A stretch of 64,000 nt of DNA from Leisingera sp. ANG-Vp (GTDB lineage Bacteria; Pseudomonadota; Alphaproteobacteria; Rhodobacterales; Rhodobacteraceae), in assembly GCF_000813725.1 (NCBI RefSeq), contig NZ_JWLD01000066.1, forward strand, positions 1-64,000. The letters run 5' to 3'. This document shows, one piece after another, positions 1-64,000 of the stretch; the stretch's first letter is position 1; each line of letters opens with the position of its first letter. The translations under genes were made by a program, and so were the position numbers. A model generated the notes under the pieces. That model was given only the letters and a program-made list of their open reading frames with translations. It was not told the origin of the DNA and ran no database searches.

Positions 1-2358
1 GCCAACCTCTACTGCGACGTGCTGGTGGTGGGCGGCGGCCATGCCGGCCTGACAGCAGCAATCGAAGCCGCCCAAGGCGGCGCCGATGTGATCCTGGCCG
101 AGATGGAGCCCGAGATGGGCGGCGCCCTGACCTATCGGCGCAGCGACGGCGCGTTGCTGCAAGACCTGCTGGATCAGGCAGGCAAGCTCCCCAACCTCCG
201 CCTGATGACCGGAACGACCGTCAACGGCTGGTTCGAGGACAACTGGCTGCCGCTGATCCAGGGCCGCAAACTGTTCAAAACCCGCGCGCAAGAGGTGATC
301 CTGGCCACCGGCTGCATCGAACAGCCCGCCATCTTCCGCAACAACGACCTGCCCGGCGTGATGCTTGGGAGCGCTGCACAGCGCCTGATGCGCCATTATG
401 CGGTGAAACCCGGCAACCGCGCCGCGGTGATGGCCGCCAACCCCGACGGCTACCGCGTAGCACTGGACCTCATCGAGGCCGGTGTCGACATCGCCCTCCT
501 CGCCGACCCGCGCCCCGGCGGCAGCGGCGGGGCACTAGCCGATGGCCTCCGCGCCAAAGGCGTGCGGATTGTGCATGGCCAGTTCGAAGAGGCCCGCGGC
601 AAATCCCATGTCTCCGCTATCAAAGTGGCAGGCGAATGGATCTCCTGCGACCTCGCGGTGCTCTCGGTTGGCTACGCTCCGATGTGGCAGCTGCCTTGCC
701 ATGCCGGCGCCAAGCTGGGCTATGACGAGGATACCGCACAGTTCTCGCTGAACCTGCCGGATGCCCCGATTGGCGCGGCTGGCGGCGTCACTGGCCTATT
801 CGGCACTGATGCTGTCACCGCCAGCGCCCAGACCGCTGCCCAAACAGCGCTCGCCCGCCTGGGCAGAGAGTCCCGCGAAATCACCCCGGCCTTGGACGAC
901 GAAGCACCGCTCGCCAATTTCGAGCTGCCGATCAATGCCCACCCCAAGGGCAAGGATTTCATCGACCGCGACGAGGACCTGCAGGTCAAGGATCTGCAGA
1001 ACGCGGTGAAGGAAGGCTACAGCGAGCTGGAGCTGGTCAAGCGTTTCTCCACCGTCGGCATGGGTCCGTCACAAGGCCGCCACTCGGCTTTGGCCACCGC
1101 CCGTACCGTCGCCAAAGCCACCAACCGCAAGGTGGCCGAGGTCGGCGTCACCACCGCCCGCCCTCCGTTTGCACCGGAGACCCTGGGTGTGCTCTCGGGC
1201 CACCACCATCCGGCCGAGCGCCGCTCTGCCCTGCATCAGGAACACATCCGCCTTGGCGCCGACATGCGCCCCGTCGGTGCCTGGCGCAGGCCCTATTTCT
1301 ATGGGCCGAAGGCAGACGCCAAACGGCTGATCGAAGAGGAAGTCCATGCCGTCCGCAACGGCGTTGGTGTGCTGGATGTCTCCACTCTCGGCGGCTTGGA
1401 GGTGCGCGGCCCGGATGCCGGTGAATTCCTCAACCGCATCTACACAATGGCTTACAAGAAACAGCCCGTGGGCCGCTGCCGCTATTGCCTGATGACCAAC
1501 GAGATGGGCACGGTGATCGACGACGGCGTTGCCTACCGGCTGGCCGAGGACCTCTATTACGTCACCGCCACTACCGGCGCGGTGGCGCGGGTCTACTCCG
1601 ACATGCTGTTCTGGAACGCCCAGTGGCGGCTGGATGTGGATGTGCTGAACGTCACCGCCGCCTTCAGCGGCCTCAACATTACCGGCCCCAAAGCCCGCGC
1701 TGTGGTGGAGGCTCTGGAGAGTGACATCGACTTCTCGCGCGAGGGTTTTGCCTATCTCGACGGGCGCGAGGGCACTGTGGCGGGCGTCCCGGTCCGCGCC
1801 ATGCGGATCGGTTTCACCGGCGAACTGAGCTATGAACTGCACTGCCCCTCCACCTACGCCAAAACCCTATGGGATGCGGTACTGGAGGCGGGCAAATCCC
1901 ACGGCTTGCGCCCCTACGGCCTGGAAGCCAGCCGGATCCTGCGCCTGGAGAAGGGCCATATCCTCATTGGTCAGGACACCGACGCGCTGACCTCGCCGGA
2001 TGAACTGGGCTTCGACTGGGCGGTTTCCAAGACCAAACCGTTCTTTGTCGGCAAACGCGCCATAGAGATGCGCCGCAACAAGGGGCTGCCGCGCAAGCTG
2101 GTGGGGCTGACCTTCGACGGAGCGGATGTGCCGGGTGAAAGCTGCCTGGTGCTGAAGGATGAGGTGCCGGTGGGTCATGTGGCCTCAATCCTTTGGTCGC
2201 CGACGCTCAAGACCCATATCGCGCTGGCCTACGTCCATGGAGATGACGCAACCGAAGGCACCCCCATCACGGTGAAATGCCGCAACGGCACCCGGGTGAC
2301 GACGCCGGTGCGCGGCCATGCCTTCTTTGACCCGGACAACAAACGGCAGGAGCTTTGA
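1..2358 (+). CDS. Sarcosine oxidase alpha subunit-like protein, 5' truncated by the window edge
   Basis: The reading frame is open from base 1, and a GTG at 19 lies inside an FAD-binding motif, so the true start is upstream. The visible part opens with a Rossmann motif, DVLVVGGGHAGL, followed by a pyridine-nucleotide-disulfide-oxidoreductase-type domain to about residue 330. The second half (about 400-779) is a GcvT/aminomethyltransferase-like folate domain. This order matches SoxA of heterotetrameric sarcosine oxidases, which demethylate N-methylamino acids and pass the methyl carbon to tetrahydrofolate. SoxA is usually near 1000 residues, so roughly 200 N-terminal residues are missing. The next gene encodes a SoxG-like subunit; SoxB and SoxD are not visible and may lie upstream. 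The true substrate (sarcosine, dimethylglycine or another N-methyl compound) is not determined by the sequence. The adjacent MttB gene suggests a demethylation pathway. Confidence 0.85.
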   Translation, partial: ANLYCDVLVVGGGHAGLTAAIEAAQGGADVILAEMEPEMGGALTYRRSDGALLQDLLDQAGKLPNLRLMTGTTVNGWFEDNWLPLIQGRKLFKTRAQEVILATGCIEQPAIFRNNDLPGVMLGSAAQRLMRHYAVKPGNRAAVMAANPDGYRVALDLIEAGVDIALLADPRPGGSGGALADGLRAKGVRIVHGQFEEARGKSHVSAIKVAGEWISCDLAVLSVGYAPMWQLPCHAGAKLGYDEDTAQFSLNLPDAPIGAAGGVTGLFGTDAVTASAQTAAQTALARLGRESREITPALDDEAPLANFELPINAHPKGKDFIDRDEDLQVKDLQNAVKEGYSELELVKRFSTVGMGPSQGRHSALATARTVAKATNRKVAEVGVTTARPPFAPETLGVLSGHHHPAERRSALHQEHIRLGADMRPVGAWRRPYFYGPKADAKRLIEEEVHAVRNGVGVLDVSTLGGLEVRGPDAGEFLNRIYTMAYKKQPVGRCRYCLMTNEMGTVIDDGVAYRLAEDLYYVTATTGAVARVYSDMLFWNAQWRLDVDVLNVTAAFSGLNITGPKARAVVEALESDIDFSREGFAYLDGREGTVAGVPVRAMRIGFTGELSYELHCPSTYAKTLWDAVLEAGKSHGLRPYGLEASRILRLEKGHILIGQDTDALTSPDELGFDWAVSKTKPFFVGKRAIEMRRNKGLPRKLVGLTFDGADVPGESCLVLKDEVPVGHVASILWSPTLKTHIALAYVHGDDATEGTPITVKCRNGTRVTTPVRGHAFFDPDNKRQEL

Positions 2359-2360
2359 CC

Positions 2361-2906
2361 ATGCGCCTCTACCCGCTGGACCCGCAAGGCGCCGCCGAGG
2401 GCGTGCCCCTGATGACCGGCCCCGTCTTCTTGCGCGACGACAGCCGCACCCCTCGTTTCGGCCTCAAAGGCCGCGGCTCCATCAGCTTCCTGCTGGCGCA
2501 GGGCTATGAGGTGCCCGAGGTGAACCGCATTGCAAACGGCGTGCTGCGCCTGGGCCGCGAAGAGGCCGTGGTGCTGAATCACCCGGACGATTTGCGCGCC
2601 CGCTGGAATGCCGCCGCAGCGCCAAAAGGCTATTATTCCTGGCGTGAGGAAACTTGGGCGATGATGCACCTGTCAGGTCCGCGTCTCTTTGACCTGATGG
2701 CCAAGATCTGCCCGGTGAACCTTGCCGAAGGTGCCTTTGGCCAGGGTGCGATCGCCCAGACCCGCGTCGGCTATGTCGAGGCTATAACTTGGCGCGACGA
2801 CCGCGGCGCCCCCGGCTTTTCGGTGCTGTTCGACATCGCTGCCACCGCCTTCTTTGCCAATGCCGTGGCCACTGCGGCGGGTGAATTTCAAAGGGAGACC
2901 GCATGA
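2361..2906 (+). CDS. Sarcosine oxidase gamma subunit-like protein (SoxG family)
   Basis: This 181-residue protein resembles the small gamma subunit of heterotetrameric sarcosine oxidase, a truncated GcvT-like fold that packs against the alpha subunit. The run WAMMHLSGPRLFDLMAKICPVNL is the typical 'dLSgR' segment of the family. The frame can be opened at a TTG at 2355 that overlaps the preceding stop. I prefer ATG 2361, because an AGGAG ribosome-binding site sits 8 bases upstream (2348-2352). The close spacing to the alpha subunit and the ATGA overlap with the next gene indicate one transcript. Gamma subunits are poorly conserved, so the assignment leans on context as well as sequence. Confidence 0.75.
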   Translation: MRLYPLDPQGAAEGVPLMTGPVFLRDDSRTPRFGLKGRGSISFLLAQGYEVPEVNRIANGVLRLGREEAVVLNHPDDLRARWNAAAAPKGYYSWREETWAMMHLSGPRLFDLMAKICPVNLAEGAFGQGAIAQTRVGYVEAITWRDDRGAPGFSVLFDIAATAFFANAVATAAGEFQRETA

Positions 2907-3871
2907 TGAAATCCCCAGTTGTCATCCTGCACACCGACAATCCCGGCCCGGCGCGCGAGGTGCTGGCCAAAGGCCACCCGGACCTGCAGATCCACACCTG
3001 CGATACTTACGAGGGCCTGCCCGCAATGGTCGCGGAAACCGGGGCCGAGGTGGTCTATTCCGTGCGCTTCAACGGCACCCCGAGTTTCCCGCGCCAGGCG
3101 CTGCTGGACGCGGAAACGGTCAAATGGGTCTCGGTCGGCGGCTCCGGCACCGATCATATGAACCCCTGGGATCCGGCGGCGCTGACTGTTACCAACTCGG
3201 CTGGCGTTGCCGCCGACATGATGGCGCAATACGCGCTGGGGGCGATGTTCCATTTCACCCTCGGCCTGCCTGGCTTCCGTGCCGCGCAAACCCGGCGCGA
3301 GTGGCAGTCGGCACAGGTCGAACCCATCGGCGGCAAAACCGTGCTGATCATCGGCCTCGGCAAGACCGGCGAGGCGGTTGCGGCGCGCTCAAAGGCTCTG
3401 GGCCTTAATACCATCGGCGTCCGCGCCCGGCCCAAGGACACGCCCAATGTCGATGAGGTGCACGGCATGGACGCCCTGCCCGGCCTCTGGCCCCGCGCGG
3501 ATTTCATCGTCACCTGCGTGCCGCTCCTGGACAGCACCCGCGGCATCGTGGGGCCGGAAGCCTTTACCGCGATGAAAGAGACCGCAGTGATCATCGACGT
3601 CTCCCGCGGCGGAGTAATCGACGAAGGCGCCCTGCTGGCCGCTCTCGACGCAAAACGTATCCGCGGCGCGGCTTTGGATGTCTTCACCGTCGAGCCGCTG
3701 CCCGCGGAACACCCGCTCTGGGCCTATGAAAACGTCATCATCACCCCGCATTGCTCCTCGGTCTACCAGGGCTGGGACCTGAAGTCGGTGGAGATGTTCT
3801 CGGACAACCTGATGCGCTACCGCCAGGGCGAAGCGCTGAGCAATATCGTCAATCCTGAAAGGGGATACTGA
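2903..3871 (+). CDS. D-isomer specific 2-hydroxyacid dehydrogenase
   Basis: This NAD(P)-dependent cytosolic dehydrogenase of 322 residues interconverts 2-hydroxy acids and 2-oxo acids. The nucleotide-binding glycines are at residues 151-156 (GLGKTG). The catalytic triad of the family is present: Arg235 in DVSRGG, Glu264 in VEPLP and His283 in ITPHCSS. The start ATG overlaps the preceding stop as ATGA, with GGGAGA just upstream, so it is translationally coupled to the sarcosine-oxidase-like genes. Substrate specificity (glyoxylate/hydroxypyruvate or another 2-oxo acid) cannot be read from the motifs. In this operon it may act on the carbon skeleton left after demethylation; that is inference. 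Confidence 0.85.
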   Translation: MMKSPVVILHTDNPGPAREVLAKGHPDLQIHTCDTYEGLPAMVAETGAEVVYSVRFNGTPSFPRQALLDAETVKWVSVGGSGTDHMNPWDPAALTVTNSAGVAADMMAQYALGAMFHFTLGLPGFRAAQTRREWQSAQVEPIGGKTVLIIGLGKTGEAVAARSKALGLNTIGVRARPKDTPNVDEVHGMDALPGLWPRADFIVTCVPLLDSTRGIVGPEAFTAMKETAVIIDVSRGGVIDEGALLAALDAKRIRGAALDVFTVEPLPAEHPLWAYENVIITPHCSSVYQGWDLKSVEMFSDNLMRYRQGEALSNIVNPERGY

Positions 3872-3875
3872 ACCA

Positions 3876-5414
3876 ATGGCACGTGAACGGCGCAGCGGCG
3901 GACGCCGCGGAAAATCCACCCGTTCCGGCGGCAGCATCGAACAGCTGCCTTGGACCCAGGTGAAAAACACCTACCCGGCGTATGAGCTGCTGAACCCCGA
4001 GCAGATGGACCAGCTGCACGCCACCTCGATGCGGATCCTGTCGGAGGCCGGCATCCGGGTGATGGGCGACAATGTCATGGACATTTTCGAGGGCGCGGGC
4101 GCCATCGTTGACCGCGACAGCAAGACCATCCGCATGGATGAAAGCCTCGTCATGGAGGCGCTGAAGACAGTGCCGCGCACCTTTACCCTGACCGCACGCA
4201 ACCGGGCCAAGCAGATCATCATGGGCGGCAATCACGTGAACTTCGGCCTGGTCGCGGGCCCGCCGAACGTGCACGATTGCATCAACGGGCGACGGCAGGG
4301 CAACCTCACCGACTATCAGAATTTCATCAAACTGGCGCATCACTTCAACGCCATCCACCTGATCGGCAACCAGGTGACCGCGCCGCTGGAGCTGCCCGCC
4401 AACAACCGCCACCTGGACACCTATCTGGCCAACCTGATCTATTCGGACCTGTCGTTCCATTGCACCGCCATCGGCCGTGGACGGGCAGTGGACGGCATCA
4501 ACATGATGGCAATCACTCGCGGCCAGAAACCCGAAGAGATGAACGGAGATCCGGGCGTGATCACCATCATCTCAGTCAACTCGCCGCGCCTGTTCGACGA
4601 CACCATGGGCGACGGGCTGATTGCCATGGCAGAGCACGGCCAGCCGGTCTCGGTCACTCCCTTTACGCTGATGGGCGCAATGACCCCGGTCACCCTGCCC
4701 GCCGCGCTGGCGCAGCAGAATGCCGAGGCGCTGTTCGGCGTGGTGCTGACCCAGCTGGTCAACCCGGGCACCCCGGTGATGTATGGCTCGTTTACCTCGA
4801 ATGTGGATATGCGCTCCGGCGCGCCTGCCTTCGGAACACCTGAGAACGCCAAGGCCAATATCGTTGGCGGCCAGCTGGCGCGGCGCTATGGCATTCCCTA
4901 CCGGACCTCAAACGCCAATGCTTCCAATGCGGTCGACCTGCAGGCCGCTTACGAGACCATGATGGGAAGCTGGGGCGCGGTGCTGGGCGGTGCCAATATC
5001 GTCTACCACGCGGCCGGCTGGCTGGAAGGCGGCCTCACGGCGTCTTATGAGAAATTCATCATGGATGTGGAGATCATTCAGAACATGATGGAATTCCTGA
5101 AACCGATGAAGTTCGACGAGGACGAACTGGGCTTTGATGCGATCCAGTCGGTGCCTACCGGCGGCCATTTCTTTGGCGCCGAACACACGATGGCGCGCTA
5201 TGAGACCGCGTTCTACAAACCGATGCTGTCTGACTGGCAGAACTACGAGAACTGGGAGGCGGCCGGCGCCAAGGACGCGCTGCAGCGGGCCACCGGTCTT
5301 TGGCAGCAGGCACTGCAGGACTACGAGGAACCCGCGATGGATCCTGCAATCAAGGAAGAACTGGAAGCCTATGTGGCCAAGCGCAAAGAAGAAATCGGCT
5401 CGGACGAACCTTGA
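3876..5414 (+). CDS. MttB-family (trimethylamine methyltransferase-like) protein, non-pyrrolysine
   Basis: A 512-residue protein of the MttB superfamily (COG5598). Pyrrolysine-containing archaeal members take the methyl group of trimethylamine. Bacterial members without pyrrolysine include the glycine betaine, proline betaine, carnitine and gamma-butyrobetaine methyltransferases. The gene has no internal TAG, so it belongs to the non-Pyl branch. Its basic Arg/Gly-rich N-terminus (RERRSGGRRGK) is also seen in the second copy at 43.5-45.1 kb. It starts 4 bases after the dehydrogenase stop and closes the operon ahead of a strong terminator. No corrinoid protein (MtbC-like) or corrinoid:folate methyltransferase is in the window, so the methyl acceptor is unknown. 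A quaternary or tertiary methylamine substrate is likely; its identity is open. Confidence 0.85.
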   Translation: MARERRSGGRRGKSTRSGGSIEQLPWTQVKNTYPAYELLNPEQMDQLHATSMRILSEAGIRVMGDNVMDIFEGAGAIVDRDSKTIRMDESLVMEALKTVPRTFTLTARNRAKQIIMGGNHVNFGLVAGPPNVHDCINGRRQGNLTDYQNFIKLAHHFNAIHLIGNQVTAPLELPANNRHLDTYLANLIYSDLSFHCTAIGRGRAVDGINMMAITRGQKPEEMNGDPGVITIISVNSPRLFDDTMGDGLIAMAEHGQPVSVTPFTLMGAMTPVTLPAALAQQNAEALFGVVLTQLVNPGTPVMYGSFTSNVDMRSGAPAFGTPENAKANIVGGQLARRYGIPYRTSNANASNAVDLQAAYETMMGSWGAVLGGANIVYHAAGWLEGGLTASYEKFIMDVEIIQNMMEFLKPMKFDEDELGFDAIQSVPTGGHFFGAEHTMARYETAFYKPMLSDWQNYENWEAAGAKDALQRATGLWQQALQDYEEPAMDPAIKEELEAYVAKRKEEIGSDEP

Positions 5415-5475
5415 GCGGACAGGAGCGAGGGGCCAGCCCCTCGCGCTCCCCGGGGTATTTCAGACCAGAAAGAAG
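5415..5475 (+). repeat. REP-like extragenic palindromic element, copy 1
   Basis: The stretch after the MttB stop holds a GC-rich palindrome (GCGAGGGG-cca-CCCCTCGC type arms), then CCCCGGGGTATTT and the tail GACCAGAAAGAAG. The same architecture recurs at 39445-39514: a GC-rich palindrome, CCCCCGGGAGTATTTTC, then GACCAGAAAGAAG. The two copies share the 3' tail exactly and the palindromic head in form. Both lie just downstream of + strand genes in convergent gaps, as expected for a repetitive extragenic palindrome family. Confidence 0.6.
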
Positions 5476-5478
5476 CAG

Positions 5479-5507
5479 AACCCGGCACCCATTCAGGTGC
5501 CGGGTTT
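5479..5507 (+). terminator. Rho-independent terminator, probably bidirectional
   Basis: AACCCGGCACC (5479-5489) pairs with GGTGCCGGGTT (5496-5506) across a 6-base loop and is followed by a short T-rich run. It sits between the convergent MttB gene (+) and the racemase-like gene (-), and can serve both. Confidence 0.8.
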
Positions 5508-5520
5508 CTCATTGGAGATG

Positions 5521-6261
5521 TTACAGCAGATCGAACAGTCGGCCTGGCACATTGCCTTGCCGGGGGAGCCCAAGCGCTCGCATCACCGCAAACATCATCG
5601 CCTGATTGGACGTCACCACCGGCTTGCCAAGCGCTGCTTCGATCCGGTCGACCGCCTCAACCGAGCGCATGTCGGTGCAGCTGAGCACAATGGCCTGCGC
5701 CTCCGGGTGGTCGGCCTGGCTGGCGAGGTCAAAGACCTCGTCCGGTGTCAGCTCGCCCTGGCCGTAATTGCCCAGCTCGCGGCCAACATCAGCGCATTTC
5801 ACCGTGGCTATCTGATTTTGCGCCAGGAACTCCACCGCCTGTTCGTTGATCTCGCCCAGATAAGGAGATGAGAAACCCACCTTGGTTGCACCCAGGGCCT
5901 TGATCGCCTCAACCAGCGCACCCGCGGCGGTGAAGGACAGCGCGCCGGAGCCTGCCTTGATGTCCTGCGCCAGCTGCTCGTCAAAGCCCGGCCCGTGGGT
6001 CAGCGTCGCCGAGGTGCAGCCGTAGAGCACCACGTCGGGGCGCACGCCGGAGATCATCCTGAGGTCCTGGCTGATGTCGGAGGCACCCAGCCCGGCCATT
6101 TGGTCGGAGCCGGGGATTTCGTCCACGTCGTAACCGCCCATGCGCTGGAAATGCACCGTCGTGTCCGGGCAGCGCATCAGCATCATGTCCGGTTCCAGGT
6201 TGGTGTTGGTGAAGGGCACCAGCACGCCGATTTTGGCGCGGGTGCGGGTCTCGTGGGTCAT
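5521..6261 (-). CDS. Maleate isomerase / Asp-Glu racemase superfamily protein
   Basis: This 246-residue cytosolic protein belongs to the family of maleate cis-trans isomerases and arylmalonate decarboxylases. Two cysteines, one per half, act as acid/base or nucleophile in this fold. Here they are Cys82 (YGCTSAT) and Cys195 (LSCTDMRS). It is the last gene of a four-gene chain; its ATG overlaps the aminotransferase stop as ATGA. Next to hydantoinase subunits it could be a hydantoin or amino-acid racemase, or an isomerase of an unsaturated diacid or diamide ring-opening product. The sequence alone does not separate these. Family confidence is high, the reaction is uncertain. Confidence 0.8.
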   Translation of the reverse strand: MTHETRTRAKIGVLVPFTNTNLEPDMMLMRCPDTTVHFQRMGGYDVDEIPGSDQMAGLGASDISQDLRMISGVRPDVVLYGCTSATLTHGPGFDEQLAQDIKAGSGALSFTAAGALVEAIKALGATKVGFSSPYLGEINEQAVEFLAQNQIATVKCADVGRELGNYGQGELTPDEVFDLASQADHPEAQAIVLSCTDMRSVEAVDRIEAALGKPVVTSNQAMMFAVMRALGLPRQGNVPGRLFDLL

Positions 6262-7325
6262 TTGAGCACTCCTTTCAGCACCTCCAGGGCGCGGTCCATG
6301 ATCTCCTGGCTGCAGATGGTGGCGCGCAGGCAGTCGGTGAGGCCGTAACCTCCCATGCCGCGCATCAGCAGCTTTTCTGCCCGCAGCGCGTTGTCGGCTG
6401 CCTGCGCTTGCTCCGGCGAGGCGAAACGCATCAGCACAAAATTGGTGTGGCCCTGCGGCACCTCCAGACCCAGCGCGCGGCAGCCTCCGGCAAAGCTGTC
6501 CCGGATGGCTGCAGTTTTGGCGACCACATCGCGCATATACGCCTGATCCAGCATCGCCGCCGCGGCCATTGCTTGCGACGGGATGGAAATGTTGTTGGGG
6601 TTCAGCAGCTTGCGCACCTCACTGGCAATCTCCGGCGGGAAGTACCCCCAGCCGGCCCGGGCGCCCGCGAGGCCATAAGCCTTGGAGAGCGTCCGCATAA
6701 CCACCGTATCGCCGTGCTCAACAAGCGCGAAGATTTCGGCTGGGCCGTTTTCTGCATCGGCAAACTCGGCATAGGCCTGATCCACCACCAGCAGCACGTC
6801 TGCAGAGAGCCCTTCGCGCAGGCGCAGGATCTCGGCGTTGGGGATCAGTGTGCCAGTGGGGTTGCCGGGGTTGCAGACAAAGACGATGCGGGTCTGCGGC
6901 GTGACGGCGGCGAGGATATCATCCACCGACACCGTCAGTTCGCGCTCGCGCGCCTTGACATAGTCCGCCTGGACCTGGGCCGAAGCAGAGGACACGAAGG
7001 CATAGCCATAGTCCGTGCCCAACACCCGGTCGCCCGGGCCGGCAAAGGCGCGGATCAGGCAGCCGATCAGCTCCATGGAACCGGCGCCGCACAGGATCTT
7101 GGCCGGATCCAGGCCGTGCACCTCAGCCACCGCGGCGCGCAAGTCAGGCCACTCCGGGTCGGGGTAAAGCGGCATCTGCTCCAGCACCGCCTTGCCCGCC
7201 GCAATTGCGGCAGGGCTGGCGGCAAAGGCGCTTTCATTTTGGGCGAGGGAAATGACCCCCTCGCCGCCCAAGTCTGCCAGCGCATAAGGCGCCATGGCGG
7301 CAACATGCGGAACTGCGCGGATCAT
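6258..7325 (-). CDS. Histidinol-phosphate aminotransferase-like PLP enzyme (class I/II)
   Basis: A 355-residue fold-type I aminotransferase of the HisC branch. Lys215 in TLSKAYGLAGAR is the Schiff-base lysine, Asp182 in VDQAYAEF contacts the pyridoxal nitrogen, and NPGNPTG near residues 152-158 is the usual substrate/phosphate loop. It overlaps hydantoinase B by ATGA at its 5' end and the racemase-like gene at its 3' end. Because it sits in a catabolic operon rather than a his operon, its substrate is more likely an amino acid released by hydantoin ring opening than histidinol phosphate. That is inference from context. Confidence 0.8.
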   Translation of the reverse strand: MIRAVPHVAAMAPYALADLGGEGVISLAQNESAFAASPAAIAAGKAVLEQMPLYPDPEWPDLRAAVAEVHGLDPAKILCGAGSMELIGCLIRAFAGPGDRVLGTDYGYAFVSSASAQVQADYVKARERELTVSVDDILAAVTPQTRIVFVCNPGNPTGTLIPNAEILRLREGLSADVLLVVDQAYAEFADAENGPAEIFALVEHGDTVVMRTLSKAYGLAGARAGWGYFPPEIASEVRKLLNPNNISIPSQAMAAAAMLDQAYMRDVVAKTAAIRDSFAGGCRALGLEVPQGHTNFVLMRFASPEQAQAADNALRAEKLLMRGMGGYGLTDCLRATICSQEIMDRALEVLKGVLK

Positions 7326-8974
7326 TTGGCACCTCCATAGGCGCCTGCGCCCTCTTCCGTCACCAACCCGCGCTTCAGGTCCAGCGCCAAGGCCTCCGGG
7401 TCGCGTTCGGACGGGTCGCCAAAGCCGCCGCCGCCGGGGGTTTCAAAGATCAGGTAGTCGCCCGCCTCCACCCGCAGCTCACCCTTGCCAGGGATGTCCT
7501 GCTCGCCGTCGCGGAAGCGGATGCGGCCCGGGGCGCCGGGTTGGCCGCCCATACGGCCAAGCGCCGGGAACTTCAGGCGTTCAACTGACAGGAACACGAT
7601 GAAAGGCGCGTCGTTGGAGGCGGTCATCTCAATCCGCTGGCCTAGGCCGCCGCGGTATTTGCCTGCGCCGCCGGAGTCGGGCCTCAGCTCGCGCCGCCAC
7701 ATCACCACTGGGGCAACGGCCTCGGTGATCTCCACCTGACTGCCGTAAACGCCCGAGGGATAGGCCGTCGCCGACAGCCCGTCCGCATGGGGCCGCGCGC
7801 CGGTACCGCCGTTGTGGACCGGCTCGATGGCGAACTCGCGGCCGCCGTCACGGGCCACCTCGGGCGCGTGGCGCATGGGCAGGTCGAACATGCAGCTGGC
7901 GCCCTCGGCCGGCACCTGGTCCGGCAGCGCCTGATGCAGGCAACCCAGCACCAGATCCGGCGTCACCTGCCCCAGCGTGTGGCGCATCGCCACCGGCACC
8001 GGACGCTGCGCGTTCAGGATGCAGCCCTTGGGGCCGTCCACAGTGAACAGCTCCAGCGAGCCGGCATTGTTGGGAATATCCGGACCCACAATGCAGCGCA
8101 GCGCAAACACAGTGTAAGCAGTCGCATAATTCAAAGGCACGTTGATGCCTTTCTTGGAACAGCCCGAAGTGCCGGTGAAATCCACATGCATGCCGTCCTT
8201 GGAGACGGTCAGCGTGGCATGCAGCTCCAGCTCATTCTCATAGCCGTCCATTTTCAGGACGTTCTTATAGACACCCTCGGGCACCTCGGCGATGGCCTCC
8301 AGCGTTCCGCGGCGGGAGGTCTCGATGATGTAGGACCCCAGCGCATCCAGATCGTCGATGCGGAACTCCTCCATCATGTCGACCAGCCGCGTCACCCCGG
8401 CCTCGCAGCAGGCGATCAGCGCATAGATGTCGCCCTCATTGGCAATCGGCTCGCGGGAGTTGGCGCGAATGATGTCCATCAAGAGCGCATTGGGTTCGCC
8501 TTCCTCGACCAGCTTGCAAGGCGGGATCAGCAGGCCCTCGTCATAGATGTCAGAGCCTTCCGGCCCCATGCCAAGGCCGCCCAGATCCACCAGATGCGAG
8601 GTGCAGGAGGTGAAGCCGACCACCTTGCCGTCCTTGAACGCGGGCATCATCAAGAGGAAGTCGTTCAGATGCCCTGAGGCCAGCCAGGGATCGTTGGTCA
8701 TATAGATATCGCCGGGCTTCATGTTCTGCACCGGGAAGCGCTCGCGCAGGTGCATCACGGCTTCAGCCATAGTGTTGATGTGGCCGGGCGTGCCGGTGAC
8801 GGCCTGGGCCAGCATCCGGCCCTGCACGTCGAAAATACCGGCGGAGATGTCGCCGCATTCGCGCACGATGGGGCTAAACGCGGCGCGGATCAGGGTCTGG
8901 CCCTGCTCCTCGACCACCGCCAGCAGGCGGTTCCACATGACTTGAAGGCGGGCGGGGGAAAGATCGGCAGCCAT
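7322..8974 (-). CDS. Hydantoinase B / N-methylhydantoinase subunit B (HyuB family)
   Basis: A 550-residue HyuB/OplahB-family subunit. With HyuA it forms ATP-dependent cyclic amidases and related enzymes: N-methylhydantoinase, 5-oxoprolinase, and acetone or acetophenone carboxylase. Diagnostic segments are the N-terminal RAAFSPIVRECGDISAGIFD region, TNDPWLASGHLND near residues 94-106, and the Gly-rich C-terminus ETPGGGGFGDPSERD. The start ATG touches the hyuA stop (shared base 8974), and the 3' end overlaps the aminotransferase. Complete length for the family. Ring opening of a hydantoin or creatinine-type compound fits the neighbourhood, but a carboxylase role cannot be excluded without a gamma subunit test; none is visible here. 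Confidence 0.88.
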   Translation of the reverse strand: MAADLSPARLQVMWNRLLAVVEEQGQTLIRAAFSPIVRECGDISAGIFDVQGRMLAQAVTGTPGHINTMAEAVMHLRERFPVQNMKPGDIYMTNDPWLASGHLNDFLLMMPAFKDGKVVGFTSCTSHLVDLGGLGMGPEGSDIYDEGLLIPPCKLVEEGEPNALLMDIIRANSREPIANEGDIYALIACCEAGVTRLVDMMEEFRIDDLDALGSYIIETSRRGTLEAIAEVPEGVYKNVLKMDGYENELELHATLTVSKDGMHVDFTGTSGCSKKGINVPLNYATAYTVFALRCIVGPDIPNNAGSLELFTVDGPKGCILNAQRPVPVAMRHTLGQVTPDLVLGCLHQALPDQVPAEGASCMFDLPMRHAPEVARDGGREFAIEPVHNGGTGARPHADGLSATAYPSGVYGSQVEITEAVAPVVMWRRELRPDSGGAGKYRGGLGQRIEMTASNDAPFIVFLSVERLKFPALGRMGGQPGAPGRIRFRDGEQDIPGKGELRVEAGDYLIFETPGGGGFGDPSERDPEALALDLKRGLVTEEGAGAYGGAK

Positions 8975-11085
8975 TATGCGCCTCCTTTCTGGTCGTCTTT
9001 CTGATCCTGGATCAGGACGAGGTTACCAATTGCATCCACATGGGCGGAGAAATCCGCAGAGACCAGCGTGGTGGTTTGCGGCTCAGTAATCAGCGCCGGG
9101 CCGCAAACGCGGTCGCCGGGCTTCAGACTGTCGCGCGGCACAAACGCCGCCTGCTTTGTTGTGCCGTCCACATCGCAGGTAATCGGGCGGAAGGCCTCGG
9201 CCCAGATGTTCTTCAGCTCCGGTGTCTCCGGCACCGCAGTGACCGCGGCATCCGGCGTTGCCACCCGCACGGCCCAGTTCAGGATCTCGATCTTCATGCC
9301 CGGCACGGGGCGCGAGAACTGCTTGGCATATTCTGTTTCAAAGGCTGCAGTCAGCGGACCGAGATCTTCAGCCGTCAAATCGCGGTCCGGCAGGGTGATC
9401 TCAATCTCATGCCCCTGCCCGTTGTAGCGCATGAATGCGGTGCGCTGGACCTCGGTCGGAGCATCGCCCGCGCCCTGCGCCACCACCGATTTCGCCTCAT
9501 CGATCATCTGGGCGAACAAGCCGTTGATGCTGCCCATGTCCATGGTTTCCAACATGGAATAGCGCGAGCGCACGATCTCGAACGACACCGGCGCAAACAG
9601 GAAGCCCACGGCCGAGCCCACGCCCGGGTTCGGCGGGATCACGATACGGGACACGCCTGCAGAACGCGCCACCCGGCTTGCGTGCAGCGGGCCGTTGCCG
9701 CCGAAAGCAATCATGGTGCGCGGGCCCAGATCCTTGCCGGATTCCACTGCGTGCATCCGGCCGGCGCTGGCCATGCTTTCGTCGACGATGCGGCTGACAC
9801 CATCAGCGGAGCCAACGCCGTCCAGCTCCAGCCGGGAGCCGATCACCCGGGCCAGCGCCTCCTTGGAAGCCTCCGGGTCGATCTGGATATGCCCCTCGGC
9901 AAAGGTGTCGGGCACGATGTAACCCAGCGTGATGTCGCTATCGGTCACGGTCGGCTCGGTGCCGCCGCGGCCGAATGCCACCGGCCCAGGCTCGGAACCG
10001 GCCGATTTCGGCCCCACGGTCAAACGTCCCAGCCGGTCCACTCCGGCGATGGAGCCGCCGCCAGCCCCGATTTCGATCATCTCGATCACCGGGATTCGCA
10101 CCGGCATTCCCGAGCCCTTGATAAACCGCGCCGCGCGGGCGATTTCGAACTGGCGCGAGGTCTGCGGGCGGGCGTTGTCGATCAGGCATAGCTTGGCGGT
10201 GGTGCCGCCAACGTCAAAGGACAGCACCTCATCCAGGCCTGCGCGGGCCGCAATGCGGGCGGCCAGGATGGCGCCGCCGGCGGGGCCGGATTCCACCAGG
10301 CGGATCGGGAAGCGTGCTGCGGTCTGGATGGTGCACATGCCGCCGCCGGCAGTCATCATCAGGATCGGGCAAGTGACGCCTTCCGCCGCAAAGCGTTCGG
10401 CAAAGCGGGCCAGATAGGTCTCCATCAGCGGCTGGATATAGGCGTTGGCCACGGTGGTGCAAAGCCGGTCGAACTCCCGCGCCTCGGGGCTGACCTCGGA
10501 TGAGATCGAAACAGTCAGGCCGGGACGCCGCTCTGCCAGAATATCGCGCAGCCAGCGTTCGTGATCGAGGTTTGCATAGGAGTGCATCAGGCAGATCGCG
10601 ACCGCATCGGCGCCGCTTGCATCCAGCTCTTCAATCAGCGCCTCAACCGCGCTGTCCTCCATGCCGATCAGCACCTCGCCCTCGGCCGACATGCGTTCGC
10701 GGATGGTCAGCGAGCGCTCGCGCGGCACCAAAAGGTCCGGCTTTTCCAGGTTGATGTCATACTGCGAATAGCGCCGCTCATAAGCAATCTCGAGGATATC
10801 GCGGAAGCCCTCGGTTGTGACCGTCGCCACCGTGGCGCCGCGCCGCTCGATCAGCGCGTTGGTGGCCAGGGTGGTGCCGTGGATAAAGCCGGTCACTTCG
10901 CCCAGGGACCGCCCGGATTGCGCCATCACCCGCGCCGCGCCTTCCATCGCGCCGTCTGCCGGGTTCTGATGCGTTGTCAGGGTCTTAGTCGAGGCCAGAA
11001 TAGTGTCTTCACCCGCTACCAGAACGGTATCGGTAAAGGTGCCGCCAATATCAATGGCAAGGCGCAGCGCAGTTGATGCTGTCAT
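8974..11085 (-). CDS. Hydantoinase A / N-methylhydantoinase subunit A (HyuA family)
   Basis: A 703-residue HyuA subunit carrying the ASKHA-like ATP-binding motifs of the family: IDIGGTFTDTVL at residues 11-22 and LSFDVGGTTAKLCLI in the middle. FIHGTTLATNALIERRGA near residues 87-104 is the family signature. Length is typical for HyuA. It pairs with the directly following hyuB gene, and the HyuAB complex would hydrolyse a cyclic ureide or lactam at the expense of ATP. Upstream lie a possible leader peptide (11146-11214) and a strong hairpin, which may control expression. The exact substrate is not evident. Confidence 0.88.
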   Translation of the reverse strand: MTASTALRLAIDIGGTFTDTVLVAGEDTILASTKTLTTHQNPADGAMEGAARVMAQSGRSLGEVTGFIHGTTLATNALIERRGATVATVTTEGFRDILEIAYERRYSQYDINLEKPDLLVPRERSLTIRERMSAEGEVLIGMEDSAVEALIEELDASGADAVAICLMHSYANLDHERWLRDILAERRPGLTVSISSEVSPEAREFDRLCTTVANAYIQPLMETYLARFAERFAAEGVTCPILMMTAGGGMCTIQTAARFPIRLVESGPAGGAILAARIAARAGLDEVLSFDVGGTTAKLCLIDNARPQTSRQFEIARAARFIKGSGMPVRIPVIEMIEIGAGGGSIAGVDRLGRLTVGPKSAGSEPGPVAFGRGGTEPTVTDSDITLGYIVPDTFAEGHIQIDPEASKEALARVIGSRLELDGVGSADGVSRIVDESMASAGRMHAVESGKDLGPRTMIAFGGNGPLHASRVARSAGVSRIVIPPNPGVGSAVGFLFAPVSFEIVRSRYSMLETMDMGSINGLFAQMIDEAKSVVAQGAGDAPTEVQRTAFMRYNGQGHEIEITLPDRDLTAEDLGPLTAAFETEYAKQFSRPVPGMKIEILNWAVRVATPDAAVTAVPETPELKNIWAEAFRPITCDVDGTTKQAAFVPRDSLKPGDRVCGPALITEPQTTTLVSADFSAHVDAIGNLVLIQDQKDDQKGGA

Positions 11086-11108
11086 CTATCATTCCAAAAG
11101 CTGTCGTT

Positions 11109-11145
11109 GAGTGTCCGCCGGAAAGCCCGTCAACGGGCGGCGGAG
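11109..11145 (-). other. Hairpin in the hyuA leader
   Basis: TCCGCCG (about 11114-11120) pairs with CGGCGGA (about 11137-11143), and inside it CCCG pairs with CGGG around a TCAA loop, leaving a bulged GAAAG. On the minus strand this stem lies directly between the stop of a 22-codon ORF and the hyuA start. It has no immediate T-run, so it is more likely a regulatory or RNA-stability stem than a simple terminator. Confidence 0.5.
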
Positions 11146-11214
11146 TCAGACAGTAACCAGGTTGCACCCTGTGGCGCGGCGGTCCATGCGTTTGGGAATG
11201 AATGCGTGTTTCAT
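11146..11214 (-). CDS. Possible 22-residue leader peptide (uORF) upstream of hyuA
   Basis: An ATG-started 22-codon frame ends in TGA about 60 bases before the hyuA start. The peptide begins MKHAFIPKRMDRRATG and ends CNLVTV. A GCAGGATAC ribosome-binding sequence lies 8-9 bases ahead of the ATG. I do not recognise the peptide. It has a single Cys and is basic. It could be a leader peptide coupled to the following hairpin, or chance. It is too short for codon statistics, so this rests on the Shine-Dalgarno spacing and its position. Confidence 0.35.
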   Translation of the reverse strand: MKHAFIPKRMDRRATGCNLVTV

Positions 11215-11318
11215 GGCTGTATCCTGCGGCGCTGCCGCCCAAGCAGCTTTGCGGATAGCGACATGAATATTGCCTGATAACGGCATGGATGCGGTGTCCT
11301 GCGACTCCGCCCAGTGTC

Positions 11319-11343
11319 CCGGCCAGGCAGCAAGCCTGGCCGG
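11319..11343 (-). terminator. Hairpin downstream of the aldehyde dehydrogenase gene
   Basis: CCGGCCAGGC (11319-11328) and GCCTGGCCGG (11334-11343) form a perfect 10-bp stem with a 5-base loop, 15 bases after the stop of the aldehyde dehydrogenase. The minus strand lacks a T-run after it, so it may attenuate or protect the transcript rather than end it fully. Confidence 0.5.
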
Positions 11344-11357
11344 AAGTTCTTGTTTTC

Positions 11358-12779
11358 TTAACCGAAATGCAGGGTTTTGACTTCCTGGTAGTCCTCCAGT
11401 CCCAGCATGCCGCCCTCGCGGCCGTTGCCGGACTGCTTGTAGCCGCCAAAGGGCGAGCCGTAGTTGAAGCCGCCGCCATTGATATGCACGGCGCCTGCGC
11501 GCAGGCGGGCGGCCACCCGCTCGGCCCGCTCCGGGTCACCGGTCTGCAGATAGGCCGCCAGGCCATAGGGCGTATCGTTGGCAATGCGGATGGCGTCTTC
11601 CTCATCCTCGAACGGGATGATCACCAGCACTGGGCCAAAGATCTCCTGCTGGGCAATCGCCATCTCATTCGTCACATCGGCAAAGACGGTCGGGCGCACA
11701 TACCAGCCCTTGTCCAGCCCCTCAGGCCGGCCAAGACCGCCAGCCAGAACCGTGGCGCCTTCGTCGATGCCCTTCTGGATCATCGTCTGCACCCGGTCGA
11801 ACTGGATACGGTCAAACATCGGCCCGATGTGATCGCCTTCCTGGGATGGGTCGCCCACGGCCTGGCCTTCAGCCGCAGCCTTGGCAATCTCCAGCACCTG
11901 GTCGTAGCAGCTTCGCTCCACCAGCATCCGGGTCGGCGCGTCGCAGCTTTGGCCGGTGTTGTACATGCACTCCAGCACCGAATTGGTGACCTTTTCCTGC
12001 AGGTCCGCGTCAGCAAACACCAGGTTCGGAGACTTGCCGCCCAGTTCCAGCGTCACCCGCTTCACGGTGTCGGCTGAGTCCTTGGCCACTGCCACCCCGG
12101 CCCGGGTCGATCCGGTGAAGGACATCATGTCGATATCAGGGTGCCGCGACAGCCCCGCGCCAACCGTCGGCCCGTCGCCGTGGATCAAGTTGAACACACC
12201 CGCCGGGTAGCCCGCGTCATGGATCATCTGCGCATAGACAGCGGCTGACATCGGCGTGTGCTCAGACGGCTTCAGCACGCAGGTTGAACCGGTTGCCAGT
12301 GCTGGCAGCACTTTCAAGGCAATCTGGTTCACCGGCCAATTCCAAGGGGTAATCAGCCCGCAGACCCCAATCGGCTCGCGCACCAGAACATCCCCATTGG
12401 AAAGCGTCTCACGCAATTCCTGCGTTTTCAGCGCCTCCAGAATCCCTTCCAGATGCCCAATGCCCGAATCGGCCTGGGCATCACGCGCCATGGAAATCGG
12501 CGCGCCCATCTCGGAGCTCATCGCCTGTGCCAATTCTTCCCGGCGCGCGTTGCTGATCTCCAGCAGCTTTTCCAAGAGGGCAATCCGCTCGTCGCGGCTG
12601 GTGCGCGAGAAACTTTCGAACGCGTGCTTGGCTGCTGCCACCGCGTTATTCACATCCACTTCATCGCCCAGGATGATCGTGCCGGTCCGCTCTTCCGTTG
12701 CCGGGTTCAGCACCGGGAATTCGCGGCTGGAATGCGGTGTCACCCAGGCACCGCCGATATAGAATTTTTGCAGGTCCAT
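11358..12779 (-). CDS. NAD(P)-dependent aldehyde dehydrogenase
   Basis: A 473-residue ALDH-superfamily enzyme that oxidises an aldehyde to a carboxylate. The catalytic Cys279 is in NTGQSCDAPTR and the general base Glu245 in LELGGKSPN; the cofactor loop is FTGSTRAG near 221-228. Complete and of normal length. It is upstream of the hydantoinase operon on the same strand, but a 272-base gap with a hairpin separates them, so co-transcription is uncertain. Substrate is unknown; betaine-aldehyde-like or semialdehyde substrates are possible in this catabolic setting. Confidence 0.85.
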   Translation of the reverse strand: MDLQKFYIGGAWVTPHSSREFPVLNPATEERTGTIILGDEVDVNNAVAAAKHAFESFSRTSRDERIALLEKLLEISNARREELAQAMSSEMGAPISMARDAQADSGIGHLEGILEALKTQELRETLSNGDVLVREPIGVCGLITPWNWPVNQIALKVLPALATGSTCVLKPSEHTPMSAAVYAQMIHDAGYPAGVFNLIHGDGPTVGAGLSRHPDIDMMSFTGSTRAGVAVAKDSADTVKRVTLELGGKSPNLVFADADLQEKVTNSVLECMYNTGQSCDAPTRMLVERSCYDQVLEIAKAAAEGQAVGDPSQEGDHIGPMFDRIQFDRVQTMIQKGIDEGATVLAGGLGRPEGLDKGWYVRPTVFADVTNEMAIAQQEIFGPVLVIIPFEDEEDAIRIANDTPYGLAAYLQTGDPERAERVAARLRAGAVHINGGGFNYGSPFGGYKQSGNGREGGMLGLEDYQEVKTLHFG

Positions 12780-13161
12780 CAGGTTGTTCTCACTTTGTAG
12801 CGTGATTGCATTGTCAGGTGTTCAGAGAGGCGGAACCGGCCGCAGCAGCTGTGCCTGGCCGACCGTTTGGGAAACAGTGGACGGAGGCCCTGCCCCCGTC
12901 AAGCATGTGCGCGGCCTGCCGGCACCCTCCCCGTGCCCTCCGTGCTGCGCGCTGACACAGGAGCATGACCGGCTTCCCGCCGCCCCGATGCAGCAAAAAC
13001 GGCAATTCGACGGCATTTTGCGAAGCTTGCAGGCTGTGGGTTCAGCGCATCACTGGGCTGTAAAGACTCCCTTAACAGCAGGAAGTTGTTCGCGGCCTCT
13101 CCAGGCGCTGACTATGCTTTTCCAAAAGCCCGCAACAAGACCGGGCGCCTAGAGGCAAGTC
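12780..13161. other. Intergenic region without a recognisable gene
   Basis: This 382-base gap separates the divergent aldehyde dehydrogenase and outer-membrane factor genes. I see no ORF with a plausible ribosome-binding site and no recognised RNA. It presumably carries the two divergent promoters; none is distinct enough to call. Confidence 0.6.
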
Positions 13162-14568
13162 ATGAGCAGATCCAATTGGACAGCCCGTTCCGCGCTGCTG
13201 GCCGGAACTATCCTGTGCAGCTGCACAGTCGTCGGCCTGGATTACCAGCGTCCGGACTTCGCGGTGCCGCCCGCCTATTACCAGTCGCGTACCTATGCCA
13301 CGGTGCAAGGGGCAACCGAGACCTGGTGGCAAGGGCTGAACGATGCCACTCTGAACCAGCTGGTGGCAGCCGGGCTGGCCCAGAACCTGAACATCAAAGC
13401 CGCCCGCCAGCGGCTGGTTGCTGCCGAAGCCCTGCGCCGTGGATCAGGCCGCGCAGAACAACTCAGCGGCAATCTTGAAGGCAGCTCAATCTTTTCGCGC
13501 CGCGAATCGCAGAACGGCTCCACCAGCACAGATACCGCCGAAATCGGCGCCACCTATGTCTTTGATCTGTTCGGTGAATTCCAGCGCCGCTCGGAACGAG
13601 CAGTTGCGGACCGCGACGCCCAGTTCTATCAGATGGCAACTACACGGCTGGCCATCATCGACGCCATTACCCGCACCTATATCCAAGCCCGCTTTTTCCA
13701 GCGCGGCGCCGCCGTCACCCGCAAGACAATCCGGCTGCGCGAACAGATCCTGGGAACTGTGGAAGAGCTGAAGGAAGCACGCGCCGTACTGGCGCTGGAC
13801 GTTGAGCGCACCAAGCTGCAGGTGGCCAGCGCCAAGGCCGACCTGCCTGGCTTCATCGCGAATTACGAGTCTTCAGTCTTTGCCCTGGCGACGCTGCTGG
13901 ACCGTGACGCAGCCGAGGTGTTTGCGATGATGCGGGGCCGCTATGGCCAGCCCTACCCGGCGACCCAGCCGGAGCTGGGCGTGCCCGCCACCCTGCTGCG
14001 CAACCGCCCGGACATCCTTCTGGCCGAAGCCCAGCTGCGCAGCGCCACCGCAGACATTGGTGTGACCGAGGCCGAGCTCTACCCGTCGCTGTCGATCGAG
14101 GGTACGGTTCAGGCCACCCGAGGCGTCAACGATCTTTATCAGATCGGCCCGACACTGACCCTGCCGCTGTTCAACCGCAAGGTGCTACGCGCTTTCCACG
14201 AGAGCGCCATCGCTGAAGCCAAGGCCACCGAATACGACTACCGCGCTGCCGTGCGCAACGCGGTGGAGGAGGTGCAATCGCAGCAAAGCGCCCTGAGAGC
14301 CGCCCGCCAGCGCACCGCCGCCCAGGTTCGCGCCGTCAACCTCGGCACCCGGGTCGCCGATCTGGCGCGGGAGACGTTCAAGGCCAACGAGATCACCTTG
14401 TTCGACCTGCTGAATACGGAGGAAGCGCTGCGCGACAACGAGCTGAACCTGATCACCGCCCGCCGCGACCTGGCGCTGGCCTGGGCCAATCTGCAGATTT
14501 CCCTGGGCAAAGGCTGGGCGCCGGATCAAAGTCCGTCCAGCGCCGCGGCTGCTGCGGCGGCGGAGTGA
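13162..14568 (+). CDS. Outer membrane efflux lipoprotein (NodT/TolC family)
   Basis: A 468-residue outer-membrane factor of RND-type tripartite exporters, with two OEP-family repeats. The N-terminus has a hydrophobic signal ending in an LCSC lipobox-like site, so it is likely lipidated at about Cys21. The region YQRPDFAVPPAYY after it is typical of NodT proteins, and LRNRPDILLAEAQLRSATADIGVTEAELYPSLSI is the family signature. Unusually, no membrane-fusion or RND pump gene adjoins it; the neighbours are divergent or convergent. It would therefore have to partner with a pump encoded elsewhere. The ATG is preceded by AGAGGCAAGTC. Confidence 0.85.
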   Translation: MSRSNWTARSALLAGTILCSCTVVGLDYQRPDFAVPPAYYQSRTYATVQGATETWWQGLNDATLNQLVAAGLAQNLNIKAARQRLVAAEALRRGSGRAEQLSGNLEGSSIFSRRESQNGSTSTDTAEIGATYVFDLFGEFQRRSERAVADRDAQFYQMATTRLAIIDAITRTYIQARFFQRGAAVTRKTIRLREQILGTVEELKEARAVLALDVERTKLQVASAKADLPGFIANYESSVFALATLLDRDAAEVFAMMRGRYGQPYPATQPELGVPATLLRNRPDILLAEAQLRSATADIGVTEAELYPSLSIEGTVQATRGVNDLYQIGPTLTLPLFNRKVLRAFHESAIAEAKATEYDYRAAVRNAVEEVQSQQSALRAARQRTAAQVRAVNLGTRVADLARETFKANEITLFDLLNTEEALRDNELNLITARRDLALAWANLQISLGKGWAPDQSPSSAAAAAAAE

Positions 14569-14574
14569 AGGAAA

Positions 14575-14598
14575 GCCGTTTTCTAAGAGAAAAACGGC
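14575..14598 (+). terminator. Hairpin terminator after the efflux lipoprotein gene
   Basis: GCCGTTTTCT (14575-14584) pairs with AGAAAAACGGC (14588-14598), with one unpaired base and a 3-base loop. It begins 6 bases after the stop codon and separates the convergent nqrM gene. Confidence 0.55.
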
Positions 14599-14656
14599 CA
14601 TGAAAATCGATTGTTAATAGCTGAGATCCGTGCCGGATTTCAGACTCCGGCCAGCC

Positions 14657-14899
14657 TCAGGCCTTCTGCTCTTCCTGCATCCGTTCGACCATCTGCCGCG
14701 CGCGCTTGCACTGCAGCTTGTCGCGCAGCGGGCTGTCGGGGTCAATGTCCTTGGAGCAGACCACGCATTTGTCGGCACCAGAGATCGCATTCAGACCGCC
14801 GCAGCTGCCTTTGATCTTCTTACCCATCAGAATGACACCCAGCGACATGCCCAGGGTCACGATCAGCAGCACAAAGAAGGCCAGGAGAAAGGTGCTCAT
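14657..14899 (-). CDS. nqrM: Na+-NQR maturation protein NqrM
   Basis: An 80-residue protein with one N-terminal membrane helix (residues about 4-25) and four cysteines, Cys33, Cys45, Cys48 and Cys64, in the spacing of NqrM (formerly DUF539). NqrM is needed to assemble the iron centre held by NqrD and NqrE in Na+-translocating NADH:quinone oxidoreductase. It lies immediately downstream of apbE on the same strand, and the nqr operon is 3.3 kb away, which supports the assignment. In many genomes nqrM directly follows apbE, as it does here. Confidence 0.88.
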   Translation of the reverse strand: MSTFLLAFFVLLIVTLGMSLGVILMGKKIKGSCGGLNAISGADKCVVCSKDIDPDSPLRDKLQCKRARQMVERMQEEQKA

Positions 14900-14929
14900 T
14901 TGTCGTCCCTCGCAAAAAGGCTTGGCGGC

Positions 14930-15961
14930 TCAGTTTCCGGTCAGCGCCTCAAAGGCAGCGCTTTGCGACGTCATATAGGCATTCCCGCCGGCTTGCACGT
15001 CCCGATCGATGAAAAACACGGCAAGTTTATGCTGCTCGGCCAGCTTCAGCCCGTCTGCGCTGCCCAGAACCAGCATCGCTGTGGCCCAAGCATCCGCCAG
15101 CATGGCGTTCTCTGCAATCACCGTGACCGAAGTTGTACTGTGCGTCACCGGGCGCCCGGACACCGGGTCCAGGATGTGGGAATAGCGCACGCCCTTGTGT
15201 TCAAAGTAATTACGGTAGTCGCCCGAAGTCGCCAATCCGTAGTTGCTCACCGGTACGATCAGTTGCACGGTCTGCGCCGCAGCATCCGGTTTCTCGATAC
15301 CGATCTGCCAGGCTTCGCCCTTGGCGTTCTCCCCTTTGGTCACCAGATCACCGCCGATCTCGACCATGTAGTTTTCCACCCCGAAGCTTTCGAGTGTCCC
15401 GGCAACCGCATCAACACCGTAGCCTTTGGCGATGGCAGACAGATTGATGCCGGTCTCCGGCGCCGACTTCTTCAAAGTTCCGGCCGAAACATCCAGGGTC
15501 AGAAGCCGCGCCTGGCCGACCCCTTCCAGTGCCTTGGCAATCTCTGCATCCGCAGGCACAGGGTCTTCAGGCTTGCGCGGGCCAAAGCCCCACAGCTCGA
15601 TAAGCGGGCCAAGGGTCACATCGAACCTGCCGCCGGTCTTTTCGTGCACGCTGTCTGCCGTGGCCAGAACATGGGCAAACTCCGGCGACACCCGTACCGG
15701 CGCCGTGCTGCGCGCGGCCGAGAATGTTGAAACCTCGGAGGCCGGATCCCAGTTCGACATCTTGGCATTGACCGCGGCCAGGGTTGCCTCCACCTCGGCG
15801 GCCAGTGTTTCCTGGTTCAGATCCTCGCCTATGGCGATCACGTTGTATGTGGTCCCCATCGTCTGCCCTGACAGCCGCACCTCTTCCGGCTGATTGCCGA
15901 ACCAGCAGCCCGCAAGCAGCATCACAGGCAGGATCAGAACAAGCAGCAAGCGTTTGGACAT
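14930..15961 (-). CDS. apbE: FAD:protein FMN transferase
   Basis: A 343-residue ApbE-family flavin transferase exported as a lipoprotein (signal ending LLAGC at Cys19). It attaches FMN through a phosphoester bond to threonines of target proteins, here most plausibly Thr229 of NqrB and Thr236 of NqrC. Diagnostic regions are MGTTYNV near residues 36-42, INLSAIAKGYGVD in the middle and LADAWATAMLV toward the C-terminus, which binds the metal. GGAGGT lies 7 bases before the ATG. The pairing with nqrM and proximity to nqrABCDEF make the role clear. Confidence 0.92.
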   Translation of the reverse strand: MSKRLLLVLILPVMLLAGCWFGNQPEEVRLSGQTMGTTYNVIAIGEDLNQETLAAEVEATLAAVNAKMSNWDPASEVSTFSAARSTAPVRVSPEFAHVLATADSVHEKTGGRFDVTLGPLIELWGFGPRKPEDPVPADAEIAKALEGVGQARLLTLDVSAGTLKKSAPETGINLSAIAKGYGVDAVAGTLESFGVENYMVEIGGDLVTKGENAKGEAWQIGIEKPDAAAQTVQLIVPVSNYGLATSGDYRNYFEHKGVRYSHILDPVSGRPVTHSTTSVTVIAENAMLADAWATAMLVLGSADGLKLAEQHKLAVFFIDRDVQAGGNAYMTSQSAAFEALTGN

Positions 15962-16027
15962 CGGGCAACCTCCGGCGGAACAACTTGCGTTGCTATGCCC
16001 CCGCCCCGCCGCAGAGTCAAATCCGCC

Positions 16028-16216
16028 TCAGAACTTCAACGGCACAAAGGCCAGCGCCAGCAGCCCAAGCGCCGCCGGCACCCCGAACAGCCAGGAGCGG
16101 AACCGGGCATTGGGCGGCTGGGTTTTCCAGTTCTGCCGGTAGAGGTGGCCGCAGACCACCACCAGGAACACGGTCAGCGCGCCGGTGACGGGGGTCAGGT
16201 AGAGGGTCTCGAACAT
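16028..16216 (-). CDS. Small membrane protein of unknown function
   Basis: A 62-residue frame with two predicted membrane helices (about residues 10-25 and 43-59) joined by a basic, Trp-containing loop (RQNWKTQPPNARFRSW). GGCGGGA lies about 8 bases before the ATG. I do not recognise the family. It fills the gap between apbE and the divergent CBS gene, and the membrane-protein composition argues that it is real. It could be a small respiratory or assembly factor, but nothing in the sequence proves it. Confidence 0.5.
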   Translation of the reverse strand: MFETLYLTPVTGALTVFLVVVCGHLYRQNWKTQPPNARFRSWLFGVPAALGLLALAFVPLKF

Positions 16217-16325
16217 GTTGTTTTCCCGCCTATGTTAGCGCTCGCGTCATTTCGCCCCTTCCCGGATCGTATTCCCGCGTTAAGATGAACCTGTCACCTG
16301 GTTCAGGATAGGAGGAGACCCGTAC

Positions 16326-16850
16326 ATGGCACCGACCTCATACCAAGCTCCAATGCGGGGCGACAAGGAGGACAAGCACACTTACAGCCAGTCCGCCGAT
16401 TCAAACCTGTCGCACGCGCAGACCACAGTAGCCAAGCTGCTGGAGGGCAAGGGGGACGCCATCTTTGCGGTACGGCCCAATGATACCATCGGCCACGTTG
16501 TGGGTGTTTTGAAGGAGAAGCACATCGGCGCCCTGGTGGTGACGGATCAGAACGGCGACCTGCAGGGCATCCTGTCGGAACGCGACATCGTGCGCCGGAT
16601 GGCAGAAACGCCCGGCCAGACCCTGCCGCAGGAAGTCAGCGCCTTGATGACCACCAATGTGAAGACCTGCACGCCGGAGGATTACCTGCATGACGTGCTG
16701 AAAGTGATGAGCGAAGGCCGGTTCCGCCACATGCCGGTGATCAAGGACGGCAAATTGGCGGGCATGATCACCGTCGGTGACGTGGTCAATTTCCGCCTTA
16801 AGGAACTGGAGTACGAGACCCTGCGCATGAAGCAGATGATCGTCGGCTAG
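16326..16850 (+). CDS. CBS-domain-pair protein
   Basis: A 174-residue protein with two CBS domains (about residues 55-105 and 118-170) after a polar 35-residue extension. The repeated DRN(G/D)-type loops are seen as VVTDQNGDLQGILSERDIVRRMAE and VIKDGKLAGMITVGDVV. Such stand-alone proteins bind adenosine nucleotides and sense energy status. AGGAGGA at about 16310-16316 supports the ATG at 16326. It is convergent with the MarR gene and 18 bases from it. The direct target is unknown. Confidence 0.85.
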   Translation: MAPTSYQAPMRGDKEDKHTYSQSADSNLSHAQTTVAKLLEGKGDAIFAVRPNDTIGHVVGVLKEKHIGALVVTDQNGDLQGILSERDIVRRMAETPGQTLPQEVSALMTTNVKTCTPEDYLHDVLKVMSEGRFRHMPVIKDGKLAGMITVGDVVNFRLKELEYETLRMKQMIVG

Positions 16851-16868
16851 GAATTTGGCGGCGGCGGG

Positions 16869-17312
16869 TCAAGGAAATGGCCCACCGCCTGTCTCCTGCA
16901 GAATCTCCAGAAACTCGGGCAGGCCTTCCGCCCCCGCCAATGCTTCCATGTTGCGCGTGATAGCCGGTCCGTAGATCTCCCACATCTTCAACCGCAGCGC
17001 CGCGCCATCGGGCGTGATGTGAAGCACCTTGCCGCGCCGGTCCAGGCTGCAGACTGTTTCCCGGATCAGCCCTTGCTTTGCCATCTGGGCCAGGATCCGC
17101 GACAGGTTAGACTGCTCGAACAGCAGGTTCTTCGTCAGTTCAAAGGCACGCACTCCGCCCTCGCCCGTCATTTCGATTCCCCACAATACGTCATACCAGC
17201 GCAAGCTGGGCAGTCCGGCTTCACGCAATTCAGTTTCCATCTCACGGTGGGTCTGCCGGTAGGCTCGGTTCAGAAGAACCCAGATTTTGGTTTCACGTCT
17301 GCTCGGTGTCAT
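16869..17312 (-). CDS. MarR-family transcriptional regulator
   Basis: A 147-residue winged-helix regulator. The core FELTKNLLFEQSNLSRILAQMAKQGLIRETVCSLDRRGKVLHITPDG is the MarR recognition helix followed by the beta wing with the conserved D-R-R. It is divergent from yceI across a 155-base intergenic region, so control of yceI and of itself is likely. Ligand unknown. Confidence 0.85.
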   Translation of the reverse strand: MTPSRRETKIWVLLNRAYRQTHREMETELREAGLPSLRWYDVLWGIEMTGEGGVRAFELTKNLLFEQSNLSRILAQMAKQGLIRETVCSLDRRGKVLHITPDGAALRLKMWEIYGPAITRNMEALAGAEGLPEFLEILQETGGGPFP

Positions 17313-17467
17313 GTGCGTTCACATATGAGTGAGTGTGCGGGCTTGCCGAAGAGTTTCCGGTGGATACACGAAAATACATGCCATAGCATCTATCTCGGGT
17401 TCAATACGTTACACGATCCCCAAACTTCACATTTGCACCAAGACTGAAATCAGACAGGGATACCGTC

Positions 17468-18046
17468 ATGATGATCAAGATTGCTTCGCTCGCAACTGCA
17501 GCCCTGCTTGCAGCGCCCGCCGCCTTTGCAACCACTTACAAAACCGACCAAGGCCATACAGAAGTCCAGTTCAGCTGGAGTCACGCCGGCGTCTCAGTCC
17601 AGAGCGGCGAATTCACCGAAGCTTCGGGCACCCTGGACATCGATCCGGAAAACCCCGAAGCGGCCTCGCTGAATGTGACCATCAACGCAAAAAGCCTGGC
17701 CACCGGCTTTGGGCCGCTGGACGACCACCTTTCCAGCGCTGACTTCCTGGAAGTGGAAACCTACCCGGAAATCACCTTTGTCAGCACCGGGATTGAAAAG
17801 ACCGGCGACAAGAGTGCCAAGGTAACCGGCGACCTGACCATTCACGGAACCACGCAGTCGGTTGTGCTGGACACCACCATGACCCATTTCGGCCCGCATC
17901 CGCTGGGCGGCGTGATCGAATACTACCAGGGCGACTGGGCGGCATTCGAGGCCTCTACCACCATCGACCATCAGGCGTTTGGCGTTGGCGGCTTCTCCAC
18001 CGGCCCGATCACCATCCGTATCAGCACCGAGATGAAGGCGGAATAA
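17468..18046 (+). CDS. YceI-family periplasmic lipid-binding protein
   Basis: A 192-residue protein with a cleavable signal peptide (MMIKIASLATAALLAAPAAFA) and a YceI lipocalin-like barrel that binds polyisoprenoid chains. Family landmarks are DQGHTEVQFSWSHAG, then DDHLSSADFLEVETYPEITF, and GDLTIHGTTQSV. AGGGA lies 8 bases before the first ATG; the second ATG, one codon on, is equally possible. It ends at a strong terminator and is divergent from the MarR gene. A role in quinone or isoprenoid trafficking or stress response is suggested by the family, not shown here. Confidence 0.88.
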   Translation: MMIKIASLATAALLAAPAAFATTYKTDQGHTEVQFSWSHAGVSVQSGEFTEASGTLDIDPENPEAASLNVTINAKSLATGFGPLDDHLSSADFLEVETYPEITFVSTGIEKTGDKSAKVTGDLTIHGTTQSVVLDTTMTHFGPHPLGGVIEYYQGDWAAFEASTTIDHQAFGVGGFSTGPITIRISTEMKAE

Positions 18047-18120
18047 CCGCTGCAAAAGCCGGGCGCGGAGGGGCAGAGATGACAACCCCCTCCCCCGGCT
18101 CCATCATCGAAAAACGCAAA

Positions 18121-18152
18121 AGCCCCGGATGTTTCCATCCGGGGCTTCTTTT
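18121..18152 (+). terminator. Rho-independent terminator between yceI and nqrF, bidirectional
   Basis: AGCCCCGGATG (18121-18131) pairs with CATCCGGGGCT (18136-18146) around a TTTC loop and is followed by TCTTTTTT. On the minus strand the stem is followed by TTTTGCGTTTTT, so it also ends the nqr transcript. Confidence 0.9.
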
Positions 18153-18169
18153 TTGCTCTGCTATACGGC

Positions 18170-19393
18170 TTAGCCGCCGAAGTCATCCAGCATGATGTCC
18201 TCGCGGTCCACGCCCAGATCCAGCAGCATGTTGATCACCGACTGGTTCATGATCGGCGGGCCGCACATGTAGAACTCGCAGTCTTCCGGCGCCGGGTGGT
18301 TCTTGAGGTATTCCTCGAACAGAACGTTATGGATAAAGCCGGTGTAGCCTTTCCAGTCGTCCTCGGGCTGGGCATCGGACAGAGCCACATGCCATTCGAA
18401 GTTGTCGAACTCTTCGGCAAGCTGGTCGAAGTCCTCGACAAAGAACATCTCTTTCTTGGAACGCGCACCGTACCAGAAGCTGATCTTGCGGTCGCGGTTC
18501 TGCAGACGCTTCAGCTGGTCGAAGATGTGGCTGCGCATCGGCGCCATGCCTGCACCGCCGCCGATGAAGACCATTTCCTTCTGGGTCTCGCGGGCGAAGA
18601 ACTCGCCGAACGGGCCCGAGATGGTGACTTCATCACCCGGCTTCAGGTTGAAGATGTAGGACGACATCTTGCCGGCCGGAATGTCGCTGGAACCCGGCGG
18701 CGGCGAAGCGACGCGGACGTTCAGCATGATGATGCCCTTTTCGTCCGGGTAGTTCGCCATCGAGTAAGCACGCTCAACCGGCTCATCCACAACGGACTTG
18801 TACTGCCATAGGTTAAAGCGGTCCCAGTCCTCGCGGTATTCTTCCTGCACGTCGAAATCGGTGTAGGAGAGCTGGTGCGCAGGCGCTTCGATCTGGATAT
18901 AGCCGCCGGCGCGGAAGTTCACGTCTTCGCCTTCGGGCAGTTCCAGAACCAACGCCTTGATGAAGGTCGCCACGTTGTCGTTCGAGCGCACCTTGCAGCG
19001 CCATTTCTTGACGCCGAAGACCTCTTCGGGAACTTCGACTTCCATGTCCTGCTTGACCGCAACCTGGCAGGACAGGCGGTCGCCGCAGGAGGCCTCGCGC
19101 TTGGTGATGTGGCTTTCCTCGGTCGGCAGGATCGAACCGCCGCCGGAATGCACACGCACCCGGCACTGGGCACAGGTGCCGCCGCCGCCGCAGGCGGAGG
19201 GGACAAACAGCTTTTCAGCCGCCAGTGTCTGCAAGAGCTTGCCGCCTGCAGGCACTGAGATGGTTTTTTCACCGTTGATGGTGATGTTGACGTTGCCGGT
19301 CGAGACCAGGCGAGAGCGGGCGGCCAGAATGATGGCCACCAGCGCCAGCACGATCAACGTGAACAGGACAACGCCGAGCGAGAAAGTTTCCAT
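18170..19393 (-). CDS. nqrF: Na+-translocating NADH:quinone oxidoreductase subunit F
   Basis: A 407-residue NADH-oxidising entry subunit. It has an N-terminal membrane helix (about 5-25), a ferredoxin-type [2Fe-2S] domain with Cys68, Cys74, Cys77 and Cys109, and a ferredoxin-reductase-type FAD/NADH domain ([12 protein letters not shown] motif; [12 protein letters not shown] nucleotide motif; C-terminal DDFGG). Electrons pass from NADH to FAD, then the cluster, then the membrane subunits. It is the last gene of the complete nqrABCDEF operon. Confidence 0.95.
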
Positions 19394-19409
19394 AACTTCA
19401 GACGCTCCC

Positions 19410-20018
19410 TTACAGTTTGACGCCGCTGAAGGACATGAAGGCCATCGCCATCAGACCTGCGGTGATAAAGGTGATGCCCAGGCCCTGCAGACCGTCCGGC
19501 ACGTCGGAATACTTCAGCTTCTCGCGCACGCCCGCCATTGCGGTGATTGCCAGCGCCCAGCCAAAGCCGGAGGACAGACCATAGGTGGTTGCCTCAGCAA
19601 AGTTGTAGTCGCGTTCCACCATGAACAGCGAGCCGCCGAGGATCGCGCAGTTCACCGTGATCAGCGGCAGGAAGACACCCAGCGCGTTGTAAAGCGGCGG
19701 GAAATACTTATCGAGGATCATCTCCAGGATCTGCACCATCGCCGCGATCACCCCGATGTAGGAGATCAGGCCAAGGAAGGTCAGGTCCACATCCGGGAAG
19801 CCCGCCCAGGCCAGCGCGCCCGGCTTCAAGAGATAGGTCAGCAGCAGGTTGTTGGTCGGCACGGTGATGGCCTGCACCAGCATCACCGAAATCCCCAGAC
19901 CCAGCGCGGTGGAGATCTTCTTGGACACCGCGATGAAGGTACACATGCCCAGGAAGAAGGAGAGCGCGAGGTTCTCGACAAAGATGGCCTTAACGGCGAG
20001 TGAAATCAGCCCTTCCAT
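19410..20018 (-). CDS. nqrE: Na+-NQR subunit E
   Basis: A 202-residue integral membrane subunit with about six helices. With NqrD it forms a pseudosymmetric pair, each half supplying two cysteines to an intramembrane iron centre; Cys26 (LGMCTFIAV) and Cys120 (TVNCAILGG) fit that role. Its ATG touches the nqrD stop (base 20018). Length matches the family. Confidence 0.94.
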
Positions 20019-20671
20019 CAGTGCGCCTCCACGGATTGGATTTTGTATTCACGCTCTTCCACCTGCTGCGGTTTCCAGGTGCGGAAGGCCCAGATCAGCA
20101 GGCCGATCACGAAGAACGCCGAAGGCGGCAGCAGCAGCATGCCGTTCGGGACATACCAGCCGCCGTTGTTCACGGTTTCCAGGATGGTGATGCCGAACAG
20201 GGAGCCGGAGCCGAACAGCTCGCGGATCACGCCCACCAGCATCAGGATCAGACCATAGCCCAGACCGTTGCCGATGCCGTCGATGAAGGACGCGACCGGC
20301 GGATTGCTCATGGCAAAGGCCTCGGCGCGGCCCATCACGATGCAGTTGGTAATGATCAGGCCGACGAAGACCGACAGGGTTTTCGAGATCTCAAAGGCGT
20401 AGGCCTTCAGCACCTGGTCCACCAGGATCACCAGCGAAGCGATGATCACCATCTGCACGATGATCCGGATCGAGCTGGGGATCTGGTTGCGCAGGATCGA
20501 GATGAACATCGACGAGAACGCGGTCACAAAGGTCACCGCCAGGGTCATCACAAAGGCCACCTGCAGCGAGGAGGTCACCGCCAGCGCCGAGCAGATGCCC
20601 AGAACCTGCAGGGTGATCGGGTTGTTGTCGACCAATGGGTCGACCAGCATTTCTTTCTTGGTCTGCGCCAT
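20018..20671 (-). CDS. nqrD: Na+-NQR subunit D
   Basis: A 217-residue membrane subunit homologous to NqrE and inserted in inverted topology. Cys28 ([11 protein letters not shown]) and Cys111 ([16 protein letters not shown]) match the paired iron-binding cysteines of the family. It shares one base with nqrC upstream and with nqrE downstream, so translation is coupled. NqrM would help load the iron centre. Confidence 0.94.
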
Positions 20672-21474
20672 CAGAACTCTCCCGCTTGCAGGGCGGCCAG
20701 GAAGGGTGCGTAGCCCTCTTCGCCCATCCAGAATTTCACCAGGTTATCGACACCCACCGAGGTCAGCGTGGCACCGGCCAGCGCGTCGATGTGGTGGTCA
20801 GGTCCGGCCGGACCCTGCGCCTTGGCAACAGTGATCTGCAGGGTGCCTTCAGCATCATGCAGTTTCTTGCCGCTCCACAAGGACTTCCAGCGCGGGTTGT
20901 CCACCTCGGCGCCAAGGCCCGGGGTTTCGCCGTGCTGATAGAACTGCAGGCCAAAGATATCGTTGCCGTTTTCCTCAACCGCGATGAAGCCATAGAGCGT
21001 GGACCAGAGGCCATAGCCGTGGACCGGCAGGATCACCTTGTCCAGCGCGCCTGCTTCGTCCCGCAGCAGGTAAACTGTCTTGTAACGCGACTGGCGGCCA
21101 ATACCCGCCGGGTCCACGTCCAGCGCGCGGCTCAGCTCCGGATCCTGCGCGGCAGCGCGGTCGTCAAAGCTGGCGGCGTCGAACTGATCGGTGAACTTGC
21201 CGGTCTGCAGGTCCAGCACCTGCGGCTCAAACGCTTTGAAGGCTTCGGCCACATCCTGGCCGGGCTGATAAAGGCCCGCCACCTGCAGAACGTTCAGCTG
21301 CTTGTCGAGTTTCTTGTTGATCTCCTGCACCGGGCGCAGGGACACGGCGGCGGTGGACACGATCATCGAGGCCAGCAGGCAGACGCCAACTGCGATCACC
21401 AGGGTCTTGCCGACCGAGTCCGGAGACGCGGCGAGGAAGCGGCCAATGAGGCCTTTGCTTTGGGTCTCAGCCAT
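20671..21474 (-). CDS. nqrC: Na+-NQR subunit C (covalent FMN)
   Basis: A 267-residue subunit with one N-terminal membrane helix and a large periplasmic FMN-binding domain. The flavinylation motif [10 protein letters not shown] gives Thr236 as the residue modified by ApbE; the usual Ser/Thr before GAT is Ala here. The ATG overlaps the 3' end of nqrB by 8 bases. It relays electrons from the iron centre to FMN in NqrB. Confidence 0.94.
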
Positions 21475-22675
21475 GGCGGCGCGCCCTCCGTTTGATGTTT
21501 GCCTGCACGACGAAGTAGTCGATCAGCGGTGCAAAGACGTTGCCGAACAGGATGGCCAGCATCATACCTTCCGGGAAGGCCGGGTTCAGCACCCGGATCA
21601 GCACCACCATCACACCGATCAGCGCGCCATAGATGTAGCGGCCGGCGTTGGTGTGCGACGCCGAAACCGGTTCGGTCACCATGAACACCAGGCCAAAGGC
21701 ATAACCGCCCAGCACCAAGTGCCAGTACCACGGCATGGCAAACATCGGGTTGGTGTCGGAACCAATGACGTTCAGCAGCAGCGAAAACGCAATCATGCCG
21801 CCCAGGCAGCCAACGATCAGGCGCCAGTTGGCAATCTTGGTTGCCAGCAGGAACACGAGGCCAATGGCGCAGGCCAGGGTCGAGGTCTCGCCAAAGCTGC
21901 CCTGAATGGTGCCATAGAAAGCGTCAGACCATTCGATGCCCTTAGCCGCCAGCGCCTGCACGCCCTCGGCTGCGGAGACACCCAGCGCAGTCGCGCCGGA
22001 GAAGCCGTCAACCGGGGTCCAGACACTGTCGCCCGACATGTTGGCGGGATAAGCGAAGTACAGGAAGGCACGGCCAGTCAGCGCAGGGTTCAGGAAGTTC
22101 TTGCCGGTGCCGCCAAAGACCTCCTTGCCGATCACCACGCCGAAGATGATGCCAAGCGCCACCTGCCACAGCGGCGTCGAGGCCGGCATGATCAAGGTAT
22201 AGAGCATCGAAGTAACCAGGAAGCCTTCGTTGACTTCATGGCCGCGTACAGTGGCAAAGATGACTTCAAAGATGCCGCCCGCAACCAGTGTCACGATGTA
22301 GATCGGCAGGAAGTACAGGAACCCGTGCGCGATATTCGCCATCGGGTTCGCCGCGTCCAGCGACACGCCCAGCATGTTCAGGATGGCAATCCGCCAGCCG
22401 GTGGCCGCATCAGCCCCCAGCTCGGCAATTGCCGAGTTTGCCTGGTAGCCGGTGTTCCACATGCCCCACAGGATGCAGGGGATGGTGGCAATCACCACGT
22501 AGGTCATGATCCGCTTCATATCGACGTATGAGCGGGCATGCGGCGCCACCGAGGTGACGGTCTTAGGGGTGTAAAGGAAGGACTCCACCATCTCATAGAC
22601 GGGGAAGTACTTCTCGTACTTGCCGCCCTTCTCGAAATGGGGCTCGATCCTGTCAAAGAAGCTGCGCAATCCCAT
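21467..22675 (-). CDS. nqrB: Na+-NQR subunit B (covalent FMN, Na+ channel)
   Basis: A 402-residue membrane subunit with about ten helices that carries covalent FMN and riboflavin and forms the Na+ path. The FMN attachment motif is DGFSGAT with Thr229. The segment [20 protein letters not shown] is strongly conserved in the NqrB/RnfD family. It follows nqrA by 5 bases. Full length. Confidence 0.95.
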
Positions 22676-22680
22676 CCGGC

Positions 22681-24024
22681 TCAGCCCTCCTTTTCAATCT
22701 TGGTCAGGCAGTCGCGCAGCGCCAGCCCGTATTCGTACTTGGCCGGGCAGGCAAAGCCGACGAGGCCCATGTCCTCTTCGTCCAGCTCCAGCGCACCCAG
22801 TGCCTGTGCGGTGTCAGTGTCCATGACCAGCAGCGCGCGCAGCAATTGCGTCGGCAGGTAGTCCTGCGGCATCAGCTGCTCAAACGTGCCGGTGGGCACC
22901 ATCGCGCGGCGGCCGCCATTGAGGTTGCTGGTCAGGCCGAACAGTTTGCTGGTCAGGGCCGAGCCCAGAACCGGCTGCACCGCATATTTACTGGCCATCG
23001 GACGGATCCAGCCCAGCGGGATCTGCTCGCGGTCTTCCTTTATGATGGCAACCTGACGCGCAAAACGGCCGAGGTACGCAAACGTGTCCGCGGCCTGACG
23101 GCCCGACAGGATCGACCCGGAGATCACCCGGACGGGACCATCCGCAGCAATCTCGCCGCGGGTCAGCTCGTCGGTGGAGGCGCCCATAACGGTCCGCACC
23201 AGACGCGGCGACCGTGCAACGGGACCGGCCAGCGCCACAACAATGGAAGGATCCAGATGACCAGTCTGCAGCAAGCGGCCAATGGCGATCACATCCTGAT
23301 AGGAAATCGTCCAAACCTGATCCTCGGCGCGCACCGGGTTCAGGAAGTGGATGTGGGTGCCCGCCAGGCCGGAGGGATGCGGGCCGGAGAAGGCAGCCGC
23401 CTCAACCCCGGCAATATCGCCGCCCGGAATGCTGTCGCTAGCTTTCTGGCACAGGTAGGTGGTGCCCTCGGTCAAAAGGGTCAGCGCTTTCAGGCCGGCC
23501 TCGAACGCCTCTCCTGCTTCGCTGATGATCAGCGCGGCATCGGCGGCCAGCGGCTCGCTGTCCATCGCAGTGACAAAGATCGCACCCGGCTTGGAGCCCG
23601 GCACCGGCATCTTGGAATAGGGACGGGTGCGGAAGGAGGTCCACAAACCAGCGGCGCAGAGCTTATCGGTCAGCCCTTCGGCGGTATCGCCGTTGCCGGT
23701 GGCGGAAAAATCGATGCCTTTATCCTCGGCATCGGACACCTCGATCACCACGCTTTGCAGCACCCGGCGGGCGCCGCGGTTGATCGCCACGACCTTGCCG
23801 GTCATCGGCGCCACCATCATCGCGGCTTCGGCATCCTTGTGGCAGAACAGCGGAGTGCCGCGTTTGACCTCCTCGCCTTCCTGCACCAGCATGCGGGGTT
23901 TCAGGCCCAGATAGTCGGGGCCCAGCACCGCCACCGAGGTGATGGCCGGGCCGGGGTGAATGGTCTGCTCCGGTGCGCCTGTCACCGGCAGATCCAGCCC
24001 CTTCCTCAAGTTAAATGTTTTCAT
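22681..24024 (-). CDS. nqrA: Na+-NQR subunit A
   Basis: A 447-residue peripheral subunit, first gene of the nqr operon. The N-terminus [20 protein letters not shown], the barrel-sandwich region [19 protein letters not shown] and the SLBB-like domain are family features. NqrA sits on the cytoplasmic side and contributes to ubiquinone interaction. The promoter should lie in the 400-base gap upstream (24025-24427). Confidence 0.94.
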
Positions 24025-24427
24025 ATTGCGCTACGTCCTTCCGAGGCCGATTCCCGTGGCGGTTCTTATCTGTTTCCGGCGGCAGAGACAAAGAAAACGC
24101 AAGTAAGCGGTCGCTTTTGACTCTTTGCCAGCCGGGTCCGGCCTAGTTTGATCCGGCGCACTCGAATCAAATTTGCCGCCGAATGGCAAGGCCGCCTCCC
24201 CGCCAGCCGGGTAAATTCCTTCGTGATCGCAGCTTCTAAGCCAGAATGCCGCATCCGGGGCCTGTTAATACGTCAGATCCGGCCCGCGGAACCGGCAACC
24301 AAAGCCCAGCCCTGTGGACAAAACGCCCCGGCAAACCTGGGTCTGCCGGGGCGGATCAGTTTGATGGCGCTAACGCAAGCGACACCCGGAATATGATTCG
24401 CGACAGGTGCTGGTGTCCGAGGCGGCG
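24025..24427. other. Intergenic region: nqrA upstream sequence and a minus-strand terminator
   Basis: This 403-base gap contains no convincing gene. It should hold the nqr promoter near 24030-24150, where the short inverted repeat AAGCG-gt-CGCTT (24105-24116) is the only distinct element, and it holds the terminator of the upstream operon at 24320-24353. Confidence 0.6.
24320..24353 (-). terminator. Rho-independent terminator of the Rieske/enolase operon
   Basis: CGCCCCGGCA (24324-24333) pairs with TGCCGGGGCG (24344-24353) around a 10-base loop. On the minus strand the stem is followed directly by TTTTG. It lies 75 bases downstream of the stop of the enolase-superfamily gene. Confidence 0.75.
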
Positions 24428-25552
24428 TTACAGTTCCCAGACCGCTTGCGGGTCACCCATCAGGCCGCGGTCGACGGTGATGCCCAGTCCCGGCGCATCC
24501 GGCACCAGCACGCCGCCATCCTGGACCGGCGCATCGAACTCCGCCGTCTTCAGCGTCACCATATCGCGGCAGTCCAGAATACAGCGCAGGGAGCGTTCGG
24601 GCACGGTCGCACCCAGATGCGCAATGGCCGAGAACGCCACCACCGAGCCGACCGTGTCCTGAACACTGACCGTCGCGCCCGAGGCGAGGCACATGTCCCG
24701 GTGCCGCCGCCCATGGGTCAGCCCGCCGGCCTTGGAGATCTTTAGGCCAATGCCATCTGCCACGTCTTCGGCCAGCATCAGGGCAATGTCCTCATCTTGC
24801 TGCACCAGCTCGTCCAGAATGATCGGCACATTGCAGCGTTTGCGCAGCGACATGGTCTCGCGCCAGGTCTTGCAGGGGGCCTCCAGCACAAAGTCCACCC
24901 CCTCGGGCAGCATTCGCAGCATGCGCAGAGCAGTTTCCGGCGTCAGCCCGCCATTGGCATCGACCAGGAAAAACTCGCCCGGCTGCCGGTCGGCCAGCGA
25001 GGCGCGGATGCGTTCGGCATCCAGCGCCGGGCCGCCTTCACTGTCCATCGCACCGATTTTCACCGAATGGCCCAGATACCCCATCTCGCGGTGCTGCGCG
25101 ACGCGGGCGCGCATGTCTTCCGGGCTGCCTGCGTAGATAGAGGAGATCACCGGCAGGCGTTTCCCGGTCGAGCCGCCCAACAACTCGCAAACCGGCATGT
25201 TCACCGACTTGCCGAACAGATCCCAGCAGGCCAGGTCGACGGCCGACTTGGCGTGGTTGTGGCCGACCAGCGCTTCGTCCATCGCCTCGTTGATCCGGTC
25301 CATCTGCCGCGGGTCGCGGCCCAGAAGATACGGCGCAATTTCGGCGATCCCGGCGCGGGCGCCCAAGGCGTGCGAGGCGATATAAGTGGAGCCAAACGGC
25401 GTGCTTTCGCCCCAACCCTCAAGGCCCGTATCGGTGGTGATGCGCACGAAAGACGCATCAAAGCTGCGGTACTCGCGCCCGCCCGACAGCATGTAAACGC
25501 CGCCCGAGTAGGGCAGATCCAGTTGATACAGCTCGATTTTCCTGATCTTCAT
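24428..25552 (-). CDS. Mandelate racemase/muconate lactonising enzyme family protein (enolase superfamily)
   Basis: A 374-residue enolase-superfamily enzyme with a capping domain and a TIM barrel. Metal ligands are Asp198 (VDANGG), Glu224 (LEAP) and Asp247 (LDE). Candidate bases are Lys165 (SVKIG) and Lys274 (KISKAGG), so both lysines of a two-base epimerase or dehydratase are present. The N-terminal LPYSGGVYMLSGGREY resembles cis-3-hydroxyproline dehydratase-type members as I remember them. It is clearly distinct from the HpbD paralogue at 41.7-42.8 kb. It is the last gene of an operon with a Rieske oxygenase and an aldehyde dehydrogenase, and its ATG overlaps the preceding stop (ATGA). A hydroxyproline or betaine derivative is a reasonable but untested substrate. 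Confidence 0.82.
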   Translation of the reverse strand: MKIRKIELYQLDLPYSGGVYMLSGGREYRSFDASFVRITTDTGLEGWGESTPFGSTYIASHALGARAGIAEIAPYLLGRDPRQMDRINEAMDEALVGHNHAKSAVDLACWDLFGKSVNMPVCELLGGSTGKRLPVISSIYAGSPEDMRARVAQHREMGYLGHSVKIGAMDSEGGPALDAERIRASLADRQPGEFFLVDANGGLTPETALRMLRMLPEGVDFVLEAPCKTWRETMSLRKRCNVPIILDELVQQDEDIALMLAEDVADGIGLKISKAGGLTHGRRHRDMCLASGATVSVQDTVGSVVAFSAIAHLGATVPERSLRCILDCRDMVTLKTAEFDAPVQDGGVLVPDAPGLGITVDRGLMGDPQAVWEL

Positions 25553-26643
25553 GACGCGGCATCCGGGATCATCAGCACCAGCTTGCCGGTGTGCTTCTTG
25601 CTCAGGAAATCCTCCTGCGCCGTGGCAATCTCGCTGAGCGGATAGGTTGCGGCGACCAACGGGCGGATTTCACCGGCCTCGATGTAAGAGATCAAGTTGG
25701 CGAACACCTCATCTTCCTGGAAGGTACAGCCCATCAGGGTCAGGTCCTTGAGGTACAGCGTGCGCACGTCGATCTCGCTGATCGGCCCGGCGATGGCGCC
25801 CGCGGTGGTGTAGCGCCCGCCCCGGCGCAACACATCAAGGAACGAGGGCCACTGCGGCCCGGCCACCAGATCAACCACCACATCGATGGAGCCTTCGCCC
25901 AGCTCCTTCACCAGATCGGCATTGCGGTCGACAACGCGATCGGCCCCAAGCGCCAGCACCTCATCCGCCTTGGCGGCAGAGGACAACGCAATCACGGTGG
26001 CGCCGCGGCGTTTGGCCAATTGCACGGCGGCAGACCCCACGCCGCCGGAGGCGCCGGAGATCAGCACGGTTTCCGCACCCAGACCAACCCGGTGCAGCAT
26101 GTTCTCAGCAGTGGAGTAAGCGCAGGGGATCGAGGCCAGTTCCGCGTCGGACCAGTCGCAGTTCACCGCATGGGTTTCGCGCGCCGGCGCCACTGCGAAC
26201 TGGGCAAAACCGCCGTCGCATTCGCTGCCGAAGGTCCAGCATTCATAGGGGCGGTAGTCCACATAGGTCCTTAACATGTTGCGCACCAGCACCCGCTCGC
26301 CGATCCGAGCCGGGTCCACCCCCTCGCCCACTGCGGCGATATGGCCGCACGCGTCCGCACCCTGAATGCGGGGGAACTCCAGCGGTTTTCCGGACCAGCT
26401 GGCGTCGTCATCGTTGACGCTGTCAAACCCGGCGGCACCGCCCGCGTTGGTATCGGCATCGACCGCCTTTGAGTACCAGCCGATGCGGGTGTTGATGTCG
26501 GTGTTGTTGATGCCTGCTGCGGCGACGCGGATCAGCACCTCGCCGGGGCCGGGCTGCGGCACGGCAACGTCGGTGCGGTAGTCCAGTTTCTCTATACCGC
26601 CGTGGCCGGTCAGCAGGACCGCTGCCATTTTATTGGGGATCAT
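25549..26643 (-). CDS. Zinc-less MDR-family alcohol dehydrogenase / quinone oxidoreductase-like protein
   Basis: A 364-residue medium-chain dehydrogenase with an N-terminal GroES-like domain and a Rossmann domain whose motif GASGGVGSAAVQLAKRRGA sits in the middle. I start it at ATG 26643 (MIPNKMAAVLL), with GGGAGAA 6-7 bases upstream, not at the farther in-frame start, which adds 39 residues unlike the family. Its function is NAD(P)H-linked reduction or oxidation of a small carbonyl or alcohol. It overlaps the enolase-superfamily gene and follows two hairpins in the 94-base gap after the small protein gene. Confidence 0.82.
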   Translation of the reverse strand: MIPNKMAAVLLTGHGGIEKLDYRTDVAVPQPGPGEVLIRVAAAGINNTDINTRIGWYSKAVDADTNAGGAAGFDSVNDDDASWSGKPLEFPRIQGADACGHIAAVGEGVDPARIGERVLVRNMLRTYVDYRPYECWTFGSECDGGFAQFAVAPARETHAVNCDWSDAELASIPCAYSTAENMLHRVGLGAETVLISGASGGVGSAAVQLAKRRGATVIALSSAAKADEVLALGADRVVDRNADLVKELGEGSIDVVVDLVAGPQWPSFLDVLRRGGRYTTAGAIAGPISEIDVRTLYLKDLTLMGCTFQEDEVFANLISYIEAGEIRPLVAATYPLSEIATAQEDFLSKKHTGKLVLMIPDAAS

Positions 26644-26668
26644 TGGTTTTCTCCCTTCGGATGTTAGA

Positions 26669-26730
26669 TTGGCCGGCCCTCCCCTGCCGGCCAAAACAGG
26701 CCGCTGCCCTTGCGGAGGCAGCAGCCTGAA
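26669..26730 (-). other. Two hairpins between the small-protein and oxidoreductase genes
   Basis: TTGGCCGG (26669-26676) pairs with CCGGCCAA (26687-26694). Beside it GCCGCTGCC pairs imperfectly with GGCAGCAGC (about 26701-26727). Neither is followed by a minus-strand T-run. They may be intercistronic stabilising or processing stems within the operon. Confidence 0.4.
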
Positions 26731-26737
26731 ACTTGTG

Positions 26738-26977
26738 TCAGAGCTCCAGCGGGTGCGCACGGCCCCGTTCCGCCAATCGGCGGTTCAGCTCTTTGGCGTC
26801 CGGAAGCCCGGCCTCCAGCGCAAAGACAAAGGCGTGGGTCAGGAAGAAACAGGCGGCGTCAATGTCGCCTGCGTCTTCCGCCGTGTCACCAGCCAGCGTG
26901 TAAAGCCGGACCAGCTCGGCGTGATCATTGTCCTCATGCGCCTTGAGCAGTGCGCGGTCGAGGTCGTCGCGGTCCAT
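26738..26977 (-). CDS. Small helical protein of unknown function (79 residues)
   Basis: An acidic, all-helical 79-residue protein (MDRDDLDRALLKAHEDNDHAELVRLY...) whose two helix pairs look like a degenerate tetratricopeptide unit: LYTLAGDTAEDAGDIDAACFFLTHAFVFALEAG. It begins 3 bases after the stop of the aldehyde dehydrogenase and would be co-translated. I know of no function. It may be an adaptor of the adjacent dehydrogenases or oxygenase. The operon position and clean composition argue that it is a true gene. Confidence 0.65.
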   Translation of the reverse strand: MDRDDLDRALLKAHEDNDHAELVRLYTLAGDTAEDAGDIDAACFFLTHAFVFALEAGLPDAKELNRRLAERGRAHPLEL

Positions 26978-26980
26978 GGC

Positions 26981-28432
26981 TCAGCCCTTCAGCGAAATCG
27001 CGATGTTCTTGGTGCGCACATAGTTATAGAGCGCCTCCAATCCCTTTTCACGGCCAAAGCCCGACTTGCCAACCCCGCCGAACGGCGTCGAGATGCCGCC
27101 CGCGAACCACTCGTTCACAAAGACCTGCCCTGCCCGCAAGCGGTTCGCAACGCGATGCGCCCGTGCAAGGTCGCGGGTGAAGACGCCGGCCACCAGCCCG
27201 AACTCGGTGCCGTTGGCCATGGCAATCGCTTCGGCTTCGGTGTCGAAGGGCGTGAAGCAGGTGACCGGGCCGAAGATCTCCTCCTGCGCCACGCGGGAGG
27301 CAGGATCCACATCTGCCAGGATGGTCGGCGCCATGAAGTAGCCCTCGCGCTCCAGCCGGGCACCGCCCGATGCCGCGCGGGCCCCGCTTTGGCGGGCGGT
27401 GGCGGTCAGGGTTTCGATGCCATCCAGCTGCCGTGCCGAGATTACCGGGGTGAGGCCCGGGTTTTCCAAACCGTGGCCGACGCTGAGGCCATTGGCCAGC
27501 GCAGCCGCGCGTTCGACGGCTTCGTCGTAGATCGAGCGGTGCACCAACACCCGCGACATGGCAGAACACACCTGGCCGGCATTGTAGAAGATGCCGCTTT
27601 GCAGGGAGGACATCAGCGTGTCGAGATTGGTGTCCTCAAACGCCACCGCTGCAGATTTGCCGCCCAGCTCCATCAGCGCGGGCGTCACCGGGTTGGCAGC
27701 GGCGCGCAAGATCGCCTGGCCGGTCGGGACCGAACCGGTGAAGACGATCTGATCGACGGCGGAGCTTTCCACCAGCCGCGCGCCTAGGTCTGCGCCGATG
27801 CCGTTCAAAATAGACACTGTCCCCGCGGGGACATCGGCGCGTTCCAGCGCCACGCCCAGCATCGCGAGCGCCATCGGGTCCAGCTCGGGTGATTTGATGA
27901 TCACTGAATTACCCGCAGCCATGGCCGGCGCCAGCGAGCGCGCGGCAATCGACACCGGGAAGTTCCACGGCACGATTTGGGCAGAGACGCCGTAGGGCTC
28001 ATAGACCGTAAAATCAGCGTAATCGGGGCCAAGCGGGATCGACTTGCCTTCGATCTTGTCGGCCATGCCGCCGTAGTATTCGAAGTACTGCGCAGCTTCT
28101 TCGAACTCGTCATGCGCCGCGCTGAGGCTCTTGCCGCTCTCCCGGCAAAGAAGTTCCGCGCCTTCATCCGCAATGCCGCGGATTTCAGCCGCGATCCGCT
28201 GCATCAACTGGCCACGTTTGGACGGCTGCATTGCGGCCAGGGCGCCGCGTTCGAAACTTGTGCGGGCAGCGTCCAGCGCTTTGGCGAGGCTCTCTTCGCC
28301 CGCCAGCGCACAATCCGCCACATGTTCCGCGTTGCCCGGGTCTTCGACGGACATGCGATTGCCGCCGTCGCCTTCGACCCAGGCACCGGCCAGGAAATTC
28401 CTGGCCAGCCCGTCGTTCAGAAAGGAACTCAT
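26981..28432 (-). CDS. NAD(P)-dependent aldehyde dehydrogenase
   Basis: A 483-residue ALDH of the betaine-aldehyde dehydrogenase-like branch. Catalytic Cys289 is in NAGQVCSAMSR, Glu255 in MELGGKS, and the cofactor loop FTGSVPTG is near 231-238. Its ATG overlaps the stop of the Rieske oxygenase gene (ATGA), so the aldehyde it oxidises may be produced in the same pathway. Oxygenative demethylation of betaines releases formaldehyde or a semialdehyde. The exact substrate is not defined. Confidence 0.85.
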   Translation of the reverse strand: MSSFLNDGLARNFLAGAWVEGDGGNRMSVEDPGNAEHVADCALAGEESLAKALDAARTSFERGALAAMQPSKRGQLMQRIAAEIRGIADEGAELLCRESGKSLSAAHDEFEEAAQYFEYYGGMADKIEGKSIPLGPDYADFTVYEPYGVSAQIVPWNFPVSIAARSLAPAMAAGNSVIIKSPELDPMALAMLGVALERADVPAGTVSILNGIGADLGARLVESSAVDQIVFTGSVPTGQAILRAAANPVTPALMELGGKSAAVAFEDTNLDTLMSSLQSGIFYNAGQVCSAMSRVLVHRSIYDEAVERAAALANGLSVGHGLENPGLTPVISARQLDGIETLTATARQSGARAASGGARLEREGYFMAPTILADVDPASRVAQEEIFGPVTCFTPFDTEAEAIAMANGTEFGLVAGVFTRDLARAHRVANRLRAGQVFVNEWFAGGISTPFGGVGKSGFGREKGLEALYNYVRTKNIAISLKG

Positions 28433-29583
28433 ACTCCGCGGCCTTTGGTCACCTGATCGGCCACCCAGGCGTGGAAGTTATGGGTCGGTCCGTCCATCGC
28501 CGGCGAGAACCGGCCGCCGTCGAACAGCTCGCCGTGGCGGCCCTTCTGCATGCCCTCAACGACAAAGACGTCTTCCTCGAACACGGTCTTCCACAGTTTA
28601 GAGTTCTCATCGCGCAAAGCGTCCAGCTCCGGCGTGTCTTCGTTCGGCTTTGCGTAATAGAGCTCGATATGCTCAACAGTGTTTTCGGTATCGACCGGTT
28701 CCAGGATGATCGCAAAGGCATGGTCGCGCTGCACACCCAGGAGGACGTTCGGGTAGACAGCCACATATTCGCCGCCCTCGTCCCACTTGCTGCTGAGCCC
28801 CTCAAAGTCCGGGAACACTTTGCCGTCTTCGCCCTTCATTTGACGATAGACCAGAGTACCCTGGCCCGAGTAATGGCCCGGCACTTCGATGTTGTAATGG
28901 TCTTCCAGGCGGGAATAGCTGTTCAGCCCCGGATGCACCCACGGCAAGTGGTAGCTTTCGCAGTAGTTCTCGACTGCCAGCTTCCAGTTTGTTTTGACTT
29001 CCAGCTTGAAGCCGGAGCCTTCGCCGCCGTGATAGACAGGGGTTTCGAACTCTTTCCAGCGCTCCAGCAGGCCTGCGTGTGCCTCTTCGAACTCCGGCGC
29101 TGTGCCGTCGACGTTCACAAAGACCACGTCGCGCCAGACGTAAGAGCGGATGCGCACCAGGCCCAGCTCGTCCAGCTTGATGTCTTCATGCTTGTTGTTG
29201 CCGGGGCCGCCCACATGCGGGGTGGAGACCAGACGGCCGTCGAGGCCATAGCACCAGCTGTGATAGGCGCAGCGGATGGCGCCGCGGATCTTGCCGGCTT
29301 TTTCGACCAGGATCATACCGCGATGGCGGCAGGTGTTCTGGAAAACGCCGATCTCGCCGTCTTTGTCGCGCACGATCAGCAGCGGCATGCCGAGGAAATC
29401 CACCGGCTTGGCATAACCCGGCTCCGGCACGTCCTTGCCAAAACCGATGCCCGACCAGTTCTTGAACAGAACCGAACGTTTCTCTTCGGCAAAAACGGCG
29501 GGGTCGATGTAATGGGCGTTCGGCAGGCCGTTTGCAACGTTGACCGGAGCCATCACCGGGGCAAGCGTGTCGTGCTTGTTCAT
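28429..29583 (-). CDS. Rieske-type oxygenase, alpha subunit (quaternary-ammonium type)
   Basis: A 384-residue ring-hydroxylating-type oxygenase. The Rieske [2Fe-2S] ligands are Cys85-His87 (CRH) and Cys105-His108 (CAYH). The mononuclear iron site is NYCESYHLPWVH with His212 and His217. The bridging residue is Glu209 instead of the Asp of aromatic dioxygenases; glutamate is known in carnitine oxygenase CntA and glycine betaine/stachydrine demethylases, which supports a quaternary amine substrate. I start at ATG 29583 (MNKHDTLAP), with GGAGAA upstream; the longer frame adds 24 atypical residues. A reductase partner is needed by this family and none is in the window. It is the first gene of the operon. 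Confidence 0.85.
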   Translation of the reverse strand: MNKHDTLAPVMAPVNVANGLPNAHYIDPAVFAEEKRSVLFKNWSGIGFGKDVPEPGYAKPVDFLGMPLLIVRDKDGEIGVFQNTCRHRGMILVEKAGKIRGAIRCAYHSWCYGLDGRLVSTPHVGGPGNNKHEDIKLDELGLVRIRSYVWRDVVFVNVDGTAPEFEEAHAGLLERWKEFETPVYHGGEGSGFKLEVKTNWKLAVENYCESYHLPWVHPGLNSYSRLEDHYNIEVPGHYSGQGTLVYRQMKGEDGKVFPDFEGLSSKWDEGGEYVAVYPNVLLGVQRDHAFAIILEPVDTENTVEHIELYYAKPNEDTPELDALRDENSKLWKTVFEEDVFVVEGMQKGRHGELFDGGRFSPAMDGPTHNFHAWVADQVTKGRGV

Positions 29584-29678
29584 CTGGGGTTCTCCAAAGC
29601 TGGGAAGTATCTGGCGCGTTTGGAGTGTTAGACGCGAGGGCTCGGATTCCCTCAATATCAGGAATTTTCGCCTTTGGC

Positions 29679-30593
29679 TTAGCTGGATTCACCCGAGCCC
29701 CGATTGACCTCGTCAATCACCCAATTGCGAAGCAAACGTGCGGATTCCGACAGATCCGCATCCGCACGGCCCACCAGATGAAACCCGTGCGGCGCTGACA
29801 GCACATGCGGGCCGATCGGCACCAGCTGGCCGGTGGTCAGCAAAGGGTGCAGCAGCCGCTGCCAGCCCAGCACCAGCCCGACCCCGTCCTGCGCCGCCTG
29901 CAAGGCAACAGCATAGTTGTTCACCCGCACGCCGGGTGCGATGGGCCCCTCGTAGCCGAGCTGCGCAAACCAGTCGGCCCAGGTTGTCCAGCTTTTGTCG
30001 TCGGATTCCAGATGCAGCAGACGCTGCTGCGCCAGCTCCTCCAGCGGGCAGCCGGTAAGCCGTTCGGCCAGTTCCGCATTTCCGACAGGCACCAGGTGGT
30101 CGCGGTAGAGTTCTGTCTGCTCCAGCCGGGTGTCCCGTTCGCGCCCGTAGCGGATATAGAAATCCACATCCGGCATGCTGCGGAACTGCCGGTCGTTCAC
30201 GATCTGGTTGACGTTCACATCCGGGTTCTTGCCCCAGAAGCGCACCACCGACGGCGACAGCCACAGCGAGGCCACGGCCGAAGTGGACCCGATGGTCACG
30301 GTGTCGCCGGCCTGGCGGTCACGGATGGTCTTGAGGCTGAGGGAAATCTTTGAAAACGACGAGGCCAAGGTTTCAAACAGCGCCTCGCCTTCGTCGGTCA
30401 GTTCCACCCCGCGGTGCTTGCGCTGAAACAGCGGCGCCTGCAGCTCCGCCTCCAGCGCCTTCACCTGATGGCTGACAGCGCCGGGGGTGACAGAGAGTTC
30501 CTGGGCCGCGTTCTTGAAGCTCAGATGCCGGGCGGCAGCTTCGAAAGCAGCCAGGGTGGTGAGCGGCGGCAAGTTGTAGTGGCGGCGGGACAT
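29679..30593 (-). CDS. LysR-family regulator (GcvA-like)
   Basis: A 304-residue LysR-type regulator. The N-terminal helix-turn-helix LTTLAAFEAAARHLSFKNAAQELSVTPGAVSHQVKALE is of the GcvA branch, followed by an inducer-binding domain. It lies 95 bases upstream of the Rieske oxygenase gene on the same strand and probably controls that operon. A CATTTC-N7-GAAATG repeat (30643-30661) ahead of its own start is a candidate LysR box. Confidence 0.88.
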   Translation of the reverse strand: MSRRHYNLPPLTTLAAFEAAARHLSFKNAAQELSVTPGAVSHQVKALEAELQAPLFQRKHRGVELTDEGEALFETLASSFSKISLSLKTIRDRQAGDTVTIGSTSAVASLWLSPSVVRFWGKNPDVNVNQIVNDRQFRSMPDVDFYIRYGRERDTRLEQTELYRDHLVPVGNAELAERLTGCPLEELAQQRLLHLESDDKSWTTWADWFAQLGYEGPIAPGVRVNNYAVALQAAQDGVGLVLGWQRLLHPLLTTGQLVPIGPHVLSAPHGFHLVGRADADLSESARLLRNWVIDEVNRGSGESS

Positions 30594-30642
30594 CTGCGGC
30601 TCCTGGCCTGCGGCAGACCACAGGGCTGGGGTGAAAAGGCTT

Positions 30643-30661
30643 CATTTCAATATGGGAAATG
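30643..30661. promoter_or_regulatory. Candidate LysR-type box upstream of the GcvA-like gene
   Basis: CATTTC (30643-30648) and GAAATG (30656-30661) form an inverted repeat with a 7-base spacer. Within it a T-N11-A pattern typical of LysR sites can be drawn. It lies about 50 bases before the LysR start codon, a usual place for autoregulation. Confidence 0.4.
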
Positions 30662-30714
30662 CAGCTTTGCTGGCTAGTCCGAAAATTCCGGCCGCCTATG
30701 CCGCTTGCCGCGCG

Positions 30715-31665
30715 CTAGCCGATCCGCCCGCGCTGCAGCATCGGGGTCACATTGAAAGCTGCCTTATAGACCCTCGAAAAATGGCCGGGGCTGTCAAAAC
30801 CGCAGGCCAAAGCGACCTCGGTCACCGAGGACTCGGTCTGGATCAGCAGGTTGCGGGCCCGTTCCAGGCGCATTTCCATGAAGTACTTCTTGGGCGAGGT
30901 GTTCAGGTATTTGCCGAACAGCCGCTCCAGCTGGCGGGTGGAAATACCGATTTCCTCGGCAATCACGGTGGGAGAGATAGGATCGCTGATATGGTCGTGC
31001 ATCATCTGGATGGCGCGGGCCAGATGGGTGTTGCGCATGCCGTTGCGCGATTGCAGCGAGACCTTCTGTTCAGCGGTTGCATTGCGCACCGCATTGTAGA
31101 CCATCTGATCCGCCACCGCGACGGCAAGGTCGTAGCCGTGTTCGCGCTCGATCAGATGCAGCATCAGATCCGCCGTGGCGGTGCCGCCGGAGGCGGGCAT
31201 ATGTTTTTCATCGGCGACAAAGACGCTGCGCACCAGGTTCACCTCCGGAAAGGCCTCCATGAAACTGTCATGGTATTCCCAGTGGATCGCCGCCTGCATG
31301 CCGTTCAGAAACCCGGCCTCTGCCAGCACCCAGGCGCCGGAGCACAGCGCGCCAACCGAGATGCCCCGCGCCCGTTCCCGGCGCAGCGCGGCCAGCAAGG
31401 GCTTGGTCACATGATTGCGCATATGAATGCCCGACAAGGCAAACAGCTGGTCGCACTTCGGGACCTCATCGAACCCGTAGTGCACCAGGGTCACCGAGCC
31501 ATTGGAGCAGGTGGCGGTCTCGCCATTCTCCGACCCGAAGGACCAATCATACAGATCCTCGCCGCTCACCAGGTTCGCAATGCGCAGCGGCTCCACCGCG
31601 CAGGAAAAGGCGAGATGCGAGAATTCCTCCACCAGGAGAAAGGCAAAATGCTGTGTCTTGGTCAT
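30715..31665 (-). CDS. GlxA-family AraC regulator (GbdR/CdhR-like)
   Basis: A 316-residue regulator with an N-terminal DJ-1/PfpI-like domain (LLVEEFSHLAFSCAVEPLRIAN; GALCSGAWVLAEAG) and a C-terminal AraC double helix-turn-helix (IAEEIGISTRQLERLFGKYLNTSPKKYFMEMRLERARNLL). The branch includes GbdR and CdhR, which activate glycine betaine and carnitine catabolism in Pseudomonas. It sits directly downstream of the betaine transporter genes, so it probably responds to a betaine or its demethylation product. Confidence 0.85.
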   Translation of the reverse strand: MTKTQHFAFLLVEEFSHLAFSCAVEPLRIANLVSGEDLYDWSFGSENGETATCSNGSVTLVHYGFDEVPKCDQLFALSGIHMRNHVTKPLLAALRRERARGISVGALCSGAWVLAEAGFLNGMQAAIHWEYHDSFMEAFPEVNLVRSVFVADEKHMPASGGTATADLMLHLIEREHGYDLAVAVADQMVYNAVRNATAEQKVSLQSRNGMRNTHLARAIQMMHDHISDPISPTVIAEEIGISTRQLERLFGKYLNTSPKKYFMEMRLERARNLLIQTESSVTEVALACGFDSPGHFSRVYKAAFNVTPMLQRGRIG

Positions 31666-31738
31666 GGCTTGCCCCAGAAATGAAACAGACTGCGCGAAGG
31701 TATCCCCGCACAGTCCAGTGAGTCGGGTCTATCCCCTA

Positions 31739-32728
31739 TTACTTGGCTGCGGCGCGGGCGGCGTCCAGCCATCCGTCATAGGCAGCGCGGTTGGCGTCTA
31801 TCCATTCTGCTACGTGGCGGTCGATGTCATCCGAGCTGTCCTCGCCATCTGCAACTTTCTTGTTCTGGATGGAGATGTCGTTGATGCTGATCTGGGCCAC
31901 TTCGAACAGCTTTGCAGCTGCCGGGTTGGCGTCCAGGAACTCATCGGTGGCGACAATGCGGATGCTGTCCACCGCAAAGCCCAGATCCTTGCCGTTGAAG
32001 GTGGTTTCAGCCGTGGCGCCATCGGGCAGCGAGGAATAGGGCACCGCCAGGAACTCCACGTCTTCACCCGGAACAAGCTCGCCGGAGACCCAGTAGGGGG
32101 TCCAGGTGTAGTAGAGGACGTTTTCGCCGCCAGCGTTGCGGGCAACTGTGTCGGCGATGATGGCGTTATACTCACCCTGGTTGTGGCTGACGGTGTCGCG
32201 CAAGCCGAATTCGGTCAGCTGATGCTCGATCACGCGCTCGCAGCCCCAGCCGGGCACGCAGCCGGCCAGATCAGCCTTGCCATCGCCATCAGCGTCGAAC
32301 ATCGCTGCCTTGGCCGGGTCCTTCAGATCGCCCAGATTTTGCACGCCGGCCTCATAAGCCGCCTTGTTCACCAGGTAGCCCTGCAGTGCTCCGTCGATCA
32401 GGAAGCCGACCTTCTCCAGCACGTCATCGCCGCCGGATTCCTGGAAGAAGTTGTCATGCAGCTTGTTCCAGGAGGCGGTGGTGAAATCCGCGTCGCCAGT
32501 GCCCAGAGCCAGGTGCATGGTCTGGGCCAGCACTTCTTCCGGCTCGGCCACGTCATAGCCGAGGTCGCGGAGCGCCTGGAACACGATGCGGGCCTGGAAG
32601 AATTCCTCGACGGTCGGCTGGATCACCGGGCGCACGGTGACGCCTTCACCGGGATTGTCCGCCGCCAGGGCAGCGCCCGCCAGCATGGTCGTGGCTGCCA
32701 GCGCAGCCAGTGCGGTTTTTCTGAACAT
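31739..32728 (-). CDS. proX: Glycine betaine/proline betaine ABC transporter substrate-binding protein (ProX)
   Basis: A 329-residue periplasmic binding protein with a signal peptide ending AALA. The OpuAC-type fold is recognisable, with YYTWTPYWVSGELV near residue 195, where aromatic residues form the cation-pi box for a quaternary ammonium group. It is the third gene of proVWX on the minus strand. Ligand could be glycine betaine, proline betaine or hydroxyproline betaine; the neighbouring hpbD favours the cyclic betaines. Confidence 0.88.
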   Translation of the reverse strand: MFRKTALAALAATTMLAGAALAADNPGEGVTVRPVIQPTVEEFFQARIVFQALRDLGYDVAEPEEVLAQTMHLALGTGDADFTTASWNKLHDNFFQESGGDDVLEKVGFLIDGALQGYLVNKAAYEAGVQNLGDLKDPAKAAMFDADGDGKADLAGCVPGWGCERVIEHQLTEFGLRDTVSHNQGEYNAIIADTVARNAGGENVLYYTWTPYWVSGELVPGEDVEFLAVPYSSLPDGATAETTFNGKDLGFAVDSIRIVATDEFLDANPAAAKLFEVAQISINDISIQNKKVADGEDSSDDIDRHVAEWIDANRAAYDGWLDAARAAAK

Positions 32729-32777
32729 AAAAAGTCCTCCCTAGGTGTTCAGATGAAAGAAAATCAGGTCTTGCCGG

Positions 32778-33713
32778 TCACGCCTTGCCCGCCAGGCGCA
32801 GCACTGCGCCGACGGGGCCGCCCTGCCACCAGTGGCGGTGGCCGCGTTCGCGGCCCGACTGGCCCATGCCCTGGGTGATGCGGTCCAGAACAATCGCCAG
32901 GATCACGATGCCAAGGCCGCCAACCAGCGCCTTGCCCGCATCCAGCCGGCCCATGGCGCGCAGCACCTCATTGCCCAAGCCCTTGACCGAGATCATCGAG
33001 GCAATCACCACCATCGACAGCGACAGCATGATGGTCTGGTTGACGCCGGCCAGGATGGTGGGAGTCGCCAGCGGCAGCTCAACCTTGAACAGGATCTGGC
33101 GGGGGTTGGCGCCAAAGGCGCGGGCGGCTTCGACGACTGAGGGGTTCACGCCGCGGATGCCCAAGCTGGTCAGTCGGATCAGCGGCGGCAGGGCAAAGAT
33201 GATCGTCACGATCACGCCGGAGACATTGCCGATGCCGATCAGCATCACCACCGGCACCAGATACACAAAAGCAGGAATGGTCTGCATGGTGTCGAGCACC
33301 GGGCGCATGGCGGTTTCGAACCGGTCGTTTTTGCCCGCAAGGATGCCCAGCGGCAGGCCGATGATGAAACAGAGGATCACCGCCGAGACCACAATCGCCA
33401 GCGTGGTCATCGCCAGCCCCCAGGCGTTGGGCGACAGGAAGCCAAGCGCGAACATCGCAACACCCACAAGAACCGCCACCCGGCGGCCCGCGGCCTGCCA
33501 GGCAATCAGGATCAGGATCACCAGCATGATCATCGGCGGCACCGCGTTCAGCACAGCGTCGATGCCGACAATCATCTCGTTAAAGAACTTCTTGACCGGC
33601 TGGATGATCGCGCGGTTCGCAATCGCCCATTGCTTCACGCCGTCCGCCGATTCCGCCAGCCCCAGATCGACCGAGGAAAACGGGTCGAGAATGCTGAATT
33701 TTTTGTCTGCCAT
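32778..33713 (-). CDS. proW: Glycine betaine/proline betaine ABC transporter permease (ProW)
   Basis: A 311-residue inner-membrane permease with about six helices and the BPD-transport loop [32 protein letters not shown]. The N-terminal cytosolic and amphipathic region is typical of ProW. It lies 12 bases downstream of proV and 49 bases upstream of proX. Confidence 0.9.
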
Positions 33714-33725
33714 GGGTCCCGCTCC

Positions 33726-34802
33726 TTAGTGCTTCAGGCTGGCTGCGTCTTCGACATCGCCCTGGATGCCGCGCAGCAGGGCGTTCTTGGTGACAATGCC
33801 GATGGCTTTGCCGCCGGCTTTGACCACCACCGGGTGCTGGGTGGCGATGGAAAGATTGACCAGATCGTCCAGAGAGTGATCGGGATGCGCCTCGGGCCAG
33901 CTGTCGGTGTTGGCAGGGCCGTTCAATTGCTCGAACTGCTCAACCGGGGTCATGATCTTGGCCGCGGAAATCAGCTCCAGCTTAGAGATGCCCGCCACGA
34001 AGTCAGCGACATAGTCATCAGCCGGGTTGGTGACGATATCCTCGGGTGTGCCGACCTGCACCAGGGCGCCGTCCTTCATGATGGCGATGCGGTCGCCGAT
34101 GCGGATCGCCTCATCCAGATCGTGGGTGATGAACAGGGTGGTCTTCTTCATCTCAGCCGACAGCGACATGAACTTGTCCTGCAGCTGGCGGCGGATCAGC
34201 GGGTCGAGGGCCGAGAAGGGTTCGTCCATCAAGAGGATCGAGGGGTCCGCCGCAATTGCACGCGCCAGACCCACGCGCTGCTGCATGCCGCCGGAAAGTT
34301 CGTCGGGGTATTTCTGGTCCCAGCCATTGAGGTCCACGGCGTCGATGGCACGCATCGCATTCTCGCGGCGCGCCTTGGGGTCGTGGCCGCGCACTTCCTG
34401 GCTGAAGGAGACATTGTCCAGCACGGTGCGGTGCGGCATCAGCGCCATATTCTGGAATACCATGCCGATTTTCTCGGCCCGCACCTCGCGCAGATCCCGC
34501 GCCGACAGCTGATTGACGTCCTGGCCTTCGATGAACAGCTGGCCGGATGTGGGCTCAATCAGCCGGTTCACGTGGCGAATCAAGGTCGACTTGCCGGAGC
34601 CTGAGAGGCCCATGATGCAGAAGATCTCGCCCCGGCCGACGGTAAAGGTCGCATCCTGCACCCCCACCACACAGTCGAACTTGTCGCGCACTTCCAGTTT
34701 CCCAAGGCCCTGTTCCTGAACGGCTTTCATCGCCTCATCCGCACGGCGCCCAAAGATCTTCCACAAATTGCGGCAGTCGATCACGGCATCATCAGGTTGC
34801 AT
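33726..34802 (-). CDS. proV: Glycine betaine/proline betaine ABC transporter ATPase (ProV)
   Basis: A 358-residue ATPase. Walker A is GLSGSGKST, the signature LSGGMQQRVGLARA, Walker B LLMDEPFSALD. The C-terminus has a CBS-like region (ISAAKIMTPVEQ... onward) that senses ionic strength in OpuA-type transporters. I place the start at ATG 34802 (MQPDDAVIDC) because the upstream extension of 42 residues is AT-rich promoter DNA. It is divergent from the GntR gene, and the shared region has two ACACAATTTG repeats. Confidence 0.9.
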   Translation of the reverse strand: MQPDDAVIDCRNLWKIFGRRADEAMKAVQEQGLGKLEVRDKFDCVVGVQDATFTVGRGEIFCIMGLSGSGKSTLIRHVNRLIEPTSGQLFIEGQDVNQLSARDLREVRAEKIGMVFQNMALMPHRTVLDNVSFSQEVRGHDPKARRENAMRAIDAVDLNGWDQKYPDELSGGMQQRVGLARAIAADPSILLMDEPFSALDPLIRRQLQDKFMSLSAEMKKTTLFITHDLDEAIRIGDRIAIMKDGALVQVGTPEDIVTNPADDYVADFVAGISKLELISAAKIMTPVEQFEQLNGPANTDSWPEAHPDHSLDDLVNLSIATQHPVVVKAGGKAIGIVTKNALLRGIQGDVEDAASLKH

Positions 34803-34854
34803 CGTCACCTGTCTTTCCCCCTCCAAAATCCGACTCGCATACAGCATATTTTTT

Positions 34855-34895
34855 CTCTGTACACAATTTGTATTTTCCACTAACACAATTTGAGC
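34855..34895. promoter_or_regulatory. Direct-repeat operator between proV and the GntR gene
   Basis: ACACAATTTG occurs at 34861-34870 and again at 34883-34892, exactly 22 bases (two helical turns) apart. The first copy lies in the imperfect palindrome TACACAATTTGTA (34859-34871). The placement in an AT-rich divergent promoter region next to a FadR-type GntR gene suggests the binding site of that regulator. Confidence 0.55.
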
Positions 34896-34967
34896 AATGA
34901 GGTTGCCGAACCCGTTCTGCCGCGCCATCTTGGCCGGACAGGTTCATAGGCAACGATGGAGAGTTGA

Positions 34968-35678
34968 ATGAAAGACGCGTCCAAACGCAGAAAGGCAGAG
35001 CTTTATGGCCACCTGAAAAAGGCCATCATGACGCTTGCCCTGCGGCCGGGCGCCGATCTCGACGAATCGAAGCTGTCGGAAGAATTCGAATTGTCGCGCA
35101 CGCCGCTGCGCGAGGTGCTGCGGCAGCTGGCGGGCGAAGGCTATGTCGACCTGCGGGAAAACCGCGGGGCGCGGGTCAGCGAGATGTCGCATATGACTTT
35201 GCGGGACTTCTTCCTGGCGGCGCCGATGATGTACGGCGCAGTGCTGCAGCTGGCGGCCAAGAACGCCACCGAGGCGCAGATCGCCGAGCTGAAGGAAGCG
35301 CAGGAGGCTTTCAAGGCTGCGCTGCGCTCCGGTTCCGGCGCCGACCGGGCGATGGCCAACAACCGCTTTCACGAGATCACCGGCGAGATGGCCGACAACA
35401 TCTATCTCGCCCCGTCTTTTCAGCGCCTGCTGATTGATCATGCCCGCATCGGCATGACCTTCTACCGCCCCCAGGACCGCCAGATGGCGGAAAACCTGGG
35501 CGAGGCCAGCTCCCAGCATGACGCCATCATCGCCGCCATCGAGGCCGGCGACGAGGCGGCGGCGGGGCAGCTGGCGATCGACCATTGGAACCTGTCGCGC
35601 GACCAGATCGAGCTGTTCGTCATGCCCTCCGGGCTTGATGTGCCGCTGGGGACGGTGGCGCGCAAAACCCCTGCATGA
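34968..35678 (+). CDS. GntR-family regulator (FadR/FCD subfamily)
   Basis: A 236-residue regulator with an N-terminal winged helix (LRPGADLDESKLSEEFELSRTPLREVLRQLAGEGYVDLRENRGARV) and a C-terminal FCD ligand domain whose metal-binding His residues appear in NRFHEITGEMADN and later helices. It is divergent from proVWX and its stop overlaps the lyase gene. It likely represses both directions through the 34861-34892 repeats until a betaine or proline derivative binds. Confidence 0.88.
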   Translation: MKDASKRRKAELYGHLKKAIMTLALRPGADLDESKLSEEFELSRTPLREVLRQLAGEGYVDLRENRGARVSEMSHMTLRDFFLAAPMMYGAVLQLAAKNATEAQIAELKEAQEAFKAALRSGSGADRAMANNRFHEITGEMADNIYLAPSFQRLLIDHARIGMTFYRPQDRQMAENLGEASSQHDAIIAAIEAGDEAAAGQLAIDHWNLSRDQIELFVMPSGLDVPLGTVARKTPA

Positions 35679-35686
35679 GGACGCAG

Positions 35687-36604
35687 ATGACCCCTATTTT
35701 CAAGTTTGAAGGGATCTACACCCCTGTGGTGACGCCCTATCACGAGGACGGCAGCGTCAATTGGGACGCCCAGGCCGAAGTGATCGAATACCTGGTTGAG
35801 AACGGCGTGCACGGGATGATCTCCGGCGGCTCAACCGGCGAGAACTATGCCCAGACCGTCGAGGAACGGCTGGAGCTGGCCAAATTCACCCATGAACAGC
35901 TGAAGGGCCGCCTGCCCCTGGTGGTCGGCACCGGTGCGATGCTCACCAGCGACTCCATAGCGCTGGCCGAAGGCGCCAAGTACATCGGCGCCGATGCGAT
36001 CCTGCTGGCCTCGCCGCCCTACTCGGTTCCGACCGACCGCGAAAACGCGCTGAATGCGCTGGCCATCGACAAGGCCGCCGATCTGCCGGTGATGCTCTAC
36101 AACTACCCGCACCGCACCGGCACCATGATGGGCGAGGAGTTCCTCGACCGGGTTGGCCGCAGCCGCAATTTCTGCGGCATCAAGGAAAGCTCGGGCGATA
36201 TCAACCGGGTGCACCTCTTGGCCCGCGACTATCCGCACATCCAGCTGGGCTGCGGCATGGACGACCAGGCGCTGGAGTTCTTTGCCTGGGGCGCGCCCTT
36301 CTGGGTCTGCGGCGGTTCGAACTTCCTGCCGAAGGAACACGTGGCGCTCTATAAGGCTTGTGTGATCGAGGGCAACTTCGCCAAAGGACGCCGGATCATG
36401 TCGGCGCTGATGCCAATGATGCGGGTACTGGAGCAGGGCGGCAAGTTCATCCAGACCATCAAACACGGCGTCACCATGAACGGCATCGCCGCAGGCGCCA
36501 TGCGTCCGCCGCTGAAGGGCCTGAACAAGGATGACAAACGCGCGCTGGAGCAAGTCGTGCGCGTGCTGAAACAGAAAATCGCAGATATCGAGGCGGAGGG
36601 CTGA
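35687..36604 (+). CDS. Dihydrodipicolinate synthase-family lyase/deaminase
   Basis: A 305-residue TIM-barrel class I aldolase of the DapA family. Schiff-base Lys166 is in CGIKESSGD, Tyr140 in LYNYPHRTG, and the pyruvate-loop GGSTGENY is near 47-54. I start at ATG 35687, because GAGGA is 5 bases upstream; ATG 35675 overlaps the GntR stop and adds 4 residues. Family members include the 1-pyrroline-4-hydroxy-2-carboxylate deaminase of hydroxyproline degradation, which the hpbD gene and the aldehyde dehydrogenase next door make the most attractive role. A biosynthetic dapA role is unlikely in this operon. Confidence 0.85.
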   Translation: MTPIFKFEGIYTPVVTPYHEDGSVNWDAQAEVIEYLVENGVHGMISGGSTGENYAQTVEERLELAKFTHEQLKGRLPLVVGTGAMLTSDSIALAEGAKYIGADAILLASPPYSVPTDRENALNALAIDKAADLPVMLYNYPHRTGTMMGEEFLDRVGRSRNFCGIKESSGDINRVHLLARDYPHIQLGCGMDDQALEFFAWGAPFWVCGGSNFLPKEHVALYKACVIEGNFAKGRRIMSALMPMMRVLEQGGKFIQTIKHGVTMNGIAAGAMRPPLKGLNKDDKRALEQVVRVLKQKIADIEAEG

Positions 36605-36607
36605 TCC

Positions 36608-38107
36608 ATGTCGCTGCTGACCCAGGACGAATACAAATCCATCGCCGCCAATCTGGACCTGCCCACGGGCGCGTTCATCGACGGCAAATACTGCCCGGCC
36701 GCGTCCGGCAAGACCTTTGAGACTGTGAACCCGGCCACCGGCGGGAAGCTGGCCGACATCGCGGCCTGCGGTGCCGAGGACGTGGACGTGGCAGTTGAAA
36801 AGGCACGCGAAGCCTTTGACGACGGCCGCTGGTCGCGCCTGCACCCGTCCGAACGCAAGGACGTGCTGATCCGGCTGTGCAAGCTGATGACCCGCAACGC
36901 CCGCGAACTCGCCGTGATGGAGAGCCTCGACAGCGGCAAGACCATCTATGACTGCGAAACCGTCGATGTGCCGGAAACCATTCACTGCATCAAATGGCAC
37001 GCCGAGGCGATCGACAAGATCTATGATCAGGTGTCGCCGGCGTCGGACGATCACATCGCCATGGTGGTGCGCGAACCCATCGGCGTGGTCGGCCTGGTGC
37101 TGCCCTGGAACTTCCCGCTCTTGATGCTGGCCTGGAAGATCGGCCCGGCGCTGGCAGCCGGCTGCTCGGTTGTGGTGAAACCGGCGGCTGAAACCACCCT
37201 GACCGCGCTGCGCGTAGCCGAACTGGCGATGGAAGCCGGCCTGCCCCGCGGCGTGCTGAACATCGTGCCCGGCGGCGGTGCTGACGTGGGTGAGCCCATC
37301 GGCCGCCACATGGATATCGACATGGTCTCTTTCACCGGCTCCACCGTGACCGGCAAGCGCTTTCTGACCTACTCAGCCGAAAGCAACGCCAAGGAAGTGG
37401 TGCTGGAAATGGGCGGCAAGAACCCGGCCATTGTCATGGATGACGCCGAGAATCTGGACCGCGTGGCCCAGCATATCGTAAACGGCGCGTTCTGGAACAT
37501 GGGTGAGAACTGCTCTGCCTCCTCCCGCCTGATCGTGCACAAGAACGTCAAGGCTGAGCTTCTGGAGCGTATCGCCCACCACGCCAAGGCTTGGAACGTC
37601 GGCGATCCGCTGGACCCGGAAACCCGCATGGGCGCACTCGTCTCACGGGCGCATTTCGACAAGGTCTGCGGCTATCTGGAGCAGGCAGACAACGTGGTTC
37701 TGGGCGGCAAGGCACATGACGGTGCCTTTGTTGAGGCCACCGTGGTCGAAGTGCCCGGCAATGACGCCACGCTGGCGCGCGAAGAGATCTTTGGCCCGGT
37801 TCTGTCGGTGATTGAGATCTCCGGCTTCGACGAGGCAATCCAGATCGCCAATGACACGCCTTATGGCCTCTGCGCCTCGATCTTCACCGCCAATGCCAAG
37901 CGGGCAATCCGCGGCGCGCGGGCAATCCGGGCGGGCACGGTGACGGTGAACAGCTTTGGCGAGGGCGACATCTCGACCCCCTTCGGCGGCTATAAGCAGT
38001 CGGGCTTTGGCGGCCGCGACAACTCGGTTCACGCCCACGACCAGTACACCCAGCTGAAAACCATCTGGATCGACCTGGCCGATGACGCTGACGAGGCCGT
38101 GGATTGA
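36608..38107 (+). CDS. Aldehyde dehydrogenase (PuuC/semialdehyde type)
   Basis: A 499-residue ALDH. Catalytic Cys302 is in MGENCSASSR, Glu267 in LEMGGKN, and the cofactor loop is FTGSTVTG near 242-249. The close relatives I recall act on gamma-glutamyl-aminobutyraldehyde or similar semialdehydes. In a hydroxyproline pathway the expected substrate is 2-oxoglutarate semialdehyde, produced by the preceding lyase. The gene begins 3 bases after the lyase and overlaps the oxidase. Confidence 0.86.
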   Translation: MSLLTQDEYKSIAANLDLPTGAFIDGKYCPAASGKTFETVNPATGGKLADIAACGAEDVDVAVEKAREAFDDGRWSRLHPSERKDVLIRLCKLMTRNARELAVMESLDSGKTIYDCETVDVPETIHCIKWHAEAIDKIYDQVSPASDDHIAMVVREPIGVVGLVLPWNFPLLMLAWKIGPALAAGCSVVVKPAAETTLTALRVAELAMEAGLPRGVLNIVPGGGADVGEPIGRHMDIDMVSFTGSTVTGKRFLTYSAESNAKEVVLEMGGKNPAIVMDDAENLDRVAQHIVNGAFWNMGENCSASSRLIVHKNVKAELLERIAHHAKAWNVGDPLDPETRMGALVSRAHFDKVCGYLEQADNVVLGGKAHDGAFVEATVVEVPGNDATLAREEIFGPVLSVIEISGFDEAIQIANDTPYGLCASIFTANAKRAIRGARAIRAGTVTVNSFGEGDISTPFGGYKQSGFGGRDNSVHAHDQYTQLKTIWIDLADDADEAVD

Positions 38108-39444
38108 GCCGCTACGACGCCAAGAGACTGCCCCGGCAGACCGGTGCGGCGGGATGGAATGCCATCCTGCCGCAGCAGGCCGCGCTGCCGGTGCTGGAAA
38201 GCGACCTGACCGCCGATGTGACGATCATCGGCGGCGGGTTTGCGGGCCTGTCAGCGGCCCGCCGCCTGCACCAGCTGGACCCGTCGCTGAAGGTGGCACT
38301 GCTGGAGGCCGGGCCCTTTGCCGAAAGCTCTGCCGGGCGCAATTCCGGCTTCATGATCGACCTGCCGCATGATCTGGCCTCGGACAACTACGCAGGCGAC
38401 GCGCTGGAAGCAGACCAGGCGGCCATTGCCATGAACCGCAAGGCCATCGCCTTTGCCAAAGCGGTTGCAGAAGACTGTGCCCTGGCACAGGAGATGTTTG
38501 ACCCGGCCGGCAAGATCAATGCCGCCGCCACCCGTTCAGGCGACAAGCACAACCGCGATTTTGCCGCCCATCTGGAGCGGCTGGGGGAGCCGCATACGCT
38601 TTACTCCAAAGCAGAGATGCAGGAGCTGACCGGAAGCCCGCATTACACCTCCGGCCTTTATGCGCCGGGCACAGTGATGATCCAGCCCGCAGCCTATATC
38701 CGGGCTTTGTCGGCACATCTGGCCGGGCGGATCAGCGTCTTTGAGAACTCCCCCGTCACCGGGTTCGAAAAACAGGGCCGCGGCTGGGTTGTGAAAAGCC
38801 TGAAGGGGCGCGTGACCACCGGTTCTGTCATTCTGGCCAACAATGGCCACCTGGAGAGCTTTGGATTCTGTCAGCGCCGTTTGATGCATATCTGCCTTTA
38901 TGCCTCGATGACGGAACGTCTGACGCCGGAACAGGTCCAGCGCCTGGGCGGCGAGGCGCGCTGGTCTGTGACCCCGGCGGATCCGATGGGGACATCCGTG
39001 CGGCGGGTTTCCGGCTCTTATGGTGATCGCATCCTGATCCGAACCTGCTCAACTTTTCACCCGACGATCGAAACCAGCGACATGCGCCTGCGCAACGCAG
39101 GCTGGGTGCATGACCGCAAGTTCAAGGAACGGTTTCCGCATCTGGAAGGCGTGCAGATGGAACACCGCTGGGCTGGAATGCTCTGCCTCAGCCGCAACGG
39201 ATCAGCTGCTTTTGGCGAGCTGGACCAAGGCGTTTACTCCGCCTGCTGCCAGAACGGCCTCGGCATCGCCCGCGGCACCCTGCAGGGCATCGGCGCCGCG
39301 GAATTGGCTGTTCAGGGCGGGTCGGAGATCGCCAGCCATTTCCTGTCGCAGCCGATGCCGCCGAAGCTGCCGCCAGAACCCTTTGCCTCTCTCGGTGCCA
39401 ATACCTACTTGGCGTGGAAGGAATGGCGGTCCGGGAAGGAATAG
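38104..39444 (+). CDS. FAD-dependent amine/amino-acid oxidoreductase (DAO family)
   Basis: A 446-residue D-amino-acid-oxidase-like flavoprotein with the FAD motif VTIIGGGFAGLSAARRL at residues 39-55 and a C-terminal CCQNGLGIARGTLQGIGAAEL. It resembles gamma-glutamylputrescine oxidase and other secondary-amine oxidases. The TTG start (38104) overlaps the stop of the aldehyde dehydrogenase. In this operon it may oxidise a demethylated proline or hydroxyproline to the pyrroline that the DapA-family lyase then opens. Substrate is inferred, not shown. Confidence 0.82.
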   Translation: MSRYDAKRLPRQTGAAGWNAILPQQAALPVLESDLTADVTIIGGGFAGLSAARRLHQLDPSLKVALLEAGPFAESSAGRNSGFMIDLPHDLASDNYAGDALEADQAAIAMNRKAIAFAKAVAEDCALAQEMFDPAGKINAAATRSGDKHNRDFAAHLERLGEPHTLYSKAEMQELTGSPHYTSGLYAPGTVMIQPAAYIRALSAHLAGRISVFENSPVTGFEKQGRGWVVKSLKGRVTTGSVILANNGHLESFGFCQRRLMHICLYASMTERLTPEQVQRLGGEARWSVTPADPMGTSVRRVSGSYGDRILIRTCSTFHPTIETSDMRLRNAGWVHDRKFKERFPHLEGVQMEHRWAGMLCLSRNGSAAFGELDQGVYSACCQNGLGIARGTLQGIGAAELAVQGGSEIASHFLSQPMPPKLPPEPFASLGANTYLAWKEWRSGKE

Positions 39445-39514
39445 AGTTTGGCGGGGGCTCTGCCCCCGCCGCCTGCGGCGGCTCCCCCGGGAGTATTTTC
39501 GACCAGAAAGAAGC
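39445..39514 (+). repeat. REP-like extragenic palindromic element, copy 2
   Basis: GCGGGGGC-tct-GCCCCCGC and GCCTGCGGCGGC palindromes are followed by CCCCCGGGAGTATTTTC and GACCAGAAAGAAG. It is the same kind of element as at 5415-5475, with an identical 13-base tail, again directly after a + strand operon end. Confidence 0.6.
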
Positions 39515-39602
39515 CAGCCCCTGGGCTGCGGCAGGTATTTGCAGTGCGTGCGGCGACACTATAGCCTGCAGGCGTTTCGTTCATAAATTCCGGAACAAAC
39601 CA

Positions 39603-40163
39603 TTGTCTTGCAAATCTTTATTCACAGTTGGCCTTGGTCTGTTCTTTGCGGCCATTCAGCCGGATAAGGTTTCAGCAAGCGAAGGCCAAACAAACCTTGC
39701 CCGCCGGATTAAGCATGCCTCGGTGACGGCGCCTGAGGCAGACGCCGGCGGTGGCCTGGGCCGGGGGCTCTACACGCCGCTGCTGCCCATACGGGACATG
39801 AAGGTCGATGGCTGTAGCATCACCGCGCGCTCGTATTATGCGGAGTCTGCCGCAAGGCAGGACCGCACGGTTTTAGAGATCACTTTCGATCTCAGCCGCA
39901 CAGTCATTCCTGAGCTGGATGGCAGCCCGGTTGAGTTCTGGAAACCAGACGGCCGCAAAAATGGCGGTGCCGCATCGTTCGAGTTACGGTTCCTGCCGCC
40001 TTACAAACCTGTTCTCCGAACAGCAGTGTACGGGGCCGTGCCGGAGCAGCAAGTCGGCAGTCTTCGGCTGCTGATGGAACCGTTGCCGGACGATACCCAG
40101 CCGCGGCAGCTTCTTGCACTGCTGAAAGCCTACCAGTCGCAGTACTGCACATTCGCAGGCTGA
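39603..40163 (+). CDS. Secreted protein of unknown function
   Basis: A 186-residue frame with an export signal (SCKSLFTVGLGLFFAAIQPDKVSA) starting from a TTG codon at 39603. A longer reading from 39414 would run through the REP-like element, so the shorter start is preferred, though its ribosome-binding site (GGAAC) is weak. The mature part has two cysteines (KVDGCSITARSYY and QYCTFAG) that could form a disulfide. I do not recognise a family. The end coincides with a strong bidirectional terminator. Confidence 0.55.
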   Translation: MSCKSLFTVGLGLFFAAIQPDKVSASEGQTNLARRIKHASVTAPEADAGGGLGRGLYTPLLPIRDMKVDGCSITARSYYAESAARQDRTVLEITFDLSRTVIPELDGSPVEFWKPDGRKNGGAASFELRFLPPYKPVLRTAVYGAVPEQQVGSLRLLMEPLPDDTQPRQLLALLKAYQSQYCTFAG

Positions 40164-40194
40164 AAGGCCTGGCTGAAAGCCAGCCAGGCCTTTC
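40163..40194 (+). terminator. Bidirectional rho-independent terminator
   Basis: AAAGGCCTGGCT (40163-40174) pairs with AGCCAGGCCTTT (40182-40193). It sits between the convergent secreted-protein gene and the first SDR gene. Confidence 0.8.
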
Positions 40195-40201
40195 CTGTAT
40201 T

Positions 40202-40936
40202 TCAAGGCAGGCTCAGCTTGGCCATGCGGCCGCCGTCGACGGTGTAGACTTGGCCGGTGATGAAACCGGCATCCTCCGACGCCAGGAAAGCAACCAAAGC
40301 TGCCACTTCCTCCGGCTTGCCGGTGCGGGCAACCGGGTGGATGCGGCCTATTTCGCGGCGGAAGGCCTTCGGATCGGGCATGTTTTCGATGAAATCCATG
40401 TTCAGCTCTGTATCGATCCAGCCCGGCGCCACCGCGTTGCAGCGGATGCCTTCGTGCCCGTGGTCCACCGCCACTGCACGGGTGAGCCCATGCAGGCCTG
40501 CCTTGGATGCGCAATAGGCAGCGTGGCCGGGATTGCTGCCGAGACCCTCAATGGAACCGGTGTTGACGATGCTCCCCTTGGTCTTGCGCAGATGCGGCAA
40601 AGCGGCCTGGATCATCAGGAAAGGCGCCGTCAGGTTCACTGTCATGCTGCGCTGCCAGTCAGCGAGGGACATGTCCTCGACGCGCGCCTCCTGCATCATG
40701 CCGGCGTTGTTGACCAGCACGTCGAGGCGCCCTGCCCTGCTGACAGCTTCCGCTACTGCCTTCGCAGGGCTGGCTGGATCGGTGAAATCGGCGGAAATAC
40801 CTTCAAACTCCGCATCCGCTCCGCGCTGCGCGGTGAAAACGCGGGCGCCTTCGTCCGCCAAGCGGCGGGCGATGGCCTGGCCAATTCCGCTGCGGCCGCC
40901 GGTGACGAGCGCAACTTTGCCCTCAAAACGGCTCAT
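40202..40936 (-). CDS. Short-chain dehydrogenase/reductase (SDR), copy 1
   Basis: A 244-residue classical SDR. The cofactor motif is [17 protein letters not shown] is at about residues 80-83, and the catalytic YCASK follows a Ser in NTGSIEGLG. The ATG at 40936 ([11 protein letters not shown]) overlaps the stop of the second SDR (ATGA); an in-frame upstream extension runs through that gene in another frame and is not real. It oxidises or reduces a hydroxy/keto substrate in the hpbD operon. Confidence 0.85.
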
Positions 40937-41667
40937 GACACCGGTTTCCCGCCGTTCACCTCCACTAGCGCACCGCACATGTAGCGGGCGGCGCCGGAAG
41001 CGAGGAACAGCACCACATCGGCGATGTCTTCCGGCTCGGCAATGCGGCCGAGCGGCACGGTCTTGCCGAGCTCTGCCACCGCGCTGTCCGGGACAAAGCC
41101 GCGTTTGGCAAAGCCGGTGCGCAGCATCGGGGTGTTCACCTCGTTGGGACAGACCGCGTTGATGCGGATGCCCTGGTGGGCGTGATCCATGCCCATACAC
41201 TGCGTCAACGAAGCAATTGCCGCCTTTGTCATGCAGTAGAGCGCATGGTTCGGCCCCGGGTTCTTGCCGCCCCAGCAGGAGGCGGTGTTGACGATGGCAC
41301 CGCCGCCGGTTTCGGCCATCAATGGGATGGCGGCGCGGCAAATGCGGAAAGGCGCCTCGACATTCACGCCCATCGACAGGTCCCAGTCGGCGTCCGAGGT
41401 TTCGGTCACCGGGCCGCGGGTGATGACACCGGCGTTGTTGATGACAATGTCGAGGCCGCCTAGCGCCTCTGCTGCCGCTTGCGGCAGGGCGTTAGCATAG
41501 TCTGCGTCCAGCAGGTCGCCGGGTAGATGCGCTTCGGCTTCGATGCCGCTGGTGTCGCGGTCGGCTGCAGCAACCTTGGCGCCCGCTGCGCGCAGACGCT
41601 TGACGATGGAGGCGCCGATTCCGCCCGCCGCGCCGGTCACCAGCGCGCACTTTCCTTGGAATTCCAT
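40933..41667 (-). CDS. Short-chain dehydrogenase/reductase (SDR), copy 2
   Basis: A 244-residue classical SDR with [13 protein letters not shown] at the cofactor site, NNAG, and the active-site YCMTK preceded by Ser in NTASCWGG. It lies 14 bases downstream of hpbD and overlaps the other SDR gene. The two SDRs are only moderately similar, so they may act on different intermediates rather than being a recent duplication. Hydroxyl-group oxidation of a hydroxyproline derivative is a plausible but unproven role. Confidence 0.85.
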
Positions 41668-41681
41668 GTTTCCTCACTCAC

Positions 41682-42785
41682 TCAGAAGGATGCAACCGGA
41701 GCGCCGAACAGGCTCTCGTCCGGGGTGATGCCCAGGCCCGGGCCTTGCGGCACAGCGATGTGGCCGCCCTCGATGCGGATACCGTTTTCCGCGTCGTAAT
41801 TGCCCTCGATGTAAGGCGCGGCCAGCCAGACACCCTCAAGGTTGCCTGGCTTCACGGTGGCGCCGATATGGGTGCAGGCGGCGGCGATGATGTCGCCGCC
41901 CCAGCTGTCATCGCAGGTATGCGGCAGGTTGCGGGCCTCGCAGATGTCGCGGAAGGCGCGCATGGGCTGCAGCCCGCCGATGCGCGTGACCTTCATGCCA
42001 AAGCCGTCGACCAGACCGGTGCCGGCCGCGGTGATCACCGTGTTCAGACTGGTGCTGTTTTCATCCATGTAGAGGCCATGGGAGATCTGCGGGCGGATTT
42101 TCTGCAGGTCTTCCAGCGTGTTGCAGGGCTGTTCCATGATAAAGGGAATCTCGGGGCACTCGCGGCTGACGCGCAGGGCGTCGCGTGTGGTCCAGCCGCG
42201 GTTGCCGTCCACCGCCAGCTTCATGCCGGTTCCCCGGACCTTCTCCCAGACCTTGCGGATGGTCTCGATGTCCAGCTCCACCGGGCGGCCGCCGACCTTG
42301 ATCTGCAGGCGGGGATAGCCCTCGGCCAGCTTCTCGGCCGCCAGCCGGGCGATGCCATCCGGCGCGCCAACGCCGGTCGCGTAGTAGGAAGGCACCCGCT
42401 CCGTAGCCGCGCCGCCCAAGAGGTCTGATACGCTGACGCCCAGATGCTTGCCCAAGAGGTCATGCGCGGCGATGTCGATGGCGGCCTTGGCGTAGTTGTG
42501 GCCGGTCAAGAGCCCGTCCATGCGGCGGTGCAGGCTCACGGGCGCAACCTCGGCTCCGATCAGGCCCTCTGACATCGCTTTCAGCGCCGCACGGGCACCT
42601 CCAGCGTGGGATTCGGCGTAAGTCGGGCCAACCGGGCAGGTTTCGCCCCAGCCCACCTGGCCGTTGTCCGCCACCAGTTTCACCAGCGTAGTATCAAGCG
42701 CCCAGACCTCGGCATTGGCCATTGTGTAAGGGCCGTTCTTGACCGGCAGATCATGCTGGAAGACGTGGATTTCTGCGATTTTCAT
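41682..42785 (-). CDS. hpbD: 4-hydroxyproline betaine 2-epimerase
   Basis: A 367-residue enolase-superfamily enzyme that I recognise as very close to HpbD of Pelagibaca bermudensis, which epimerises trans-4-hydroxy-L-proline betaine to the cis-D form at the start of its degradation. All catalytic residues fall at the same positions as I recall for that enzyme: bases Lys163 (QIKVGG) and Lys265 (GMKVTRIGG), metal ligands Asp193 (VDGN), Glu218 (MEQP) and Asp241 (MDEN). The N-terminal [10 protein letters not shown] and [22 protein letters not shown] also match. Its neighbours (betaine transporter, Rieske oxygenase, MttB, DapA-family lyase, semialdehyde dehydrogenase) supply the other expected steps. 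Activity on proline betaine is also known for the family. Confidence 0.9.
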
Positions 42786-42822
42786 CTGTGTTTCCCATGT
42801 TGGAGGTAGAAGGCTGGCGGGG

Positions 42823-43374
42823 TCATTTGATCCCCGCCGCCAGCAGAATGGTATTGCCGCTGCGCAGGGCGGTGGCAGCGGCTGCCTTGGGGCCGTGGAA
42901 CCGGGCGGCCTCGGTCAGCCCCTCGTGCAGCAGAAAAAGCGCGGCCGAGAGGGCTTCAGCGTCGCAATCCGGCGCTGTGTGCAGCAGGCGTTTGCGGAAT
43001 TGCGCCTGCAGCCGGGTCTTGTGGCCTTCGACCGCCTGGCGGATTGCTTCACTGTCCGGATAGGCGGCGAGTGCGTTCAGAAACAGGCAGCCGGTGCTGG
43101 ACACCTGCTCCAGCCAGTCGCCAAGACGCGCCAGCGGGTACAGCACATGCGCAGCCCCCTGCCCCGGCCCTCCGGCAATCCAGTCGTTGTAGGCCTGGTC
43201 GCGGTACTCCAGCGCACCCAACACCATTGCCTCGCGGCTGGGGAAGTATTTGTAGAGCGTCCGCAGTGAAACGTCGGCACCAGCCCGCAGGGCTTCGACG
43301 CCCTGGGTGGCAAATCCCATTTCGGCAAACTGGCGGTCCAGGCTCTCGGCTATTTTGTGCTGTGTCTCAGTCAT
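42823..43374 (-). CDS. TetR-family regulator
   Basis: A 183-residue repressor with an N-terminal helix-turn-helix ([36 protein letters not shown]) and a ligand-binding C-terminal half. Start ATG 43374 ([11 protein letters not shown]) is chosen because the longer frame runs across a perfect palindrome at 43383-43402 that is evidently its operator. It lies between hpbD and the second MttB gene and probably controls the hpbD-SDR transcript and itself. Ligand may be a betaine. Confidence 0.85.
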
Positions 43375-43382
43375 AACCGCAC

Positions 43383-43402
43383 GGTAGAGCGATCGCTCTA
43401 CC
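43383..43402. promoter_or_regulatory. Perfect 20-bp palindromic operator ahead of the TetR gene
   Basis: GGTAGAGCGA (43383-43392) is followed directly by its reverse complement TCGCTCTACC (43393-43402). It is 8 bases from the TetR start, where bound repressor would block transcription or ribosome access. This is a typical TetR autoregulatory site. Confidence 0.75.
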
Positions 43403-43446
43403 CCGGACTTGCAGAATTCCGACCCCTGCCCCGGCCTCAACCGACA

Positions 43447-43475
43447 TAAAAAAACCCGCCCTTTGCAGGACGGGT
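43447..43475 (-). terminator. Rho-independent terminator of the second MttB gene
   Basis: On the minus strand ACCCGTCC (43475-43468) pairs with GGGCGGGT (43461-43454) around a 6-base loop and is followed by a run of seven T. It starts about 24 bases after the MttB stop. Confidence 0.85.
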
Positions 43476-43498
43476 CAGTCGGGGGAGGAGAGAGTGGA

Positions 43499-45055
43499 TC
43501 AGTAATCCTGGTTCAGCTCGTCCGCGGCAGGGATTTCCCGTTCGCGCCGGGCGATGTAGTCCAGCAGCTCTTCGTTCTTGGCTTCGTCCAGCTTCGGTTC
43601 CTGGTATTCGGCCAGCAGTTTCTTGGCGTGAGTCAGCGCACGTTCGGTGATTTCGACGCTGCCCTCGGCCTGCCACTGCTCAATCGAATTATTGTCGAAC
43701 ATGTCGGGCATGAAGAACGCCTGCTGGAAGTTCTCCTGGGTGTGCGGGTGGCCCAGGTAATGGCCGCCGGGGCCAACGTCCGGCACAGCAGAGATCGCCT
43801 GGTCAAAGTCATCCCATTTCGGGCCTTCCGCCATCCGGTAGGCCATGGCGCATTGCTCGGCATCGACGATGAATTTGGCGACAGAGCAATGCATGCCCGC
43901 CTCGTTCCAGCCTGCAGAGTGCCAGATGTAGTTGGCACCCGCGTGCATGACGGCGGACAGGGTGGTCGCGGATTCGTAGCCGGCCTGCGCGTCGAAGGTC
44001 TTGGCGCCGCCCAGAGTGTTGGAGGTCCGCCATGGCACATCGTAATAGCGCGCCATCTGGCCGATCATGAAGTTCATCAGGCTGATCTCAGGCGTGCCCG
44101 CCATCGGGGCGCCGGATTTCATGCTGACGGTGGACAGGTAGTGGCCGTAAATCGCCGGGGTGCCCGGGTTGCAGACCTGGGTATAGGCCAGCGCCGACAA
44201 TGCTTCAGCGTTCAGCTGCGCAACCGAGGCCGCAACCGAGGCCGGGGTGTTGGCGCCGCCCAGAACAAAGGGCGAGCAGAGCACCGGCTGGCGCCGCTTG
44301 CCAAAGGCCCGCATGGCGCCCAGCATGGTTTCGTCCCAAACCAGCGGCGAGTTGCCGTTGCAGTTGCCGGTGGTGACAGGGTTGTTCATGATGAAATCTT
44401 CGCCGAACAGTATGGCACACATATCCATCACGTCCTCGGCGTTCTTGGGGCTGGTGGTCATGCCCATGAACGTCTTGTCCGAATACTTCATCGACGAATA
44501 GGTGATGCGCAGGTGACGCTGGCTGATCGGGTGGTCGTAAGGCTCAACGATGTGGTGCGCCGAGGAGTGCATGGCCGGCATCATATGCGCCAGCTTGTGG
44601 AACATCGCCAGATCTTCCAGCAGCGGGTTGCGGCGCACGTCCTCCAGATCGCGCAGGAACGGCGCGCCGGTCATCGGCACAAAGATCGAATGCTTGCCGC
44701 CCAGATGCACGTTCTTTTTCGGGTCGCGCGCGTGGTAGGTGAAATCGCTCGGAATGGTCTTGATCAGCTCGCGCACCAGTCCGCGATCGAGGTAGACAAG
44801 CTCGCCGTCGACCTTGGCACCAGCGCGTTTCCAGTCTTCCAGCGCGATTGGGTCACGGAACTGAACGCCGACATTCTCCAGAATGTCCATCGACGCATTG
44901 TCGATCTTCTCGACCTGGCTTGCATCCATCACCTCGCAGAGGGGGATATTGCGGGTGAGCCCGGGGAGCATGTCGAATTTCGGCGCAGTGCGCAGGGCGC
45001 GGCGGGCGTGGCGGCCGCCGGAACGCGAGCGGGTCGCGGTGGCTTGCTCAGTCAT
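43499..45055 (-). CDS. MttB-family (trimethylamine methyltransferase-like) protein, non-pyrrolysine, copy 2
   Basis: A 518-residue MttB homologue with no in-frame amber codon. The start at ATG 45055 (MTEQATATRS) has AAGGAGAA 12 bases upstream; the 29-residue upstream extension is not family-like. The basic N-terminus (RSRSGGRHARRALR) mirrors the first copy. Within the superfamily, members act on glycine betaine, proline betaine, carnitine and related compounds. Its place next to hpbD and a TetR regulator suggests a cyclic betaine. It forms a single-gene transcript ending in the terminator at 43447-43475. The cognate corrinoid protein is not in the window. Confidence 0.85.
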   Translation of the reverse strand: MTEQATATRSRSGGRHARRALRTAPKFDMLPGLTRNIPLCEVMDASQVEKIDNASMDILENVGVQFRDPIALEDWKRAGAKVDGELVYLDRGLVRELIKTIPSDFTYHARDPKKNVHLGGKHSIFVPMTGAPFLRDLEDVRRNPLLEDLAMFHKLAHMMPAMHSSAHHIVEPYDHPISQRHLRITYSSMKYSDKTFMGMTTSPKNAEDVMDMCAILFGEDFIMNNPVTTGNCNGNSPLVWDETMLGAMRAFGKRRQPVLCSPFVLGGANTPASVAASVAQLNAEALSALAYTQVCNPGTPAIYGHYLSTVSMKSGAPMAGTPEISLMNFMIGQMARYYDVPWRTSNTLGGAKTFDAQAGYESATTLSAVMHAGANYIWHSAGWNEAGMHCSVAKFIVDAEQCAMAYRMAEGPKWDDFDQAISAVPDVGPGGHYLGHPHTQENFQQAFFMPDMFDNNSIEQWQAEGSVEITERALTHAKKLLAEYQEPKLDEAKNEELLDYIARREREIPAADELNQDY

Positions 45056-45534
45056 GGCAGTGTTCTCCTTTGACGGAGAGTTTGGCGATGGCGGCGCGGT
45101 TTGACGTGCAGGATTCCGAAATCCGCTTGCAAAAACCGACACTCCGTTTGCTGGAACCGTCCCGGCTTTGCCGGTCAGCGGAATCCCGGTCCTGGCAAGG
45201 ACTTCGAAACACTGTATTAGAGCCTAAACATGCATTTTTCCCGGAGAACTTTGAGCCTGCGCGACTCGGCTAACAGCCTTTATTTGCGCATCATGCACAC
45301 TGCCGGGAAAAATTACCCACAGGTCTACTCTTCTTGGAGATTTACAGTAAACCACTTGTTATTCAGTAACTTACGCTGTTTCTAGCAGCCAATTCCTGTG
45401 CTTGCCGGCAAACTGGACACCCGGCTTGCAACCTGTAAATGAAGGAATCTATTGCACAACTGCGTTCGCATTGCGTATAGAAACGATAAATAAAGCGCTG
45501 ACGCAAAACAGCGTTACTATCGAGAGGGCAGCAG
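45056..45534. other. Intergenic region between the divergent MttB and repA genes
   Basis: This 479-base stretch is AT-richer than the surroundings. It holds the repA promoter (45452-45481), a one-mismatch DnaA-box-like TTACCCACA (45313-45321), and short related segments TACAGTAA and TTCAGTAA. I see no gene. The AT content fits a replication-control region, but in RepABC plasmids the origin itself usually lies within repC. Confidence 0.55.
45452..45481 (+). promoter_or_regulatory. Candidate repA promoter
   Basis: TTGCAC (45452-45457) and TATAGA (45476-45481) are spaced 18 bases, close to sigma70-type consensus, 54 bases before the repA start. Confidence 0.55.
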
Positions 45535-46710
45535 TTGGCAGTAGCACTCCACATCAATCAGCGAATCCGCGAGAACGCGGAAAACCTCAGTGCGGCCCTT
45601 GAAAGCCATATGCTGGCGAGTTTTGCGCCGGACGCAAGGAAGGAATTGCGCCTGTTCAGCGCGGGCGAAGCGGCAGAGATGCTGGGTATTTCACCCAGCT
45701 TCCTGCGCAAGCTGCATTTTGACGGCAAATTCCCTGAGGTTCACACCACTCCCGGAGGCAGGCGCCATTATTCGGCAGCCGATCTGCAGGAGATGCGCAA
45801 GATCCTGGATGCATCGGCCAAAACGCCGGGCACCTACCTGCGCGGCCGCAGGGAAGGCGACAAGGTGCAGGTGCTGTCGTTCCTGAACTTCAAAGGCGGT
45901 TCCGGCAAAACCACCTCGTCCATTCACACCGCGCAGCGGCTGGCCTTGAAAGGCTACCGGGTGCTGGCGGTGGATATCGATCCGCAGGCTTCGCTGACGA
46001 CGCTTTTCGGCTACCGGCCTGAGGTCGATTTCCTCGAAACAGGGACGATTTATGACGCAATCCGCTATGATGATCCCCTGCCCCTGCGTCAGATCATCCA
46101 GCAGACCTATTTCGCAAACCTGGACCTGGCGCCCGGCGGGCTGATTCTGCAGGAATTCGAGCACGAAACGCCTCAGGCGCTCCTGAACAACGTGCAGCCT
46201 GCGTTCTTCTCGCGCATGGCCGCCGCACTGGAGGAGGTCGAACAGGATTACGACGTGATCATCTTCGACTGCCCGCCGCAGCTGGGCTATCTGACGATGT
46301 CGGCGCTTTGCGCATCTACCGGCGTGGTGATTACCGTTGTACCCAACATGCTGGATATCGCCTCGATGTCGCAATTCCTGCAGATGAGTGCCGAATTGCT
46401 TGATGTAGTGTCTAATGCGGGGGCTTCGCTGGAGTTTGATTTCCTGCGTTTCCTGATCAACCGATACGAGCCGAATGACGGGCCGCAGCAACAAGTGGTT
46501 GCATTCATGCGGCAATTGTTCGGGGAAGAAGTGATGGTCGCGCCAATGCTGAAATCCACCGCGATTTCCGACGCGGGCCTCACCCAGCAGACCGTTTACG
46601 AGGTAGAAAGGTCCCAGTTTCACAGGTCGACCTATGACCGTGCAGTGGATTCCCTCAATCAGGTGAACGATGAAATAGAGTCGCTCCTTCAACAGGCATG
46701 GAGGCGTTGA
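45535..46710 (+). CDS. repA: Plasmid partitioning ATPase RepA (ParA family)
   Basis: A 391-residue ParA-type ATPase of RepABC replicons. A MerR-like DNA-binding segment is at residues 41-90 (FSAGEAAEMLGISPSFLRKLHFDGKFPEV). The deviant Walker A KGGSGKTT is at 120-127, and the Walker B region is DVIIFDCPP. The start is a TTG at 45535 with GAGAGGG upstream. It keeps the conserved N-terminus (INQRIRENAENLSAALESH) that the next ATG (45610) would remove. RepA represses the operon and, with RepB and parS, segregates the plasmid. Confidence 0.92.
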   Translation: MAVALHINQRIRENAENLSAALESHMLASFAPDARKELRLFSAGEAAEMLGISPSFLRKLHFDGKFPEVHTTPGGRRHYSAADLQEMRKILDASAKTPGTYLRGRREGDKVQVLSFLNFKGGSGKTTSSIHTAQRLALKGYRVLAVDIDPQASLTTLFGYRPEVDFLETGTIYDAIRYDDPLPLRQIIQQTYFANLDLAPGGLILQEFEHETPQALLNNVQPAFFSRMAAALEEVEQDYDVIIFDCPPQLGYLTMSALCASTGVVITVVPNMLDIASMSQFLQMSAELLDVVSNAGASLEFDFLRFLINRYEPNDGPQQQVVAFMRQLFGEEVMVAPMLKSTAISDAGLTQQTVYEVERSQFHRSTYDRAVDSLNQVNDEIESLLQQAWRR

Positions 46711-47684
46711 TGGCACGCAAAGGCATCCTGAGCACAGCTCTGAACCCGCAAACTCCGGCAGCACCGGCGGCAAAACCCAAGATGATGCCGCGCGGTGCAG
46801 TCGGAGCCCTGCAGTCTTCGCTCAGCAAGCTGCAAGAAAGCGCGGTGCAGGAGGTGGATACCTCCCTGATTGACGATGCGGGTTATGAAGACCGCTTGGG
46901 GCTCGACAGCGCCGCGTTGAACCAGCTGATGGAGAGCCTGCAGACCTATGGTCAGCAGGTTCCGGTGCTTTTGCGCCCCCACCCCAAGGCGCCCGGACGG
47001 TATGAGATCGTTTACGGCCGCCGCCGCCTGCGTGCGCTGCGGGAGCTGGGCCTGCCGGTGAAGGCGATGGTCCGTCAGTTGGACGACCATGCGCTGGTGA
47101 TGGCGCAGGGCCAGGAAAACACCTCGCGTCAGGACCTGAGTTTCATCGAGAAGGCCTCTTTTGCGGCGCAGCTGCAATCGGATGGCTATGAACGGCAGAC
47201 AATCGCTGCGGCTTTGTCGATCGACCTTCCGATGGTGTCGCGGATGCTGAAGGTGGGCAATGCCTTCGAACTGCCGCTGCTGCGGCTGATCGGATCGGCC
47301 CCCAGCATCGGCCGCGAGCGCTGGATGGCGCTGGTTAAGCTGTTCGAGGACGCAGAGGCCAAATCCCGCGCGCTTGCTGCAACAAATACGCCGGATTTCC
47401 AGTCTAACGACTCTGATGGACGGTTCGAGGCGGTGCTTCAGGCCGCGCAGAACGCCGCAAAGGCGGCCAGACAGGCCCCTGCCCCGGCGAAATCACGCAG
47501 TCTGCAGGGCAGCAACGGCACCTCGGTGGCGGGTATCAAGTCCACCGCCAAAGGCATCACTTTGACTATCTCCGCCAAGGACGCGCCCGGGTTCGACACC
47601 TGGTTCGACGCCAACGCAGAGAGGATCATGAGCGAACTTCACGGCCGCTGGCAGCAAGACCAGCCTGAGCAGCCGGAAGACTAA
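46710..47684 (+). CDS. repB: Plasmid partitioning protein RepB (ParB family)
   Basis: A 324-residue ParB-type centromere-binding protein. The ParB domain includes VPVLLRPHPKAPGRYEIVYGRRRLRALRELG and AQGQENTSRQDLSFIEKA, followed by the helix-turn-helix QTIAAALSIDLPMVSRMLKVG. I choose ATG 46710, which overlaps the repA stop as TGATG and has GGAGG 5 bases upstream; ATG 46698 is an alternative. RepB is expected to bind palindromes such as those at 49105, 49192 and 51155. The C-terminus mediates dimerisation. Confidence 0.92.
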   Translation: MARKGILSTALNPQTPAAPAAKPKMMPRGAVGALQSSLSKLQESAVQEVDTSLIDDAGYEDRLGLDSAALNQLMESLQTYGQQVPVLLRPHPKAPGRYEIVYGRRRLRALRELGLPVKAMVRQLDDHALVMAQGQENTSRQDLSFIEKASFAAQLQSDGYERQTIAAALSIDLPMVSRMLKVGNAFELPLLRLIGSAPSIGRERWMALVKLFEDAEAKSRALAATNTPDFQSNDSDGRFEAVLQAAQNAAKAARQAPAPAKSRSLQGSNGTSVAGIKSTAKGITLTISAKDAPGFDTWFDANAERIMSELHGRWQQDQPEQPED

Positions 47685-47724
47685 GGAAGAGCAGAGAAAA
47701 CAGGACAGGAGGCACGAAGCCCGG

Positions 47725-47781
47725 ACAAAAGAAAAGCCCCCCAGGACATTACATCCCAGAAGGCCGTTCTCAGATTTAGCA
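47725..47781 (-). ncRNA. Antisense ctRNA (incompatibility RNA) of the repABC module
   Basis: A minus-strand promoter TTGACA (47816-47811), 18-base spacer, TATTCC (47792-47787) predicts a start near 47780. The RNA then folds into a stem of 11 continuous pairs (47764-47736, with several G-U pairs and a 7-base loop) followed by TTTTCTTTT, giving about 55 nucleotides. Size, position between repB and repC and antisense orientation are exactly those of the ctRNA that limits repC expression in RepABC plasmids. Confidence 0.75.
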
Positions 47782-47786
47782 CCTTT

Positions 47787-47816
47787 GGAATAGCCTCTCA
47801 GACTCGTCACTGTCAA
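47787..47816 (-). promoter_or_regulatory. ctRNA promoter
   Basis: On the minus strand TTGACA at 47816-47811 and TATTCC at 47792-47787 are spaced 18 bases. A -35 that matches consensus perfectly fits the strong constitutive promoter expected for a counter-transcribed RNA. Confidence 0.65.
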
Positions 47817-47864
47817 CTCCATGCGCCGCATGGGGGCGGGTATTTTTTGTCTTTCGTGAAAAAA

Positions 47865-49004
47865 ATGATGGAACATGCGTCCCAAATCGCGTTTGGGCGG
47901 ATGGATCAGTGCGGCCAGCTGGCAGGTACCCATGACAAATGGGACCTTCTGGCTGCGCTCACCCATGCCGCCGAGGAATTCGGACTGAGCCACCGCACGC
48001 TGGGCGTGCTGAAGGCACTGATGACATTCTTCCCGGAACGGGAAATCCCGGCTGAACCAGATAGCGCTGTTGTTTTCCCTTCCAACCGCAAACTGGCAGA
48101 GCGGTTGAATGGGATGCCTGAAAGCACCCTGCGGCGTCATTTGGCAAGCCTCACAGGGATCGGCATTGTCAGCCGCAAGAACAGCCCCAACCGCAAGCGC
48201 TATGCCCGCCGGACAGGCGGGGATTGTCAGCTGGCTTTTGGGTTCGACCTTTCTCCCCTCGCCCGCCATGCCGGTCAGATCTTTGACGCGGCACTGGCGG
48301 CGAAATCCCAAGCCGAACACCTTGCCGTCCTTCGGGACAAGGTAGCCGTACTGCGCCAGAAACTGATCGAAGCAGCACCGGAACAGGCCGTTGAACTGGT
48401 CGAGGCTGTCCGTAAATTGCTGCGCCGCAAACCCTGCGAAGACAATCTTGCCCAGGCAGAAGAAGCCCTCCGCAAGGAGATCTCTGCTTTGCCGGAGAGC
48501 GGGGAACCTCCCTGCCCTGCCCTTTCTGCAACTGGAATGAGCGGCAGCTGCAACCAAAATGAGCGGCACATACAGGATTCAGATAAATCTGTTTTTGACT
48601 CTGAAACGCACGCAACAGCTGACAAAAAAAACAACGGCAAAGAAAACCAGCCAGAGAACTCTATGCCTGGGAATGACCTCAGGCAGGTGCAAAGGGCGTG
48701 CCAGGAGTTCCAAAACTTTTTCCCAGGTCAACTTCGCAACTGGCAGGATGCTGATCATGTCGCCGAGAGGCTGTCGCCAATGATGGGCATCGACATGCCG
48801 GTTCTGAGCGACGCACGCGCTGCTATGGGCCGCAAGCAGGCTGCCGTTGCGGTTCTCTGCATGCTGGAGAAGATGGGTTCCATTCGCAGTCCCGGAGCTT
48901 ATCTGCGGCGTCTGGCACAGAAGGCCCGGGTTGGGCAGTTTTCAACGGCTCCTATGGTGAACGCATTGTTGCATGGAAACAGCTCAGTCCAACCAACTTG
49001 CTAG
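47865..49004 (+). CDS. repC: Replication initiator RepC
   Basis: A 379-residue RepC-type initiator of RepABC plasmids. The N-terminal winged-helix domain is recognisable (DKWDLLAALTHAAEEFGLSHRTLGVLKALMTFFPERE, FPSNRKLAERLNGMPESTLRRHLASLTGIGIVSRKNSPNRKRYARR). A variable middle region and a C-terminal domain ending in SIRSPGAYLRRLAQKA follow. The start at ATG 47865 (MMEHASQIAFG) is preferred to TTG 47847; its Shine-Dalgarno is weak, consistent with control by the ctRNA. The origin of replication is expected inside this gene. Confidence 0.92.
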   Translation: MMEHASQIAFGRMDQCGQLAGTHDKWDLLAALTHAAEEFGLSHRTLGVLKALMTFFPEREIPAEPDSAVVFPSNRKLAERLNGMPESTLRRHLASLTGIGIVSRKNSPNRKRYARRTGGDCQLAFGFDLSPLARHAGQIFDAALAAKSQAEHLAVLRDKVAVLRQKLIEAAPEQAVELVEAVRKLLRRKPCEDNLAQAEEALRKEISALPESGEPPCPALSATGMSGSCNQNERHIQDSDKSVFDSETHATADKKNNGKENQPENSMPGNDLRQVQRACQEFQNFFPGQLRNWQDADHVAERLSPMMGIDMPVLSDARAAMGRKQAAVAVLCMLEKMGSIRSPGAYLRRLAQKARVGQFSTAPMVNALLHGNSSVQPTC

Positions 49005-49104
49005 TGGATCAGGTTCGGAGAGAAAATCTGCCGTTCGTATCTCGGTGCCTTGGTCCCGTTTGAGTGGCCAAGACCCAGCCTTGTGGCCGCTTGCTGAGGT
49101 GAGA

Positions 49105-49120
49105 GTTGTCAGCGGACAAT
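49105..49120. promoter_or_regulatory. parS-like site 1 (imperfect)
   Basis: GTTGTCAGCGGACAAT keeps the TTGTC and GACAA arms of the perfect palindrome at 49192 and matches it at 14 of 16 positions. It is about 100 bases after repC, a usual location of partition sites in RepABC modules. Confidence 0.6.
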
Positions 49121-49191
49121 TTTTCCGGTGCATCGACAGTAAAGCGTTTTTAAGGGCGAAAATTGCTTGTTTCAGGTTTCCACCCGGCTGG

Positions 49192-49207
49192 ATTGTCAGC
49201 TGACAAT
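49192..49207. promoter_or_regulatory. parS-like site 2 (perfect 16-bp palindrome)
   Basis: ATTGTCAGCTGACAAT is a perfect palindrome 188 bases downstream of repC. Together with 49105-49120 and 51160-51175 it defines a repeated centromere-like sequence for RepB. Confidence 0.7.
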
Positions 49208-49278
49208 TGCCTTTGCCAGCATGGTTAGTTCGGAACAACAATGACCAGCTTGGGCACAGCTGTTGTTTGACTCATCCT

Positions 49279-49292
49279 CTAGGGGGGGATAG
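49279..49292. promoter_or_regulatory. CsoR/RcnR-family operator (G-tract flanked by inverted repeat)
   Basis: CTA-GGGGGGG-A-TAG lies 10 bases before the start of the metal-sensor gene. A central G run flanked by short inverted repeats is the type-1 operator form known for RcnR, InrS and FrmR, so this is very probably its own operator. Confidence 0.7.
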
Positions 49293-49301
49293 CTCAATTG
49301 C

Positions 49302-49568
49302 ATGACACACACACATGAATGCCACCCGAAAATTGCCGCACGGCTGAAACGCGCCAATGGCCACCTGGCAAAAGTGATCGCAATGATCGAACAGGAAAAA
49401 CCCTGCCTGGACATCGCGCAGCAGCTGCAGGCCGTCGAAAGCGCCGTCACCAATGCAAAACGCGCGCTGATCCATGATCACATCGATCACTGCCTAGTTC
49501 CCGGCAATGACTATGAAGGCGGCCAGGAAATGCTGGCCGACCTGAAGTCCATCAGCAGGTATCTCTAG
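49302..49568 (+). CDS. Metal-sensing transcriptional repressor (CsoR/RcnR family, likely nickel)
   Basis: An 88-residue all-helical DUF156 repressor. The metal-site fingerprint reads N-terminal His (His3/His5), Cys35, His60 and Cys64. That H-C-H-C set is the one described for the nickel sensor InrS, in contrast to H-C-H-H in RcnR and x-C-H-C in copper CsoR. Extra His5, Cys7, His8 and His63 are also present. It is followed 4 bases on by an MFS exporter with a histidine-rich tail and preceded by a typical G-tract operator. Nickel or cobalt derepression of the exporter is the likely circuit. Confidence 0.85.
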   Translation: MTHTHECHPKIAARLKRANGHLAKVIAMIEQEKPCLDIAQQLQAVESAVTNAKRALIHDHIDHCLVPGNDYEGGQEMLADLKSISRYL

Positions 49569-49571
49569 CCC

Positions 49572-50897
49572 ATGTTTGCTATCTTACAAAACCGGACCTA
49601 CCGGCATCTCTTCCTTGCGCAGATCGTGGCTCTAAGCGGCACTGGTCTGGCAACTGTTGCGCTTGGCTTGCTGGCCTATGACCTCGCCGGAGACCGTGCC
49701 GGTCTGGTGCTGGGGACTGCACTGACAATCAAGATGGTGGCCTATGTTGCCGTCGCACCGGTAGCGGCAGCCTTTGCCGAACGCGTCAACCGGCGGCGCA
49801 TGCTGATCAGGCTGGATCTCGTGCGGATGGGGGTGGCCATTTGCCTGCCGTTCGTCTCGGAGGTCTGGCAGGTTTACGTGCTGATCTTCGTGCTGCAATC
49901 GGCCTCGGCTGGCTTCACCCCCGCGTTCCAGGCCTCAATCCCGGACGTTCTGCCGGATCAGAAGGAATACACCCAGGCGCTGTCGCTGTCGCGGCTGGCC
50001 TATGATCTGGAGAGCCTGATCAGTCCGATGCTGGCAGCAGCCTTGCTGACGCTGGTGACGTTTGACAATCTTTTCTGGGGCACGGCCTTTGGCTTTGCAG
50101 CTTCGGCGCTTTTGCTGCTGTCTATCAGCCTGCCGTCTCCGGCACCCAAGGAGCCGCGGCCGATCTATGAGCGCACCACGCGCGGCATCCGCAACTACCT
50201 GCGGACACCGCGATTGCGCGGCCTGCTGTCGCTGAGCTGGATTGTGGCCGCCATCAGCGCGATGGTCATCGTCAATACGGTGGTCATTGTGCGCGCAGAC
50301 TTGGGGCTGTCAGAGAGCGCGGTTGCGGTGGCTCTGGGCGCCTTTGGCGGCGGGTCGATGGTGGCCGCCTTTCTGCTGCCGCGGCTGCTGGAGCGAGTCA
50401 CTGACCGGCGTTTGATGATCTCGGGCGGGGTGCTGGGCATTTCGGTCTTTGCCGTTCTTGGTGCAGCTGGGCTTGCTGGCGCGCTGTCATTGCCGGTTCT
50501 GCTGACTGGGTGGTTCCTGACCGGGTTCGCCTACAGCGTCATTCAAACCCCCTCCGGGCGGCTTCTGACACGCTCCGCGCATCCTGAGGACAGGCCGGCC
50601 GTCTTTGCCGCGCAGTTCACGCTGTCGCATGCCTGCTGGCTTCTGTTCTATCCGTTGTCAGCTGCCCTGACAGCTGCTTTTGGGGCAGGGGCTGCGATGC
50701 TGATCCTGGCTTTGATGTCGGCGGGCGGCCTTGCTGCGGCAATCCGGCTTTGGCCGCTGAACAGCTCAGTCCCGGTTGAACACACCCACGATGATCTGCC
50801 CCCGGACCACCCGCATCTGCAGGACGGGCATCCTCATGCGCATCCGATCATTATTGACGATTTGCATCCGGCTGTTCCCAAGACCCGATTGGGATAG
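49572..50897 (+). CDS. MFS metal exporter with His-rich C-terminus (NreB/NrsD-like)
   Basis: A 441-residue, twelve-helix major facilitator protein. The C-terminal tail (about residues 400-441) holds eight histidines in HTH, DHPH and HPHAHP clusters, the hallmark of the NreB/NrsD nickel exporters. A basic loop (FAERVNRRRMLIRLDLVRMG) between early helices is the MFS A-motif region. It shares a transcript with the upstream sensor. The cation is likely Ni(II) or Co(II); specificity has to come from the tail and the sensor. Confidence 0.82.
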   Translation: MFAILQNRTYRHLFLAQIVALSGTGLATVALGLLAYDLAGDRAGLVLGTALTIKMVAYVAVAPVAAAFAERVNRRRMLIRLDLVRMGVAICLPFVSEVWQVYVLIFVLQSASAGFTPAFQASIPDVLPDQKEYTQALSLSRLAYDLESLISPMLAAALLTLVTFDNLFWGTAFGFAASALLLLSISLPSPAPKEPRPIYERTTRGIRNYLRTPRLRGLLSLSWIVAAISAMVIVNTVVIVRADLGLSESAVAVALGAFGGGSMVAAFLLPRLLERVTDRRLMISGGVLGISVFAVLGAAGLAGALSLPVLLTGWFLTGFAYSVIQTPSGRLLTRSAHPEDRPAVFAAQFTLSHACWLLFYPLSAALTAAFGAGAAMLILALMSAGGLAAAIRLWPLNSSVPVEHTHDDLPPDHPHLQDGHPHAHPIIIDDLHPAVPKTRLG

Positions 50898-50956
50898 GCA
50901 AGCATACCGGGTCTGGGGGGAGCAACCAGACCTCGTGCGCAACTTCTTTTCACTTT

Positions 50957-50968
50957 ATGACTAGACAT
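50957..50968. promoter_or_regulatory. Possible hut operator
   Basis: ATGACTAGACAT is an imperfect palindrome (10 of 12 symmetric positions) in an AT-rich stretch 58 bases before hutI. It could serve a HutC-like GntR repressor, which is not encoded in the window. Weak evidence. Confidence 0.25.
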
Positions 50969-51025
50969 AATATCCAAATCCCGTAGTTTATTGCCAGAGA
51001 GGCAACCAAGGGACTCGGGGAATCC

Positions 51026-52234
51026 GTGACAGGGAATTATGTTCTGACCGGCGCGCGGCTGGCCACTATGGCCGGGACAGACGTGCCTTATGGCTTGATC
51101 GAGGACGGCGCGGTTGCCGTTTCGGACAGTAAAATCGCCTGGGCCGGCCCGCATGCGGAATTGCCAGCTGACAATTCCGCTTGGGAGCAGCGCGACCTCG
51201 GCGGACGTCTGGTGACACCGGGATTCATCGACTGCCACACCCATATCGTTTTTGGCGGCAACCGTGCGATGGAGTTCGAAATGCGCCTGAATGGCGCGTC
51301 GTACGAGGAAGTTGCCAGGGCAGGGGGCGGCATTGTTTCGACCATGTCGGCAACCCGTGCAGCCTCGCTGGAGGAGCTGGTGCAGGATGCGCTGCCGCGG
51401 CTGGACACGCTGATTGCCGAAGGTGTCACCGCGGTGGAGGTGAAGTCCGGCTACGGACTGGACCGCGAGACCGAGCTGAACATGCTGCGCGCTGCCCGCC
51501 GTCTGGGCGAGCTGCGCCCGGTGGCGGTGAAGACCACCTTCCTTGGCGCCCATGCCACGCCTGCCGAATACAAGGGCCGTGACGACGAATATATCGATGA
51601 GGTTTGCATTCCTGCCTTGCACGCCGCCCACGCCGAGGGCCTGGTGGACGCGGTCGATGGCTTCTGTGAGAACATTGCGTTTTCACCCGAACAGATCGAG
51701 CGGGTGTTCAAGGTGGCGCAGGAGCTGGGTCTGCCGGTGAAACTGCATGCCGAGCAGCTGAGCCATCAGGGCGGTACTGCTATGGCCGCGCAATACAGTG
51801 CGTTGTCAGTCGACCATGTGGAGTACGCGACCGAAGAGGACGCCAAGGCGATGGCAGCCTCCGGTTCGGTTGCGGTGATCCTGCCCGGCGCCTTCTACAC
51901 AATCCGTGAAACCCAGGCGCCGCCGATTGAGCATTTCCGCACCCACGGCGTGCCGATGGCGCTGGCGACCGACTGCAACCCGGGCTCTTCGCCGCTGACA
52001 TCCCTGCTGCTGACGATGAACATGGGCTGCACCCTGTTCCGGATGACGCCGGAGGAGGCGCTGGCAGGCGTCACACGCAATGCCGCCCGCGCGCTGGGGC
52101 TGACGGACCGTGGACAGATTTCCGCTGGTATGAGGGCAGATCTGGCTGTCTGGGATGTGCAGACACCTGGCGAGCTGGCCTACCGCATCGGCTTCAATCC
52201 CCTTCACTCCCGTATCTATGAGGGCAACCAATGA
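51026..52234 (+). CDS. hutI: Imidazolonepropionase
   Basis: A 402-residue amidohydrolase that opens imidazolone-5-propionate to N-formimidoyl-L-glutamate, third step of histidine degradation. Metal ligands His71 and His73 are in [12 protein letters not shown], with [19 protein letters not shown] and [10 protein letters not shown] further on. The start is GTG 51026. It is the first gene of hutIHGU and overlaps hutH by ATGA. A parS-like palindrome (51155-51180) is embedded in codons 44-52. Confidence 0.94.
51155..51180. promoter_or_regulatory. parS-like site 3 inside hutI (26-bp near-perfect palindrome)
   Basis: Left arm GCGGAATTGCCAG (51155-51167) and right arm CTGACAATTCCGC (51168-51180) differ from perfect symmetry at a single position. 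The core ATTGCCAGCTGACAAT (51160-51175) matches the perfect site at 49192 at 15 of 16 bases. It is 2 kb from the repABC genes and lies within coding sequence. Confidence 0.55.
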
Positions 52235-53754
52235 TCGAGATGATCCCCGGCACGGTGACGCTAGCCACGCTGGAAGATATCTACCGCAATCTGATTCCGG
52301 CCAAGCTGGATGCTTCGGCTCGTGAGCCGGTCGAGGCCGCGGCGCAAATGGTGGCCGAGGCCGCCGCAGGCGAGGCGGCGGTCTATGGCATCAACACCGG
52401 TTTCGGCAAGCTGGCCTCCACCAAGATCGCACCGGATGACACGGCTACCCTGCAGCGCAACCTGATCCTCAGCCATTGCTGCGGGGTCGGAGAGGCGCTG
52501 CCGGAGGACAAGACCCGGCTGATGATGACGCTGAAGCTCTTGTCCATGGGCCGCGGCGCCTCGGGGGTGCGCTGGCTGGTGATTGAGCAGATCGAGAAGA
52601 TGCTGGCGCATGGCGTGATCCCGGTGATCCCGTCGCAGGGCTCTGTCGGGGCCTCTGGCGATCTGGCACCGCTGGCGCATATGGCGGCGGCGATGATCGG
52701 GGCAGGGGAGGCGACCTTCGAAGGCACCCGTATGTCCAGCGCCGAAGCGCTGAAAAAGGCCGGATTAGAGCCTATTGTGCTGGGGCCAAAGGAAGGCTTG
52801 GGGCTGATCAATGGCACCCAGTTCTCGACCGCCTGCGCGCTGGCGGGGCTGTTTGATGCCTGGCGCATGGCCGAGGCCTCGATGACCATTGCGGCGCTGA
52901 CCACCGACGCCATCATGGGCTCCACTGCACCGCTGGTTGCCGACATCCACACTCTGCGCGGTCATGCCGGGCAGATCGACGTGGCGGAACAGATGCGTGG
53001 CATCATGGACGGCTCCGAGATCCGCGAGAGCCACCGTGAGGGCGACACACGGGTGCAGGACCCGTACTGCATCCGCTGCCAGCCGCAGGTGGTGGGCGCG
53101 GCGCTGGATGTGCTTCGAATGGCTGCGAAGACGCTGGAGATCGAGGCCAACGCCGTCACCGACAACCCGCTGGTTTTGGTGGGTGAGGGGCGCATCGTCT
53201 CAGGCGGCAACTTCCATGCGGAATATGTAGGTTTTGCCGCCGACCAGATCGCGCTGGCCGTGGCCGAAATCGGCGCCATTGCGCAGCGCCGGGTGGCGCT
53301 GATGGTCGACCCGACCCTCAGCCACGACCTGCCGCCTTTCCTGACACCTGATCCGGGCCTGAATTCGGGCTTTATGATCGCCGAGGTGACCACCGCTGCG
53401 TTGATGAGCGAGAACAAGCATCTGGCCAACCCCTGCGTGACCGACTCGACGCCCACGTCGGCGAACCAAGAGGACCACGTGTCGATGGCCGCCCATGGCG
53501 CGCTGCGGTTGACCAGGATGAACGCCAACCTCTCGGTGATCCTGGGCGTGGAATTGCTCTGCGCTGCCCAAGGCGTGGAGGCGCGGGCGCCGCTGCAAAC
53601 CTCGGCGCGCCTCCAGGACGTGCTGGCAATGCTGCGCGAGGATATCCCCTCGCTGGCAGAGGACCGCTATCTGGCGCCTGATATCGAGGCTGCCAGTGCC
53701 ATGGTCCGTGCGGGCCGTGTCGCTGCCGCTGCAGGCGTGGAGGTCAAGGCATGA
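52231..53754 (+). CDS. hutH: Histidine ammonia-lyase
   Basis: A 507-residue lyase that converts histidine to urocanate and ammonia. The Ala141-Ser142-Gly143 triad in [15 protein letters not shown] cyclises to the MIO electrophile, and Tyr52 in [11 protein letters not shown] is the conserved active-site tyrosine. It overlaps hutI and hutG by four bases each. Full length. Confidence 0.96.
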
Positions 53755-54529
53755 TCGAAGTCACCCAAGGTTCATCGCCGCTGGTGCTGGGGCTGCCCCA
53801 CACCGGCACCGATGTGCCGCCGGAGATTTGGGAGTGCCTCAATGAAACCGGCCAGGCGTTGGCGGATACCGACTGGCATATCCATGAATTGTATTCGGAG
53901 CTGGTGGAGGAGGTGACAACCGTCCGCACCCCGGTCCACCGTTATGTGATCGACGTGAACCGGGATCCGGCCGGAATCAGTCTCTATCCCGGGCAAAACA
54001 CCACCACTTTGGTGCCGCTGACCGACTTTGACGGGCAGGCGATCTGGGGCCAGGGGCAGGAGCCGGACGAGGCGGAAATCACCCGCCGCCGCGAGGCCTT
54101 TCACGCGCCGTACCACGAGGCTCTGGAGGCGGAACTGGAGCGGGTGAAGGCTATCCATGGATTTGCCATCCTCTATGACTGCCACTCGATCCGCGGCGAC
54201 ATTCCGTTCCTGTTCGAGGGCCGCCTGCCGGACTTCAACACCGGCACCAACTTGGGCACCACTTGCGATCCGGCAATCGAGGCCATGACCGTGGCCCATT
54301 GCGAGGCGGCAGAGCGCTATAGCTCTGTCCTCAATGGCCGCTTCAAAGGCGGCTGGACCACCCGCCACTACGGGCGCCCCGCGGAGGGTTATCACGCCAT
54401 CCAGATGGAACTTGCGCAAGCAACCTACTGCGAAGAGGCGGCGCCCTGGACCTATCTGCCGGAGCGCGCGGACAAACTGCGCACCCATCTCACCCGAATT
54501 CTGACTGATCTCAAAAACTGGAGGCCCGC

Positions 54530-54533
<4 letters not shown>
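53751..54533 (+). CDS. hutG: N-formylglutamate deformylase
   Basis: A 260-residue N-formylglutamate amidohydrolase. Landmarks are [44 protein letters not shown] and [10 protein letters not shown]. It releases formate and glutamate at the end of the five-step hut route. That route needs a formimidoylglutamate deiminase (HutF), which is not visible in this window and must be encoded elsewhere. Overlaps hutH and hutU. Confidence 0.93.
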
Positions 54534-56212
<1,679 letters not shown>

Positions 56213-56221
56213 AAGGACGCG

Positions 56222-56247
56222 GCCGGAACTCGTTTACGGGTTCCGGC
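56222..56247 (+). terminator. Terminator between hutU and the HAD phosphatase gene
   Basis: GCCGGAAC (56222-56229) pairs with GTTCCGGC (56240-56247) around a 10-base loop in the 44-base gap between convergent genes. No long T-run follows, so strength is uncertain. Confidence 0.6.
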
Positions 56248-56256
56248 TGTCACTGC

Positions 56257-57141
56257 TCAGATCCGTTCAAGCCTGTAGTCAGGGTAGATGCCGGAAGTGG
56301 CGATGAACTTTTGCGGGTCCTGGCCGGCAAGCACCCCGTCACGGGTGACCAATACTGTTTTCCATCCCTGTGCAGATGCGCCCAGAATATCGGTGTGCAG
56401 AGTATCCCCGCACATCAGGATGCGCTCCGGTGCGATGTCCGGCAGAGACTGTGCGGCCAGCCTGTAAACCTCAGAATAGGGTTTGCCGAAAAAGCGCACA
56501 TCCTGCACGCCCTGATCCGCCAGCTGATGGCCGAAAAAGCCCGGCTCAAGGGATAGGCCGCCGCTGCGCGGAGCAACCAGATCAGCGTTGGCAATTACCA
56601 CGGGGCGCGGCACTTGTTCCAGGCTTGCGGACAGCATGGCCTGTTTCCCAGTGTCCCATTCAGCGCTCGACAGGAACAGGAACCCTTCGGCCTGGCTGTA
56701 AGCCGCTGCATCCTGGCCGAGCCGAAGGGCAGGGGAGGGGATATCCTCCAGCCTGTCATCCGGAGCTGCGATCACCCCCCAAAGGCGGTTGTCCAGTTCC
56801 TGAAGGGCAGCGTCGCGGCTGGTGATGATCTCGTCCGGCTCTACCGGCATGCCAAGGGTGCGGAACTTCTCTACAGTTTGCGCTTTGCCGTTGCTGGCGG
56901 CGTTGGAAAGGATGCGGATGGCGCAGCCAGTTGCGCGCAGCTGGTCCAGACGCTTTGCCGCGCCAGGGATCGGTTTGGTGCCGACGTTCAGAACGCCAAA
57001 GGCATCAAAAACAAAGGCGTCCGCCTGATCCCGAATGTCCAGCAGCGACGCAATGGAGGCGGTGCCCGGACGGGTCGTGTTTTCCGGCAGCCTGGTGCGC
57101 AGCTCCTCGTAGCGGGCAAAGACGCTTTGAACAGTCTGCAT
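56257..57141 (-). CDS. HAD-superfamily class IIA phosphatase
   Basis: A 294-residue HAD hydrolase of the IIA group, in which NagD belongs. The nucleophile motif is VFDAFGVLN, with the capping-domain Gly-rich block and the C-terminal MCGDTLHTDILGASAQGWKTVLV. It starts 1 base after the glycerophosphodiesterase gene at the end of the ugp operon, so it may dephosphorylate glycerol-3-phosphate or a related phosphate ester. That role is inferred. Confidence 0.85.
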   Translation of the reverse strand: MQTVQSVFARYEELRTRLPENTTRPGTASIASLLDIRDQADAFVFDAFGVLNVGTKPIPGAAKRLDQLRATGCAIRILSNAASNGKAQTVEKFRTLGMPVEPDEIITSRDAALQELDNRLWGVIAAPDDRLEDIPSPALRLGQDAAAYSQAEGFLFLSSAEWDTGKQAMLSASLEQVPRPVVIANADLVAPRSGGLSLEPGFFGHQLADQGVQDVRFFGKPYSEVYRLAAQSLPDIAPERILMCGDTLHTDILGASAQGWKTVLVTRDGVLAGQDPQKFIATSGIYPDYRLERI

Positions 57142-57142
57142 C

Positions 57143-58093
57143 TCAGCGTTCAGCTTCGGGGAGCCAGTGCAGGCCGCGTTTCAGCAGCAAATGCTGCACG
57201 CGGCCGGGGTAGTCAGAGCAGATCACGTCTACGCCGAGATCGATCATGTGTTCGATGTCTCCGGGCTCGTTTACAGTCCAGACCATGGTCGTCAGACCTA
57301 GATTCTTGGCCAGCGCCAGCGCGTCTGCGGTGATGTCCCGGTAATAGGGGCACCAGAACTGGCCGTTGGCGGCGGCAACCCGCGCAGGAAGGTCGAGCAC
57401 GCTGCAGCCGGCCACCGGGTTCACCTCCTTGGAGGAGTCTTCGCCGACATCAGCGGCGTTCTCCGGTAATTGGGTGAGGAAGGACGCCGGCATTTCCGGG
57501 GCGAGGCGCTGGCAGTCGGCCAGCAGGTTCCAGTCGAAACTGTGCAATACAGTGCGCAGCTGCATGTCTGCGGCGCGGACGTCGGCCACAACTGCCTCGG
57601 CCAGCGCCTGCCGTGCGGCTGTGTCGGCGAGCAGGTCCGGGTCGGATTTGACCTCCAGCAGCAAGTGGACGTTTTGATGCTTCGGCTGCTGCAGCAGTTT
57701 CAGCAGTTCCGAAAGCCTGGGGATACGCACGCCGCTGAGAAATGCCTGGTCAGGGAAGCGCTGACCATAGGCACTGTTGCTGTCCAGGCCCCCGGCGTCG
57801 TATTGCTGCAGCTCGGCGTAGGTGAGGCCGGAGACCTTGGGCTCTTCTCCCTGCAGCCAGTTTCCATCCCGGTCGCGGATCATCGACCGGGTCAGGCGGT
57901 GATTGTGGGTGATCACCACCACCCGGTCACGGGTGGCGGTGACGTCGAGTTCCAGAAGCCCGACGCCGGAGTTGATGGCGAATTCAAAGCCTTCAAGGGT
58001 GTTTTCGGGCAGAATGCCACGCGCCCCGCGGTGGCCGGCCAAACGAATAACACCCGATTGCCCGGAGAAAGCGTGGATTTGAGGGTGCTTCAT
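57143..58093 (-). CDS. Glycerophosphodiester phosphodiesterase
   Basis: A 316-residue GDPD-family enzyme. The catalytic signature HRGARGILPENTLEGF gives the His-Arg pair and the Glu metal ligand; ELDVTATRDRVVVITHNH adds the second metal ligands and the general acid His. No signal peptide, so it is cytosolic, as UgpQ is. Its ATG overlaps the ugpC stop. It cleaves imported glycerophosphodiesters to glycerol-3-phosphate and an alcohol such as choline, which can feed the betaine pathways of the window. Confidence 0.9.
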   Translation of the reverse strand: MKHPQIHAFSGQSGVIRLAGHRGARGILPENTLEGFEFAINSGVGLLELDVTATRDRVVVITHNHRLTRSMIRDRDGNWLQGEEPKVSGLTYAELQQYDAGGLDSNSAYGQRFPDQAFLSGVRIPRLSELLKLLQQPKHQNVHLLLEVKSDPDLLADTAARQALAEAVVADVRAADMQLRTVLHSFDWNLLADCQRLAPEMPASFLTQLPENAADVGEDSSKEVNPVAGCSVLDLPARVAAANGQFWCPYYRDITADALALAKNLGLTTMVWTVNEPGDIEHMIDLGVDVICSDYPGRVQHLLLKRGLHWLPEAER

Positions 58094-59148
58094 CAGATTT
58101 CCAGACGTTTTCCGGAGCCCGTGTCAAATAGATGGGTCAAATCCGGCGAGGCTGAGAAGCGGCGGATGCTGCCAATGCCGTCATGGGCATGACCTGGGAC
58201 GCTGGCGGTGATGCTGTGCTCTGTGCCGTGCAGGCGGCCGTGGATCAAAGTGTTGGCGCCGAGCTGCTCCAGCATGTCGACTTCAATGGCGATGGGGCCG
58301 TTTTCGTCTTCATTCAGATGCTCAGGGCGCAGGCCCAAAGTGGCTGTGCCGGAATGGGCCGAAACGACGGAGAGAGCGCCGCCGCCGGGCAGGGCAGCTT
58401 GGCTTCCGCTGACTTCAACGGGCAGAAAGTTCATCGACGGGCTGCCGATAAACCCGGCCACAAACACCGAAGCGGGACGGTCGTAAAGTTCGATCGGGGT
58501 GCCGAACTGCTCGACATAGCCACCGTTCAGAACCATCAGCCGGTCGCCAAGGGTCATCGCCTCGACCTGATCGTGGGTCACGTAGATCGAGGTCACCCCC
58601 AGCCGCTGCTGCAGCTTGCGGATTTCCAGGCGCATCTGCACCCGGAGCTTCGCGTCGAGGTTTGAGAGCGGCTCGTCAAACAGGAACACCTGCGGGTCGC
58701 GCACGATGGCGCGGCCCATGGCCACCCGCTGGCGCTGGCCGCCCGACAGCTGGCGCGGCTTGCGGTCGAGGTACTGTTTGATTTCCAGGATCTCGGCGGC
58801 CTCCTCGACGCGGCGGTTGATCTCATCCTTGGGGAGTTTGCGGATCTTCAGGCCATAGGCCATGTTCTGGCGCACCGACATATGCGGATAGAGCGCGTAG
58901 TTCTGGAAAACCATGGCAATGTCGCGCGCCGAAGGCTCCAGCTCGTTCACCCGGCGCCCGCCGATGGCAATCTCGCCGGAGGTAACGCTTTCCAGCCCCG
59001 CTACCATGCGCAAAAGGGTAGACTTGCCGCAGCCGGAGGGGCCGACGATGACGATGAACTCGCCGTCCTTGATGTCGCCTGCGACATGGTGGAGCACTTC
59101 GGTCGGCCCGTAGGATTTCACCAGGTCTGTGAGTTGAATATCAGCCAT
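58093..59148 (-). CDS. ugpC: Glycerol-3-phosphate ABC transporter ATPase (UgpC)
   Basis: A 351-residue MalK/UgpC-type ATPase. Walker [10 protein letters not shown] is at about 36-44, then the signature LSGGQRQR, Walker [12 protein letters not shown], and a C-terminal TOBE/regulatory domain. The glycerophosphodiesterase gene and the ugp permeases make glycerol-3-phosphate or glycerophosphodiesters the probable cargo over sugars. Confidence 0.85.
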
Positions 59149-59160
59149 TTATCGGGCGCC

Positions 59161-60012
59161 TTACTTATCGGTTTCCGTCAAGCCCTGCACAAAGAGCTTT
59201 TGCATTGCGATGACCACAAACACCGGCGGGATCATCGCCAGAAGGGCCGTGGTCATGATGATGTTCCACTGGGGGCTTTGTTCGGCTGCTTCCAGCATCT
59301 GCTTGATCGACATCACGATGGTGGTCATCGAAGTGTCGGTGGTGATCAGCAGCGGCCAGAGGTACTGATTCCAGCCGAAAATAAACAGGATCACAAACAG
59401 CGCCGCGATATTGGTGCGCGACAGCGGCAGCAGGATGTCGAAGAAGAACCGCAGCGGCCCGGCGCCGTCGATGCGGGCACTCTCCAAGAGTTCGTCCGGC
59501 ACCGTCAGGAACACCTGGCGGAACATGAAGGTTGCGGTGGCCGAGGCAATCAGAGGGATCGACAGGCCCCAGTAGCTGTTCAGCATGCCAAGGTTCGCGA
59601 CGACTTCAAACGTTGGCAGAATCCGCACTTCGACCGGCAGCATCAGGGTGATGAAGATCATCCAGAAAAAGCCCATGCGGAAGGGGAACTTGAAATAGAC
59701 AATGGCAAAGGCCGACAGCAGGGAGATCGCAATCTTGCCGGTCGAGATCATCAGCGCCATCGCCAGCGAGTTCAGCAGCATCAGCCAGACCGGTGCCTGC
59801 TCAGTGCCGCTGAGGCCGGAGCCGAACAGGGTTTGCTTCATGTTCTCCAGAAAGTACTCACCGGGCCATAGCGGCAGCGGCGCCTGGTTCATGCGCAGCT
59901 CGTCATGGGTGGAGGCGACAAAGGTGATCCACACTGGCAGCGCGATGGCAAAGACGCCAAGGATCAGCACAAGATGGGTGAGGAAGGCGGTGAGGGGGCG
60001 GTGTTCGACCAT
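59161..60012 (-). CDS. ugpE: Glycerol-3-phosphate ABC transporter permease (UgpE)
   Basis: A 283-residue inner-membrane permease of the MalG/UgpE type, with six helices and the EAA loop ESARIDGAGPLRFFFDILLPLSRTNIAAL. Its start touches the ugpA stop (base 60012) and it lies 12 bases before ugpC. It forms a heterodimer with UgpA. Confidence 0.88.
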   Translation of the reverse strand: MVEHRPLTAFLTHLVLILGVFAIALPVWITFVASTHDELRMNQAPLPLWPGEYFLENMKQTLFGSGLSGTEQAPVWLMLLNSLAMALMISTGKIAISLLSAFAIVYFKFPFRMGFFWMIFITLMLPVEVRILPTFEVVANLGMLNSYWGLSIPLIASATATFMFRQVFLTVPDELLESARIDGAGPLRFFFDILLPLSRTNIAALFVILFIFGWNQYLWPLLITTDTSMTTIVMSIKQMLEAAEQSPQWNIIMTTALLAMIPPVFVVIAMQKLFVQGLTETDK

Positions 60013-60893
60013 CAGTAAGCCACCTTTCTTTCAACAAAGCGGAACTGGACGACGGTCATGGCGATGACCAGCACCATCAGCACCACCGACTGCGCGGCAG
60101 AGCCGCCGAGGTCGAGGCCGACAAAGCCGTCGTTGAACACCTTGTAGACCAGGATGGTGGTGGAGGTGCCGGGGCCGCCTTGGGTCACGGCATGGATGAT
60201 GCCGAAGGTCTCGAAGAAGGCGTAGACCATGTTGATCACCAGGAGGAAGAAGGTGGTGGGCGAGATCAGCGGGAAGATGATGGTCCAGAACCGCCGCGCC
60301 GGGCCTGCGCCGTCGATGGCGGCGGCCTCGATCACCGAATTTGGGATCGACTGCATGGCGGCGAGGTAGAACAGGAAGTTATAGGCGACCTGCTTCCACG
60401 CGGCGGCGAGGATCACCAGACCCATGGCCTGGGGGCCGCTCAGGTAGTGGTTCCAGGTGATGCCTGCGAATTCCAGGAAATAGGGGAAGATGCCCAGGGT
60501 CGGGTTGAACATGAAAACCCAGAGCGCACCGGCCAAAACCGGCGCAACCGCATAGGGCCAGATCAGCAGGGTGCGGTAGAACATGGCGCCGCGCACCACC
60601 CGCTGGGCAAAGCCCGCGAGGATCAGAGCAAAGCCCATCGACAGTGCGGCCACCAGCAGCGAGAACACCGCGGTGCGCTGGAAACTGGCCAGGTAGTGGT
60701 GGTCGGTTGCGAGGATCTGGAAATTCTCGAACCAGACAAATTCGGTGCCGAGGCCAAAGGCGTCTTCGATCAGAAAGGACTGATACATCGCCTGGCTGGC
60801 GGGCCAGATGAAGAACACCAGCGTGATAAGGATCTGCGGCGCGACCAGCAGGTAGGGCAGCGCCGAGGTTGGGAAATGCACCCGTTTGAGCAT
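60012..60893 (-). CDS. ugpA: Glycerol-3-phosphate ABC transporter permease (UgpA)
   Basis: A 293-residue permease of the MalF/UgpA type, with the EAA loop [28 protein letters not shown]. The N-terminus [31 protein letters not shown] is the typical UgpA start. It shares base 60012 with ugpE. A hairpin-like GC stretch (about 60915-60950) separates it from ugpB and may favour higher ugpB expression. Confidence 0.88.
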
Positions 60894-60955
60894 GAAAGGC
60901 CCCAGTCAGAAAGTAGGCCCTGCCGCCCCGGGGGAGGGGCGGCAGGGCCGGGTCG

Positions 60956-62263
60956 TCAGGATCGGTTGGCGGTGCGCTCGAACTTGCGCAGCAGGTCGTT
61001 GCCGCGCTGAACCGCAGCGTCCAGCGCTTCCTGCGCGGATTTCTCGCCGCTCCACAGGGCTTCCAGCTCTTCGTTGATCACGTCACGGACCTGAACGAAG
61101 TTGCCATAGCGCAGGCCGCGGCTGTTGGCGGTCGGTGTGTTCAGGCTCAGCTGTTTGATCGCGGTGTCGGTGCCCGGGTTGCTCTCGTAGAAGCCCTGCT
61201 CCTTGGACAGCTCGTAAGCGGCGGTGGTGATCGGCACATAGCCGGTCTCCTGGTGCCACCAGGCCTGAACCTCGGGCGAGGACAGGTAGCTCAGGAACTT
61301 GGCAGTGCCTTTGTATTCCGCCTCGTCATGGCCTTCGAGCACCCACAGGGTGGCGCCGCCGATGATCGAGTTTTGCGGCGCGTCGGCCACTTTGGTGTCC
61401 AGCGGCAGCATGGACTGGCCGAATGCGAACTCCGCCTGCGAGGAGATCGAGCCGTAGTAGGCCGAGGAGTTCATCCACATGCCGCATTCGCCGTTGGTGA
61501 ACATCGGCAGGCTGTCGCCGCGGCGGCCGCCGTAGACAAACAGGCCGTCCTTGCCCATGGAGGCGACGTCATCCAGGCGCGCCGCCACGCTGGCGTTGTT
61601 GAAGGTCAGTTCGGTGTCGAAACCGGCAAAGCCGTTTTCCTTGGTGCCGGTGGGCAGGTTGTGCCAGGCCGAGAAGTTCTCGATCATCACCCAGGACTGC
61701 CAGCCGAAGGAGACACCGCATTTCATGCCGTTGTCGACCAGCTTCTGCGAGGCGGTTTTCACCTCGTCCCAAGTGGTCGGAATATCGGCGCCTGCCGCGT
61801 CCAGCGCGTCCTTGTTATACCACAGGACGGGGGTGGAGCTGTTGAAGGGCATCGATAGCAGCTCGCCCTCCGGCGTTTCGTAGTAAGAAACTACCGCGGG
61901 CAGGAAAGCGTCGCCGTCAAAGGCTTCGCCTGCGTCGTTCATCAGTTTCTCAACCGGGTAGATGGCGCCTTTGGCGGACATCATGGTGGCGGTGCCGACC
62001 TCGAAGACCTGCACAATCTGCGGGTGTTCCTTGGCGCGGAAGGCGGCAATCGCCGCGGTCATGGTCTCGGTGTAGTTGCCCTTGTAGACGGGCACGATTT
62101 TGTATGCGTCCTGGGTGGCGTTGAAGTCTTCGGCGATCTTGTTGACGCGTTCGCCGTTGGTGCCGCCCATGGCGTGCCACCACTGAATTTCAGTTTCTGC
62201 AAATGCGGTGCTGCCAGCAACGGCCAGAACAGCCGAGGCGCAGAGCAAGGATTTAACGGACAT
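60956..62263 (-). CDS. ugpB: Glycerol-3-phosphate ABC transporter substrate-binding protein (UgpB)
   Basis: A 435-residue periplasmic binding protein. I start at ATG 62263 (MSVKSLLCASAVLAVAGSTAFA, a signal peptide cut at AFA), with GGGAGAA upstream; the longer frame adds 5 residues. The mature protein begins ETEIQWWHAMGGTNGERVNKIAEDFN, the usual UgpB opening. It is the first gene of ugpBAEC and is divergent from a LysR gene. Confidence 0.9.
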   Translation of the reverse strand: MSVKSLLCASAVLAVAGSTAFAETEIQWWHAMGGTNGERVNKIAEDFNATQDAYKIVPVYKGNYTETMTAAIAAFRAKEHPQIVQVFEVGTATMMSAKGAIYPVEKLMNDAGEAFDGDAFLPAVVSYYETPEGELLSMPFNSSTPVLWYNKDALDAAGADIPTTWDEVKTASQKLVDNGMKCGVSFGWQSWVMIENFSAWHNLPTGTKENGFAGFDTELTFNNASVAARLDDVASMGKDGLFVYGGRRGDSLPMFTNGECGMWMNSSAYYGSISSQAEFAFGQSMLPLDTKVADAPQNSIIGGATLWVLEGHDEAEYKGTAKFLSYLSSPEVQAWWHQETGYVPITTAAYELSKEQGFYESNPGTDTAIKQLSLNTPTANSRGLRYGNFVQVRDVINEELEALWSGEKSAQEALDAAVQRGNDLLRKFERTANRS

Positions 62264-62306
62264 GAGCTTCTCTCCCAAAGTTGGCTCTGCGGATAGCTTT
62301 TGGCCT

Positions 62307-62326
62307 GCTTGAAAAATAATTCAAGC
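62307..62326. promoter_or_regulatory. Inverted repeat in the ugpB-LysR intergenic region
   Basis: GCTTGAA (62307-62313) and TTCAAGC (62320-62326) form a perfect 7-6-7 inverted repeat in AT-rich DNA 44 bases ahead of ugpB. It is a candidate site for the divergent LysR regulator or another control protein. Confidence 0.5.
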
Positions 62327-62335
62327 AAAAGTTTT

Positions 62336-62364
62336 TTGACAAATTTCATAACACGATGTTATGT
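62336..62364 (+). promoter_or_regulatory. LysR promoter with overlapping operator
   Basis: TTGACA (62336-62341), a 17-base spacer and TTATGT (62359-62364) make a good promoter. The perfect inverted repeat CATAACA-cga-TGTTATG (62347-62363) covers its spacer and -10. It implies autoregulation. It also puts the RNA start downstream of the ATG at 62361, so translation should begin later. Confidence 0.55.
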
Positions 62365-62402
62365 CGCGCCGTGACTGTCACTTTCAGAAAACGGCTAACC
62401 CC

Positions 62403-63302
62403 TTGAAATTCAAACTCCGCCAGCTCGAGGCCTTTCAGGCTGTCGCCCGCACAGGTTCTGTCACCCGCGCCGCTGAGACGCTGGGGATTTCCCAGCCCGC
62501 CGCCAGCCGGCTGCTGTCTGATTTCTCGAAATCCGTCGCAGTGGAGCTGTTCACCCGCAAGGATGGCCTGCTGATTCCCACCTCCGAGGCGCGCTATCTG
62601 TTGTCCGAGGTAGGCCGGGTATTCGATAGTCTGAACCACCTGGAGGAACTCAACCGGGACTTGACCGAGCGCACTGCGGGCCACCTGCGCATCGCCTGCC
62701 TGCCGGGCTTTGCCACGGCGCTGCTGCCCAAGCTGCTGGCCGGGTTCCTGGAGCACCGTCCCGGGGTGCGGCTGACACTGGAGCCGGACCGGCCGGAGCG
62801 GATTCTGGAGTGGATCATCGGCGAGCAGTATGACTGCGGCATCACCGACGGATTTGCGTCGCATCCGGCAGTGGAGAACATCGATGTGCCGGTCCGCAGT
62901 GTTTGTGTACTGCCGCAAAATGACCCGCTGGCAGAACAGGATGTTATCACGCCGCACGATTTGCGGGACCGCAAGATCATTCACACCCGCCGCGACAGCC
63001 CGTTCTTCCGCCGCCTGCACAAGGCGTTTTCCGAATCCGGGGCGGAATTGAACAGCTGGATCGAGGTGCGGCAGTTCTCGACAGCCTGCATCATCATCAG
63101 CCAGGGGCAGGGCGCCTCGGTCGTCAGCGCCCTGGATGCCGAACAGTTCCGCGGCCAGAACATCGCTATCGTGCCCTTCGCGCCAGAGATACACCACCGG
63201 CTGTCGATCCTGCGCCCCGTTTCGGGCAGCCGGTCGTTGCTGGCGCTGGATTTCCTGGACGCCTTTGTGGAAAGTCTGGAACCGTTCCGCGCCGATCTGT
63301 GA
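62403..63302 (+). CDS. LysR-family transcriptional regulator
   Basis: A 299-residue LysR regulator. The helix-turn-helix is LRQLEAFQAVARTGSVTRAAETLGISQPAASRLLSDF, followed by an inducer domain. I choose TTG 62403 (giving MKFKLRQLEAF), because ATG 62361 lies within the promoter -10 and operator and has no ribosome-binding site; the longer form adds 14 residues. Divergence from ugpBAEC suggests it controls that operon. Confidence 0.85.
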   Translation: MKFKLRQLEAFQAVARTGSVTRAAETLGISQPAASRLLSDFSKSVAVELFTRKDGLLIPTSEARYLLSEVGRVFDSLNHLEELNRDLTERTAGHLRIACLPGFATALLPKLLAGFLEHRPGVRLTLEPDRPERILEWIIGEQYDCGITDGFASHPAVENIDVPVRSVCVLPQNDPLAEQDVITPHDLRDRKIIHTRRDSPFFRRLHKAFSESGAELNSWIEVRQFSTACIIISQGQGASVVSALDAEQFRGQNIAIVPFAPEIHHRLSILRPVSGSRSLLALDFLDAFVESLEPFRADL

Positions 63303-63320
63303 CCGGCGCAGCTCTGGCGG

Positions 63321-63902
63321 TTACCCGTCGCCCTTGTAGTAACCGATCACGTCGTTCTCGGTAGTGGCGCCGAGGCCGTTCAGCAGACGGTTCGAGTAGT
63401 TGAAATAGGCGCAGACCTGGTTCACTTCCAGGATCTCGCCATCGTCGCAGCCTGCGATCTTGAGCGCTTCGAAATCGGATTTGACCATCTTGCCCACGTC
63501 GGTGGTCAGCTTGCCCGCATAGCGCAGCAGCGCCAGTTCCTTGCCTTCGAACTCGTCTTCGGGGCGGTGCGCCTTGAGCGCGGTGAAAATCCGGTCGCTG
63601 CGCGGCTGGTCCTTCAGCAGGTTGCGCACGTTCATGAAGTGATGGGTCAGCGAATAGGTGCAGTCGTTCAGGATCGAGGTGTAGCTGGCGATGACTTCAA
63701 GAAACCAGAACGGCAGCTTGTTGTCGTCTGAGTGCAGCACCGAGCGGTAAAGCGTCACATGGCCGTTCATGGTCTCGGGCCGCAAGGAATGCACCCGCAT
63801 CACCGTGTCGACGGTGCCATGCGGCGTGCGCGCCTTGTCCAGCAGGTCCTTGAGCCGGCCCTCGGCCTGCTCGTCCGGGATCATCTCAATCCATGCGCTC
63901 AT
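63321..63902 (-). CDS. Carboxymuconolactone decarboxylase / peroxidase-related family protein
   Basis: A 193-residue AhpD-like, all-helical protein. I start at ATG 63902 (MSAWIEMIP), with GGAGAG upstream. The AhpD redox motif is altered: LNDCTYSLTHHF keeps the first cysteine and the histidine, but the second cysteine is serine, so classical CxxC disulfide chemistry is unlikely. It belongs to the 'uncharacterised peroxidase-related enzyme' branch. It is convergent with the LysR gene, 18 bases apart. Function unknown. Confidence 0.75.
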   Translation of the reverse strand: MSAWIEMIPDEQAEGRLKDLLDKARTPHGTVDTVMRVHSLRPETMNGHVTLYRSVLHSDDNKLPFWFLEVIASYTSILNDCTYSLTHHFMNVRNLLKDQPRSDRIFTALKAHRPEDEFEGKELALLRYAGKLTTDVGKMVKSDFEALKIAGCDDGEILEVNQVCAYFNYSNRLLNGLGATTENDVIGYYKGDG

Positions 63903-64000
63903 CTGGGTCTCTCCGCGTTTGCCTAAGCCGAGGATAGGGGAAAGCGATGCCATAATGACAGTAGAAAATTCTACTCAGATGAAAATTCTTCTGGATCGGA

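Follow-up and report, generated by a model that had tools for sequence, protein, structure and literature searches.

An island of betaine genes centred on hpbD occupies positions 24428 to 45055 of the window, the whole 64,000-nucleotide stretch of Leisingera sp. ANG-Vp DNA analysed here, on a plasmid-type replicon. Our best explanation, which we hold to be probable, is that the island serves the catabolism of hydroxyproline betaine, a salt-protecting compound, and of proline betaine, through a B12-dependent variant of the known pathway to which putative side branches are attached. The adjacency of hpbD also gives a genomic handle on the uncharacterised group of enolases nearest the solved chains 2ps2 and 2pce. 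If the B12 reading is correct, some marine alphaproteobacteria would dismantle hydroxyproline betaine with cobalamin rather than oxygen, and another osmolyte would be tied to the B12, folate, and methionine hub described for glycine betaine (PMC12478193).

The island and its setting

The genes named in an initial annotation of this DNA are open frames within the span of the island, and profile matches place them in the families given there. Gene content likewise bears out its picture of an hpbD-centred betaine island with a transporter, an FAD oxidase, a DapA-family lyase, and a semialdehyde-type dehydrogenase, except that the last is not a single gene, as two aldehyde dehydrogenases are present (26981-28432 and 36608-38107). 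Beside the island, on the plus strand, the replication and partition genes repA, repB, and repC follow one another in that order (45535-49004; AAA_31/MerR, RepB, and RP-C domains), which makes this a repABC replicon, and the start of repA is less than 500 bp from the MttB gene. The island was found again on Leisingera plasmids; in L. thetidis, 93% of it is covered at 87% identity, and the TetR gene is absent there. Throughout, gene counts across loci rest on tblastn placements. Neighbourhoods were sampled at 21 hpbD loci from the family and class with a 10-kb distance limit, and some of these loci stop early at contig ends.

HpbD and the genes of the hpb cluster

The product of 41682-42785 (minus strand) is, by its sequence, an HpbD orthologue, with predicted 4-hydroxyproline betaine 2-epimerase and proline betaine racemase activity. 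The closest solved chains are 4e8g (636 bits) and 2pmq and 4h2h (602 bits), matched over the full length with phmmer. Lys163, Asp193, Glu218, Asp241, and Lys265 stand at exactly the numbers claimed for the catalytic residues, each in 49/49 aligned rows, and Trp295 and Trp320 are found in all 49 rows as well (rows of at least 50% identity, with the window counted twice and near-copies included). Trp320 is the residue placed at the quaternary nitrogen.

Two short-chain dehydrogenases with the YxxxK motif lie on the same strand. SDR2 (40933-41667) is 14 nt from hpbD and is its same-strand neighbour, at no more than 450 nt, in 12/21 sampled loci; the 10-kb neighbourhood of hpbD includes SDR1 (40202-40936) in 13 of the 21 and the TetR regulator (42823-43374, minus strand; PF00440) in 5. 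The plus strand carries a GntR regulator (34968-35678; PF07729/PF00392), a DapA-family enzyme that is likely a Pyr4H2C deaminase (35687-36604), the aldehyde dehydrogenase ALDHc, likely acting on 2-oxoglutarate semialdehyde (36608-38107), and a DAO-family FAD oxidase, likely a cis-4-hydroxy-D-proline oxidase (38104-39444; PF01266); the DapA-family and ALDHc genes accompany hpbD in 9/21 loci each and the oxidase gene in 10/21. This triad matches the DAAO-, DHDPS-, and aldehyde-dehydrogenase-superfamily set given for c4Hyp catabolism in PMC4113996 and was counted in favour of our best explanation. The open frame at 39414-40163 matched no NCBIfam or Pfam family.

The betaine ABC transporter is encoded on the minus strand by ProX, the binding protein (31739-32728; NCBIfam, 409 bits against a cut-off of 215), ProW, the permease (32778-33713; 354 bits, below the cut-off of 439), and ProV, the ATPase (33726-34928, start uncertain; TIGR01186, 363 bits against 327). 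The GlxA/GbdR-like AraC-family regulator beside them (30715-31665, minus strand) reached 299 bits where 480 are required, which bears out the guarded wording "GbdR-like" of the initial annotation. An HpbA orthologue (67%) is encoded elsewhere in the genome, at C93.

An MttB-clade methyltransferase beside hpbD

The last gene of the island encodes an MttB-superfamily methyltransferase (43499-45055, minus strand; PF06253, 715 bits) and has no in-frame stop codon, so it is not the pyrrolysine form. MttB is the demethylase most often beside hpbD in relatives: it lies within 10 kb in 12/21 sampled loci, while the Rieske pair HpbB1/HpbC1 does so in one, and that locus also has MttB. Ten of the 12 hpbD-near MttBs were taken into the tree, along with 7 of the 17 other copies from this genome. 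All ten join the MttB of the window in one 30-row clade (support 100/99), and the 7 distinct own-genome copies and 4yyc fall outside it.

On an Aminobacter plasmid, the order is MttB, ABC binding protein, B12-binding protein, HpbD, and its corrinoid protein shares 82% identity with the one B12-binding_2 protein that the search of the Leisingera genome turned up (C24:59103-59801). The gene for the latter is followed by a DUF1638 gene, and a gene for homocysteine methyltransferase lies no more than 2 kb away. For P. inhibens, PMC12478193 names a DUF1638 protein whose locus number differs by two from that of MtgC; the numbers of the homocysteine and corrinoid subunits likewise differ by two.

Several observations were counted against the B12 reading. 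Neither MttB nor HpbB1/C1 is found within 10 kb in 9/21 hpbD loci, some of them cut by contig ends, and genes of the MttB clade also occur in loci with no hpbD nearby. With 18 matches to the MttB family and 23 to a DMGDH-like query, the genome offers many other demethylases.

Among the papers listed by literature searches, none treats an MttB/hpbD pathway, as judged by title or the start of the abstract.

A second enolase and its reductase partner

ENO2, the second enolase-superfamily enzyme (24428-25552, minus strand), has 2ps2 and 2pce as its closest solved chains, entries that carry a superfamily name and no further function. In the alignment, it keeps the catalytic residues and lacks the Trp295 and Trp320 of HpbD. 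Its catalytic positions are matched in 4mgg, which we take to be the enzyme described in the published comparison. Compared with the enzyme treated in PMC5144071, ENO2 scored 315 bits, short of the 500 required, and HpbD 257 bits; ENO2 is of the same MLE-type enolase family as that enzyme but stands much nearer to 2ps2 and 2pce. A literature search for carnitine racemase as the function of ENO2 gave nothing helpful.

MDR (25549-26643, minus strand), a medium-chain reductase, lies near ENO2 in 31/35 loci. In zinc alcohol dehydrogenases, the catalytic-zinc cysteine sits within a G-x-C-x-[ST]-D motif; MDR has GINNTD at this site and thus no such cysteine, and NNTD is conserved at the 97% level over 39 rows.

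Across the family sample of 296 genomes, hpbD is found in 18 and ENO2 in 9, and both occur in 6, against an expectation of 18x9/296 = 0.55 (hypergeometric P = 1.6e-6, rising to 1.7e-5 once this genome is left out, with genome kinship ignored). The two genes are adjacent, 3-13 nt apart, in 4/6 of these genomes (G419, G555, G620, and G671), which belong to four other genera. Locus L140 holds a near-complete cluster from ProXWV to MttB, HpbA (47%) included, and L141 the same cluster minus ProXWV and HpbA. ENO2 and MDR thus belong with hpbD. The initial annotation had set the extra enzymes outside the known pathway and suggested that they may extend it to other isomers, which is still a guess; for the second enolase and MDR, which lie beside hpbD in four other genera, a tie to hpbD can now be added. 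Counted against our best explanation is the presence of ENO2 and MDR without hpbD in the stretches examined from Sulfitobacter, Shinella, Acinetobacter, and G462.

These data bear on the possibility, which we consider somewhat doubtful, that two unrelated islands lie side by side, one made up of the hpb genes and the other of the Rieske-ALDHa-P79-MDR-ENO2 operon, the latter serving another quaternary or N-methyl compound, carnitine-like or homarine-like. In a stretch of L. aquaemixtae the Rieske operon occurs and hpb genes do not, an Acinetobacter record places a Rieske-ALDH pair about 10 kb from TetR-MDR-ENO2, and the two tryptophans of HpbD are missing from ENO2, all of which would fit. However, hpbD adjoins ENO2 and MDR in other genera, so at least the ENO2-MDR half is not unrelated. 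As an independent module, the five-gene operon is refuted for ENO2-MDR by the hpbD-ENO2 adjacency in four genera. That idea had first come from the L. aquaemixtae and Cereibacter stretches.

The Rieske unit

The remaining genes of this operon, all on the minus strand, encode P79, a small protein of no family (26738-26977), the second aldehyde dehydrogenase ALDHa (26981-28432), and a Rieske oxygenase of the quaternary-ammonium type (28429-29583), with a LysR regulator alongside (29679-30593). Among the 80 closest Rieske loci, with 10-kb flanks, P79 is near the Rieske gene in 73, LysR in 61, and ALDHa in 25. Rieske and P79 form a separable unit of their own. The description of the island as composite therefore stands for this unit and fails for ENO2-MDR, which is part of the Rieske operon here, whereas other genera have it within their hpb cluster. 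Operon and LysR together resemble what we take to be a homarine gene set.

It is unlikely, in our judgement, that this Rieske enzyme performs the first N-demethylation, as in Paracoccus, and that MttB serves another amine. Quaternary amines are substrates of related Rieske enzymes, and 19 and 16 of the same 80 loci, mostly from Ruegeria and Leisingera, have MttB (at least 70%) and hpbD, respectively. However, the protein is just 23% identical to HpbB1 (95 bits), too little for an orthologue, and the two genes stand side by side in locus L061. Its best solved match is carnitine monooxygenase (110 bits), the Rieske operon genes of the window include no reductase, a Cereibacter stretch carries the hpbD cluster without this gene, and the gene is near hpbD in 0/21 family and class loci. 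MttB is far oftener near hpbD in relatives, and the proposal that the Rieske enzyme is the pathway's known demethylase is not supported. A chance build-up of catabolic genes beside the repABC region, to which the closeness of repA and the tendency of such replicons to collect accessory genes might point, is highly improbable, given that several genera have sets that share genes with this one in a different order, some on plasmids and some on contigs over 1 Mb, and that ENO2 and HpbD co-occur so far above expectation.

Proposed pathway

The B12-dependent reading rests on the orthology of HpbD, the co-occurrence and clade of MttB, the corrinoid neighbour in Aminobacter, the HpbA orthologue, and the hpbD-ENO2 adjacency. 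Gene content, synteny, catalytic residues, and the MttB clade were observed directly, and we infer every reaction that follows. ProXWV would import the betaine and HpbD would epimerise it at C2. The MttB-clade enzyme, in place of the Paracoccus Rieske pair HpbB1/HpbC1, would pass one N-methyl group to the single B12-binding_2 corrinoid protein of the genome and on to the folate and methionine pool, and the HpbA-like enzyme encoded elsewhere would remove the second. FAD oxidase, DapA-family deaminase, and ALDHc may then convert cis-4-hydroxy-D-proline to 2-oxoglutarate. ENO2 with MDR, and SDR1 with SDR2, would be pathway members that bring in other ring-hydroxy forms, and Rieske-ALDHa-P79 would provide a second route that depends on oxygen and probably takes a related quaternary amine.

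A more specific proposal, offered as a speculation that we think has little chance of being right, makes ENO2-MDR an enolase/ene-reductase couple that, with SDR1/SDR2, would channel both 3-hydroxy and 4-hydroxy isomers towards a single B12-dependent pathway. ENO2 would dehydrate a 3-hydroxyproline-type compound, be it an N-methyl amine or a betaine, and so create a C2=C3 double bond; with a quaternary nitrogen, this bond could not turn into a ring imine. MDR would reduce the bond, the product entering the pathway as (N-methyl)proline or proline betaine, and SDR1/SDR2 would invert C4 via a ketone.

Comparison with known systems

A hydroxyproline betaine pathway with hpb genes has reportedly been published for P. 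denitrificans and P. bermudensis. The hpb cluster on a P. pantotrophus plasmid shares HpbD, the betaine ABC transporter, and HpbA with Leisingera, where HpbA is encoded elsewhere in the genome, as well as ENO2 (69%) and MDR (70%), about 15 kb from hpbD. In Paracoccus, however, the Rieske gene HpbB1 with a hybrid-cluster reductase adjoins hpbD, and the 41-kb stretch has no MttB; the Leisingera island has MttB, SDR1, and SDR2 instead. Plasmid c of Cereibacter sphaeroides is closer in layout, with GlxA, ProXWV, GntR-DapA-ALDH-FAD, and SDR1-SDR2-HpbD-MttB in the same order as one block, whereas TetR, ENO2, MDR, and the Rieske unit are absent from its 27.5-kb stretch.

Cobalamin-dependent demethylation has precedents. 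Ruegeria pomeroyi MtgBCD demethylates glycine betaine with an MttB-superfamily enzyme and one corrinoid protein (PMC12478193), and MtpB of Eubacterium limosum uses proline betaine (PMC12155760). The pairing of an MttB-superfamily enzyme with one corrinoid protein is the likeness, drawn from description rather than sequence; the differences are that the Leisingera MttB clade is linked to hpbD and that E. limosum is an anaerobe. From sequence, the best reading is that MttB would stand in place of the oxygen-dependent enzyme of the studied relatives, making the Leisingera island a variant of a known pathway.

Genomic setting

The window spans the first 64 kb of contig C107, one of 143 contigs that together make up a 5.15-Mb genome. 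The closest matches in the plasmid collection were Leisingera plasmids, one of which, from L. thetidis, covered 93% of the island (24428..45055) at 87% identity. The genes repA, repB, and repC (45535-49004) lie beyond the island. An open frame of 249 residues (39414-40163, + strand) has a third-position GC below that of its neighbors; it had no NCBIfam or Pfam match, and nothing is annotated at the corresponding place in L. thetidis.

HpbD and the genes recurring around it

The product of 41682-42785 (- strand), HpbD, matched 4e8g (636 bits) and both 2pmq and 4h2h (602 bits) over its full length. The initial annotation placed its catalytic residues at Lys163, Asp193, Glu218, Asp241, and Lys265, and this numbering proved exact. 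All five, along with Trp295 and Trp320, were conserved in 49/49 rows aligned at ≥50% identity, a set in which the window is present twice and many rows are near-copies.

With our own genome counted in each sample, HpbD was found (E ≤ 1e-120) in 18 of 296 family genomes and 4 of 387 class genomes, and the second enolase-superfamily gene, ENO2 (24428..25552, - strand), in nine and three, respectively (E ≤ 1e-100). Outside our own genome, 21 places (18 family, 3 class) provided hpbD neighborhoods in stretches of up to 20 kb; four were shorter than 17 kb owing to contig ends, and in two further stretches (L133, L142), hpbD lies less than 4 kb from the contig's first base. The genes found no more than 10 kb from hpbD, at set identity limits, were SDR1 and SDR2 (13/21 each), MttB (12/21), the FAD oxidase (10/21), DapA, ALDHc, and GntR (9/21 each), the medium-chain reductase MDR (7/21), ProW (6/21), TetR (5/21), ENO2 and GlxA (4/21 each), the Paracoccus pathway protein HpbA (2/21), and HpbB1, HpbC1, and a proline racemase (1/21 each). 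None of these 21 neighborhoods had the window's Rieske gene within that distance. One genome (G632, L144) has the uninterrupted order HpbB1-HpbC1-MttB-HpbD-SDR2-SDR1, an operon-like run holding both kinds of demethylase.

ENO2 and MDR

MDR (25549..26643, - strand; ≥48% identity) lay within 1.8 kb of ENO2 in 31 of the 35 loci having ENO2 at ≥50%; these loci are not independent, since the window itself, Leisingera, and their near relatives account for 17 of these 31. In G419, G555, G620, and G671, hpbD and ENO2 are on the same strand, 3-13 nt apart. MDR also stands beside hpbD without ENO2 in L016, L082, L148, L149, and L154. ENO2 keeps all five catalytic positions in 36/36 rows (window present twice) and has Val, Thr, or Ile at the Trp295 position of HpbD and Leu or Val at that of Trp320. 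Lacking these two tryptophans, ENO2 would bind a quaternary nitrogen, if it binds one, in a different manner. Its profile score did not reach the c3LHyp dehydratase cut-off. MDR lacks the catalytic-zinc cysteine and would therefore more probably reduce C=C or C=O bonds than act as a zinc alcohol dehydrogenase.

In locus L164 (contig C86 of our own genome, 1-19900), three different enolase-superfamily genes stand one after another. MDR-like and DMGDH-like genes lie upstream of them, and the locus also has an MttB gene at 14193. Five enolase-type matches in series, including ENO2 at 64%, accompany an MDR in L151. A record of the gammaproteobacterium Acinetobacter baumannii (L022) has one run of TetR-like, MDR (76%), and ENO2 (78%) genes; ~10 kb away, an ALDH gene (56%) is paired with a Rieske gene (50%). 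Near ENO2-MDR in Sulfitobacter and Shinella (L023, L024) are genes for a 2-oxoacid dehydrogenase complex, acyl-CoA dehydrogenase, and acetyl-CoA acyltransferase. In L138 (G419), MDR-HpbD-ENO2 is followed on the opposite strand by genes of the enoyl-CoA hydratase, ADP-forming acyl-CoA ligase, and acyl-CoA dehydrogenase types.

Rieske unit

Among the 80 closest of 287 relatives, the Rieske gene (28429..29583) was accompanied by the 79-residue protein P79 (26738..26977; 73/80), LysR (29679..30593; 61/80), a DAO-GCV_T dehydrogenase (36/80), ALDHa (26981..28432; 25/80), MttB at ≥70% (19/80), a BCCT transporter (18/80), HpbD and MDR (16/80 each), a Fer2 reductase (15/80), and ENO2 (14/80), counts that are not independent because Ruegeria and Leisingera predominate. 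The dehydrogenase, BCCT transporter, and Fer2 reductase occurred in 0/12 Leisingera-group loci, and none is in the window's Rieske unit. Paracoccus onubensis (L058) carries the reductase, LysR, Rieske, ALDHa, P79, dehydrogenase, BCCT, TetR, MDR, ENO2, and HpbD in one stretch. The unit is thus often close to hpb genes.

MttB and a shared corrinoid protein

The island's MttB (43499-45055, - strand) is 77-97% identical to hpb-linked MttBs and 50% to that of Aminobacter. Our own genome gave 18 MttB matches, eight of which became loci; the seven other than the island's copy are ≤43% identical to it. In a 41-row tree including 10 of the 12 sampled MttBs near hpbD (L133 and L155 are absent), a branch with 100/99 support separates 30 rows, 21 with hpbD and nine with DapA or FAD but not hpbD near, from ten others and 4yyc, a region with several flagged long branches.

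The window has a second MttB-family gene at 3876-5414 (+ strand; PF06253, 677 bits), accompanied by a sarcosine-oxidase-alpha/GCV_T type gene (19-2358) and with a near-copy on contig C117. A DMGDH-like (DAO+GCV_T) query gave 23 matches in our own genome.

Several observations count against a B12-dependent hpbD pathway. Neither MttB nor the HpbB1/HpbC1 pair is nearby in 9/21 hpbD loci, genes of the MttB clade also occur in loci without hpbD near, HpbA is outside the island (a 67% match is on contig C93), and the genome has many other candidate demethylases. Part of the B12-dependent reading may already be in print, in the original R. sphaeroides work.

On an Aminobacter plasmid, the genes for MttB and HpbD (57%) belong to a single run, with those for an ABC binding protein and a B12-binding protein between them. 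This B12-binding protein is 82% identical to the sole B12-binding_2 protein found in our own genome, whose gene is followed by a DUF1638 gene and has a homocysteine methyltransferase gene ≤2 kb upstream. Given this single protein and its gene context, the 18 MttBs, the Aminobacter run, and the shared corrinoid protein MtgC described in PMC12478193, the most economical reading is a hub in which one corrinoid protein would serve many MttBs, one of them for the hpbD pathway. That source counts as many as seven pfam06253 genes in a genome, against 18 MttB-family matches in our own.
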